From Cinnamomum chago (taxonomy: Eukaryota; Streptophyta; Magnoliopsida; Laurales; Lauraceae): DNA of 64,000 nucleotides. The stretch spans positions 63,480,001 to 63,544,000 of the forward strand of contig CP142459.1 of the NCBI GenBank assembly GCA_038049695.1, read 5' to 3'. Of the stretch, positions 1 to 64,000 are shown piece by piece; position 1 is the stretch's first letter, and each line of letters opens with the position of its first letter. The notes beneath the pieces were generated by a model, which worked only from the letters and a program-made list of their open reading frames with translations, did not search any database and was not told the origin of the DNA. The translations under genes and the position numbers were made by a program.

Positions 1-270
1 AGAAAAAACAAAGAAAAAAAAAAGAAAGAAAGAAAGAAAGAATGAAAGAATGAAAGAAAGAAAGAAAAGAAAGAAAGAAAGAAAGAAAGAAAGAAAAAAA
101 AGAAAGAAAGAATGAATGAAAGAAAGAAAATAAAAAAAGAAAGAAAGAATGAATGAAAGAATAAATGAAAGAAAGAAAGAAAGAAAAGAATGAATGAAAG
201 AATAAATGAATGAAAGAAAGAAAGAAAAGAATGAATGAAAGAAAAAAAAAAAAAAAAAAAAAAAAAAAAA
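1..270. repeat. Purine microsatellite (GAAA/GAAT)n ending in poly-A
   Basis: Positions 1-240 are almost pure purine: runs of GAAA with interspersed GAAT units. They are followed by an uninterrupted run of about 30 A at 241-270. The tract abuts a GC-rich repeat. It may be the decayed tail of a retroposed element, but no body of such an element is visible. Confidence 0.9.
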
Positions 271-492
271 CAGACCAGGCCCAGCAGGCCCGCCTGGCCC
301 GCCAGCCCGCCTGGCCCGGCCCGCTCCAGCCCGCCCCATGGCGGGCCGTGCCAGTGGGCCGTGCCGTGCCAGGCCTTTTCCCTGGCGGGCCGTGCCGGCC
401 CGGCCCGCTAGCTGGGGCGGGCCGTGCCAGCCCGGCCCGTGGCACGGGCGGGCCGGATCTGGGGCCGGCACGGCCCGTTTGACATCTCTACC
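271..492 (-). repeat. GC-rich GGCCCGGCCC-type dispersed repeat
   Basis: The block is over 70% G+C in otherwise AT-rich surroundings and is built of permutations of GGGCCGTGCC and GGCCCGGCCC. Read on the minus strand it starts with GTAGAGATGTCAAACGGGCC. That edge resembles the ends at 17311 and 45598, suggesting a dispersed family. An open frame through it is compositional and not a gene. Confidence 0.6.
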
Positions 493-3325
493 TCAGAGGG
501 CCTTTATCTTCAAAAATCACTTTTACTCAATTTGTCAAAGGTCTTAATCCTCAAACCTCAAAAGAGGATGTGAGAATGTGAAGATTTTGTCAAATAAAAA
601 GTGAGTATAAGCAAATGAGGAAGAGGGGAAAAGAAGCCTTAAGGGAAGGGAAAAGAAGAGAAGAGAATGGAGTCTCAAATGACAAAATAAAAGAAATTAG
701 CAATAACAATAATCTTGTTGCCTCAAAGATTCAAAGCTGTGGGGATTGGATGAAAAGAAGGGAGCCACAATGAATACTTGATTAATATTTTTCAACCAAC
801 CTGCATTTTCCTCATCCGCATGAGAGAGATAATATGGAAAACCCACATTATGTAATTGTTTTAAAATAATTTTTTGAATTTAATTGCAAAGCATGGTTGG
901 TCATGCCAATCTCTCATCTTTTTTCTCATTTTGTTCTTGAGTGTCTGATTGTGCTTTAGGTCCTTGGTCCTTTGTGTGTGTTGAGTCATGTTCCAACAAA
1001 TGTTGTGAGTCTTTCTATTATCATCTCCTCAATTTTGCATCAATAGAACTGTATTATTCTGCAACTTGTTCCATATTTTTAGACATATTGGCGACAGGTT
1101 TGGAGTTTTGGACTAGGCATGAGTTGCTTATTGTGATCGATTCAGTCCCTTGGGTTGAGAAGTCTTTGAAGTTCAGAGGCACTCCAAGGCTAAATTTATA
1201 ATCTTTTGTAATATAAAATTAGGACTTGATTATAGACCGTGGAATCCTAATTGAAGGATTTTAAAAGGAGAAGCTCCGGGGTTTTGTTTGGTTATGGGTG
1301 GGGTTAATCTGAACATAAAATTGATGGATGAGATGGGTTTTGAGTGGTTTTGTTTTGTTTTTTTTTTTTATTATTTATTTCTTTGGGAAGAGAGGAGGGG
1401 GGGAGGGGGGATGGGTTTCTTGAGGGTGAAATATTTCTTGATACAAGCAGGATTTTCTTGTTAGGTTTCTTGATGTGATACGTTACCAAGTTTGACAATT
1501 TATGGGTGGATTTGGATTTAGATCTTAGGTTGAGGTTTGATGGTGAGTTCGATAGTTGGTTGAATGTGAGTATATGGATCTTAGGCTTTTGCTCTACGAA
1601 TTAGAACTTGCTATGACACCACATCTGGTGTAAACCCGATTACCCGAACACCAAAGGCCTCATTTCTCTTGGTTGATGCATCCAAAGCAGGGTTTTAATA
1701 CTCAGCCAAGTCCGAGTTGACTTTGACTCGTCCATAATCGAGTCACTTTGGATGTGACTCGGCTGACTGCATGATGAGATGTTTTTTTTCTTGGTAATTT
1801 GATAATCACAAATCTGTATGAGCAAACGACCTTTCATTGGCATACAATAAATAAAATCTTAACTTTAGCACGATTACTATTAAATATGACAATTGAAAAG
1901 GATTTCTGGTTGTGCACAGGACCATAACGGGTTGTCAGTTTTGTTGTGGCTATGGAACCCACACCGCTCACTTGCTGGACCAGTTGGATCAACCCAATTG
2001 TAGAGAAGGTCTGGGTGACCTCCTTTGGTTGAGTCTGTACTATATTTGATGGTTGGGCCCAATAAATGGGTGCTTTTAATGGCCCAATTGCTGGCAAATT
2101 CTGGGCTGCGTGAGGTTTCAGGTCAGTTACGACCTGCATGTGAACTGTGAAAGTGTGACCTGGTGGATTTTGCAGAAAAGCCCTTGCTACTAATTGTTTT
2201 ATCCAATCAAGTCCCTAACAGGTAAAATTAGAAGATATATGGGAATTGTTTTGAGGGCCATTTAATTCATGGATCTCCTTGACACGTGTCCAGTTCCCAC
2301 ATGCTTAATCATAACATCCAGAAATGAAAAGCTTGGTCCACCACTCAATCTCCTTGACCATCATGAATGGATGTGAGTTGATCTGCATCAGGTGTAGAAA
2401 ATTGGCAGTAGTTCGTGAACTGGATTTTGAGAAGGCCTCTGTTATCGCAGAATGGTTTTTTTTAATATGTTCTCCAGAGGATGGGTTTTGGATATAATTG
2501 TAGGCAGTGAGATGTGTTTTTTAACAGTGTATTTCTCAGTGATGTTGAATGCTTCCCCTAATTTGTCTTTTTTCTAAAATCTGAAGCTCTTGTGGCTCAA
2601 GGAAAAGGGATGTTTGTCTCTTCTTTTGTTTGTTTTGTGGTTAACGTGTTGGGCAAAAGATATTGGAGGGTTTTGTTTTTGAGATATCTCATTGCAGTTC
2701 AATAAAGTTATTAACTGTGGTGCAGCCAGGGATTAAGTAGAGAACATAAAGTGGACATTAGATTGGCCTGAGGTTGTATGGCATTAAAATAAATTTTAAT
2801 AAATTTGGGTTTATGTGGGTGCAGTTGCAACTTTTGGGAGTGAAATCCTTAGCTGTGGTATTCGGTGTAACTCAGGTAAATTCCCCTCAAGGAAACATGC
2901 AATAGATGGAAATTCCCCTCAAGAAAATGTGCAATCCTTAGTTGCTGTGTTTGGGTGTAGCCACACATGCAAATGTGCCATAGATGGTCCCTGCTGAATG
3001 AAAGTACACAACAAAAAAAATGGCAAAATGGCTTGCTAAGGAGACTAGGTTTCAATGATAAATATTTTTCAGAATTATATTATGTGGTCTACGAATATAT
3101 GTTCTAACTTAAGTGATATCGTTTTTGTATGCTTTTATGCCATGGCTTGGGATCTGACCTTATCTGGCTCTCTTTTATGTTTATCCATGTTTTTGTTGAC
3201 ATATTTATGTGCCTATCTGTTTAATCTTGCGATCTGTCTTTGTTATGATTGATGGTAATTTTTTTAATGATAAAAAAGGAAAATCCTTTTGGTATTTGAC
3301 TCGAATATTGGTTTTGTAACACCAG

Positions 3326-6300
3326 GTGGATGTTCTTAAACAAGGTCGGGCATTCTGTTTTCTTCCACTGCCAGTTAGAACAGGATTGACTGTTCAAGTG
3401 AATGCCTACTTTGAAGTTTCCTCAAACCGCCGCAGCATATGGTTTGGAGCTGACATGGACAGGGGTGGCAAACTTCGTTCTGATTGGAATAGGCTTCTAC
3501 TAGAAGATGTTGTTGCACCAGCTTTCAATAAGTTACTACTTGGTGTGTGCAATTTATTAGGTCCGACAACGTCATACTACTCATTATGGCCCATGGGTTC
3601 TTTTGAGGAGCCTTGGGCCATCTTAGTGGAACAGATATACAGGAACATCGCTGACAAACCAGTGTTTTACTCAGATATTGAAGGAGGGAAGTGGGTTTTA
3701 CCAGCTGAAGCCTTTCTTCATGACAAAGAGTTCATTAAAAGCAAAGAACTTGGGGAAGCTCTTGTAATTCTGGGAATGCCCATCGTTCATCTACCTCATC
3801 CTCTAGTGGAGATGCTCTTCAAATATGCTTCTAGGCTTTGTCAAAGAATGGTTAGTCCTGCTAAAGTACGCGATTATGTAAAGGAGTGTGAAACCATGAT
3901 TTCATTAAGCAGAAGCCACAAATTGTTGCTGTTGGAATATTGTCTCATTGATTTGGTTGATGATGATGTTGGTAAACATGCGAATGGCCTGGCTTTGCTA
4001 CCTCTGGCGAGTGGTGATTTTGGAGTTTTTTCTGAAGCTTCAAAAGGGATGACATATTTTGTCTGCAATGAGTTAGAACACCGGCTACTTCACCAGATAT
4101 CCGATAAAATAATTGATCGGGATATTCCTTCTCACTTATTTGACAGACTTATAACTATTGCAAAGTCTTCGAAGGCAAACATTTCTTTTTTTGATGTTCA
4201 GTGTTTCCTTCAGCTACTCCCAATTTTTTTCCCTGTTGATTGGAAATATAACAATGGAGTTGTTTGGGATCCAGAATCAAATGCCAACCATCCGACGATC
4301 TCATGGTTCACACTTTTTTGGCAGTATCTACGAGATCAGTGTGACAGCTTGTCAAGGTTTGGTGATTGGCCTATCTTGCCATCCAATTCAGGGCATCTGT
4401 ACAGAGCTTGTAAATATTCTAAGTTGATTAATTCAGAGTCATTATCTGATACCATAAAAGATCTTCTTGCTAAGATTGGATGCAAGATACTTAATACTAA
4501 TTTTGGAGTTGAACATAGGGAATTGTCTCTCTATGTTCACGATGCCAGTGGTTCAGGTGTTCTAGAGGCTATCTTTGATGTGGTCACCCCGAATGGGAAT
4601 TTCCTGCAAATGCTTTTCCAAAATCTTGGAGTGGATGAGAAAAATGAGCTTCGTGAGTTCCTTCTTGACCAAAAGTGGTATGTTGGAGGCAACCTAAGTG
4701 ATGTCCACGTACAGAACTGCAAAAAGTTGCCCATTTATAAGGTATATGGTGGTGGATCCACTCAGGCGTTCCATTTTTCTGATTTAGAAATGCCAAAGAA
4801 GTACTTGCCACCTTTGGATGTTGATGTGTTCTTTTTGGGAGGAGAGTTCATAAGTAGGTCATCTAATTTTGAAGAAGAGATTTTAGTTAGATATTATGGA
4901 ATTGAGCGCATGGGGAAAACACATTTCTACAAGGAGAATGTGCTAAATAGAATTTCTGAGTTGGAGCCAGATGTTCGGAACACAGTTATGATATCCATTC
5001 TACATGATTTGCCTCAACTTTCTTTGGAGGACTCAACTTTTAAGGAATTTTTGAAAAAGTTGGAATTTGTTCCAACGCTGGGTGGAACTTTAAAATGCCC
5101 CCAGGCATTATATGATCCTCGAAATGAAGAACTATATGCTCTTTTAGAAGATTCAGATTGTTTCCCAAGTGGTGTATTCCAAGAATCAGGCCTTCTCGAC
5201 ATGTTGTTAGGTTTGGGCCTTAGATCATCAGTCTCCCCTGAGACAGTTATACAAAGTGCTCGCCAGATTGAATTGATGATGCATAGAGACCCTCTGAAGG
5301 CAAATTCACGAGGTAGGGTGCTTCTCTCATACCTAGAGGTAAATGCAAACAAATGGTTTTGTAATTCACTTAATGGTGAAAGAATAATGAACAAGATGTT
5401 CTCAAAAGTCACAGCTGCTATCATATCTCGCAATGGTTCTTTGGAGGCCAATTTGGAAAAATTCTGGAATGATTTGAGGATAATATGCTGGTGCCCAGTC
5501 CTTGTTAATTCTCCCTTTGCAGCATTACCATGGCCTTCTGTGACATCTATGGTGGCTCCTCCTAAGCTAGTGAGATTGCCAGCAGATTTGTGGTTAGTTT
5601 CAGCGAGCATGCGCATACTAGACGGCGAATGCTCATCAACAGCCTTGTCATTTAGCTTAGGCTGGTCTTCACCACCTGGAGGAAGTGTAATTGCTGCACA
5701 ACTGCTCGAGCTTGGTAAAAACAATGAAATTGTCACAGATCAGGTGCTTAGACAAGAACTAGCGCTGGCAATGCCTAGGATATATTCTATCTTGACTAGT
5801 ATGATTGGCTTGGATGAGATGGATATTGTCAAAGCTGTTTTAGAAGGGTGTCGCTGGATTTGGGTTGGAGACGGGTTTGCAACATTGGATGAAGTTGTTC
5901 TTAATGGTCCTCTCCATTTGGCGCCTTATATTCGTGTTATTCCTGTTGATCTAGCAGTTTTTAGGGAACTATTTTTGCAGCTCGGCATACGGGAATTTCT
6001 GAAACTGAAGGATTATGCTAATATTCTTTGTAGAATGGTTGCAAAGAAGGGTTTTACTCCACTAGATGCGCAGGAACTCAGGGCAGCAGTATTGGTTGTG
6101 CAGCATCTGGCTGAAGTTCACTTTCAGGATCAACATGTTCAAATTTATTTACCTGATGTGTCATGTAGACTGTTTCCCTCTACTGAGCTAGTTTACAATG
6201 ATGCACCATGGCTGCTCAACTCTGGAGACAGTATGTTTGAGAATACATCTGTTATCTCTTTGAATGCAAAACGAAATGTACATAAATTTGTTCATGGAAA

Positions 6301-9300
6301 TATTTCAAATGATGTAGCAGAGAAACTTGGGGTACTCTCACTTAGAAGGTTATTGCTTGCTGAGAGTGCTGATTCAATGAATTTGAGTTTATCTGGAGTC
6401 GCCGAAGCTTTTGGTCAGCATGAGGCATTGACAACGAGGCTTAAACATATAGTTGAAATGTATGCAGATGGGCCAGGGATTCTTTTTGAGCTTGTGCAAA
6501 ATGCAGATGATGCTGGAGCTTCCGAAGTGATCTTTCTATTAGATAAAACTCAGTATGGGACATCATCTGTTCTATCACCTGAAATGGCAGACTGGCAGGG
6601 GCCTGCTCTGTACTGTTTCAATAGTTCTGTTTTTAGTCCACAAGATCTTTATGCAATCTCTCGAATTGGTCAAGACAGTAAACTTGACAAACCTTCTGCA
6701 ATTGGAAGGTTTGGGCTTGGTTTCAACTGTGTCTATCATTTCACTGACATCCCTGGATTTGTTTCTGGAGAAAACATTGTGATGTTTGATCCACATGCCT
6801 GTAATCTGCCTGGTATCTCTCCAAGCCATCCAGGCCTGCGAATTAAATTTGTTGGGAGAAGGATTTTGGAGCAGTTTCCTGATCAGTTTGCTCCATTTTT
6901 GCAATTTGGCTGTGATTTACAACATCCATTTCCAGGTACCCTCTTCCGCTTTCCTCTGAGGAGTGAGAATGCTGCTTTGCGAAGTCAAATAAAGAAAGAG
7001 AAGTATGCTCCTGAAGATGTTCTGTCTCTTTTCTCTTCTTTTTCTGAAATCGTATCTGAAGCCCTGCTTTTTCTCCGTAACGTAAAAACTATTTCCATTT
7101 TTGTGAAGGACGGAGCAGGTCATGATATGCAACTCCTTCACCGTGTTTGCAAAAACATCATTGCGGAACCAGTAAATGAACCACATCCTTTGCATGCAAT
7201 GCTTGACTTTATTCATGGTAATAGTCAAAGCGGAATGGATAAAGAACAATTCTTCAACAAATTGAGTAAAACCATGGATAGAGATTTGCCATGGGATTGT
7301 CATAAGATTATGGTGTCAGAACAAAACTCTTCTGATGAAAAGTCACATTTTTGGATAATGAGTGAATGCATAGGGGGTGGATCTGCGAGACGTAAATCTG
7401 TGGCCTTGGACAATCGATCACGTAATTTTGTTCCGTGGGCATCTGTTGCTGCATACTTGCACTCTGTCAGTGAGATGGATGTAAAGACTGATGATGGTCA
7501 GATTGCTGAAAGAGAACCCAATAACAACATTCTGTATAATTTTCAGATCCATCCAGATTCCATGCAAAACAGAAGAGAGTTTGAGGGCCGAGCCTTTTGC
7601 TTCTTGCCACTGCCAATTGCCACTCATCTTCCAACACATGTTAATGCATATTTTGAGTTGTCATCTAATCGAAGGGATATCTGGTTTGGCAATGACATGG
7701 CAGGGGGTGGGAAAGTACGGTCTGATTGGAACATGCACCTTCTTGAGGATGTTGTTGCTCCTGCCTATTGTCACTTGCTCACTAAAGTTGCTGCTGAGAT
7801 AGGTCCGTCTGATCTATTTTTTTCACTTTGGCCTACCTCAACTGGAGTGGAGCCATGGTTGTCCATGGTGCGGAAGCTCTATATGTGTATTGCTGAACGT
7901 GGATTCCGTATCTTATACACGAAAGCTAGAGGAGGACAGTGGATCTCAACGAAACAAGCTATTTTTCCAGATTTTACTTTTCCACAGGCAGATCAACTTG
8001 TTGAAGCATTGTCTGATGCTGGTTTGCCTTTGGTTCTTGTTTCTAAACCTGTTGTGGACAGATTTATGGAGACTTGCTCTGCACTGAATTTCCTGACACC
8101 TCAATTGCTAAGAACCTTGTTGATTCGCCGTAAACGTGAATTTAAGAACAAGGATGCAATGATCTTGACGTTAGAATACTGCTTGAGTGATGTAAGTGGA
8201 TCTATTCCCATTGATAGTTTGAATGGTTTGCCCTTGGTTCCTCTTGCCAACGGTTTATTTACAACAATCAACAAGCGGGGAGAGGGTGAAAGAATCTATG
8301 TTACATGCAAAAATGAGTATGATCTTCTCAAGGGCTCAGTTCCACATCTTCTTATAGACTGCAGTATTCCAGAAGTACTTCTCAATAAACTACGAGATAT
8401 ATCTCTATCTGGGAACTCAAATATTTCTAAGCTGACATGTGATTCACTGGAGGCCCTCTTTCCAAGGTTTTTTCCGGTGGAGTGGCAGCATGCTAAACAT
8501 GTGTCTTGGAACCCAGGCTACCATTGTCAACCAAGTTTAGAATGGATGAGACTGCTATGGGATTATTTGAAGTCATCTTGTGTTGACCTATCTATTTTTT
8601 CCAAGTGGCCTATTTTGCCTATCAAGGATGGCAGCCTCTTGCAGCTTGTAGAAAATTCAAATGTGATTAGAGATGATGGGTGGAGTGAGAACATGGCTTC
8701 ACTGTTGCAGAAAGTAGGGTGTTTCTTCTTAAGGTCTGACCTGCCAATAGATCATCCACAATTGAAGAATTACGTGCAGGATGCAACTGCAACTGGCATT
8801 TTAAATGCTTTACTTGCCATTGCTGGTGAGCAACAGGATATTGATGAACTTTTTAGTGATGCGTCGGAAGGAGAGATGCATGAACTTCGTAGTTTTATTT
8901 TTCAGTCCAAGTGGTTTCATGGTGATCAGATGGATTTCAGGTACACTGACATCATTAAGCTTCTACCAGTCTTCGAGTCATACAAAAATAGGAGGCTTAC
9001 CAGCTTGAATAAGCCTAACAAATGGCTTAAACCAGAAGGTGTACTTGATGAACTCTTGGATGAAAGCTTTGTTCGCACAGAGTCTGAAAGGGAAAAAACC
9101 ATTCTAAGATGTCATCTGGGGATTAGAGAACCTTCAAGGACTGAATTCTACAAGGATCATGTACTTAATCGGATGTCTGAATTCCTTTCACAGCCATCAT
9201 TTCTTTCTGCAATTTTACTTGACGTAAAAAAGTTGGTTGAAGAAGATATTTCTGTTAAAGCTGTACTCTCAAAAACACCTTTTATTTTAGCCGCTGATGG

Positions 9301-9321
9301 ACATTGGCGACATCCTTCCTG
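3326..9321 (+). CDS. Sacsin-like exon A (1998 codons + 2 bases)
   Basis: The exon starts after CAG with GTG GAT GTT, in phase 0 and internal to the protein, so the GTG is not a start codon. It ends TCC TG before the donor GTATGC at 9322; the TG joins the first G of exon B to make Trp. It holds most of sacsin repeat 1, then repeat 2 from about residue 1038: the ATP-lid pocket with Glu1055, Asn1059 and Asp1062 in ELVQNADDA, and the glycine box GRFGLGFN at 1127-1134. A second GRAFCFLPLP block follows at 1421. A single exon of 6 kb is unusual in plants. The frame continues 47 bases into the intron before a stop, so intron retention would add about 15 codons. Confidence 0.95.
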
Positions 9322-12300
9322 GTATGCTTTCATGTCTCTAGTCCTAGGTATCACACTTCTCTATCACTAGAAACTGCTTTTCAATCTCCAAATATTTACT
9401 ACAAGTGAATCATATTGTGTTTCAATTTCAGTCACATTATAATTGAAACTAGATTCGTAGCTTGTCTATTATTGGAATCTCCAACTATATGAATGGACAA
9501 TTGGGTGAACGATATTGGGGAGCTTCAAAATCTGAGATATCTTCTTCTGTTCCTTGAAACAATGGAAAGAGAATCAAATAATTTCGAACAAATGGTCTGA
9601 TAATGACGACATAGGACCTTAACCATTAATTAAGGTAGTTGCAGGAGTACTGAGGCACAAACAAGTAATGCTAAGATAATAGTGAATCTGGAGATTCTTT
9701 ATGAAGCTGCTCTCTTGGAATGTCATGTGGCTAGAAACCAGTCAAGGATGATCATTGTTGATGACTTAATCAAAACTTGTAAAGCAAATATTGTATTGCT
9801 TTAGGAATTCAAGAGGAATTTTTTGAAACTTTAACATTTCCAGAAAATTTGAGTGGGAGATATTATGCTCGAGCTGCTTTGCTTGCTATCTTGTCAGCTG
9901 GGGGGATTTTGGCCTTTTAGTGTAGCAACGTTTTTTTTTTTTAATAGAAAAACTTGATAAGTAGTTCATTTATCTCTCTGGCAGTGAAGGATATCTCTGG
10001 TGAATGAAAAATCCTGCTTATCTCTACAGTGTCTATTATCAAATGATCTAGGAAGGGGAAGTAACTTTTGGGAAGAATAAAATTCATCGATCTAGGTGTG
10101 GTCTGCCTCATTGCATTTGTGGCAACATAAGCATCTTTCCAATTCGGACTAGAGCACATGGCACAGTGGAAGGTGCTCACTGTTTCAATTTTGGATCATG
10201 TTACCAATATTAAAAGCTTCTTCCAATTTCTTTTAATAAAGGGGGTTTGCTCAACACAGAAAGCATCTGCTCTTTGATTTGGTGAACATGCATAAGGATG
10301 TATGGTTGAACTGGACTGGGTTGAAACCATCTTATGAAGTACTTTGAAGATTGGTTCATCGTTGGTCTTTATAAGATAATCAAAGTAGTTCAAGTACAAT
10401 TGTTAATAAAAGATAAAATATTTAGAGCCAAACAGAAGCCATAGGAGCAGGCCCCTAAACATTGAAATGAATCGACATAAACGGAAGATTGCATCCTTTT
10501 TAGACTAATTGGATCCCAAGTAATACAATGCTTAGAAACTTGAAAGTTTTATACTGGATATATGCTAAATACTATTTGAAGTGAACAATGAACTAGGCAA
10601 TGGTATATGCCTTGGATGACAATGCCAACACATGACATGACTGACTTTTATTAAGACTATCTTCAGTAGATAATTGGAAAGCTTATGAAATAACATCACT
10701 ATTAGGATTAAGATGTAATTGGATATTCTCGTTCCACCGCTAATCTTTTGTCCAACCAACTTATCCTGAAATACAAAATGACAAGGGAAAATTATACATT
10801 CCTGTTAAGAGACTTAAAGATTCAACTGATAGATAACATATTATAGACAATTTCTAGAATATGAAAAAAATAGATGACAAGGAAAATGAAGGATAGACAT
10901 TGATAGTTACTTAACCTCACAAAGTTAGTAAAGGAACTATCAACAACACAAACACTTAGAATTTGTAGGACAGGTGGATACTAACTGAGCAGATGCCGAA
11001 TTACCTTATGGACTATAAGACCTGACCAAGAGGAAGAAATCTTTGAGTGTTTTTTTATTAACAAAGAAATCTTGAGTGTAGAAAGGGAATGACGTATCTA
11101 TGATCTCATCCTTCAGTAACATGTCTGAATCACCATGGGAGTCAGCTCAGGTGACTTTCTCTTAATAAGTGTTTTTACTTTTTAGGTGGATGCACATCCA
11201 CATCCAAATGTGTCTCTTTCGTTTTCTCCCTCATATTTTGGACATTATTCCATGTAACACAATAATTATACAACAATATTGGGTTTATCTAAGCTGTTGC
11301 ACGTACATTATATATATATATATATTTGTTAATGATACGAGGCACAAATTAATTATCTTGCATCCTTGGGAATCTTTGCGCATGAATTAGTCTTCATGAC
11401 TTCTGATGTAAGAAACGAAGGACTGTTCCTGTTTTGTTTTGGAGAGAGAGATTATCAGTGGATAAATATAGAGAAGATAAGTTGCAGACTCCAACATTAC
11501 TTGCCATTCCTGGGAGTTTTATGCCAAAAGCAGCCCCCTGTCATCATGTCAAACAATGAGGGTGTTAAACAGGCCCAAGGCCCATGAACATAGTCCAGAA
11601 TATCATATCTCACGTGGATGATTGGGTCAACTTGTAACAGCTGTACATATTCTCTTAATTAGATTTTCTCTCTTGTACTAAGTTAGCTTCCTAAAGTTAG
11701 AATAGCAATTGATGTTATTAGCTAGTTTCCTAAGTGAGAAGCCTTGATTGAGGCATGTAATACACTATATATTGGGGCTCGATCTCCAAAGGAAAACACA
11801 CAGAAATAATACAAACTAAGAAGAAGTTTCTTCCAAGTTCTCTGATCATCAATTTGTCATGGTATCAGAGCAGCCTTGATCTTAGACATCTTCCAAGTCT
11901 CTCTCGTGCAGTAAATAGATCCAGGATCTATTTTCAAGAACTTTCCAGCATCACAAAGTTTCAGCGTCATCTTTTTCCTGCGTCAGTGACAACTTGTTGA
12001 TGGCCCACTTCTGATCAAGTAGATCAACCTCCGAAACCCATAGAGACATGGTCGCCTGGTCTTCTTGAAAATTTAGGTGATTTTTTCCAGATTTTTCAGC
12101 ACATCCAGGTTGGTGTTTTGCTCCTTCTCAAGTCTTTTTCAGAAAATTAGATTATTTTCATCAAGACTGTCCAGAATCTTGGATCTTCAGAAGATTCAGA
12201 CAAATCTTGTTTCATTAGAAGACAGAATAGAAGGCCTACTCAGATCAGTCCTCTGATCTTTGCCCATGACCATCAATGGGGCCCACGTAGTGGATCTTCA

Positions 12301-15300
12301 GCCACTGACAGGGTCGTCTGGGCTGATTTTTTGCACAATTTCTGTACTGTGTTGCGTTGTTCCTCCCTGTTTGGTTAGATTGTGTTTTCTACACACGGGA
12401 AAGGCATCCTACATATCTGTTAGTTTCTTTTCACTATTCAATCAATCTTTGACCAGTATTGCTTTAGGATGAAAAAATCTGAAGTTACATGATCCGTTTT
12501 ACTGGAAAGAATTACCCTGCTTGGTCGTTTCAGTTCCAAAAATACCTTGAGGCTAAGGAATTGTGGGGTTATATTTCTGGATCTGACCCTAAACCCACTG
12601 AAGATGAGAAGAAGATCTCCTCTTGGCTTACTAAAGATGCGAAGATCAAATCATGGATCCTCGGCTCTATCGAGCCACATCTGATCATGAATCTCAAACC
12701 TTACCCCACTTCCAAAGACATGTGGGGGTATCTGAAGAAAGTATACCATCAAGATAATTCCGCACGTCAATTTCATCTTGAATGTGCGATTGCTGAATAT
12801 ACGCAGGGAACCTTGTTCATCCAGGATTACTATTCTGGATTTCGTACACTGTGGTCGGAGTACGATGGTATTAAGTATGCTGATGTGGCTCCGGATGTTT
12901 TGCTCGTTATTCAGGATCTTCAGGCCTCTAGTCAAATGGATCAGTTTTTGATGAAACTGCGGGGTGAATATGAAAGTGTCCGATCTGCCCTGATGAATCG
13001 GATGCCATTACCTTCCTTGGATGTATGCTTAAATGAACTCCTTCGCGAAGAACAACGCATTGCGACCTCGGCTCATATAGCGCAACAAACGGCTGAGACC
13101 TATTCAGTCGCGTTCTCAGCTAATAAAACTTCTCAGCCTCCGTCGCGTGACTTGAGCAAAACGCAATGTTACAATTGTCAAAAGTTTGGGCACATTGCAA
13201 CTCAATGCAAACAGAAGGTTTGCAGTTACTGTAAAAAGTCGGGACATATCATCTCTGAATGTCGCCACCGCCCACAACGTCCATCACCACAGCCTCAGAC
13301 TCCACCGTATCAGCCTCCGCATGCATATGTGGCTTCTTCGGTTATGCCTGCTCCTACATCTGCACCCTCACAACCTAGGCCCTCATCCTCTCTCACTCCT
13401 GAATTGGTTCAACAGATGATTGACAATGCCCTCTCTGCTTTTGGTTTCTCAGGTACATCCCCTCCATCTTCTACTTGGTTCCTTGATTCCGGGGCGTCTA
13501 ATCATATGACATCTTCCTGCGCACCACTCTCCAATGTGCAAAGATACACTGGCCCTCTTCAAATACAAACTGCTAACGGGGGCCATGTTCCTATTACTGC
13601 TGTCGGTGACATACCTGGTCCCCTTCCATTGAAAAGTGTTTATCTATGTCCGAATTTAACTTCCAACCTTTTGTCAGTTGGGCAGCTTGTTGAAAATAAT
13701 TGTAACATCTCTTTTTCTTCTTTTGGTTGTGTTGTGCAGGACCAGATGTCCGGGAAGGAGATCGCGAGGGGGCCTAAGTGTGGACGCTTGTTTCCGTTGG
13801 ATTTTTCCAAGACTTCTAGGAATAAATTTGACAATGATGTGTTTTGTTTTTCCATTAGAGATAACTGCCAATTGTGGCATAACAGACTTGGACACCCGAA
13901 TTAAAAAACTTTGTCCCTTCTGTTTCATTCTGGTTTATTAAATAAAACTACTGGTTTATCTTCTTGTGTGCCTTTTGATTGTGCTACTTGCAAACTAGGA
14001 AAGAGCAAAACTCTTCCTTTTCCTATTTCAACTTCATACAGCACTCAGTGTTTTGATTTGGTTCATAGCGATGTATGGGGAATTGCTCCAGCTCTTTCTT
14101 ATGCTCATTATAAATACTTTGTGACTTTTATTGATGATTTTAGTCGGTTCACATGGGTTTACTTTCGGCATTCCAAATCTGATGTTTTTCATGTTTTTAA
14201 GATTTTTCTGGCTTATGTTGAAAATCAATTTTCCACCTGCATTAAAATCCTACGATCTGATTCAGGCGGGGAATATATGTCCTCTGCTTTTCAACATTTT
14301 TTGCAAAACAAAGGAATTATTTCTCAAAGAACTTGTCCTTATACTCCAAAGCAGAATGGAGTCGCTGAAAGAAAAAATAGACATCTCCTTGATGTCACTC
14401 GTTCCCTTCTCCTTGAATCATCAGTTCCTACCCGTTTTTGGGTTGAGGCATTGGCTACCGCAACTCATCTTATTAATCGTATGCCATCCCATTCGCTTGA
14501 AAATCAGTGCCCATATTATCGTTTATACAAGACATCTCCATCCTATGATGATCTTCATGTTTTTGGCTCAGTTTGCTTTGTACATTTGCCTCCTTCTGAA
14601 CGGACCAAACTTACAGCTCAATCCGCTCAGTGTGTTTTTTTAGGCTATGCACCCTTCCAGAAAGGGTTCCTTTGCTATGATCCCCACATTCGTCGCATCC
14701 GTACCTCTAGGAATGTCGTGTTTTTTGAAAACCAGTATTTTTTTCAAAAACATCTTGATCCTCCAGACGACTCCTCTTTAGTTTCCTTACCTGGTTTTTT
14801 CGATGACACATCTATTGTTCGCTTTAATCCTAACTTTGTGTATCACAGATGGACCACAGACGCGCCTCCCAGGGATTCCCCTCCTGATCTCCCTCCAGCA
14901 TCTGGTCCACCTCCGGCATTTGGTCCATCCGGACTTCCTACATTGCGTTGCTCCACTCGCATTTCGGTACCACCCGACCGCTATGGGTTCTCCCATACTT
15001 CCTTAATGGCCACTTTGTCCTCTTCTTCCATTCCCCAATCCTATTCTCAGGCTGTGCAGGACAAATGCTGGAACCAGGCTATGCACGATGAATTGGCTGC
15101 TTTAGAGAAAAATCATACGTGGGATATTGTCCCCTCTCCTGTGGGTGTCAAACCTATTGGCTGCAAGTGGATCTTTTCTCTCAAGTTAAAATCAGATGGC
15201 ACTCTAGATCGATATAAGGCGCGCCTTGTTGCTCTCGGAAATTGACAGGAATATGGCATTGATTATGATGAAACTTTTGCTCCCGTCGCCAAGATGACCA

Positions 15301-18300
15301 CCGTACGCATAATCCTTGTTGTTGCTGCATCTCAGTCCTGGCCTCTCTATCAAATGGATGTCAAAAATGCGTTTCTTCATGGTGATCTCAAAGAAGATGT
15401 TTATATGCGTCTGCCTCCGGGGTCCCCCTCTGGGAAGGGTATGGTTGCTAAGCTCCGTCGTTCTCTCTATGGTCTGAAGCAAGCTCCTCGCACGTGGTTT
15501 GAGAAATTTAAAGATGCTCTTCTCCGCTTGGATTTTCATCCGAGCCAGTATGATCCTTCTATGTTCTTACATCATGCTCCGTCCGGGATTACTGTGTTGC
15601 TGGTCTACGTTGATGACATTGTCATTACTGGACCCAATGCACATATGATTCAGGAACTCCAAGCTTTTCTTAAAAAGACATTTCACATGAAGGATCTCGG
15701 CCCCTTAAACTATTTCCTTGGTCTTGAAGTTCATCAATCGACTAAAGGTCTAGTTCTCAATCAGCATAAATACACGGTTGACCTTATTGCCTTGGCTGGC
15801 CTTACTGCTTCAGCTCCAGTAGATACACCGGTCGAATTGAATGTCAAACTCAGTAAAGAGGAGGGTGACCTTCTTCCAGATCCTACCACATATCGTCAGT
15901 TAGTTGGTAGCTTGATCTACCTCACGATTACTCGTCCTGATATCTCCTATGCAGTCAACCTAATGAGTCAGTTCATGACTGCTCCTCGTCATCTTCATAT
16001 GGCTGCTGTTCGTCGCATCATTCGGTACCTTCTTCGCACACCGAGTCGCGGGTTGTATTTTCCATCCAACAATCCTCTATCTCTCAAAGCTTATTCAGAT
16101 GCTGATTGGGCTGGTTGTCCAGATACTCGCAGATCGACGATAGGATGGTGCATGTTTTTGGGTGATAGTCTGATTTCCTGGAAATGCAAGAAACAAGGAA
16201 AAGTTTCCAAATCCTCTACCGAGGCTGAGTACCGCGCCATGTCTGTTGCATGCTCCGAAATTCTTTGGCTCCGAGGTCTACTCTCTGACATTGGGTTTCC
16301 AGTAGAAGGCGCTACCCCCCTCTACGCAGATAATACCAGTGCAATTCGGATTACTGAAAATCCAATTTTTCATGAACGCACTAAACACATTGAGGTTGAT
16401 TGTCATTTCATACGAGATGAGCTTAAGCGTGATGTCATCAGCCTTCCGCATGTCTCCACTGAGCTTCAACTTGCTGATATCCTTACTAAAGGTCTTCCGC
16501 GTCCTCGCCATTAGTTCTTGGTTGGCAAATTAATGCTTGTTGATTCTCCCGCATCAATTTGAGGGGGGGTGTTAAACAGGCCCAAGGCCCATGAACATAG
16601 TCCAGAATATCATATCTCACGTGGATGATTGGGTCAACTTGTAACAGCTGTACATATTCTCTTAATTAGATTTTCTCTCTTGTAATTAGTTAGCTTCCTA
16701 AAGTTAGAATAGCAATTGATGTTATTAGCTAGTTTCCTAACTGAGAAGCCTTGCTTGAGGCATGTAATACACTATATATTGGGGCTCGATCTCCAAAGGA
16801 AAACACACAGAAATAATACAAAATAAGAAGTTTCTTCCAAGTTCTCTGATCATCAATTTGTCAGAGGGGGCTTCAGATTATCGCTTCTGTGATTTTCTCT
16901 TTCTATCTTTTTCCTCCAACAGGAATTATCAGAGTATGCATCAGGATAGTATACATTTCCAGATCCCAGGTTCTGTTCATAGGGGTTCGTCATCAATAAC
17001 CCATATCTACCGTGGCAATTGCTTAGGAGTCTTTTGGATTGAATGTTATTACCCTTTTATGTTTTGCCTACAAAAGTAGACAGTTTCAAGAGTAACATAG
17101 CAGTCCTGGAAGAAGTTAAAGATAATTGATTTGTCTTTGATCTTCCAACCTCTGATATGTTTTGGTGTCACCATTTATGGTGTAGCTCATCATTTTAAAT
17201 ACTTTTTTATTATTATTGAGGCATGTACTGAACTGACGACACTTAACTGTACATATCCTGATACAAAGGACCTTGCTCTCCTAAAAATCAAATGAAACCT
17301 AAGATTGGACTTAGGGATGTCAACAAGCAGAGCCACTCTGCTTTTTCTCCATTGGGCTTGAGCTCCAGTTTGGCTTGTGTGCTAACCAAGTGAAGCTGAG
17401 CTAGAGCCTGTTCACCTTGATTTGTGTCACGACCCAAATTCCGGGGCCCTGTCGGATATTCGAATCATGATAACTTGGCAATGTTTACCATTCATTTATC
17501 AAATTATTCGCATAAGAGATTTGGCATATAAATCAACTATAATTCCAATTAATTTAAATTAAATTCAAACAATATCCAAAATCTGTGAATAATCCAAATC
17601 CCTATGTTCTGACTCAAATTAATAATGTACTAAACATTAAATCAATTGCTAAACAAAAGCTAATCCTTCTGTCACTCCTATAAATATTTCACTTTCTCTC
17701 TCTTTAGCCACGCATGCCAAAATCTACGTGCTGAGCGCCATCCTGATTTATCTCACCCGCAATAAGATTACCTGAAGGGGGCAACACAACATTAGTATTA
17801 CTGGTGAATGAATATTCCTAATTACATAAGCAGCATAAAACATAATATTACATGATTTAACATATTTGAAACAATATATTAAATGCCATAAAAATACATA
17901 TATATATATATCCGTGCCCATGCACCTTACCACGCCTCCAAGGCCCATTGTATACATGTATACCGGTCACTATGACCTTGTCTCATCGGACACGTCCCCT
18001 ATGGACCAGCCGTTATAACGGCTCGGACACTAAGTCCAGCATCCCACGTCTGGGACCTCACCATCTCATAACAACCACAACTCAATATTATTTACAATTT
18101 TCCTCATTTACATATCAACAGTGTGGACCCAACCCTACTAAGCTCACTGTTTATTGCCCCACTCCAACTCATAATTAGTATTGTTGGAGTATGGTTGGTC
18201 CACACTATAAAACAAACCATAATATAACATTATGTAATCTTAATGCATGAAATTAATCACAGCTAAATTGATCACAGTTATTTACACACAATTAATTAAT

Positions 18301-20308
18301 CATCTAATCTTAAGTTATCTGCATATAACTTTATATGATCATCTCCTACCAATCCTGGGCCAAGCCCAATTATACATGTCACAAATCCATGAACAGAACT
18401 AGATACTGGTTTGTCTACACCTGATGGCACACTCATATAACATCCAGTGGGTCCCGCTGGTCTAAATCACGATCAGGTCTACTCTCTAAGGTTACCCAAG
18501 TATAGGCTTTACTCTTAATGGATTGGATTCACCATCAGATATTTTTACTGGACCCACAAGATTAACAAATACAATTGGAATTTATAAATAATCCTTATTG
18601 TTAACAAAATTGAAGTTCCTGGATAACTGGTTAGATGGAGATCAGGCCACATGGGACCACCACCATTGGGATCGTCTCTGAGTCTACTTCAAGACGTGGG
18701 GTTCTTTTCCATGATTGGCTTAGTTAGTGGGTCCCACTACTATCATCGACCAAACTGCCTGGTTCACGCCTGTAATACTCCAAATTTGGTATCTAGTGGG
18801 TCCCTCTCAACTAAATCAAGACCAGCCACCTAGGTGATGGTCGACCACTGCTAAACCATCATCCTATTGGATCTGATCCATGATCAGATCATGTTCTGGG
18901 GTCCACAAGCCAGAAACGACTTTTACTGGTTCCTGTACACAGTCACGCCTGGGTTCTTTTGATTCTAATGAATAGTGGAATCTACTGGTCTAAATCCAAG
19001 ATGTTCCACTCCACTATGGTCGCCCATCAATCCTCTTCCAGATGTGGGGTCCTGATTTTTGATCAGGTCCATTGATGGGTCCTACTATCCCTCTATGTCA
19101 ATATGTTCCTTTGACGACAAGCCCCTGCTTTCACCAATTTCACATCTATTCGATGGATGTTCATGAATTAGCACTCCATATCAATTGTAATATTCTTACA
19201 ATCATTCTTACATCAATTACATGATGCCCTTGACTCAAATTAGATTTTATGCCTACGGTATACACAGCAATACAGAATAACTGAATCATGCTCTGTTATC
19301 AGCAATATTGCTTATCATGCTCTGTTATCAGCCATATTGATTAAATCATCTAGGTATTTAGGAAGATCCACTCACCTTTGATAAACGATCGTCGCCTTTG
19401 CAATCTGCGGACGCGAATAGGACATCAATAGCCTTCCCTTCCTTCTCCCGATTAACAGTCACAAGACTCTCTCTCTCTTAGAATTGCTCTCCAAACAAGG
19501 AAGAAATTGAATACTACCCTAATGGTCGATGGTTGAACATATATACTAAAAGGAATTTGAGTCCCAGTCTTCTCCTACTTCCAATTAGAGTTGTTTAACA
19601 ACTCTTTTCCTTTTCCAATCACCATACACGTGGGACATTCCTAATTAACAAAATACATAAACATCAGGGTTCTACTAGGAGAGTTGCATAAACTTCCTAA
19701 TTCCCATCTTTGCTTTATTTCCTCTATTAGAGTTGTCATACAACTCTATTCCCAAAACGTGGGACACTTCCAATTTCCATAATAGTACTTCTACCAATAC
19801 CATAATAAGGAAACAACCCAAGTACTACCTGGGCCAGACTAATCATGGGCCCATATAATACAGGATATTACAATTTGGCTCAACAAGGACTCGACTTTGA
19901 GATTGGCTCGGCTTCTCTAATTTTTGGTATATGTTTTATGTAATCGCACATATTATTATATATCGTATACATATAATATTATATTCTAGTAAGACTACAT
20001 ACAGTAGATGTACTTATATATAATGGAAGTTAGGAAGTGTTCTTGTACATCCTTATGGTGAGAGCTTCCAGTGGGCTCACCTTATAATCCATCCAAACCA
20101 GTCACACAGATGAGACCCCCCTTGATAGTCACCAGACGTTGGGGTTTGTACCCACGGAATGGACTGGACTGTTGGATCGAGGGTCAATTTTTTGGTTAAA
20201 TAAAAAGCCATTAAATATGTGGGCCATGGATCATGGGGTAGAGACCGCTGGTGTGTATGGTAAGACTGCACACCGGATTCGCAAGAATGTTGCCCATTTA
20301 AGTTTTAC

Positions 20309-20347
<39 letters not shown>

Positions 20348-23300
20348 TTGGTGAAGAGAAACCCAACTCAAGCTTAACTTGGCTCGGCTCGTTTATAGTA
20401 GAGCTTTTACTTGGAAAAGGGGAGTTGAGCAAAGCTTGGGCTGTGCTTATCAAACAAGACTCAAGGTCAAGTTTTGGGTGCTGGCTAGTTTATTTCCCTG
20501 CTTGGATATATGCATTAATCCTCTCTGTTCAAGTTAAATCAGATGGTATATTAAGTATAAAGCATGGTGCTCAGCTTGGATTGTTGTTGCAATGTTGCAT
20601 CTCTTATTTTGAAATGTACTCTGTGCAGGCTTTATGATCCACGTGTTCCAGGATTACAGAAATTACTGCACAAAGAATCTTTCTTTCCTTGTGATAATTT
20701 CTCAACTACCGAAAATCTGGAAACTTTAGTTAGTCTGGGTCTCAAGAGAACTTTGGGCTTTACTGGATTGCTTGACAGTGCGCGGTCAGTCTCGATGTTG
20801 CATGATTCAGGTTCTGCTGAAGCACTCAGCTATGGAAGGAGATTGCTTGCTTGTTTAGATGCTTTGGGGTTTAATCATTCCAGTAGGGGTGAGGAAGAGT
20901 GTTACAGAGGAAGTAGTAATTCTATTTTACATCCCAAGTCTGATTTACATGAAGTCACCAACTTCATAGAGACTTCAAATGCTCGTGAGAATTGTTGTGA
21001 ATGGGATATGGAACTGCAATCTTGTTTGGGCAATGTGCATCAAAATCCAGAAGATGACTTTTGGTCAGATTTGAAAACCATTAGTTGGTGTCCCGTTCTT
21101 GTTGATCCTCCGCTGGATGGTCTTCCCTGGTTCTTATCTAAGCACAAAGTTGCATCTCCAAGCATTGTGAGACCCAAGTCACAAATGTGGATGGTATCAT
21201 CAGTCATGAGGATACTAGATGGGGAATGCTTCTCAGAATACCTTCAATGTAACCTTGGTTGGATGGATCGACCTAATATTGATGTTCTGTCCACTCAGTT
21301 GGTAGAGCTCTCCAAGTCCTACTGCCAACTTAGGTTGCAATCTGAAGAGGTGCCACTTCTTGAAGCTGAACTGCAGAGAGAAATGCCATTGCTTTATTCT
21401 AAACTACAGGAGTTTGTTGGTACTGATGATTTTTCTGTTTTAAAATCTGCTGTAGATGGTGTTTCATGGATTTGGATCGGTGACAAATTTGTTTCACCAA
21501 AGGCACTTGCATTTGACTCACCAGTGAGATTTGACCCCTACTTGTATGCTGTTCCATCTGAGCTGTCTGAATTCAGGGTTTTGCTATCAGTGCTAGGTGT
21601 GAGACTAACCTTTGATACAGTGGACTATTTGCATGTTCTGCAACGGTTACGAGAAGACCTGAATGGATTACCATTATCGTCCGAGCAGTTAGGTTTTGTT
21701 TATCGTGTCCTTGAAGCTGTTGCAGATTGCTCTGCAGACAAACCTATATCTGATGGATTTATGAGTTCACTATTAGTTCCTGATTCTTCTGGAGTTCTGA
21801 TTAGCGCAGTGGATCTTGTGTACAATGATGCACCATGGATGGAGAATAATGGCCTTGCTGCAAAACATTTTGTACATCCTAGTATTGGCAATGATCTAGC
21901 AAACAGGCTAGGGGTGCAATCACTTCGTTGCCTGTCTTTGGTGGATGAGGAGCTAACGAAAGATTTACCTTGTATGGAGTACGCCAGAATACAGGAACTT
22001 CTGGCAATATATGGAGACAATGACCTTTTGTTGTTTGACCTTCTTGAGTTGGCAGACTGCTGCAAGGCAAAGAAGATACACTTGATATTTGATAAACGCG
22101 CACATCCTCGGCAGTCTTTGCTGCAGCATAATCTTGGTAAACAGTATTCATTTTTACATATCCAGCTTGTTGTAGCATGAATGAAGACCAGGCCTTTTTG
22201 TAAGAAAATGAGAAAAATGATACAAGAGTTAACTTAGTGTATTTTCATCAAATACATTATGGTTATAACATGCTGGACACTCCTTGAATTTCAGTTTCCT
22301 GTTTCAATGTGTGGCTACCATACTAATTTCTCTTATTTATTGTAAAACTTTCAGGTGAATTCCAAGGGCCTGCTCTGACAGCTGTCTTGGAAGGTGCTAC
22401 TTTGAGCAGAGAAGAAGTATGCAACCTCCAGTTCCTTCCTCCATGGAGGCTTCGGGACACTACTCTTAATTATGGTCTAGGACTTCTTAGCTGTTACTTC
22501 TTATCTGATGTCCCATCAGTTGTTTCTAGTGGCTACTTCTACATGTTTGATCCTCGTGGTTTGGCTCTTTCTGCACCATCAAGCCATGCTCCCTCTGCAA
22601 AGATGTTCTCTTTGATAGGTGCGTTCTTTTAATTAATCTTTTTGCAGATTTTTAAATAATATATCTGAAGAAAAATCCTGCATTTATAATATTAAAAAAA
22701 ATCCTGCATTTGTTGTTACCGAAAAAAAAAATTCCTGCATTTGAAAATACCACAACATTTTTCTAATACATAATTTCTCAACACTTTGCAAGGGCAATTG
22801 AAATACGAAAAGTAGTAGGGCTCACTATAATAAATTCCAACTACTCAAAATAATTGTTTTTTTTTTAAACTTGTTTTAGCATTGAGAGTTGTATCTCACT
22901 CTAATAAAAGTAGGACCCTTGCCAAATGATCATATTAAACCAATCCATCCACATTTAATCAATGAAAATCCGTTGATTGGTTATTTGTTATTATTGTTTG
23001 GTAGGCGACGATTCCTTGATAGACATGGATGGTTAAGAGGGCAGAATTTAAATGCATTCACCAAGTCATGAAAAGATGAAATGTGAAGATGTAAATGATA
23101 TTATTGCAAAGTTAAGGGTTCAGATCCTCTGAGTGCGTCACTCACACTTCCCATGAGGGTGTTGAACTCCAGAGTGGAGCCCACTTATTGAATATCTAAA
23201 CCTCTCAAAATAAACTCCCTCCCCTTAAGTGGGCTTTCCCCAAGTTTTACTTTAATAAGAGTTTAAGCTACCATAAGATTTAGCATATGATTAAGAATGT

Positions 23301-26300
23301 CATATGCTCAATCTTATGGTGGTACCAACTCCTATTGGCATTAAATTTGGTGTCAATGGACTGAATGCGAGGGCCTTCATTTTTAGCGTTCAGATTTTCA
23401 ATAGGTGATCCTCATTGTGGAGCTTCACTTGTCTCATGGTAGCATGAGCAACCCAAGTTGAGGCCTTCCCCTTGGTTCTAGCACTCTTTTAGATAGGCAA
23501 ATGGCCTGGATGATACAGTAGCAAAGGAGGGGTTTTAACAAGAAAATATGCTTGTAGAATTATTTTAGATATATTTGTTTATAAGGTATTCTTTTTATCC
23601 CTTCAATGAGGTGGAGTAAGTTGTAATTTAAATTCAATAGAATTAAAGGAGCAATGAAAAAGAAAGGGGAAAAGTTGAGGAAGAAAGAGAAAGAAAGTGA
23701 AAACGTGGAGAAAAAAAAGATAGATGCAGAAGTCCGTATGCTCATCCAGTTAGGTTTGGGTGAGCATTCAAATTTTTTTTTATATCAGTTGTTTTTTTTT
23801 AGAATTTACGGAAACCCTTTAGTTTCTGAAAATCACAACATGGTCCCTGATCTGAAAATTGCAAAATCATTTCTGTATGTTTCACAACAGACTTAAGAGT
23901 TACATCTTGTAGTTATTTAGCTTATTGATGGGATACATCTATGTAAAGACATTTCCAAAGATTCAGTCCACCATATTTTCTTCCATGAAGCTTTGTAGGA
24001 AAATTGTACATATTTCAGCTATCTGGAATTTGTTTTGTCATTTTCAAGGATTCAGTCCACCATATTTTCTTCCATGAAGCTTTGTAGGAAAATTGTACAT
24101 ATTTCAGCTATCTGGGATTTGTTTTGTGATGTTGAGCTCAGTGATTAAGTGGGAGCTTGGAATTTCGGTCTGGGCAGGGGAAGAGTTACAATTTTGTGGA
24201 AGTGACCCGCGGCTTCGATTTGCTGGTGAATGGTTTATTTTAGGGAACTGATGCAGTACGGTCCAAAAAGAATAGGGCCCGCTGATGGGCCTCACCAGGA
24301 AAATCTTATATCATCTTGCTTACCTTAATTAGATTCTTAATTTAGTAGATTTGCTTTGATTTAGTGAGAGAGATTTAAGTGATTTGATTTGATTGAGAGA
24401 TTTTAGTGATTATTGTAATGAGTCTTATTAACTTAATCTTATGGGTTCCACTTCGCACTCTTAACTATTCTTATATCTAATTCAAATTTTGGGTCCTATT
24501 TCTCAAGAAACAGTCATCTTCAATATAATAATAATAATAGAAATAACAATCATCCAAATAATTAGCACATATATAACAAAAATATACTATATATGTCATA
24601 GACATATTTAATATTAATAATAGCAATCATGCAAATTTTTACCACTCATTTTGACCCAGTTGGACTCTTTCAAGTGAGAGTCTAATTGTGAGAACCCAAT
24701 CCGCCTGGGTAATCCTTTGAGGCAAGACCATGTCAAGTAATCCCGTGAACCAAGAAAAGGGAATATGCAGGGGTAAGGGTGCAGTGCTTCGGTTAGCACC
24801 GTGAGGCTTTGCCCAAATCCCACATCAGAAATATCCAAGTCTTGACCCTGGGTGTATATGTGCAACCTTGCCTTAACCAGCACATAAGGCCTTTTAAAAC
24901 CGTGTGACAAGATTGGGTTGGAATCCCATGAGCCAAAGCGGACAATATCATGTGGTAGTGGGCCCGGGTCGTTACAGAATGGTATCAAAGCCGAGGATGG
25001 CTCTATTTTCGGTGGGGGAGAGTGAGACCCCAATCCTGGGTAATCCCTTGAGGCAAGACCAGGTCAAGTGATCTTGTGAGCCAAGAAAGGAAAATCCGCA
25101 GGGGTAAGGGTGGAGTCCTTCGGTTAGCACCTTGAGGCTTTGTCCAAGTCCCGCATCAGGAAATATCCAGATCTTGACCCTGGGTATATATGTGCGACTT
25201 GGTGGTCCTGGCCTTAACCCCACATGAGGACTTTTAAAATTGTGTGGAAAGATTGGGTTGGAATCCCTTGAGCCAAAGCGAACGATATCATGTGGATAGT
25301 GGGCCCGGATCGTTACACTAATGAATAATAACCATATCTCCCATAAAAAGGGGGATAATAGCCTCCATGTCCCTTTCATTTTGATGAACAAGCCCACCAT
25401 GAATTTCATGAAAACTCAAGCGAAAAAAAAGATTGCATGAAAACAATGGAGTAAAGAATCAGAGTCAAATCAAGGGCTTTCATGAGGCGTGGGCTTTTAA
25501 AACTTATTTTGGATAGGCCAAATGTGTGGTTGCTGATACCTCTTGTATGGTTAGATGGTGTTAGCAATTGACATTATCAAGTCCTGTTGAGGCTGTTATC
25601 TTTCAAAAAAAAAAAAAAAAAAAGTCCTGTTGAAGCTGTGTGACTAAAAAGAGTTTGAACATTTTTATTCCAAGTTGAAATTGCAAGTTGATTTTTGATA
25701 CTTAAATTTAATAAAAATGGCAAGACGAAGGGGAGAAAGAAGAGAATAAGAGAAGCAAGACATTTTGATTTTTTTTTTTATAACAGTTGAACTTTATTTC
25801 ACCAAAAAAAGAACAATACAGGAAACAAACAGACAACCAAAACCACAACCAAACACTACAAAGACACTATACATCAAAAGAAATACATGAGTGAGAAACT
25901 CCTTCCTTGGCAAGACCATCCACCATTTTGATTTGATTAGCCGACTGCCCTATTCTCCTTTTCTCAATAATCAAACAAGCAAAAAAACCCCTCACAGTAG
26001 ATCATAATTACATAAATACCACTATTAGATCTACTATGCTTCTCAAGTTAACTGGGCCTTTGACAAGTGACCCTTTTTTGGTGAAGGTTTTGATGCCCTT
26101 ATTAGCAGATTTGTGGAGCTAATTCTTGTCAAAGGGTTTAAGGTTGGTAATCTAGAGGTGACAATATGCTTTTGAATGATGTGAAGATGTTACTGCAAAT
26201 GCAATACTGAATTTCTTTTTGTTAATTATTTTGGTCTTCAAAGCTCTGACGCCCTCTCTATCTTTATTGAATGAGACTACATCTGTTATTTTAAAGGACA

Positions 26301-29300
26301 GAAATTGGGCGGCACCTCTCTGCCAATTGATGACAGGAGTAGAGAATCTTAGTAGAAAAACAACAGCATCAGTTTTTGTGATTAAGAAGATCACCACATT
26401 AATATTTGCCTAATTATGGGTAATGATTGGAGTTTGGCTGGCATGTACCATATTTTAACTTTTGTATTGAGAAAAAAGTTTAAAGCAATCAAATTGTTAA
26501 AATATGCATTGGAGCTTTCTAAGCTCACAAAGGTCTCTTCACAATAGAATCTATGGACTTAGAATTTTCCAAATATATGATTTGCAGGTACTAATTTGGT
26601 GGAGAGATTTGTTGATCAGTTCCATCCAATGCTTACTAGCCAGAATATTTCATTAACATCATCAGACTCTACAGTTATCCGAATGCCTCTAGCATCAGAT
26701 TCCATAACAGGACTTGAATCTGGTTATAAGAAAGTAAGGCAGATCTTTGAGAAATTCATGGGTCATGCATCTACAGCACTCCTTTTCCTTAAGTCAGTCT
26801 TGCAGGTAAGGGAGTCTATTTTGTTCTAGCATTTGTGCTCATTGTGTTCTGTGTATGCTATCTTGCTTGATTTTCCTGATATTTTTTTCCTTTGTATAAT
26901 GCCAAGTTCTGCCTGCTATGTGGTTTTCAACTAGATTCATGAAGCTAAATCTCTACTTATGGAGATGATATAGCTGAAAGGTATAGAGGAATTTCATTGT
27001 GTCCTCATTCGTATATTGGTTAGACAATCCCTACCAATTGCTGGAGAACATTCAGTCCGTAGTTTGGAATAATTTATTGAACACAGTTGTGGCTTTCCAA
27101 ATGTCCCCACATCTATTTTAATCTGAATGAATACATTGTTATATATAAGCGGATAATTGTCACCTATTTGGCTATGTTGTAAGCTTTGAAGTAGTTTATG
27201 TTTGTTGTATTAACTGATTCACATATTTCTGGGGTTTTCGATCTGTCTGAAAAACCTTATGAGTTGAGAAACATGGAAAACGAGTAAAAGAGGAATTTCT
27301 GAAAAGAAACTCTACAGCTGCATCTTCTTAGGTTGGACGATCAGCTATATATATATTTTTATATTTCTTCAATATTACCATAAACCCCTTGTAAACTTTC
27401 TAAAATTGCAAAGCAGTCCAACTTTGTAATATTTATAGAAAACTCCAATTCTATGTCTTAATACTCCTCTCTAGCTGGTGCACCTATATTTACGATGCCT
27501 TGCTTGGAAAAAGTGTTACTTAATTGCTTCTTCGATACTGTTTTTGTGAGAGAATTTGCAAGTTGATCATTAGTACTCGCATGTACCAACTCAATCTCTT
27601 TCCTCAAAACCATTTTTTGATGAAATGACAATCAACTTCCACATGCTTTATACGCTCATGATAAACTAGATTATTGACCGTATCCATGGCTAGTTTACTA
27701 TGAAAATGCAATACCATTGGTCCCCTTTTCTTAGGACGCAATTCACAGAACAAGATTTTAACCATAGTAACTTGCAACTTCCATGTACCATTGCTTGATA
27801 CTTAGCATTGACACTTGGTTGAGCAACTACCAGTCTACCACCTGCTTCTCTCTTCCATGAAACTATGTTTCCACCAATAAGTGTACAATACCTTGTAGTG
27901 GACTGTCTATCTGTTTTAAATCCTGCCCAATCAGTATCAGTAGAGCCTTGTATATCTAAATGCCCATGACAAATATATAGAATATTGTTTCCTAAGCTCC
28001 CTTCAAGTACCAAAGGATTTTTTTAACCGCAACCATATTTCTAGTGTGAGGTGCATGCATGAATTGACTTACCAAACCAACCACATGAGATATCTGGTCA
28101 TGTGATAGTCAAATAAATCAATCTCCCTAGTAATCTCTAACATGCCTTCAGATAGATATTACTTTGAATCATGGAGTAATTTACCACTTTTAGAATTTAA
28201 GTCATGGTTTTGCTCAATAGGAGTATCTATCAGTTTAGCACCAACTTTCCTGTGTCTTCAAGTAGATACAGTGTATACTAATTTCTGTCTTAGACTTTGC
28301 AATTTCAATCCCAAGAAAGTACTTTAGTTCTCTCAGGTCCTTGATTTCAAATTCTTTCCGAAGATAGGACTTTCAAATCCTTGATTCCTTTTTCATCATT
28401 TTGTGATCACAATATCATCAATATATTCAACCAACATTGAATCTTTATCATCATTTCTCTTCATGTAAACCGTATGATCTGGATGACATCTCTTGGAATC
28501 ATTTTGAATCCTTGCTTGACTAAACTTGTTGAACCAGGCATAAGTGGTGCATGTTGGGGTCAACAGGCCAGAGACTAACAGGTCAACTAGGCCTACCCAC
28601 AGATCCAGTAGGACCAGCCAATTGTGGGAGTTTTGAGACAATTAGGAGTCTTTAAATTAAGAATTTAGTTGGTTTGGATTGTTAAGTACCATAATTTTAG
28701 GAGATTTAGTTTCCTTTCTTGATTAGGAAAGCTTTAGGGAAATTATAAACAAACTAGGAGAGGGAAGAGGGGATGTTAAATTCTCCATCTTTATATTTGT
28801 AATTTCCCATTGGGAAAATCATCTTTCATACGTCAACAAAGAATTTCCTGTTTCTCTTTGATTGTGGTTGCTTGTGTTGCGAGAAATGTCTTGAGGATTT
28901 GGTCAATCCTACTCAGGAGCTTGGCCAGTCATACCTCTTGGGACACTCATTTTATTTAAAACCCACCAAATTAAATTTTTAGGTACCCTGTCTGTCATGA
29001 ACTTTCTCTGGAACATTGAAGACCATATGCTGATTTTTCCTCCACTCGTTTTCCTCCCATTAATCGCCTAAGTGAGAAGATAGCTTCCATAGTTGATCTC
29101 CTTGGCATGAAACCAAATTGATTTTATGATATCTTAGTATTTACTCCATTACTCTTCCATAGTTTCATAGTGTGATTCAAAAGTTTAATTCCACGATAAT
29201 TGGTATAGTGTTGTGTATCTCCGTTCTTGTATGTAGGTATTACAACACTTCTTCTCCTTTTTTTTGGCATTTTCTTTGTCTTAAATATCTTATTGAAGAG

Positions 29301-32300
29301 CCTAGTTAACCAAAATCTACCCAATTTCTCCTAAGTATTTCCAAGCTTCTATTGGAATGCCATCTGGCCCAGTAACCTTTCCTATCTTCATTTGTGTTGA
29401 TGCTTTCTTTACCTCTACTACCTTGACTATGTGGTACAAGATAAACTTAATATAATTAATTGTTAAAAATTGAATAGCAACATGGGAACACTTTTTTCTA
29501 GCATTTTCCAATTTTCTAGATTTTTTTGGATATTTGTTTTTTCAAAATTTTTTGGGGCTGAAAACCATTCACGCCATGAACCGCGGCGTGATGCCGCGTC
29601 TTGTCACTTTTCGAGGTCGACTGCGATGACGACTGCGACTGCGACCACGATTTTTAACCATGGCTATATGTCCCACAATTATAAAATGTAAATGCTGCAG
29701 TTGAGCCTGGATATGTGGAGATAGATTTTAGCAAATGATCATGCAGTAGCAGTTGTTGTACTCTCTTTTATTTCCCTTCTCATATGGAGCCACTTTCTAT
29801 GATAATCTCATGACATATATAGATATATTACTTGAGTGGATAAGTTCTCTCCTATGAACTTCGTACAAGATTTCTTGATCAAAAGTTTTGTTTTCTTATA
29901 TGGAACTACTGGATCAAATGTTTTACGTCTTTTTTGCTGTACATGGTCCATAAATTTCAGGTAACACTATCAACTTGGGAGGAGGGGAGTTTGCACCCTA
30001 GTCAGGATTTTTCTGTTTGTGTTGATCCATCATCTGCTGTTTTGAGGAATCCTTTTTCGGAAAAGAAGTGGAGGAAATTCCAGATATCAAGGTTATTTAG
30101 TAGCTCAAATGCTGCAATAAAGTCGCACACAGTCGACATTCATGTCTTTCAAGATGGAGCGAAAGCTATTGACAAATGGTTAGTTGTGCTTAGCCTTGGA
30201 TCTGGACAAACAAGAAACATGGCCCTTGATAGGTATGCTGAAGGAAAGTGAAGCATTTCTTTTTCTTCTTTAAAAAGAAAAGCTAAGTATCTTCATTTAT
30301 TTATTTATTTATTTATTATTATTATTATTATTGCTTTACCTGCTACTCTAACTTATCTATACAGTACACACTCATGTAACATGTCCCTAACCAGCTGACT
30401 AACAGCCTGGGACGCTAAGTATCTTCAATTATCTGAAGTGAGTTTGTGCAGTTTTGCTGTGAATCTTCATTACCTGCTTTAGTCAGTTGAATGTGAACTT
30501 TTGAACTTCCTTTTCGGGGTTTTGTCCTCATTTAACTCATAAGAATAAATATGTCATTGTTCATATCCTTGGAATAACATCAATGCCACTACAGATCTTA
30601 GCTAATCATGGTGGTGACCCATCTGTTCAACCATTTTGATCCCCCTTACAAATGGTCGCATGTTTGAAGAGGAGACATAGGATCACCTTAACATAAACCC
30701 TGGCTGCTTTTAGGGGCATGGGCATGTTTGAATAATTTATTGGGAAAGTAGTGTAAAGTAAATGTCATATAAGTGGGAAAGATAATGGTAATGTAAAAGG
30801 ATAAGTATACTTATGGTAAAGTAAAAAAAATGCATTTGTTTTCATGAGGTAAAGTAATTTCAAATGAGATGAGAAGTCAACAAGTGCTAAAGTAACCACT
30901 TGTGTTTTATGGAGTAAGTTTATTTGGCTGCTGGTAAAGTAAGAATTTTTTTGGTGGCTGAGACTTTACTTACCCACTTGTTTTGAACAACCAAACATGG
31001 GTGTAACGTAAAAAATCTGATCACTGAAATTACTTTCCCACAAATTGTACTTTTATCTCTTTGAAAAACGAACAATGCGTGAAAGAAGAAGTGTTTTGGA
31101 GAGTCATTGATCATAATAGAGAAATATACTGATGAAATGAAGACGCATCACCATATACTGATGGAATAAAGACGCATCCAGTGATGCCGCATCTTCCCAA
31201 AACCCTTGCACATAAGCAATAGCCAAGAAAATCCCATTCCACTGTTGTATTCTTTCTCAAAGTCTAGCTGCAAATGACTTTAGGCTTCTGACATTTGTAA
31301 TGAGAGTCAATAGACCTTGGGCTATCAAGGCAGGATCTAGATTTTTCCTCCCTTAAATGAAATCTTCTTGCTGGTTTGAAGTGATCAAAGGAAGTCAATT
31401 ACATAAGCGATTTGTGAGCATTTCAACCAAGGTTTTTAAGTGCTACTGGTAAGACATTGGTCTAAGATTTTCAATAGCTACTGCAACCTTCTTTTTTGGC
31501 ACCATCACAATGAAAGAGTTATTCATCTCTTTAGAGAACTTTCCTCGGTTGTAAGATTCTTGCAAAAAACTTCATGACATCATCCTGAACCACATTCCGG
31601 AAATTCTGATAAAAAAAAAATCAGAAACCCATCCTAGCCAGGAGCTTCATCTCCCCCTAAATTATCAATAGCATTATTTGCCTACTCAGAAAAGGAGTTT
31701 CCATTAACTAAGGTACCTCAATGCAAATAGGGCCATAAGGATAGACCTTCCATAAGAGGATGGCAGCAGTCATCACTGGAGTACAATTAATTGTAGAAGG
31801 CAGCCACGTCTCTTTTAATGTCGACATGATTTTCCCAAAGGACACCATTAGATTCCAAGTAATGAATCCTGTTGGAATTGCATTCATCACAAGCAATCCC
31901 ATGGAAAAAGATTGTTGTTTTATCCCTTGATCCTCTTATTGTGAGATGTCTGTTTCCATTTAGTCTTCTCCTTGTTATGCGAATAGTTATAAAGTTATTG
32001 TCAAGAAGCTTTTCCTCCTGAGACAGTACTCCGTTCTCCTTGACAATTCGAAATCCTAAATTTGGGATAAAATAGATGCCTTCAGCCCTTCAGATCCTCA
32101 ATGTGCAAAGAGTCTTGTCCTTTTTTTCCCCTTTAAATGGAGCTTTAACATTCTTTTTTTGATTGGTAAATGGTAATTATTCAAAGGATCACGAACAGCA
32201 CAAGGGAGGAAAAAGCTAAACACAACAAAGCAGGGTATAGGAGCACTGTACCCAGTGCAAACAAAAACAAACTACAGACCAAACAAAAATAAAATAATAC

Positions 32301-35300
32301 CACAAACACAAAGATAGCATCAAACCAACTACAACAAGAAATCACAAATGGAAACCGAATTAGATACTCTTTCTTAGCTAAGCTGTCTGCCATTTCATTT
32401 GCTGAACAAAGAACATGATTAGGTCTTTAATACTTTAATCTCATAAGGTTGAATTCGAATTACAAGGCATACCACTCTCATCCATGGCCCAAGATATTGC
32501 ATTGGAAGAGTTGCCTTCCACCATCAACTAGTCCCGAATATCTTGTAAATAGATTCTCTAAGCTTTTAAAATAGCCAAAACCTCTGTCATTGGAGTCTTT
32601 AGTGCCAACTAACTTAGAAAACGGAGCAAAGTTTGACATTCAAAATTGACCACCTATATTGGCTGGTCGTGGCTTACCTCTAGTCGCCCCATTGATGTTA
32701 AACTTCAGCTTGCAAGTAGGAGGAGGAAACCGCTCTTCAATCCTCTTTCCATTGGCCAAACAACACACCATACTTACCAATTATGCAAAATGAGATTCCA
32801 GTTCAGCCCATGAAACTCTTTCCTAATCATAGCCCATTTTGTCATCCTCCTGGTTACAACATTAAGATATCCTTCAGAGATGCTGTCAAAGCTTAAAATA
32901 TTGTATCATTTTCTCTTTTCCAAAAGACCACGGAATAACATCAGGGATGAGCTGCCAAAGTGTCAAGCTACACCCATGAAGCGGGCCGGACTTCCAAGTG
33001 GTTGCCAAGTCACTGAAAGATCTGGGAAGACATCAAACTATGAAATAATGATATCAAATACAAGAAGATATTTCATAATGGAGAAATAGGTGCTTGATAG
33101 ACTTTCTCATCTTGACCATACAAGAGCACATACTCAAGATCTCATGAGAGACAATGCCCCTTCTCCTTACATTATCCGCTGTAGACACTTTTCCTATGAC
33201 CTCCAATCAGCAATTGCCTCCACTCTAGGAGCAGCTAAACCAAGCAAAACACACAAATGAAGAAGCGACGGATGACTCTTAACACCTTTTGTTTTTAAAA
33301 GATAACTGTATTAATTGCTCAAAAAGACGTTACTGTATATCGTATTAATTGCTCAAAAAGACTTTACAGTAAGAGAAAGATACTGAAAGAAAAAGGCCCA
33401 CACAGAAGGGGGAGCAAATAACCAAAATGAGGACCAATGCCCCAAAAACTGGGCAGCAGCCCCCAAAAGAAGCTAAATACAAATTAATAGTGTAGAATCA
33501 AGAAGGCTTGGAGACTACCTCTTTTGCAAGCTTGTCCGCTTCCACGTTTGCCGATCGACTAATATGAGTGAAGGAAATTTTCAACTCACTGGAGAGATGA
33601 GTCACCTCTTCATTGAATCTAACAACTTAAGACAATAACCTGATGTGCATGGCTTTTGAGTGGGAACATCTGCCTCTTCCCTGCGAAGAAAAGCTAATAA
33701 AGATACTAGGAAATTCCCACATCTCTTTTGTTACATGATTAGAAGCATCCTAAAGAGGTCGAGGTTCAAAGATTGGTAGATAATCTCTTCATCAAAAAAG
33801 AAAAAAAAAAAAAGGAGAAAAAAAGGAGAAAGAAATTCACTGACAAATGAGATGCAGCTGTTTATAACTATTCCAGTGCCTATAGCATGCACGACATTTT
33901 TGCATTCTATTCATCAATGGTGTGCTATCGAGTTGTTAAAGTTCCCCTTGAGTTGACTCGCTGCTACTCCCAAAGACCTTAAGATTATGAAAAATAATCA
34001 GAATGTTTAGAAAATAGAGAATGATTTCCTCTAAGTTTAAGCCAAACACGTTCAATTTTTCAGAATGAATTTAAGCAATGATAGGTGGCCACATTTGATT
34101 TTCATTTAGTTGGATAAACATTGCCTTCAATCTTCCAAAGAATGTGGTTTTGATCCTCTGAAATGAGTGCAAATGGAGCCTGGATGCCTCCAACAGCCCA
34201 ACATCTTCTCACAGCAAAAGAATTTTTAAAAACAGTCAGGGCCCTTTTAAAAAGCTTAGTCTAATCTAATAATAGCTAGTTAAATTAGGGCTAGAATAAA
34301 TAATTATAGTTCTTAAGTTCTAATTTACATTTAATACGTTTGGTAAAATTCTAAAGAAAAGCTCTGATTTTACAATAGTATGTTGGTAAACATTCGAATA
34401 AGAAAAAGGAAAAAACTTACTTGGGGAAATTTTCAGAAACATAATTTTAGAGGAAGAATGGGATTAGAGGAAGAGCTGTATGAGTGGAATTGAACAATTA
34501 TAAAAAAAAAAAAAAAAAAACCAAAACTTACAGTGTACTCACACATGAAGACTTCTATCTGTGCCAGAGGGAGAATTGTGTGGGAGTGACTAGGGAGAGC
34601 GTTGCGCTTGGAATGGTGCTTGAAGTGGTGGTCTAAGGCTTATTCAATTGGAGAGAAAATAAGAGAGAAAAGGGAATTTAAGGGATAAACCCATTTTATC
34701 ATAGCCATTTTCCCCCAAAACATACATGATACATAATTCAGCCTATTCCATCTTTTAGCAGTTTAGAGAAATAAGCTATCACAAAAAAGTAGAAATCAAT
34801 TAGAACTCCTATTAGAGGTTTCCCAAACACCCTAAAATGTAAATAATCTCTACAACAAAAAATAAGCTCTTTATATTAAAGTTTCCAAACAACTTCTTAA
34901 TTTAACCTTTTCACATAGGATTTGCCTGGAGGGATTCACGGGATGAATCGACTAGGAGGCTGAGTTGACTCAGACTTGAACAAATTTTAAAATCATGGGT
35001 ACTGTGCTTCCTGGATAGAATTTCGTTCCATCCATTTTACAAACTGTCCCCACGCACAGTTATATTTCACAAGCCACCTGATTGATTAAAATAGTGGAAA
35101 ATGGAACAAAACTTGAGTGCATCCTTTCATATGATATAATTGGTGTTGTCTTATTTTTTCATTATTTATTCTTCATTCATTTTTTCTCTATGGATCCCCA
35201 TCCTTTATTTTTCATACTTTATTTTTCCAGGAGGTATCTTGCTTACAACTTAACGCCAGTTGCTGGAGTTGCAGCACACATATCTCGAAATGGACAGCCT

Positions 35301-38300
35301 GCCTCACCCCATCCATCCAGCTGCATTTTATCTCCACTCCCTTTGTCTGGTGATATAAGCATGCCAGTCACTGCTCTTGGATGCTTCCTTGTGTGTCACA
35401 ATGGTGGTCGCTATCTCTTCAAACACCAAAACGATGTGGCTTCGTTAAAATTCCAACCTGATGTTGGAAATCAACTAATAGAAGCTTGGAACAAAGAACT
35501 GATGTCTTGCATTCGTGATTCATATATTGAGATGGTGTTAGAATTTCAAAAGCTAAGAAGAGACCCATTGGCTTCTAGTATTGAGTTGAGTTCAGCACGT
35601 ACTGTTAGTCTGATTTTACAGGCTTATGCAGATCGAATTTACTCATTCTGGCCAAGGTCTAAGCAGCAGTCTTTATCCCTGACTCAACCTGATGCTGCTG
35701 TCAGTAGTTCAAGTTCATCTCGTGAAGCAGAATGGAAATGCCTGGTTGAACGAGTAATAAGGCCTTTTTATGCACGCCTTGTTGATCTTCCTGTCTGGCA
35801 GCTGTATTGCGGCAATGTGGTTAAAGCTGATGAAGGCATGTTCCTCGCCCAATCTGGGAATGGAATAGGTGATAATTTGCCCCCTGCTACAGTTTGTAAC
35901 TTCATCAAAGAGCATTATCCTGTATTTTCAGTGCCATGGGAATTAGTGAGTGAAATTCGAGCAGTGGGAGTGACTGTGAGAGAAATCAAGCCTAAGATGG
36001 TTCGTAATCTCCTTAAGGCTTCTTCTACATCTATTGTGCTTCGATCAGTTGAAACATACGTTGATGTGCTGGAGTACTGTTTGGGTGATATTCAACTACA
36101 GCCATCATCAAATTTATCCAACACTGACAATTCAGGGATAGTTGTTAGTCGGGATCCACTGGATGAAGTTCATATGCCAGAGGATATCAATATGCATAGA
36201 AACGGGGCACCTTCACTTATATCAAATGTGCATGGATCTGACCATGTGGTTACGCAGAGTCCTGATGCACTAGAGATGGTGACAAATTTGGGTAAAGCAT
36301 TGTTTGATTTTGGTCGAGTGGTTGTGGAAGATATAGGCCGAGCAGGAGGTCACAAGATCACCATGTCTAGTAGTAGCACAGATGGTCAACAGCTGCCATC
36401 AATAGCTGCTGAGTTCAATGGCTTACCATGTCCAACTGCAACAAAGCATCTCGCAAGGTTTGGTGTAACTGAACTTTGGGTTGGGAGCAAGGAGCACCAG
36501 TTACTAATGCTTCCACTAGCAGCAAAGTTTATCCATCCATTGTGCTTAGAAAGATCAATCTTAGCAGATTTTTTATCCAACCATACCATTCACAGATTCT
36601 TGAAGTTGCAGAGTTTCTCCCCTTACCTATTGTCAAGTAATCTGAAGTTACTTTTCAGTAAACACTGGGTTAATCTTGTGATGGATTCTAAGGCTCCTTG
36701 GTTTTCATGGGACAATGGTAATAATGCAACTGATGGAGGTCCCTCACCCGAATGGATACAGCATTTTTGGAAAAGTTTCAGCAGATCAAGTGACCTCTCC
36801 CTTTTTTCTGATTGGCCACTTATTCCAGCTTTTCTAGGTAGGCCCATCTTGTGTCGTGTTAAGGAGCATCACCTGGTATTTATACCACCTATTGCTGAGC
36901 CACTTTTGGACAGTGGAGACTCAGTTTTGAGCTATGAGGGGAATGAGATGAGTGTATCTGAAAATCGTATGGCTGAACCTGACAGAATGCAGCCCTACTT
37001 AAGAGCATTTGAAATAATAAAATCTAGATATCCTTGGTTGTTTTCACTCCTGAATCAGTGCAATATCCCTTTATATGATATGTCTTTCCTGGACTCTGGC
37101 ATCCCATGTAATTGTTTGCCTTTACCTGGTCAAACACTTGGGCAAGTGATTGTTTCGAAGTTGCTTGCGGCTAAACGTGCTGGTTATTTTTCTGTACCGG
37201 CTTCTCTGTTGAATGCAGATCGTGATGAATTGTTCACACTCTTTGCCTCAGATTTCTCACCCAATAGATCTGCATACAAAAATGAGGAGCTTGATGTGTT
37301 GCGAGATCTTCCTATATATAAAACTGTTGTGGGAACATATACACCGTTACATGGGTCAGATCAATGTATTATTTCTCCAAACTCATTCTTTCAACCTTAT
37401 GATGGAAGGTGCCTTTCTAATTCAGTAGATCCAAGTGGTCGCCTATTGTTTCATGCACTTGGAGTTCCTGAGTTGCAGGATCAAGAGATATTGGTGAGGT
37501 TTGCCCTGCCTGGATTTGAGCGAAAAACACAGGGGGAACAGGAGGACATTTTAATATACTTATACATGAATTGGCAAGATCTTCAACTAGATTCTGCAGT
37601 AGTTAGTGCTTTGAAAGAGACGAAGTTTGTCCGAAGTGGCAATGAAGATAGTTTGGAATTATTTAAGCCCAGAGATCTGCTTGATCCTTGTGATTCTTTA
37701 CTCACATCAGTATTTTCTGGGGAAAGAAACAGGTTTCCTGGTGAGAGGTTTACTTCTGATGGATGGCTTCGTATTTTGAGGAAAACAGGTCTTCGGACAT
37801 CCACGGAGGCTGATATGATACTTGAGTGTGCTAGAAATGTGGAGTTGCTCGGAAGGCAGGCTGTAAAGTCTGTAGAGGATCCTGGTGACTTCGAGGCCGA
37901 CTTCTCTGATTCCCTCAATGAAGTTCCTCTTGACATATGGTTATTAGCTGGATCTGTTGTGGAAGCTATATTTACAAACTTCGCTGTTCTATATGGCAAC
38001 CATTTCTGTGACCAGCTTAGTAAGATTGCATTTGTACCAGCTGAAAAGGGGCTTCCAACTATTGGTGGCAGAAAAGGTGGGAAGAGAGTTCTTTCATCAT
38101 ATAGTGAAGCAATCCTATTGAAGGATTGGCCTCTGGCCTGGAGCAGCTCTCCGATTCTCTCCAAAATGAATGTTATTCCTCCGGAATACTCTTGGGGAGC
38201 ATTACACCTAAGGAGTCCCCCTGCATTTTCTACAGTCTTAAAGCATTTGCAGGTAGTAGAACTGATTCCCTTTTGTCCATCTGTTGGTGTCTGTGTTCTG

Positions 38301-41300
38301 CCTTGATGGGATAAGGCTAAGATGATGCCAGTGATGATAATGATGTTTATATATTTATGGTCTTCTGTCATGCCTTTAGTTTGACTAGTAAATTGTCACT
38401 ATTTAAAGAAAGCGTACATTGATATTATCAATTACACTGAAACATGCTTCAGGTTGTCGGAAGGAATGGTGGTGAAAGCACTCTAGCCCACTGGCCAACA
38501 TCATCAGGCATGATGACCATAGAGGAGGCTTCTTGTGAAGTTCTGAAATATCTGGACAAGTCCTGGGAGTCTGTTTCTGCTTCAGGTGGTTCAATCTTTT
38601 GGTTTAATATTGATGTTATGAGCATCCATTTATTATCTAGTATGTGTTAGCAATAAAGGACCTCCATGAAATGAGGGGTCCACTATGCCCCCATATATTA
38701 GTTACTATTGAAAATAAATATTAAATTCTAACATTTTCCAATGTTAAGTGCTTAGGTGAAGAATTGGTTATTTCCCTCCTTAAAGTGGAATCTTCTCTTA
38801 TAAAAAAAATGAAGTGGAGACTTTTCAAAACTATCTTGTATTAAGGCTTCCTCTTATTTATTTATTGTTTTTGGCAGATAAATCAGATTTGCAGAAAGTT
38901 GCATTTGTCCCAGTTGCAAATGGCACACGACTGGTCACAGCAAACTCTCTCTTTGTGCGTCTCACAGTTAACCTTTCTCCATTCGCATTTGAACTTCCTA
39001 CTCTTTATCTTCCATATGTGAAGATCCTCAAGGACTTTGGGCTTCAAGATGTACTTTCTGTCACCTGTGCAAAAGATCTTTTACAAAATATCCAGAGGTC
39101 ATGTGGATATCAACGTTTGAATCCTAATGAACTTCGCGCTGTGATGGAGGTCTTGCGCTTTATTTGCGATGGAGCAGTTAAAGTAAGTTCAGATGGGCCT
39201 GAATGGTTACCAGAGGCGATAGTCCCAGATGATGGCTGCAGACTCGTTCTTGCAAGATCCTGTGTTTATATTGATGCTTATGGTTCCCAGTTACTCAGAA
39301 ATATTGATACTTCCAGGCTTAGATTTGTTCACCCAGATCTTCCAGAAAAAACATGCATGACCTTGGGCATCAAAAAGCTTTCTGACGTGGTAGTGGAGGT
39401 AAATGTTATTATTCGAAAACATGTTCCCCTTTTAAACAAACATCTACAACGTGGCAATCTATACCTGTCAAAAAAATGCGGCAACATGTCTAATCATGCT
39501 TGTACACCGTCATGTTACACATGCTGCATTTAGATATTGATTCAAATCATCCAAATCATTGTTCCTGTTATAGGTTACATATAGAGGGCATAAAGGAATC
39601 AGTACTATCTATTTATGTAGTCGAATACAAGGATAAAATACATAGAAATAAAGAAGAATGGGATGATTTGTATCTTCAAATAAAAAACTGGATAGTTCCT
39701 TCCATTAGGAGCATAACATTTTCCTGTTAACTTTAGTACTGTTATTTATATAAAAATTTTCCACTCTATGAAGTTTGGGTTACTATGATCCAGCCATGGA
39801 ACATTTTCCATCTAGGGTCCCAATCCCTCCACAAAGCTTCTGATGGGTAGTGACCCACTTGGTGGTAAGATTATTGCTTTTGAGGTTTGGGACCATTGGC
39901 CCACTGATACAAGGCTTTATGCTACAGCTGTCCTTAGGTGCTTTTGCTTCTTTCAATCAGATTAATAAGACCATAGGTGAGGTGCATTACTGTGCATATG
40001 AATTCAACTTCTCCTTTAGTCATTAACTATGCAGTGTTAATCAGGCTTGGTCATGGAGCAGAGAAATTCAAAGTGCTGAGTCTGGGATTATGGGAGGCCC
40101 TACACTGCCTATCAGTAATTTCGTAGGAGCTGCTCCAATTAGTTCTAAACATGTGGGTGATGGAGTCTCTCAATCTGTCTGTTAAGGCAGAGTGTGATGG
40201 CAGTATTCCCACTGCCATTATCTGCCATTTTTTTTTTTTTGTGAGACACGTATATTGGTTGAACTTCGATATTTGAGAGGTAGAGGAGATCATTATTGAA
40301 ATTGATTATGTTTTGGGCACCTATTTTAGTGGAAAGAGGATCAGAAGTCAGAGCCATGGTTAATCAGCTGTTTTGAGGAAAAGGTCAATGCCTGATTTTT
40401 AGATTGCAAGGGGTCATTTCAATTAGAGGAGATCTCAACTGTTAGCTTGGATGAGAAGCCGGGATTTTTGTCAGTTGTCACTTCCTTGTACATCTGGCTG
40501 GCGTCCATTATCACTGGGTTAATTAGTTTAATGAAGACAATTATGGGGATGGGGGAGCAGATAGTATGTAAAATCCTGCTAGTGCTGCAATAGATGAGGT
40601 CAAAGTTCTTGGTGATTCTACCATTAAAAAAAAGTTCTTGATGATGGAATGGCGGAGTTGGTTGTCATGGGTATATCTTGTGGTAAAAATAAAGAGATCA
40701 TGTGTTTGTGAACAGGTTTTTGGGAAGATTGTGATGTAGCATTACATAGGGAGTGATAAATCTTTAAAAGAAAATCTGAAGGGAAAGAAAAGTGAGAGCT
40801 TCCCAATCTTCAAGGATCAGTGAATTATGATCATTGTTCAGAGTCATCGGAGAAGGGTGCAACTGTAGTGTCTTGATAATTGTTGGTCCCCCTCTAGGGT
40901 ACACTATTTTCATGACAAGAGTCTAATTTCTGGGCTTCTCATGTTTCTGGGGTTATATGGGTGTATCTCGTCATTATTTGATTTCCTTTGTTCCTATTTT
41001 GGTGTGGAAATAAATAATCAATTATTATTTCTAATATAGATATGCACGCACACAGGGAAGAAGGGATATAGCCTTGAGAAGTTGAATGGTAACCTCCCGT
41101 TTTGGACACAAGATGCTATTTTTAATCAAGTAAGCACAGCATCTGCTGGTAATATTTCGAATGTCCATCATTAAAGAATGTATGTAGTTATTAGTTGCAA
41201 TATCTCTTTGCTTCTCTATTTTCATTCTCAATGGTTTAAGACCAGCCGATAGATGACACCTGTAACACAATTATTGGCTCAAGTATCTTGTTTTTTATTC

Positions 41301-43687
41301 AAATTGGATTGCTATATCATCTTATGAAATTTTGAAGATAGAAGAAACATCATGCAATACGGTTTGCAAGCAACCTTACTATAATTATCATTAAATAGAG
41401 GCGATTGGTGTTGGACCTCACCCTATTAGAATGAATAAGAGAAAAAGAAATGTTACTTTTTCCAACATTGTCAATGTCAATGGATAATGGCCTTCCATTA
41501 AGGGGCAAAAGAAATCTTAAGGAAACAACTATGGCAATGCTTTCACCATCTATTGCATCGAAGACCTTTAGCTTGATTGGAAAACAAACTAGGTATGATA
41601 ACATGGGACCAGACAACAGCACATGACTACTAAATGGTGCCAATTGATAATATTGTCCGTACTAATAGAATTGGAAAGTTGTAAACAAAACAGCTTCTAA
41701 CTACTCCCAAGCGTCAAGTACTACCTGCTGGCCTAATGACATTCACTACAACTGGGACATTTAGTGAGGATGCTAGCAGAAAGCAAATTAGATGATAAGT
41801 TGGACCTGCAATTCACAATAGGAGTGGTAAGTTGGACATTTGCGGACAGCAGATTATGATGATTCCTTCTTTTGGAAAGTTGTAAACAAAACAGCTTCTA
41901 ACTACTCCCAAGCGTCAAGTACTACCTGCTGGCCTAATGACATTCACTACAACTGGGACATTTAGTGAGGATGCTAGCAGAAAGCAAATTAGATGATAAG
42001 TTGGACCTGCAATTCACAATAGGAGTGGTAAGTTGGACATTTGCGGACAGCAGATTATGATGATTCCTTCTTCAACTTCTTCAGTTGAAGGGCGATCTCA
42101 GCTATAAAAACACTGTTGCAATCAGCAACATGATTAAAAAAAGAGGAAAAAAAGAAAACGGTGCTCATGCTTGTCATGGCCTGGTACCTCTTAAGTTTTC
42201 TGGCCAGCCAATTTTATTGTTACTGATAAAATATAATTGTCCTAGATGGGAAAGATGCACTAAGAATAGCACCTATTGATTCGTGAAATATTTATTTGCA
42301 AAATGACTTCCATCAGAAACCTATGAGTTTAGGTCTTTTTCCATGATCTACTAACCAGAGGTAGATTCAACAGTTATGCTTAATAGATAGCCACCATCTA
42401 TGAATACTTGGGAAATAGTCAGAAGCCATTGTGAACAGAAAAGATTTTTACAAGCTTGGTTGGAAGATAGCTAAACCTTGTTCTCCTATAATCCCAGTCG
42501 CCCTTTTGGATAGAGACCACTCCCAGGATATGTACATTTAAACTTCACTGTCATAATTTGTATGCTGCTATTTTCAGCATCATTGTAGGAGCTGAAGTGC
42601 TTGGCATTCCAAATACAAACCGTTTCCATCCAGATTGGCTGAGAAAATAAGGAAAAATTGCTGATAGCACAGAATGATGATCATCTCTCTTTGATCAGAA
42701 GACGTCAATTCACTACCTACATAACCATAATGTCTTGATCACCTAACCACAAGCAACTGATATAGACAGTTGTTACAGTAATAAATCTCTGTAAAAACTC
42801 CAAGCATGTATCAGGTTTTGATGAAATGTGGCCCCCTCATGAAGATATAATGCTCACAGCCACACACATACTGGACTTTAAAGCCCATGCATACTCTGCT
42901 TTTGATTTCATGGAATCACTTTGTGCAGCATCTGGTGTTCTTCTGACATTCATTTGAACTACCCATGACGGAACAATAAAAAGAAACTAGTCCTAAGAAA
43001 TGAAAAAAAAAAAAAAAAGGAGAAACCCAGATTTTGTTTTTTCCCAGCTTTCAGCATAAAATCCCTAAAGTTATATGTTTAATCTTTTTGCAGAAATCTG
43101 AAAAGGTGAAGGTTCCTTCAGTAGAGAGCTTTCAAATTTAGGGTTCTATTAGATCTGAGGTATCTGGATACATTGTTGCCCGTGTGAGCAATGACCAGAT
43201 TATGAGTCAGATGGTTTTACCTTTTTCAATGAGTAGATCCTTAAGCTCACGCTCTTATACCAAGCTGTGTAATGGAATAAAAAGCATTAACCGTGTAGTT
43301 ATTGCAAGTAGACAATAGAAGAGAAAGGATGCAGTGACTTTTTTTTCTTAGGGGTAGAAGTTAGAATACTAAACCTTGCAATTAACATTAGCTGGGATAA
43401 TTTACATATTTGCCCTTAGCACAGACAGAATACCATTTTCCACAATTAGCAGTACAGACTCAGAATTATTCTGCAATCCTAACATCATAATTGCTGGACA
43501 TGTATTTATTGAATGAATGATCACATCCCCATCCATTTCATGGCCTCAGATGACAGTTCCGACTTCTGACCATCATTTCAGTTGTTTCTATGTCATGCCC
43601 TGTCTCAATGAGGACCATGATATGGATGGAATGGACTGAAGTGCATGCTTTATGCATAAATTTATGTACTGGCAGCGTATTAAATGA

Positions 43688-43725
<38 letters not shown>

Positions 43726-46700
43726 TTTGTGTGTGTGTTGTAGGAGCTGGATCACGAGAAACAATTACAGGTTCTGGATCACATTGGGTCCGTTTCACTG
43801 AACATGGTAAAAGCCAAACTCATGAGCAGATCCTTGCAAGCTGCTGTGTGGAACGTCGTAGGTTGTATAATAGATTACGTTCCAGCATTTGAAGGCATGA
43901 CTTCAGAGCAGATACAGAGTTCCCTTGAATCTGTTGGAGAAAAATTGCAGTTTGTTCAAAGCGTTCACACCCGATTTCTGCTACTTCCAAAGTCTCTCGA
44001 TATCACCAGGATTACTAAGGAACCCGCTATTCCTGAGTGGGAGGGGGGATCAGGACATCGAACTCTTTATTTTCTCAACAGATCAGGGACTTGTATTTTG
44101 GTTGCAGAACCTCCCAGTTACGTGTCTGTTTTTGATGTCATTGCGATTGTTGTAAGCCAGGCATTGGGTTCATCAGCCGTATTACCAATTGGACCACTAT
44201 TTTCTAGTCCTGAGAGTTCAGAAAAGGAAGTTCTTGATATACTAAGGCTTGGGTCTGACAGAGGTCACCATGGACATGGAGGGGGGAGCAGTAGTTTGGT
44301 AGGCAAGGAACTGTTCATGCAGGATGCTATGCTTGTGCAGTTCCACCCCTTGCGACCATTTTACCGAGGAGAAATTGTAGCGTGGAGGATTGGAAAGGAT
44401 GGGGAGAAATTGAAGTATGGCAGAATTCCGGAGGATGTCAGGCCATCTGCAGGTCAAGCTCTTTACAGGTTTACAGTGGAAACCGCAGTAGGTGAGGTGC
44501 AGCAACTTCTTTCTTCTCAGGTTTTCTCTTTCAGAAGCATTTCAATTGAAGATGGTGCTTCGTCGTCAACTTTGCCCGACCATGGTCAGACAAATTTGGA
44601 AAGCAAGAATCATGTGCAGGTTGTTAAAGGTGCTGGGAGCTGCAAAACTGTGTCTCAGGTTTGAGTCTCTTGGAACATTTTGTACTGATTATATCTTGGC
44701 ATGACTGTTGCTTTGCTGATAAATAATTAAACATACACTACATTGAGCTGAAATAGATATGTATATATTTTAATTCAGCAATCAGCTAAAGATCTCCAGT
44801 ACGGTCGAGTATCTGCAGAGGAATTGGTGCAAGCTGTCCATGACATGCTTTTTGCAGCTGGGATCAACATGGATTCAGAGAAGCAGACTCTTTTGCAAGC
44901 AACTCTATCTCTGCAGGAACAGCTCAAAGAATCTCAGGCCACACTTCTGCTTGAGCAGGTTTGTCTCTTGCTCTCTCTTGTTTTGCTTTTGGCTGGAGCA
45001 GATACCACCAGTTCATTTTCCTTTCACCATCTTGACCAGCTGATGCAGCGTCTTCTAGCAACTCTATCTGTTATATTTCTAGAACTTGGCTGTTAAGCTT
45101 TGACTTTAAGACCTGAGTCAATTTGCAGACTCAAACTGACCACTTAACCAATTATGATTGCATATGGGTTGTTTTGGTCCAGGGTATCCCTAATATTATC
45201 CCTTACCACTTCTATCGTTGTAGCTTCAGGTTTGGGTTGGGTTGGATTGAGCCCTCTATAACTTAGAATGTGAACTTGACCTGCATTTAAAACTTAAAAC
45301 AGGAACCAGAAACCGACCCTACTGGATTGGTAAATGCACAGGATTGCATCCTGCTTATACCCAATTTGTGATTCATAATTTCATATTATAATTGTCATTT
45401 CATTTCTCAAAAATCATTGCAACTCAATCTGCCGCCAAAAATCAAGGAAACCTCTCAAGGCAATAACATTTTGACTCTGAAACACCCAAAAATAATAGCA
45501 AGCAAAAGAGAATTGAAAGGCTCATTAAATTCATGGTGTAAGTTGAGGAAACTGATAGCCACAAAATATAGGGAGTCAAAGATTGGAGATTTTAAAGTAG
45601 GGATGACAACGGGTAGGTGTAAAACCGTACCTAACCCGACTCCCACTTGTCCTGCCCTGTCACAGGTTTAGGATATGTGATACCAAAACCTTCCCCATGA
45701 TTGGTATGGGTTGAGTTGGGTCTGATATGGTTTTTTTGTTTTAAATTTAGAAGAATTACCAGGTCTTGAAGAAGGTTTATATTTATATATGTTTTTTTTA
45801 AATAAATATATAAATTTAATAAATGGGGCAGAGTGGATTGGACCAGGCCAAACCCAATTCTTATAGATGTGGGTCTGGCCAGGTCACCTGTTTAACCTGA
45901 CCCACTGTCATCCGTATTTTCAGTGTGGGAGATTAAGGCTGTCTTAAAGGGCACCTACTTTGCTGGGGATGTGTCCCAACTCCTAAGTTAGGCTATGGGA
46001 GGACGTTTGCATGGAAGATAGCTCTACCATATCCCTTGTGAAGGAGCAAAATTACAAATAGTTGTTCAGACTTCACAGAGAGAGAGGGCATTTGGGGATA
46101 AAAAGGCCCCCTGAATTATGAATCCCCCCTCCCCCTCACCCAACAATAAATAAATAAATAAATAAAAGAAAAGAAAAGAAGATAAAAAGAAATACAAATT
46201 GCACACATTATGTATACTATTGACATTGGTTGAGTGTTTCAAGATAGGCCACTAGAAAGAACCAGCTGTGTGAATTATGAATTGGCAAAAAGTCAATATG
46301 TGCACACTGGAAACGAAACAGCCCAATGAGTTATGCCTTTCCCGAAAATCACTATTTACACATTTGGAAAAAAAAAGCCCATATATTATGAATATCCCAG
46401 AAATCACTATCTGCATACTGGAAAAGAAATGCCCCCATGAATTGTGAATTGCTCGAAAATCACTATTTGCACACTTTATGTTGTGGATAGAAAATACTTC
46501 AATTTGATACTGAGTACAACTATGACTGTATGACCTATTGACATTCAAGCACAGGGCAATTTTGAAAATGGTTGCCTACTTCTCAAATGAGGATCCACTC
46601 CCCCCAGGAAATCCACTGGAATAAATCCTCTGAAAGGATTGTTACTTCCAGCAATTTGCAGGAGCACAGAGTTAAGGTGTTGGGCATTCCAGTGTCCCAG

Positions 46701-49700
46701 TGGTGGCTGCTTGATTAAGTCACCAAGTGTGGTAAAGCAGTTGGCCATTCTATTGAAGACCCAAAGAAGGGTTGGGCTGATTTGGTGGAGTCTGCTCAGG
46801 AAATAGAGAAACAAAATCGAGAGGAGCTTGCAGTTGTGAAAGTGAGGAACAAGGGTTCTAGGGAGCTTCATAGCTTGGCCTGTTCAATAAATAATGATAG
46901 GAGCAAAACATCTCATTTGGAAGGTCAATCCTCCAGCAGAGATGGCAGGAAGAATCAGGGGAGTCCTGTCACTTTAAATGAATATCTTATCTTGGATTGT
47001 TCAAGACCTTGGGGCTTTCGGGAAGGAGTTGGTTGTTAAGGAGGTTATTCATAAGAATAAAGCCACTTGGTCGTAATTCTAGAATCCAAAAGTAGCTCAA
47101 CATCTGATAAGGACCTATAGGTAAGCAGACATCTTAAGTTGGCATGTGTGGATGCAAGTGGCTCTTCTGATGGCATTCTCTTGCTTGAATGGACGATTTG
47201 TCTCGGTTGCAGATTTTTGGTATGGGGAGTTTTTTATTTCAGCAGTGGTGAAGGACTTAAGAGAGTTGTTCCCGTTGGTTGGTCACATCTGTTAATGGGT
47301 GATGCAGAATTGATCATGGATCTCATTTTTAGTTGGCCAAGGCATTCATGGGGCAATTTGAGCAAATCAAGAGGGCCCGTGAGGGTTTAATCAAGTATTG
47401 ATTGAGAATCAGGCCCCAAACAGCTCTGAGTTTTGAATTAAAAAAAAAGTCAGGGGCTGACGGGCTGTTTTTGAAGAAAACAGAAAAGGACGGGGGATTA
47501 TGCAATTTCCAGAATTTTGAACCCTGAAAATTTCTAGGACTTTCTGTATCTTGGGCTTTAGTTTTAGTGGGAAAAATCAAGCCTAACCCACTGAATAACC
47601 ACACCACAAGGGTCGCCGAGAGGGTTGCATCCAGATCATGGAGTCCTTTTTTCTTAAAGCATGGGCCCGTAGCCAGATTTACAATTGGTGGTCTGGGGCA
47701 TCCAGCATACAGAAAATCAATAAATTTCTTTATTTTTTTAGCAATTAGGGTTTTATTTAGTGTAATTAGTCACTGTTAGCAAGTACTGTTGTGGTAGGAT
47801 ACCTTTTAGTAAGATTTCTTAGGGGCAAAGATCAAAATAGCAGTTGTGGTGGGCGTAGCGGGCAGTGGTCAAAACGCTACGAGCGGTTGCAGCGATAAAT
47901 AGCAGTGTAGCGGTGTGTAGCGTTGTGATTTTTTAAGTGGTCAAAAGAATTCAAATCTTGTGTAGCGGTCAATCTTGTGTTTTTTAGTGAATTGGAACCA
48001 TGCAAGGGTAGGAACAACTTTAGGAAAGGCTATTGAGTAGAAGAAATATGAAAAACAATGTTTTAAATTAAAACTGCTTGGCTCTATTAGGTTTTAGACC
48101 GTAGCACCACTATTTTCAAAATATTGCAGCGGCCTCAACCGCTACGGCGTAGCGGCCGCTATTTTGAACCATGGTTGGGGGTTCTTGATGTTTAATGCAT
48201 TATATAATAAGTTTTGGGGTTTGTTGATAATATGCACGGCTGTATTATGAAATAAACTTTTAGCAGTTTATTTGGTTTTCTTCTTCCTCGTGTCGAGCGG
48301 CACTACGGATTACAAGCCCTCTAAGGAGAGTTTTTGGGTTGATTTTGCATTGGTTCCTTGCTTATATAATTTCTCGTGTTGAGGTTGGTTGAATGCGAAG
48401 ACATTGTTAGATGCATCTTTGATTATTTCTCTTCTATTTACTCTGAAGAGGAGTGGAGAAGCCCTTCTATTGATTAGGGAGGAAAATGCTTCTTGGTTGG
48501 AAAGGGATTTTGAGGAGGTGAAGGTTAAGGCAGCCATCTTCGATCTTAGCAATCATAAAGCTCCCGGTCTAGATGGATTTACTATGGCTTTTTTCTGGTG
48601 TCTTTGGGATGTTATGAAGGATGATGCGATGGATTTTTGTGAGGGAGCTTCATTCGAGAGGGAAACTTTCCAAGAATTTTAGTGCCTCATTCATTCCCAA
48701 GAAGTCAGGAGCCGAGGTTGATGAATTCCAAACCAGTTAGCCTAATCAGCAGTATTTATAAAATTATGGCTAAAGTATTGGCGGGAAGACTCCAAAAGGT
48801 GTTGTCCTCTATTATTTCTTCTTCTCAAGGAGCTTTGCAAGGAATAATTTTATGATGGAGTTCTCATCGGCCATCGCCAATGACGCAGATATAGAGACAA
48901 AGTACCTGGTGTTTTATGCAGATTGAATCTAGAGAAGACCTATGATAGGGTGGACTGGAGATTTCTTAAATCCATGCTTCATAGGATGGGCTTTGGGGAA
49001 AGGTGGAGGAAGTGAATTAAAAAATATGTACATCCATTTTGTTTTCCATCCATATCAATGGAACTGCAAGTGATTCTTTCCAGCGCAAAGAGGTTTACGC
49101 CAGGGAAATCCTCTTTCTCCTTTTCTTGTTCGCCATGGGAGGGAAGCTCTAATTCAAATGGTCGAGGCAGATGGTCTGGTGACCCCAATTTCTCCAATGG
49201 TTTTAGGTCAGCCCCGGAAGCACCTTTGATTAGTTATTTGCAGATGATACCTCCTTTTTTTTTTTGAGATGGAGGTTGAGCAAGTTAAGAAAGTAAAAAC
49301 TACTCTCTTGTGCTATGAAGTAGTTTCGGGGTTAAAGGTGAATTTCTTCGGGCGAGTTAATTAGTGTAAGAGTTGACGAGCAGGTCCTCTTGTGCCTTGC
49401 ATATATTATGGTGTGAAAGATGGGATCTCTTCCTATTTGGGTCTGCCTTTATCCTTGTGCTCCACCCCTAAATCCTTATGGAATTTGGTCACTGAGAGAG
49501 TTGAGAGAAAGTTGGCTTATTGGAAAGCTAGTCCTTGCTAATATCCCAATATGCTTCATGTAGCTCTTCAGATGTCTGGCCTCCATTTCCAATCGTATTA
49601 AGAGGTTGCAATGAGACTGACTTTATTCAAAGAAGAAATTCCATTTAGTTGATTGGAAAGCAAAGTGCAATTCAAAGAAATAAGGTGGGCGTGGGTTTAG

Positions 49701-51304
49701 GCCTATGAAACTCATGAATCGAGATCTTTTGCACAAGTGGCTCTGGAGGATTGGAGGAGATCCAGATTGCATGTGGGGTAAAGTTCTAGTGGCTGTATAA
49801 GGTGTGGGATGGAGAGGTTGGGATATCCAATATCTACGGTTATTCAGGTCTATTGGAGGGGAACAGTTTTTGTGCCACAAGTTTTCGCAAGCTACATTGT
49901 GTATGGGGATGGATTTGGAGATGGAATCTTTTTCTGGTTCAATACTTGGTTTGACAATCCTTCCTTGGCTGTGCAGCTCCAGATTTTATTCAATTACGCT
50001 AGGGATTGTCAGGCTAAAGTCTGCAAGTTTATGGACTGACTAGAGAATAAGGTGCTTTGGGGCCTGATCTTCAGGAAGAATCTGCTTGAGGCTGAAGAGA
50101 GACAACTTTTCTCCCTCGTCATTAGCCAGGTATACCTTCTGGAAATGGGTTAGGATGGAGGTGTTGGACTGCTTCAAAGATGGTACATTGTCAGTGTCTT
50201 ATCTCTTTTTTTTCCCCCAATTATCTATCAAGTGTTTCTGCTTCTAGAAGCCCGCTGCATTATTTGTGGAAGTCTTAAGGTTCCACCAAGGGCTATCGCA
50301 TTTGGCTGATTGGCGCTTCGTGCAGGCATCCTCACAAGTCATTTGGAGGTCAGTCCTCTTCTGGTTTGAATGTAATTGGGTGTCTTCTCGGACTCTTTTA
50401 GTTCACTTGAAGGAGTGGAAGAAGGCGGTTTGAATTTGGATCCTCATGAGTAGAGTTATGTGGACAGTCTCTTTAGGGGATCCTGGCAGTTATTTGGGCT
50501 AATATTTGGAAAGCAAGGAACCGATGATGTTTTGACAACAAATCTTTAGTGGAGGATATTTCTGATATGGTGAGAGGTTCTTTATTGTTTCATGGGTTTC
50601 CATCCTCCCTTTGTTTCGAGGTCTCCCCTTAGACCTCATTCAGCTGAAGTGGAGAGTAAGTGGCACGCATGCATCAGCTAGCTGATAAGGATTTCTCCCG
50701 TGCTTGTTTTTATTTTCCTGTTTTTCTTTCCTGCTGTTTTAGGTGGTTTAAGTCCTGCCCTGTATGCTGTGGGGCCTTTTCCTGTTTTGCTTTGATGCAT
50801 GTCAGTTCATCCATCTTTTACTGTTGAGCATTTAAATTAACTCAAGTTATGATTCGGAAAAAAATGGATAAATATAAAATGGTCTTTGATAAGTTTGGCT
50901 CCACAATGCAGGTTCGGAGATTCTCATTCCAGAAAATGACAGGCACTGAAATCTGTTTTAAGGGCTTCTGACCCCCAAAATTCCTTTAACAGTTTATTAC
51001 TTTTATTCTTGTGTGTGTGTGTGTCCTTTTTCTTCGCTTTGTGGATCATTAGTAGTATGATATATGTTACTTTTTGTAACATTGTGGATATGGATGCCAT
51101 TTGCAGGAAAAGGCAGAGGCAGCAGCAAAAGAAGCTGATGCAGCAAAGGCTGCATGGTCATGCAGGGTCTGTCTGAGCGCTGAGGTTGACATCACAATAG
51201 TTCCTTGTGGCCATGTCCTGTGTCGTAGATGCTCGTCTGCTGTTTCCCGGTGTCCCTTCTGCAGGCTCCAAGTGTCGAAAACATTGAAAATCTTCCGGCC
51301 ATAA
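3326..51304 (+). CDS. Sacsin-like giant protein with C-terminal RING finger (5' partial)
   Basis: I join eleven exons: 3326-9321, 20629-22136, 22355-22618, 26588-26805, 29961-30232, 35231-38252, 38453-38585, 38878-39398, 43744-44658, 44779-44958 and 51107-51304. All borders are GT..AG, all phases match, and the result is 4408 codons plus TAA with no internal stop. By recall the Arabidopsis homologue AT5G23110 is about 4700 residues, so roughly 300 N-terminal residues are upstream of the window. Numbering from the Val codon at 3326: a conserved GRAFCFLPLP block recurs at about 7 and 1421. A GHKL/Hsp90-type ATP site lies at 1055-1063 (ELVQNADDA) and 1127-1134 (GRFGLGFN). A degenerate third module starts near 2470. 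A C3HC4 RING occupies about 4362-4395. Animal sacsin is a chaperone-like protein ending in J and HEPN domains. The plant form instead carries a RING, so a ubiquitin E3-type role is plausible but is my inference. The cellular location in plants is unknown to me. Confidence 0.95.
11558..11562. repeat. Target-site duplication GAGGG (left copy)
   Basis: The five bases GAGGG before the left LTR are repeated at 16864-16868 directly after the right LTR, which proves insertion of the copia element as one unit. Confidence 0.9.
11563..11859 (+). repeat. Copia 5' LTR (297 bp)
   Basis: It begins TGTTAAACAGGCCC and ends AATTTGTCA. It contains a TATATATT box near 11766, a likely promoter for the element. 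It matches the right LTR except for five substitutions and three extra bases in an AAG run. Confidence 0.95.
11860..11871 (+). other. Copia primer-binding site
   Basis: TGGTATCAGAGC lies directly after the left LTR. This is the usual plant copia site complementary to the 3' end of initiator methionine tRNA. Confidence 0.9.
12489..16514 (+). pseudogene. Copia gag-pol polyprotein interrupted by two stop codons
   Basis: One frame runs from ATG 12489 to TAG 16514 and is broken only by TAA at 13902-13904 and TGA at 15243-15245. In order: a UBN2-type gag; two CCHC zinc knuckles at about 13167-13208 and 13220-13261; an aspartic protease motif DSGA near 13485; a GAG-pre-integrase motif (LWHNRLGHP) just before the first stop; an integrase core with SDSGGEY near 14265; reverse transcriptase with YVDD at 15606-15617, after the second stop; and RNase H with SDADWAGC near 16098. 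An in-frame TGA at 12480 sets the earliest start, so gag may lack a few N-terminal residues. Both stops are single-codon lesions with no frameshift, as expected for a young copy decaying after insertion. Confidence 0.93.
16555..16569 (+). other. Copia polypurine tract
   Basis: A purine run ending GAGGGGGGG lies immediately before the right LTR and would prime plus-strand DNA synthesis. Confidence 0.85.
16570..16863 (+). repeat. Copia 3' LTR (294 bp)
   Basis: It starts TGTTAAACAGGCCC and ends AATTTGTCA, followed by the GAGGG target duplication at 16864-16868. As it lies in sense with the host gene, its polyadenylation signals could act on sacsin pre-mRNA. Confidence 0.95.
17425..19872. mobile_element. 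Solo LTR, 2448 bp, with ATTTG target duplication
   Basis: The block begins TGTCACGACCC and ends GGATATTACA, the TG..CA pattern of an LTR. It is flanked by identical ATTTG at 17420-17424 and 19873-19877. No second copy of its ends, no primer-binding site, no purine tract and no coding frame are visible, so it fits a solo LTR left by unequal recombination. Its length and the ACGACCC/TATTACA ends suggest a Ty3/gypsy family, but that is inference. It contains a 29-bp tandem pair at 19285-19342 and several degenerate phrases around GTGGGTCCC at 18440-18810. Confidence 0.8.
20311..20346. repeat. (AAT)12 microsatellite
   Basis: Uninterrupted AAT triplets lie in the large sacsin intron, about 280 bp before exon B; probably polymorphic. 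Confidence 0.95.
20629..22136 (+). CDS. Sacsin-like exon B
   Basis: It starts with the G that completes Trp, then LYDPRVPGLQ, and ends CAT AAT CTT G before donor GTAAAC. It encodes the end of sacsin repeat 2 and the first part of repeat 3. Near residues 2470-2480 the sequence ELADCCKAKK stands where the ATP-binding ELVQNADDAGAS box sits in repeat 2, so the catalytic Asn and Asp are missing. An ATG at 20633 might be mistaken for a start, but the frame is internal. Confidence 0.93.
22137..22354 (+). other. Sacsin-like intron (218 bp)
   Basis: Donor GTAAAC and acceptor TTTCAG fuse CTT G to GT GAA TTC. AT-rich; I see nothing else in it. Confidence 0.9.
22355..22618 (+). CDS. Sacsin-like exon C
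   Basis: Two bases, 87 codons and one base fit both neighbours. It encodes the degenerate ATPase-like module of repeat 3: LNYGLGLLSC occupies the place of GRFGLGFN in repeat 2, with the nucleotide-binding glycine pattern altered, and YFYMFDPRG matches the conserved strand that follows in active units. Confidence 0.92.
23951..24128. repeat. 89-bp tandem duplication
   Basis: A unit containing ATTCAGTCCACCATATTTTC starts at 23961 and recurs 89 bases later at 24050. The copies differ at only a few positions. Confidence 0.9.
24687..25317 (+). mobile_element. Complete TRIM (miniature LTR retrotransposon), 631 bp
   Basis: Two LTRs (24687-24976, 290 bp; 25021-25317, 297 bp) flank only 44 bp of interior. 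That interior has a Met-tRNA-type primer site TGGTATCAAAGC at 24980-24991 and a purine tract GGTGGGGGAG at 25011-25020. The target duplication CTAAT is perfect at 24682-24686 and 25318-25322. The LTRs end GTTACA; the left begins TGTGAGA and the right AGTGAGA. By eye they are roughly 85-90% alike, so the insertion is old. There is no coding capacity; it must have been mobilised by another element's enzymes. No 5S rRNA-like block is seen, so it is not Cassandra. Confidence 0.9.
25770..26000 (-). mobile_element. L1-type LINE 3' end (truncated, antisense)
   Basis: Read on the minus strand, the sequence ends an RNase H-like domain (motif MVDGLAKEGVS near 25920), then a T-rich 3' tail with GTGAAATAAAGTT and a terminal A run (T run at 25771-25780 on the plus strand). 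This is a typical 5'-truncated plant L1. Confidence 0.6.
26588..26805 (+). CDS. Sacsin-like exon D
   Basis: Two bases complete a Gly, then 72 codons (TNLVERFVDQFHPML ... FLKSVLQ) end in phase 0 at donor GTAAGG. It continues the degenerate repeat-3 module; the FVDQFHPM block parallels FPDQFAPF of repeat 2. Confidence 0.92.
27430..28641 (-). pseudogene. Degenerate copia pol fragment (RT and RNase H)
   Basis: On the minus strand, 28641-28396 gives an RT end with the motif YIDDIVIT (the copia YVDD box). Further along, 28013-27690 gives RNase H with TDTDWAGFKTDRQST. Continuing to about 27430 is the degenerate C-terminal part of pol. Frames are broken repeatedly, no LTRs were found, and it is much older than the copia at 11563. 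Confidence 0.8.
28990..29515 (-). pseudogene. RTE-like LINE reverse transcriptase fragment
   Basis: The minus strand encodes pieces typical of the plant RTE-type RT: GKVTGPDGIPIEAWKYLGEIG-like sequence near 29380-29320, followed by LTRLFNKIFKTKKMP and NYRGIKLLNHTMKLW toward 29140. Frames shift between the pieces, so it is non-functional. Confidence 0.8.
29961..30232 (+). CDS. Sacsin-like exon E
   Basis: Ninety codons plus AG, starting GTA ACA CTA after TTTCAG and ending before donor GTATGC. It encodes VTLSTWEEGS ... WLVVLSLGSGQTRNMALDR, the conserved strand-rich end of the repeat-3 ATPase-like module. Confidence 0.92.
30296..30331. repeat. (ATTT)n-(ATT)n compound microsatellite
   Basis: TTTATTTATTTATTTA runs into ATTATTATTATT in the intron directly after exon E. 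Confidence 0.9.
31300..32100 (-). pseudogene. L1 LINE reverse transcriptase fragment
   Basis: Minus-strand translation around 31680-31450 gives, with frame breaks, an L1 RT signature: a GGDEAPGWDGF-like box, then FIVMVPKKK and an ENLRPMS-like box. Sequence up to about 32100 fits the region before the RT core. No intact frame survives. Confidence 0.6.
32150..33300 (-). pseudogene. L1 LINE C-terminal part (zf-RVT, RNase H) and 3' tail
   Basis: On the minus strand a zinc-binding RVT-type region (HLFLH-like, near 33090) is followed by RNase H motifs: KLKFNINGATRGKP near 32710, VEGNSSNAISWA near 32510, and NEMADSLAKK near 32395. A 3' tail runs to a poly-T (poly-A on the minus strand) at about 32153. 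Multiple stops are present. Confidence 0.65.
33290..33620 (-). mobile_element. Second L1 3' end, 5'-truncated
   Basis: The minus strand gives SANVEADKLAKEV-like RNase H end near 33550, then a 3' tail to about 33290. It contains a short direct repeat (GTATTAATTGCTCAAAAAGAC twice near 33308 and 33343). It sits next to the L1 end at 32150-33300, suggesting nested or stacked insertions. Confidence 0.55.
35231..38252 (+). CDS. Sacsin-like exon F
   Basis: One base plus 1007 codons. It opens RYLAYNLTPVAGVAAHISRN after TTTCCAG and ends AAG CAT TTG CAG before donor GTAGTA. It carries the bulk of sacsin repeat 3, including RPFYARLVDLPVWQLY near 35762 and a variable Ser-rich linker at about 36100-36400. 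An LFKPRDLLDP motif near 37660 corresponds to the LYDPR blocks of repeats 1 and 2. ATGs near 35100-35190 belong to the intron and are not starts. Confidence 0.94.
38253..38452 (+). other. Sacsin-like intron (200 bp)
   Basis: Donor GTAGTA, acceptor CTTCAG. Joins HLQ to VVGRNGGE. No other content seen. Confidence 0.9.
38453..38585 (+). CDS. Sacsin-like exon G
   Basis: Forty-four codons plus one base: VVGRNGGESTLAHWPTSSG ... SWESVSAS, then G. The donor is GTGGTT, a weak site. The family conserves TLAHWPTSSGM strongly, which fixes this small exon. Confidence 0.92.
38586..38877 (+). other. Sacsin-like intron (292 bp)
   Basis: Donor GTGGTT, acceptor TTGGCAG. The G before and the AT after make Asp. 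No other content seen. Confidence 0.88.
38878..39398 (+). CDS. Sacsin-like exon H
   Basis: Two bases plus 173 codons: KSDLQKVAFVPVANGTRLVT ... GIKKLSDVVVE, ending in phase 0 at donor GTAAAT. It belongs to the region after repeat 3 that is typical of the plant protein. A start at 38814 in the same frame is within the intron. Confidence 0.93.
41671..42072. repeat. Near-perfect 202-bp tandem duplication
   Basis: A unit starting TTGGAAAGTTGTAAACAAAAC at 41671 recurs at 41873 with no difference that I can see for about 200 bases. The lack of divergence marks it as very recent, or as an assembly artefact. Confidence 0.93.
43690..43742 (+). repeat. (CT)n-(TG)n microsatellite forming the polypyrimidine tract of exon I
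   Basis: About 16 CT units, then TTTGTTTGTGTGTGTGTTGTAG, reach straight to the AG used as the 3' splice site. The repeat therefore supplies the pyrimidine tract, and its length may change splicing efficiency. Confidence 0.85.
43744..44658 (+). CDS. Sacsin-like exon I
   Basis: Three hundred and five codons from GAG CTG GAT (ELDHEKQLQ) to TCT CAG before donor GTTTGA. An internal Met at 43804 is not the start. It contains FVQSVHTRFLLLPKSLDI, the proline-rich LVAEPPSYVSVFD and VQFHPLRPFYRGEIVAW, blocks conserved in plant sacsin-like proteins. Past the donor, TGA follows at once, so retention of the next intron would truncate the protein before the RING. Confidence 0.93.
44659..44778 (+). other. 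Sacsin-like intron (120 bp)
   Basis: A non-optimal donor GTTTGA and acceptor ATTCAG. AT-rich; nothing else seen. Confidence 0.88.
44779..44958 (+). CDS. Sacsin-like exon J
   Basis: Sixty codons: QSAKDLQYGRVSAEELVQAV ... LLLEQ. The part from NMDSEKQTLLQ onward is Leu/Gln/Glu-rich and probably forms a coiled coil that continues into the Ala/Glu-rich start of exon K. Donor GTTTGT is weak and matches the weak donor of exon I. Confidence 0.92.
45598..45920 (+). repeat. MITE-like repeat with GGATGACAAC ends
   Basis: The left edge TAGGGATGACAACGGGTAGG is mirrored at the right edge, where the minus strand reads ATACGGATGACAGTGGGTCAGG. The inverted ends and about 320-bp length suggest a non-autonomous DNA transposon-like repeat. 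The left edge resembles those at 17311 and 492 (minus). Confidence 0.45.
46540..47400 (+). pseudogene. Possible L1 ORF1 relic
   Basis: Plus-strand translation with stops gives a stretch resembling the DUF4283-type part of plant L1 ORF1: VKVLGIPVSQWWLL near 46674, then VTKCGKAVGHS near 46717. A hydrophilic Ser/Lys-rich stretch follows. The similarity is weak; its position before ORF2 on the same strand is the main support. Confidence 0.35.
47830..48170 (-). mobile_element. MITE-like element, copy 1 (TAGCGG-rich)
   Basis: The minus strand begins GGTTCAAAATAGCGGCCGC and ends CTGCTATTTTGATC, so the termini are inverted repeats of about 14 bases with a core TCAAAATAGC. Many CGTAGCGG words lie inside. 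Copy 2 at 58712-59034, in the opposite orientation, matches along the whole length with moderate divergence. No target duplication is clear. Confidence 0.7.
48370..50660 (+). pseudogene. L1 LINE ORF2 relic (reverse transcriptase)
   Basis: Plus-strand pieces in shifting frames follow the order of plant L1 ORF2: KAAIFDLSNHKAPGLDGFT near 48530, PVSLISSIYKIMAKVLAGRL near 48740, AYDRVDWRFLKSML-like near 48940, and RQGNPLSPFLF-like near 49100. A C-terminal WKARN-type block lies near 50505. Frameshifts and stops are frequent. The MITE-like copy 1 lies just upstream. Confidence 0.75.
51107..51304 (+). CDS. Sacsin-like exon K: C-terminal C3HC4 RING
   Basis: Sixty-five codons plus TAA at 51302-51304. 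After an Ala/Glu/Lys-rich helix (EKAEAAAKEADAAKAAW) comes Cys19-X2-Cys22-X11-Cys34-X-His36-X2-Cys39-X2-Cys42-X6-Cys49-X2-Cys52 (exon numbering), a complete C3HC4 RING of the type found in IAP- and MGRN-like E3 ligases. The protein ends KIFRP. All eight zinc ligands are present. Confidence 0.96.
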   Translation, partial: EKAEAAAKEADAAKAAWSCRVCLSAEVDITIVPCGHVLCRRCSSAVSRCPFCRLQVSKTLKIFRP

Positions 51305-51690
51305 ACGTCTGAAGAACAATGCCACGCAGGGGATTTTAGGCAAGTGTTGGATGTGACACTCCTGCCAGGAGAGTGCCTTTTAGTGGCTTTTCAAGGAAGT
51401 TCCTTCGAGATGATGATTGGAAGAAGACGACATTCCAGTGGAAAGCCTTGATTGAATTCAATTGGAAATTCTCTATTCTTTGCACCTTGATAAGGATACA
51501 ATTGAAATTTGTTAATACGTGGGAGAACAACAAAAGGGAAGTCATCCCAGGCACCAAATTAAAACGCCATCATTTGTAATACAGACCTTTGTCATCATTG
51601 ATTAACCTGCTGAGTACTGGAAAAAAACTGTACATGTAAATGTAATTATTGCATAAATTCTTGTAAATATTTAGAAGTGACGGGAATGGG
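51305..51690 (+). other. Probable 3' UTR of the sacsin-like gene
   Basis: No coding frame is evident after the stop. TGTAAATGTAATTATTGCATAA at 51635-51656 and TTGTAAATAT at 51661 look like plant far- and near-upstream polyadenylation elements. The cleavage site is a guess. Confidence 0.4.
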
Positions 51691-54600
51691 AGGCCCACTC
51701 TGTATTTTGGCTGGTTTCTTAACATGCTCATTATCTGTCAACATGGGGGAGGAGACTGAAATTGTGGTTAGCCAAAATTTCAATGTACAAAGCGAAAACG
51801 ATGCCACTCGCATGTTACAAGGCTACGATGATGATGAAATAGTTTCCCTATGATGAAAATATGGTTGGTTAAATTCTCTATGTATAAAAAAAAAGAAAAA
51901 AAAGAAGCCCCTTAATTGATGGGACAAAGTCATGTTGATAATAACATAGCTAGTTCCATTTGGTGATCTAGACGGATGGATCTCTAGGAAATGTCTATAA
52001 CTAATCTGAAGCTTTGTAGCTGGGCAGTTTACCCAATTGTACATGTCCTGGTGAAAAATCTATCCTGTCATACTTTGTGCAATGAGAGGATTCTGTCCAT
52101 TGCTGATTCTTTGTTTTCATTGCAGAGAGAATCCTGCATTTCTCTTTCGTAGGAAATTGAGATCTCTAATGGTGAAAAATCAATTTCTTTTTTACTTCTT
52201 TTACATGGAAAATTGTGGTTTTAGACAGTAGAAAAGTGGGCCGTGCAGAGTCCTTTATAACTTGGCTTGTTAGGGACATTATGTAGTATGTGAGGGTGTG
52301 GGAATGAATTTGACTCCGTTTGCCAACGACTCAATTCATATCAATGATTTCGATAAATTAAGGTGCTCATCTGCACGGTTACTGTAGATGGATATTGTAA
52401 GGAAAGGAGTATCTCACTTTACTGAACAGAGACTGGCAGCCAATACTGTCCTTTGCCACGGATCCAAGTCTTGCTGCCATTTTTTGTTGTTCTCAGCAGA
52501 ATGCCAACACACAGGCATTTAAAATTCATCAGTGGAAAAACTACGAAGCTAATGTACTGAATGACTGTGAATTGCAGAGTCATTCAGCATGAGCGGATGT
52601 CTATGGTCAATTTTTAAAACATGGCACAGCAAAATGTGGCTAATGTTCACTTGGTTTTATCTGCCATATTTCTTGCAAGAAAACAACGTTCCACTTTGTT
52701 AAAAAGTCAAAAGGGTTGGTGGGTTTCTACATTCTTTCGAAGTTGAGTGGGAAGCCTCCCTCCCACATTTTCAAGGAGGAAGATGATGTAGCTGATTAAG
52801 CTAGTCTTGGACCCTTGAATATGTCAAAAACCATTGAAAACGCTTTCTAGCTTCTAATTATTTTGAGACTTGGTTATAGTATGGGGTCTCTCAAGCATGG
52901 CCTGTACATGTGCAACTATAGGTTTTACTTGGTTTATGTTCTTTTGGGTTTTGTAAGGTAATAAATTCTATTTGGGCAGAAGTCTCTCGAGAGCATGTGT
53001 AAAAAAGTTATTTCTCATGAGAAGGGGTGCACCAATTAATAGGGGCGGACCTAAGTACATTCTTTAACATTAGTCGTCCGGTTGAACTTGGATCCACTTT
53101 CAAAACCCAATGGAAATTCTGGGTCTACTTCCAAAATTCACGTAAAAATTCTGCGACCGAACAAAAAACCCATGTGAAAATTCTTATTTTACATCTGAAA
53201 TCCAACCACCTGTTTGGACCCGTCCCCTTCAAATGAAAATGGTCCTGCCTCACGACGAAAAATGAATCTCCAGTGGAGTGCCCGAAAAATCTAATGCCCC
53301 ACAAAAGCAACCTGTTCCAAGGGCACATCAAACAGGAAGGGTAAAACAGCTCAAAGAATATTCCCTAAAAAAGATAGGGGAGATTCACAGTCGTATGAAT
53401 TCCACATTTACAAATGTCACGTGATGTTTTCCATGCTGAATGGGAGAACGTGATAAGTTCTGCTTTATATAAGAAAATAATGAATCAACAGTGTGAGGAA
53501 ACTAAAACCGCGTTTGCAAAAAGACAAGGGATGCATGAGCATAATGTCACCGACTCCCCCAATCATCACAACCCTTTATATGAAAATGTGAAAAATGTGA
53601 AAAACCAAGGAGTGGAATCCCTAGAGTTGAAAATGTGAAAAATCCTATATACGAAAATAGATAACTTTTGTCCTTTAATTGTAACTTAGTTGATTAGGAA
53701 CACGAGAGTTGAGCATAAATGCGGGTCTTTTGGCATCGTTCTTATATTATTTTTAATTTTGTGCGTAGATTAGGTTGTATTGAGATCAGATTGTACGAGA
53801 CTATACTATGTAGAACTTGTTTGACAATATTATATTAAATTACTCTACTGAGAATATACTGTGCGGAGCTTGTTTGGTAACAATATAAAAGTTTTGCTCG
53901 AAGGAGCGGACATAAGGCTTATAATGTGGGACATACCTTTTATTTTTTGTGACACTCTATTATTATCGAACATGGGACCCACATGTAGAAATTACGTGAT
54001 ACTCACCGTTAAAAATTAAAACATGAAACCCATATTCATAGGATTTACGATGTGAGCCCATCTTTATAGGAATTATAATGTGGGGTGACCTTTTTATGAA
54101 TGTAAATATGGGACCAGCTTTTAGAGATTGCAACATGATATCGCCTTTATAAATTAGAATATGGGGCCCACACCCATAAGATTTATAATGTGGGTTTAGC
54201 TTTTGTGATTGAGAGCATATGACCCACATTTATGAATTACAAAGTGAAGCCACATTTTTTGTGATTGTACACATGACTCATCTTTAGAAATTACAATGTG
54301 GTGCATATCTTTAGAAATTTAAATATGAGGGCAGTACATTCATAGTATTTACAATGCTGGCCTGCCTTTATAGGAATTATAATGTGGGGCTATCTTTTGT
54401 TTGTTAATTATGCACACGGGACCCACCTTTAAACATTTACAATGTGGTATCCACCTTTAGAAATCCAAACAGGGGGGCCACATTCATAGGATTTACAATG
54501 TGGCTCTACCTTTTGTGATTGTGACCATATGACCCACTTTTATGAATTATAAAGTGGGGTCACCTTTTCTATGATTGTGGACTGCGGCCCACCTTTAGAA

Positions 54601-56690
54601 ATTTTCACATGATGCCCACTTTTATAAATTAGAAGATAGAGCACACATTCATAAGATTTACAATGTGGTCTCACCATCATAGAATTATAATATGGGCTCA
54701 CCTTTTTTTATTGTGACCATGTGACCCACTTTAAGAATTATGAAGTGGGGTCACCTTCTTGGAGATTGTGAACATGGGCCTACCTTTTAGGATAAATGGG
54801 AGGATTTCGAGTGTTATTCTTTAAAAGGCAAGAGATAAGTAAGAAACAACTGTGCGACCAAATTGTGAGATCAAAATCCAGAATAGTGATTTATACGTAC
54901 ATGTTTGCTATAACCTTATCTTATGAGAACATGGAAACACGACAGGATCTATGAGAAACTTTTCTAATTGAGATAAGAAATCCATGTTAGGCCTCTCCCA
55001 TCATACTTGCATTTCCACAAAAGAGGAAACCCAAAGTTTCTTCTTCTACAACGTTGCACAAACAAGTCCTCAATGTAAGGATTTTTTTTTTAATTTTTTA
55101 TCAACTGTCAAAATTTGAGGACTCCTTGCCAATAAGCTATCCGCGATTCTATATGTTTTCGTTCTCCTTTTGAGTGAGAGATTATTCAAGGGCATTTGCA
55201 GCGCTTCAAATTTTACACGGCCAAAGAAATACATTTGTTAGAATTCCTGAGGATTCAATTTCATTAAACCCGCCAGCCCCCAAGAGGTTAAGGAAAGTGT
55301 AATCCTCTATGGCTCTGCCGTAATTGCATTTCCATGTTTGGACCCTATCATCATTCGTTCCAAATGTCAAAGATACTCATTCAATCTCCAGCGTAGAATC
55401 CAAGGTGTCGGTGGGATTGAGTGGTCATTTTACAAATCCAAGTCCAGCTGGAACTTGCAGCTGCTAGGGTGTATTGTATGGGACCTGGGGAACTTTTGGG
55501 AAGAAAAAGGAGATTCCTGAGCAGATGGTCTAACAAACGGAACACATACCATACAAGTTCCTGCCAAGTCCAATGATAAGAACTGTCCATATCTTGGCAT
55601 AATCAAACCTGGGTCACCAGCAAAATCACAAATCAAGTGCTTAAAAGTAGGGGTTTTAAGCATGGTTTCTTAAAAGTCCTGATGCTCAGGAAATTTTCAT
55701 GGTTGCTGGAGCTTCTGGTTCCAAGCGTTCTACCTCTTCCATTTTGGTGTCCAGGGATTTTTCCTGCATATAAATTTGTAAAGTTTTAGATAGATTCAAT
55801 TAGTATTTTGAAAATTTTTTGTCTTGTTTTTGTGGGGTATGCCCCTCTGGGAGGTTCTAATAACCATATTAGGTTTTAGACATTCTCTTCTATAAATTAA
55901 TTATTTGAGAAAATGAAGAACTTACTTACTCTTTAAAAAATAAAAAATAAAAATAAATAAATAGGGGTTTTATGGGCCAGGCTAAAGTATATCCATGCCC
56001 ATGTTCAGCCCAAGCCCAATACTAGCCGTGAATGTTAGGTCAAAGCCCGCCATTAGTACGGTTCGATCCAGGCTTTTTAGCAATTGTTTATATAAATTAT
56101 CATGAAATTACAAGCACCGTAATACTACTTTTACCCATTGCATGCCGCGCTAGGCTTCACGCTCTGTTGTATGACTTAAATTATTACTTTCATTCATTTT
56201 TCATCAAAGGAGAGATTATTAGATGATTATTTATAAATATTCACCTTAATTAATTAATTTATTTTTTTATCATTTTTAAGGATTCATTTCTGACAAATCA
56301 TTATCATTTTGATCCTTTGGCTGTCTTTGGCAATATTCATACTGAGTGTAGCTAAACTCCATATTGCCCCAAATTTTTTTTTTTATAAGAACTCAATCAT
56401 GCCATGGATCAAGGCAAAATTAGGCTAATGCTATCTGAATTTTCAAACCATGACGCAAATGGTCAAATAAGTGGTTACAGATGAGGCCCATCCTTTGGGC
56501 ATTTCGAATCAGGCAATGTACGGTCCACATTTATTTAATGGTATCTTTGCAAGGCAGGCATCCAAACCGTCCACTTCTTGATCTACGGTCAGGATCATCT
56601 AGTCCACTAACATAGTACAAGTACAGTATTATTCGATAAACCAACGTAACCACACCATGCAATGAAATTAAGAGAGAGAAAAAAGCATGA
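51691..56690. other. Intergenic region, no gene seen
   Basis: About 5 kb between the RING exon and the LysM promoter. Apart from the minisatellite at 53930-54800 I find no coding exon, RNA gene or clear transposon. A GGGCCAGGCTAAAGTA word near 55974 may be a scrap of the GGCCC-type repeat. Short open frames here (for example 53414-53638) show no family resemblance. Confidence 0.6.
53930..54800. repeat. Degenerate minisatellite, units about 30-40 bp
   Basis: Variants of 'acaatgtgggNccaccttttataNgaattat' repeat about twenty times, with alternating T-rich and GTGGG/CCCAC words. A longer phrase (GACCATATGACCCAC, then TATGAATTA, AAGTGGGGTCACCTT) recurs near 54210, 54526 and 54717, so there is a higher-order pattern. 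Divergence between units is high, which makes it old. Confidence 0.8.
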
Positions 56691-56697
56691 AGATCTT

Positions 56698-56745
56698 GAC
56701 ACGTGTCACACAGTTTATTTATTAACCCCGTCCCCGTCTATAAAA
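56698..56745 (+). promoter_or_regulatory. LysM-gene core promoter: G-box and TATA box
   Basis: A perfect 10-base palindrome GACACGTGTC (56698-56707) contains the bZIP/bHLH G-box CACGTG (56700-56705). The TATA box TATAAAA at 56739-56745 follows 34 bp later and lies about 450 bp before the start codon. Transcription would begin near 56770. Confidence 0.65.
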
Positions 56746-56811
56746 ATCGAACCTTGGGCCTTGTAAAGTGGTTGCTCAGAGAACAGGCCAAAGTTCTTTC
56801 TTTTCCTTCTC

Positions 56812-56835
56812 TCGGTGTCGGTGTCGGTGTCGGTT
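56812..56835 (+). repeat. (TCGGTG)n short tandem repeat in the leader
   Basis: TCGGTG occurs three times and then once partly, inside the predicted 5' leader of the LysM gene. Confidence 0.8.
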
Positions 56836-57061
56836 TCTCCGTTACTGATAAAAAAATCCCTTCAGAAAACGGAGTCGGATCGAATTCCTTTCAGCAATCG
56901 AAGTCTCGTTCTTGAATCTTCCCCGATCTAGCGATTCCCCGCCAGATTATCTCCAAAACGGTACAATCTCCACCGATTTCGAAGAAGATTTCGCTTTCCG
57001 CAAGCGGTTTTTTGTATTTTCGTGGATCTTCGTCGAATCTACTACGGGCGCTCCCAGATCT

Positions 57062-57067
57062 ATGTAA
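57062..57067 (+). promoter_or_regulatory. Minimal uORF ATG-TAA
   Basis: An ATG directly followed by TAA lies in the predicted leader of the LysM gene, 132 bases upstream of the start. Start-stop elements of this kind can stall or recycle ribosomes. Its use depends on the real transcription start. Confidence 0.5.
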
Positions 57068-57114
57068 CTGAAGCGGAATTCCGTTTTTTTTTTTAGAGGT
57101 TTTTTAGGGTTTAG

Positions 57115-57156
57115 ATGAGGATCCGGATGGGGATTTCATGTTTTAGTCGGATATAG
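57115..57156 (+). promoter_or_regulatory. 13-codon uORF in the LysM-gene leader
   Basis: ATG at 57115 opens MRIRMGISCFSRI and stops at TAG 57154-57156, 37 bases before the main ATG. It could damp translation of the LysM protein. Confidence 0.5.
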
Positions 57157-57193
57157 GGTTTCTGTTTGGGGAGAGCTGCGTGTGAATTGTGAA

Positions 57194-57394
57194 ATGCACA
57201 CCGAGAAAGGGCATTGGAACGGAAATTTTCAGTTTTTATCGGATGATCCGGTAGAAGGATTTGTCGGCAGAGGTGGATCCGATTTGGCGTCGCCGTCGAA
57301 TCCCCTGTTGATGCGGCCCGGCGTGAATTGCATCGAGCACCGCGTCTCGAAGATGGATACCGTTGCTGGCATCGCGATCAAGTATGGAGTTGAG
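57194..57394 (+). CDS. LysM-protein exon 1
   Basis: Sixty-seven codons from ATG to GGA GTT GAG before donor GTATAA. It starts MHTEKGHWNGNFQFLSDDPVEG, has a Gly/Ser linker, and encodes the first half of the LysM domain. Confidence 0.92.
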
Positions 57395-60300
57395 GTATAA
57401 AGATGCAATTTTTATTCTCAATGAATTTGTATGTCTTGTTATTGGTTTGGATTTTGGACTTTGAGATCTGATGTGATATGGGTTTGTGTTTGTTTTGATT
57501 TTTAAGTAGTTCATGTGTGCTGTAGGAGTTTCAGAGTATCAAATTGTTAGCCTGGTGCATGGACATTGTTCAATAACTATATGAGCAATATGATTGTATA
57601 TAAAAGAATGTCATTCCTGTTGGAAAGTGGTTTTTGTCATCTTACCAATATATATTAGAAGAAAAACCAAGATATCATCATCATTATCATCTTTTTCAAT
57701 TGTAATCTCTGCCAAAATTTTATTTCTAAGATCTTATTGGCCTTCACTTTTCATAGTTTGCATTATAAGCTCACTGATGATCCCAAGTATATGAACCCAA
57801 AACACTTTTATTGCTGGACTCCTTGAACTCAGTTTGTTTATCATGATTGAACCTTTTACTTTTTTATTTTTATTATCTAATTTAATGGTCCATTTGTGAT
57901 TTGTCATTGGCTGATTGAAGATAGTTAAGCTTGTCGAATTAGTTTGATATTGTATAACATATATTCTTGATGCATAGTGAACCCAGACCATTTAGAGACG
58001 CACTGATGGTGTGGGCACCATATCATCACCCTATTCTGTAAGTTTAGATGCATATACTCTGAAATATGAAGTTGCTTATATTGGCTATTCAGGACCTCTC
58101 TGGTTCATATGGGAGCATCATTGCTTATTGTAGGAAAGTGAGATGCTAGCTTTTCAGTTATTTGTGTTGCAATTTTGTTATAATAAAGGTTTGCATGTGG
58201 TGCTTTAGGTGGCGGACATTAAACGAATGAATGGCTTAGTGACGGATCTTCAGATGTTTGCTCACAAGACAATACAGATACCTCTACCAGGAAGGCATCC
58301 GCCATCGCCTATACTGTCAAATGGTTCGGCTAGTTCAGGGTAGGACCATGCTTATGTATTTCTCATTATTTTCTCAAATCGTTTTCGTTATTGTTGATAT
58401 TATTTCATTTCCATCATCTATCTCCTTGATTACACCAACACGGTTTCCAAGCCTGATTCTATCATCCATGCTTTGGTAGCTTATAGATTCTTTGATTCTT
58501 GTTATGTTTCCATTCTTGAAATTGCTTTCTTTTACTTCTGATATTTTACTTCATGAGAGTTGAATAAGCTTTCTTTTCAGTGTCCAACAGCCTTTATTTT
58601 CATTTTTTTTACAGTTTTGAAAAGACATTTTCAATCTGTCCTCTTAGAGTTCTATGCATCAACATTCTGTTGTTTTTAGTTTCAAAGATGGTACTTGCAT
58701 AACATAAGCATGGTTCAAAATCATAGCAGCTGCATTATCAACCGTAGTAGTTGAGGGCCATACGCTATTTTGAGAATAACGGCGCTACAGTCTAAAATCT
58801 AGTAGAGCCAAGTAATTTTAATTTGAAATACTGTTTTTCCTATTTTTTTTCCTCGTTAGCCATTCCTAAAGTTGTCTCTACTCTTATATGGTTCCAAATC
58901 ACTAAAAAACACAACGTTGGCTGCTACACAAGATTTGAAGTCTTTTAATTACTTAAACAATTCACACTACTACGCCTGCAACATAGCGTTTTGGCCATTC
59001 GTTGCTAAGCCCGCTGCAACCATTATTTTCATCCTTGAACACAATCACTTTACTTCCATAGTGCTACACTCATATGTAGCCTTGGTCTGTGGGTGGTCCA
59101 TGTCCAAATGCGCTGAAGTGCTGCGATAACCTTTTGTTATCAAGGGTTGTTATTCCTTTGTGGCACTTCATTTACATCAATTTTGTTTTGGGCACAACTT
59201 TTTGAAATACTTAATTCATTTCAAGTTTCATTGCTTGATAGAAACAATTTAAGCAGCCAAAGCTGTCAAAAAATGCCATTACAAGTCAAATCAAAATTCC
59301 TTACAGACATGAGAGTGAATGACCTTTAATCTTTGATGACAAGAAATCAATAAAGTTCTAACATTTAAAAAAATGTTTCATCATGGATTGATTCATTGTG
59401 GAGAAGTGTTGGGCATTGTTGAAAAAATGGTGGTGAAGATTGGAGAAGAAAGAGATGCCATGTGGAGAAGAGGTGATAGTGTCAAGATTTGGGGGTGTAA
59501 AGATTTAGTGAAAAAGGCATGGGATAGGATTTGGGGATCAAGGATTACAAGATGGATCTAGGGTTTGGAGGAATACTGCAAAAGTGGGAAATTGTTAGAA
59601 TAAGGTGGAGAAAAGTATTCTTCATCATCATCAAGGTCGTCATCATATTTGCCTTATCCCACCAATCTAAGGTAGACTTGAAGATTTTCACTAAATGACT
59701 TGTGTTTTTAAAGGTAGGTCTGTCATCTCTTTCTCTCTCTCTATAATAAGCTAAAGAGAGATTCTAGCTAATGAGTGTTGGTTGTTCTACCTTTAGGGAA
59801 GACGACAAGAAATACATGAGGACATACTAAAATCATACAACACATCCCTGAAATTAACTACCCTTAGAATAGTCACTTTTCCATTAGGGGAAACACCAGC
59901 TTTACCATTAATGTATCCTTATGCAGTCTATTCAAAACCATGGTCTCGGACTCTCGGTGTGCATTTTAACATTTATTTTCTCATTTGTTCCAAATCTTTG
60001 CGGGTCTTCTCCTTGTTCCTTCCAATATAACCCTTTAATTTCCTGTGCCAGGATTGTTTCTGACTTCTGTTTACGTGTACAAATAATCTCAAACGAGACA
60101 GTACTGTTTGATCTTTTTTTTTTTTTTCCTTCTATTGCAGCAAACAGGAGGTTCCTCATGCGTTCATCATAAATTCATCTCCTCTACTGTTCCGTGCTTC
60201 CATATCCCAACATAAATTGAGTATTCCTTTCCAAAAAAAAAAAAAATTTCAAAATCATCTTAACTATCCCTCTACCTCCTTTTCTTTTCAACAAGTTTGG

Positions 60301-63300
60301 AGGTCCCTCACTTCCCTAAGAGTAAAAGATTTTGTTTTGACAGCCTCATTGAACAAAAGTCTTACCTTTGATAAGCTTTAAAATGGAACATTGCCCTTAC
60401 CTACCTTCTCTTATGAGGAGTTTTGCGGAGGAATTATCGACCACTTGCTCGTTTGTATCTTGGCTTGGATCACAGCCTCTTTACATTCTTTATTCAATTG
60501 TCACTTGACTATTACTTCTTGCTTTAGGTCCCTGATGAGATCTTGGTCCATGGGTTCTCTATGAGAGTCAACTGCTTTTGAGAATGCTACCTTTGGCCAT
60601 TGCTTAGGGTATTCTGAATGAGAGGAATATAAGAACCTGGAAAAGAAGTCTTCCTCTTTGGTTTTAATTATGACAAGGTCTAAATCGTTGGTTATGCATG
60701 GTAAGTAAACACAAAATGATTTTTAAGGCATCTCCTATAGTGACATGGATAGAGAATGGATGTGGTACTAAAAGATGGTTTGGTCTATTAGCCTCAAAAG
60801 AGTTGTAGCCTTCCCTCTGCAGTCACAATGGTGAAATTTGAATACAAGGTGCAGTGTAGTTGGTAGCCTGGGACCATGGGAATTAGGGTATTGTTTTAAA
60901 ATTTAAAGGGAGATGTAGTCGTAATTTTTTTGAGGCGTAGTAGGGGTAGAGGGATCAGCAGAACCTATACACATACTAATCTTCCTCTTAGGTTTTAATT
61001 ATGGCAAGGTCTAAAATCGTAGGTAAAGAGTAAATGATTTGAAAGGCAGCTCCTATAGTGACATAGATAGAGAATGGATGTGGTACTAAAAGGTAGTTTG
61101 GTCTATAAGCCTAAAAGAGTCATAGCCTTCCCTTTGTGGTCACAATGGTAGAATTTGAATACAAGTTGCAGTGTAGTTGGTAGCCTGGGAGCACAGGAAT
61201 TCGGGTATTGTTTTAAAATGTGAAGGGAGACATAGTCATGATTTTTTTGAGACCTAGTAGAGGGCTAGGAGATTATGATATTGTAGAAATTATGGCCATC
61301 AAGTTAGGAACCAAGATTCTAGATGAAATCTATTTGGGTGTATTGACAATTAAAGGTGACATATATCATGAACAGAAGATTAATCAAAGGTTCTGTGGAG
61401 TATTATTTGTTAAGGATACTGTTATCGGCAAGCGAGGTTATTCGCAGACGTATCCCAAAAGTGCTCGATGAAGAAAAGGATGCTCTTGCTGAACCAGGAG
61501 TGGTAGGACCTTCCTTGAAGAGTATTCTTTGTTATGAATGAAGTAAGGGCACTATTGCCCCTGACTGTAGCTCTGTTGGGGACATGGGGTGTGTGTGCGC
61601 ATACGAGTGCGTGAGTTTTAAGTCCCCAACGTAGCAAAAAAGAAAAAAAGAATTATTATTGGCAATGGAAGTGATTTGTAGACGTGCCAAAAGAGCTCAA
61701 AGAAGAAGAGGATGCTCTTGCCAAAGCGGATACAAAATGAAAAACTACTCACATTACTTTACTAAAATGGAAGCAAGGTTGTTCTATGACATACCTAGAA
61801 GTCACTTGCCCAAGGCCCAAGAGTTTGATCTACTACATCTGGACTTCCCTGTGGCAAGTGATAGGAGCTTGAGGGTTGTGGTCTTGTGGATGATTATGCC
61901 TCTTTGAATTAAGCTCATAGTCTCTATGTTTCTCCATTTTTATCTTTATTAGTAGCAAAGTGTTAGTTATTTTTTTCCCAAAAGGATTTAGATTAAAAAA
62001 ATGTTGGTGAGTTTTCTAATGCTTATTGAAATCCATGAATCATGGTGAGAATCTAAAATCAGAATTACTAAGCACATTGATGTGTTTCTCATTCTTTTCT
62101 CCTTTTTGCTAATTACTGAAAAACACTACCCTTTCAATTATTTGACTCTGTTGATATAACTTCTTACACGAGCAACATTTTGATTAGTCCTTTGTTTGGT
62201 GTCTAGGTTTAACTAGTAAAAGAGATGGTTCTGTTCCAAATTTGTAAGATCCAGTTAACTTTCTGATCATTAAGCTTCAAAAATTACTGTTTAAGTTGCA
62301 CAATATCCAAACATGTTAACCGGTTGCAGGAAATGGATGTTGCATCTGGCATATTAGCTCATTTTGAAACATAAATATGATGCTTTGGGCTTATAGCTCA
62401 CCTTGCATATTAGCTGATTACTAAGCAAATTCTGTCATGCATGAATGCGTCAACTCGTTTCAATTTGATATTGCATGTTGTGCGTGCATATAGCTCGTTT
62501 TGCCATCAGATAGAGAAAGCACAGGCTTTCTGAACCTCATTGAAAAGTTAACTTGTCACATGTGTTCAGCAACAATACAAACAGGTATTAGTTACTAAAC
62601 AAACACATTCTTTCACAATTAAAGAAGAATCTCTACTACATTTTTACTAATTTTTTTGGAGGATTTGTGCTTACAGATTGTTATCTAGTTAATTTGTTTC
62701 TTCCATAATATCACCCACTTTGTTAACTCACATTGCCAAAATTATTGAGTCATATATTGACATATTTCTACTTTTTCATACCATTCTTGCTTGTTCTTGT
62801 GATAAGAAACCTGTCACAGTTGGCATTATCACTCGCATTTCTGTTTCTTACCATGGAGGCCGCCTATGAAAGGAGGATTATTTTGCAATTGAAACAACTG
62901 TGATAATCAGTGAAGCATTATTGTTTCCAAACATGTCGTGTTAGCAACAGTAGTCAGTTAGATATTATATATTCTAAACAGGGTACTGGATACAACGATA
63001 ATTCTTATAAATGTTTCCATTTGATGATGCTCTTTTTTTTTTCTTATAAATGTTTACATTTTATGATGCTTTTTTTTTTTTTTTTTGGGTTAATGGTATC
63101 ATGTAGATATGTTCTATATACACTCTTGCAAAGTTCAGATTAGTTCATCATTTCAATCTGTAGGCTGGAATGTTGCTCTGATAATATGATGAATCAATGT
63201 TATATGTATATTTTGTTAATTTCAACATGAACTGTGGAGCGGAGCTGCTTGCCTTTTCTCTACTGCCTCTTCTATCAATGCTAATGCTTGCAACCAACAT

Positions 63301-64000
63301 TTTCTGTTTTGATATTTGACTCTACTGTCTCTTCTATTAATGCTTATGCTTGCAACGAACAATTTCTGTTTCGATATTTGACTGTTGAGAGTAACGATTC
63401 CTAGGGTTGCTTCTTGTCTCTGAACTTATTGCAGATATCAAACCACTGAACAGACCCCGACCCGCCACCCTCATATTGACATATTGGATTCATTCCAATC
63501 CCTCAAGTTGAAAACCACGCCACATAGAGTTTCTCCAGCTATGAGCAGTTTACAAGGGTACTATGGCCTCACATCTTCAAATAACAAAGGTGCAGCAGAA
63601 GGCATGGAGATGACAGTCTACAGAGGAAGCAGAGGTCAGCACACAGAAGTCAACTTGCACTCAAAACCATCTCCATTACACCTTCCACCTCCAGGCTGGA
63701 AGTCTAGAAGCTTAGCCAATGGACTTCACCATGAAAATGGTGAACCAGTCGAGGAAGCAGTGGTTGCAGAGGCTGGGGACAGTGAGGCTGAGAGATCCAA
63801 TGAAAACTCTGTCCGGAGGCGCCAGAAAGCTGACATTGATCCGGCTTCTCGAACTAGTGAATTGCTGTTGAAGGAAGAATTTAGCAGCGGTGGATTCTCA
63901 GGAATAACTGGAAAAGGTCTAGCTCTTAGGCCCAAAACTATGAGTCGAGCATCTCTTGCAGCAGATGCTGATTCAGGTCGGCCCAATCCAGTACCTATGG
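57194..64000 (+). CDS. LysM-domain protein (3' partial)
   Basis: Three exons: 57194-57394, 58209-58339 and 63435 to beyond 64000, with matching phases and no stop. The first in-frame ATG after the stop at 57116-57118 is 57194; a GTG at 57182 is not needed. A single LysM domain runs from IEHRVSKMDTVAGIAIKYGVEV (exon 1) through VADIKRMNGLVTDLQMFAHKTIQIPLPG (exon 2). There is no signal peptide and no membrane segment, so the protein is probably intracellular, unlike LysM receptor kinases. The C-terminal part is Ser/Pro/Arg-rich and looks disordered, with VRRRQKAD and GKGLALRPK motifs typical of the AT5G23130/AT5G08200 group. The biochemical role is unknown. It lies 5.9 kb after the sacsin-like stop codon. 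Confidence 0.93.
57395..58208 (+). other. LysM-gene intron 1 (814 bp)
   Basis: Donor GTATAA, acceptor TGCTTTAG, phase 0 in the middle of the LysM domain. AT-rich; no other feature seen. Confidence 0.88.
58209..58339 (+). CDS. LysM-protein exon 2
   Basis: Forty-three codons plus GG: VADIKRMNGLV to GRHPPSPILSNGSASS, completing the LysM fold and its conserved IPLPG end. Donor GTAGGA. Confidence 0.92.
58712..59034 (+). mobile_element. MITE-like element, copy 2
   Basis: It begins GGTTCAAAATCATAGCAG and ends ATTATTTTCATCC. Shared internal blocks with the minus strand of 47830-48170 include AGAGCCAAG, CCTAAAGTTGT, TTCACTAAAAAACACAA-like, GCTACACAAGATTTGAA and GCGTTTTG.CCA. Confidence 0.7.
60649..61264. 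repeat. Imperfect tandem duplication (about 300-bp units)
   Basis: Unit 1 (60649-60955) and unit 2 (60982-61264) share CTTCCTCTT..GTTTTAATTATG, CTCCTATAGTGACAT, AGAGAATGGATGTGGTACTA and CAGTGTAGTTGGTAGCCTGGGA with scattered differences and small indels. Confidence 0.88.
62999..63085. repeat. Short duplication separated by poly-T
   Basis: CTTATAAATGTTTCCATTTGATGATGCT plus poly-T is followed by CTTATAAATGTTTACATTTTATGATGC plus poly-T, with a period of about 42 bases. Confidence 0.8.
63260..63383. repeat. 62-bp tandem duplication
   Basis: A unit starting CTACTGCCTCTTCTAT at 63260 recurs at 63322 with about six differences, ending 51 bases before exon 3. It may affect branch-point context. Confidence 0.9.
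63435..64000 (+). CDS. LysM-protein exon 3 (runs off the window)
   Basis: Starts A TAT CAA ACC ACT after TTGCAG and stays open to position 64000. It contains YYGLTSS, a Pro-rich SPLHLPPPGWKSRSL segment, an acidic stretch, VRRRQKAD, and GKGLALRPKTMSRASL, which are family signatures of the intracellular LysM proteins. Confidence 0.92.

Follow-up and report, generated by a model that had tools for sequence, protein, structure and literature searches.

Does a plant sacsin carry a RING finger of the ubiquitin-ligase type in the same polypeptide as its chaperone-like repeats, and what would such a protein do? These questions are raised by a locus on contig C9 of the 1.06 Gb Cinnamomum chago assembly, where a stretch of 64,000 nucleotides (C9:63480001-63544000; hereafter, the window) was analysed. 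An earlier note on this stretch had described sacsin repeats joined in one frame to a last exon that encodes a complete C3HC4 RING, and had suggested a protein that senses clients through ATPase-like repeats and may ubiquitinate them.

The architecture itself is not new. Public annotation already contains it: AT5G23110, which we take to be the Arabidopsis sacsin ortholog of about 4,700 residues, is annotated with a C3HC4 RING. In the available excerpts of the literature it is printed as a 'Zinc finger, C3HC4 type (RING finger) family protein' (PMC3981707, PMC6118316), is described with several exons and a T-DNA line, SALK_069537 (PMC6338467), and appears among accession numbers just ahead of a yeast two-hybrid screen (PMC7501814). 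The longest protein of canahua, CP013000 (4,769 residues), is called sacsin-like, with quinoa, beet and spinach cited (PMC6858295); it resembles the protein described here in length and in its sacsin-like name, and the excerpt of that source does not mention a RING. In excerpts of other studies, a table of candidate genes for photosynthesis includes a sacsin of Chlamydomonas (PMC8448359), and a wheat region for insect resistance contains a sacsin-like gene (PMC8874221). No study of the function of a plant sacsin ligase was found in the open-access literature, a body of text that lacks most subscription journals, and the mentions of AT5G23110 excerpted from it do not study function, in agreement with the earlier remark that the role of the plant protein is poorly described.

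Structure of the gene

The gene was modelled with a dynamic program combining codon composition and splice consensus, after 20 kb of upstream sequence had been added. Splice weights were approximate, and start and stop were set by hand, so that the model could not end anywhere but at the RING stop. The model has 13 exons and 4,765 residues in one frame, all 12 of its introns are GT-AG, and it spans 62.5 kb (Table 1). Its length, close to that of the canahua protein (4,765 versus 4,769 residues), lends it weak support. A first automatic model (12 exons, 4,732 residues) was dropped because, as inspection of 38200-38900 revealed, it relied on a weak donor site and skipped exon 9.

Exons 3-13 lie in the window, while exons 1 and 2 lie 4-11 kb before it, the gene starting 11.2 kb upstream. 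Position 3326, at which the earlier note let the gene begin, is the exact start of exon 3 but not of the gene, and because its gene began at exon 3, the first SACS domain was left out. A search of the whole assembly with Pfam SACS gave at least four matches, all in this one sacsin gene and two of the four upstream of the window. Large plus-strand frames, measured from stop to stop, occupy 3320-9370, 20561-22180, 35082-38306, 38784-39533 and 43744-44664, and exon 3 lies inside a single open frame of 2,016 residues. The coding score was 104 for exon 11, which was itself part of the training set, 8.6 for exon 12 (reached by 68 of 1312 background stretches) and 4.6 for exon 9 (reached by 127 of 3378). 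Long minus-strand open frames opposite coding exons (5014-5739, 21700-22233 and 37583-38395) were taken as shadow frames rather than genes. Nothing useful came from scans with Rfam or for tRNAs, promoters and terminators.

Table 1. Exons of the predicted sacsin gene and the SACS domain of unit 2, in window coordinates (negative values lie upstream of the window).
Feature	Position	Strand	Content
Exon 1	-11170..-10827	+	upstream of window; with exon 2 carries the SACS domain of unit 1
Exon 2	-5194..-4468	+	exons 1-2 within contig C9 63468830-63475532; SACS domain of unit 1, E 3e-92
Exon 3	3326..9321	+	residues 358-2355; remainder of unit 1, most of unit 2
SACS domain of unit 2	about 6419-7114	+	in exon 3; Pfam SACS 1.8e-77, PDB 5V44 3.5e-55
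Exon 4	20629..22136	+	residues 2356-2858; end of unit 2, start of degenerate third SACS domain
Exon 5	22355..22618	+	third SACS domain; 29.7 bits alone, below cut-off; spliced segment 4.6e-30
Exon 6	26588..26805	+	third SACS domain
Exon 7	29961..30232	+	third SACS domain, end
Exon 8	35231..38252	+	residues 3110-4117; body of unit 3; open frame
Exon 9	38453..38585	+	44 residues; added by hand; frame-consistent, GT-AG
Exon 10	38878..39398	+	end of unit 3
Exon 11	43744..44658	+	C-terminal region without recognised fold; open frame
Exon 12	44779..44958	+	helical linker, ends LLLEQ
Exon 13	51107..51304	+	short helix, complete C3HC4 RING, tail ending KIFRP, stop TAA

Intron 3 contains a Copia-type LTR retrotransposon (window 11560-16830, plus strand) with gag, integrase and reverse transcriptase domains, the frames of which run through 12483-16514 (stop-to-stop, Pfam). 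Its two direct repeats of 264 bases are 98% identical, which suggests a fairly recent insertion into the host intron. An open frame resembling the start of a BED-finger transposase was noticed by eye in intron 2, about 3.1 kb before the window (L006), and runs into a stretch of N ahead of it. Fragments resembling the remains of a non-LTR reverse transcriptase, likewise noticed by eye, lie in intron 12 (48383-50050, plus strand); four pieces of them gave no Pfam match at E <= 0.01.

Three sacsin units, two with intact N-boxes

Three SACS domains, one per unit, were each above the Pfam cut-off (Table 1), with a weak start of the third visible close to the 3' end of exon 4 (Pfam, E 0.01). The NCBIfam model P_loop_sacsin matched exon 3 (7.1e-16), and the solved sacsin domain PDB 5V44 matched unit 1 (8.4e-49) as well as unit 2. 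The likeness extends beyond the ATPase domain, units 1 and 2 sharing 34% identity across 1,451 alignment columns; unit 3 matched unit 1 in three stretches (21-38% identity) and unit 2 in two (24-40%). When the whole protein was compared with itself by blastp, no internal repeats were reported, and the repeats were seen on comparing the split units. Pfam gave nothing at E <= 1 on exon 8, the last part of which matches the profile of bacterial single-unit proteins described below. The earlier reading of the repeats was sound as far as it went but incomplete: there are three sacsin units, and the SACS domain of the first, upstream of the window, had been missed. In a tree of 22 SACS domains the three plant domains grouped weakly (80/81), the third on a very long branch, and for these reasons no claim is made on the origin of the triplication.

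In the Hsp90 fold, the Glu and Asn of the N-box serve ATP. The N-box reads ELIQNADDA in unit 1 and ELVQNADDA in unit 2, whereas that of unit 3, DLLELADCC, has Asp for Glu and Leu for Asn, QNADDA having become ELADCC. From these residues, units 1 and 2 are predicted to bind, and may hydrolyse, ATP, while unit 3 is probably a structural pseudo-ATPase. The phrase 'ATPase-like repeats' therefore suits units 1 and 2, which keep the N-box, but needs limiting because unit 3 has lost its residues. This comparison covered the three plant units.

Human sacsin has three SACS units, with a J and a HEPN domain at its C-terminus, according to the excerpted source (PMC3710099), and three SACS units are thus common to animal sacsin (SACS, DNAJC29) and the plant protein. 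The two differ at both ends. Pfam at E <= 1 found no J, HEPN or ubiquitin-like domain in seven pieces that cover most of the plant protein apart from exon 9 and some junctions, and a RING stands at the C-terminus instead, upholding the view that the protein lacks the J and HEPN end of animal sacsin. Vertebrate sacsin has an N-terminal ubiquitin-like domain, whereas the first SACS match of the plant protein already begins at residue 18, counted from the first Met of the model.

Between unit 3 and the RING, residues 4336-4700 (exons 11-12) contain no Pfam family above the cut-off, and the 385 residues preceding the RING gave no PDB match at E <= 1. A single-sequence fold of exon 11 had a pLDDT of 34 and was unusable, and no relatives of exon 11 were found in viral contigs.

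Probable joining of the RING exon to the sacsin frame

The RING exon is very probably fused to the sacsin gene, the join between exons 12 and 13 being predicted from genomic sequence. Intron 12 is in phase 0 on both sides, with its donor after 44958 and its acceptor before 51107. Scored with consensus weights, the exon 12 donor stands in the top 11 of 5820 candidates and the exon 13 acceptor in the top 62 of 3891. From its opening at 51080 up to the first zinc Cys, the RING frame contains no ATG, so that an upstream exon is required; on the same ground, a standalone RING gene within the last intron was ruled out. Six phase-0 acceptors above threshold are followed by at least 40 open codons, and 51107 is the only one to open the RING frame, although the scores of three of the six carry no meaning because they lie in a transposon-like, penalised stretch. 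A helical register continues across the junction, with 75% of a/d positions hydrophobic; this helical pattern is a weak point, since Ala was counted and the best of seven registers was taken.

Codon composition, tried as support for the RING exon, failed and counts against it. The exon scores -7.1, which is not coding-like and is equalled or exceeded by 632 of 946 overlapping stop-free background stretches. By comparison, reading through from exon 12 into intron 12 gives a score of +5.5 before a stop after 45 codons, and intron 12 measures 6.1 kb. These observations would favour a gene whose main product is a RING-less sacsin, in which exon 12 reads through, the RING exon is rarely used, and the protein serves as a chaperone scaffold only. 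Such a product is very unlikely, however, given the rank of the exon 12 donor, a RING that is complete and high-scoring yet without an ATG of its own, the helical pattern (weak, as noted) that continues across the junction, and the C3HC4 RING annotation, cited above, of the presumed ortholog AT5G23110. Matching intron phases and Pfam scores bear out the earlier claim that sacsin repeats and a complete C3HC4 RING share one frame, with the RING in the last exon, and the joined gene is the reading followed from here on.

A RING with an IAP-like tail

An HMM search for the RING, as proposed earlier, placed it (51080-51304) well over the cut-off for Pfam zf-C3HC4_3, with E 7e-12 and 45.4 bits versus a cut-off of 27. 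All eight zinc ligands are present in C3HC4 order and spacing. Across the six reading frames of the window this spacing pattern turns up once, and none of 100 first-order Markov simulations produced it. In the PDB, the closest solved RINGs belong to IAP E3 ligases, which make up the best 10 of 55 matches (BIRC3, BIRC2, BIRC7 and XIAP).

The resemblance includes the tail, which had gone unremarked in the earlier reading. In the plant protein, 13 residues follow the last zinc Cys, and the chain ends two residues past a conserved Phe. Nine of the ten best IAP matches extend to this residue (Phe 48 of the query), 4ic3 stopping short; two residues follow the Phe in eight of these nine chains, as in the plant RING, and one in 8w59. 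An Arg stands directly after the last zinc Cys of the plant RING. Arg at this position acts as a linchpin that favours the active E2-ubiquitin state; it is no IAP hallmark, since a XIAP chain has Tyr there. IAP-type RINGs dimerise, and their C-terminal tail contacts ubiquitin across the RING dimer. The plant RING may likewise be a dimeric RING of the IAP type, as argued from RING subtype and tail length only, and on these features the protein is predicted to have E3 ubiquitin ligase activity and to ubiquitinate its clients. The likeness does not reach beyond the RING. IAP ligases possess a BIR domain, and Pfam found none in the pieces of plant sacsin scanned; unlike the RINGs of the IAP family, that of the plant protein is attached to sacsin units.

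The RING might also be joined to the sacsin units and yet have no ligase function, acting as a dimerisation knob in a protein that is a chaperone or holdase. The habit of IAP-type RINGs to dimerise would suit this role. So would the description of animal sacsin as a chaperone, whose listed domains, in the excerpt of the source, include no RING (PMC3710099). We consider a knob unlikely, because the RING keeps its full set of eight zinc ligands together with the Arg that follows the last Cys and a Phe tail like that of the IAPs, and such a tail would be superfluous for a mere knob. A RING that functions as an E3 ligase remains the preferred interpretation.

Bacterial relatives of the sacsin units

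The sacsin units also have relatives in bacteria, a homology that the earlier note had missed together with the tail. TmtA profiles of PADLOC matched exon 3 (2.7e-74), the first 357 residues (2.5e-44) and exon 4 (1.8e-5), and gave no match on exons 8 and 11. The PADLOC output gives TmtA without description; we take it to be the gene of the Tiamat anti-phage system. A scan of prokaryote genomes with the second SACS domain as a lone query recovered no relatives, while a two-sequence SACS alignment recovered 106 from 234 candidate stretches; the 80 best of these relatives were retained. By title, 21 of the top 23 are cyanobacteria, the seeds of the search being plant sequence. Frames were examined at 24 loci (373 to 2,226 residues, some of them cut by contig ends or split), and long complete ones were chosen.

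All five bacterial proteins scanned were identified as TmtA by PADLOC (best E 4.8e-102 to 0), and each has a single SACS domain and no RING, in contrast to the three units and RING of the plant protein. In two of the five, a NOV_C domain lies close to the C-terminus (L028 5956-11553, 4.6e-13; L030 2087-7870, 1.2e-08). NOV_C is named after the plant protein NO VEIN, which hints that NO VEIN and plant sacsin may be two branches of one old family.

A profile was built from seven single-unit proteins, six from prokaryote genomes (L008, L014, L015, L021, L028 and L030) and one from a viral-contig record (L087). It matched the plant sacsin with an E of 1.5e-287 in a one-protein search and still at 1.3e-116 when the SACS domains were masked, with 0 of 21 reversed or shuffled controls matching. 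The profile passes over the protein three times, covering 11-1052 and 1225-1364 in unit 1, 1374-1740, 1772-2380 and 2641-2789 in unit 2, and 2808-3164 and 3785-4337 in unit 3, where the biggest gap lies. The C-terminal 429 residues had no blastp match in the seven proteins. Judged from these profile matches, the plant sacsin units are homologs of TmtA over much of each unit. The plant protein, being eukaryotic and built of three units, is best regarded as a homolog of TmtA and not as a member of its family.

The neighbourhood of the bacterial genes was sampled with ten ORFs picked from seven loci of TmtA relatives (PADLOC cut 1e-5). The second gene upstream of the relative at L028 (3024-4163) matched NsnB at 5.1e-102, which is consistent with a defence neighbourhood. 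ORFs at L021 and L025 gave weak defence matches, and those at L012 and L027 continue TmtA. The L027 ORF (10240-11787) goes on from TmtA into an HNH nuclease domain (7e-11), which in bacteria may be an output domain open to exchange. Five of the ten ORFs had no defence match at 1e-5.

These relatives raise the possibility that the plant protein is an immune sensor, its sacsin units detecting a virus- or damage-related ligand as TmtA may, with the RING as a swapped-in output. The seven-protein profile, which matches all three plant units with and without masking and none of the controls, would fit this idea. Excerpts from studies of animals point the same way, in that the eight genes found to be widely induced by a virus in trout include a sacsin-like one (PMC11258392), a lumpfish sacs-like gene is in a qPCR list taken to be of induced genes (PMC11357929), and an oyster resistance scan includes a sacsin-like gene (PMC9437489). 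However, in lumpfish a viral mimic represses sacs itself (PMC11357929), the excerpted text counts Tiamat among systems whose mechanism is unknown (PMC10482375), and the excerpts of the open-access literature report no immune phenotype for a plant sacsin. Half of the neighbouring ORFs are without a defence match, and function is not carried over by homology. No joint mention of sacsin and Tiamat was found in the open-access literature, and the word TmtA is absent from open-access papers among the matches listed. An immune role for the plant protein is unlikely.

With the same low probability, plant sacsin might be a triplicated eukaryotic relative of TmtA whose output was replaced by an IAP-like RING, making it a giant intracellular sensor, for immunity or damage, that attaches ubiquitin to whatever it captures. 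RNF213 is an antiviral giant E3, and if this conjecture were true, the plant sensor would be its counterpart in logic. The sacsin units would then be an old sensing module with exchanged outputs: NOV_C or HNH in bacteria, J and HEPN in animals, and a RING in plants.

Proposed mechanism and biological meaning

The reading that we favour, with a probability of roughly 0.6, is that the plant sacsin-like RING protein is an ATP-regulated client clamp with a C-terminal E3-type module that ubiquitinates captured clients. ATP binding, possibly with hydrolysis, in units 1 and 2 would clamp the client, while unit 3 would serve as a structural pseudo-ATPase. A helical stalk would present the RING, which would dimerise in the manner of IAP RINGs, and the donor ubiquitin on the E2 of one protomer would be held by the C-terminal Phe of its partner. 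The captured client would thereby be ubiquitinated in place; animal sacsin would instead pass its clients to Hsp70 via the J domain.

In plants, the sacsin modules would be coupled directly to a ubiquitin ligase, which would suggest that the job shared by plant and animal sacsins may be the delivery of clients to the ubiquitin-proteasome system. Homology to a family listed as anti-phage adds the testable idea that the repeats originated as an immune sensor or were recruited from one, and plants would be handy for testing such a gene by knock-out.
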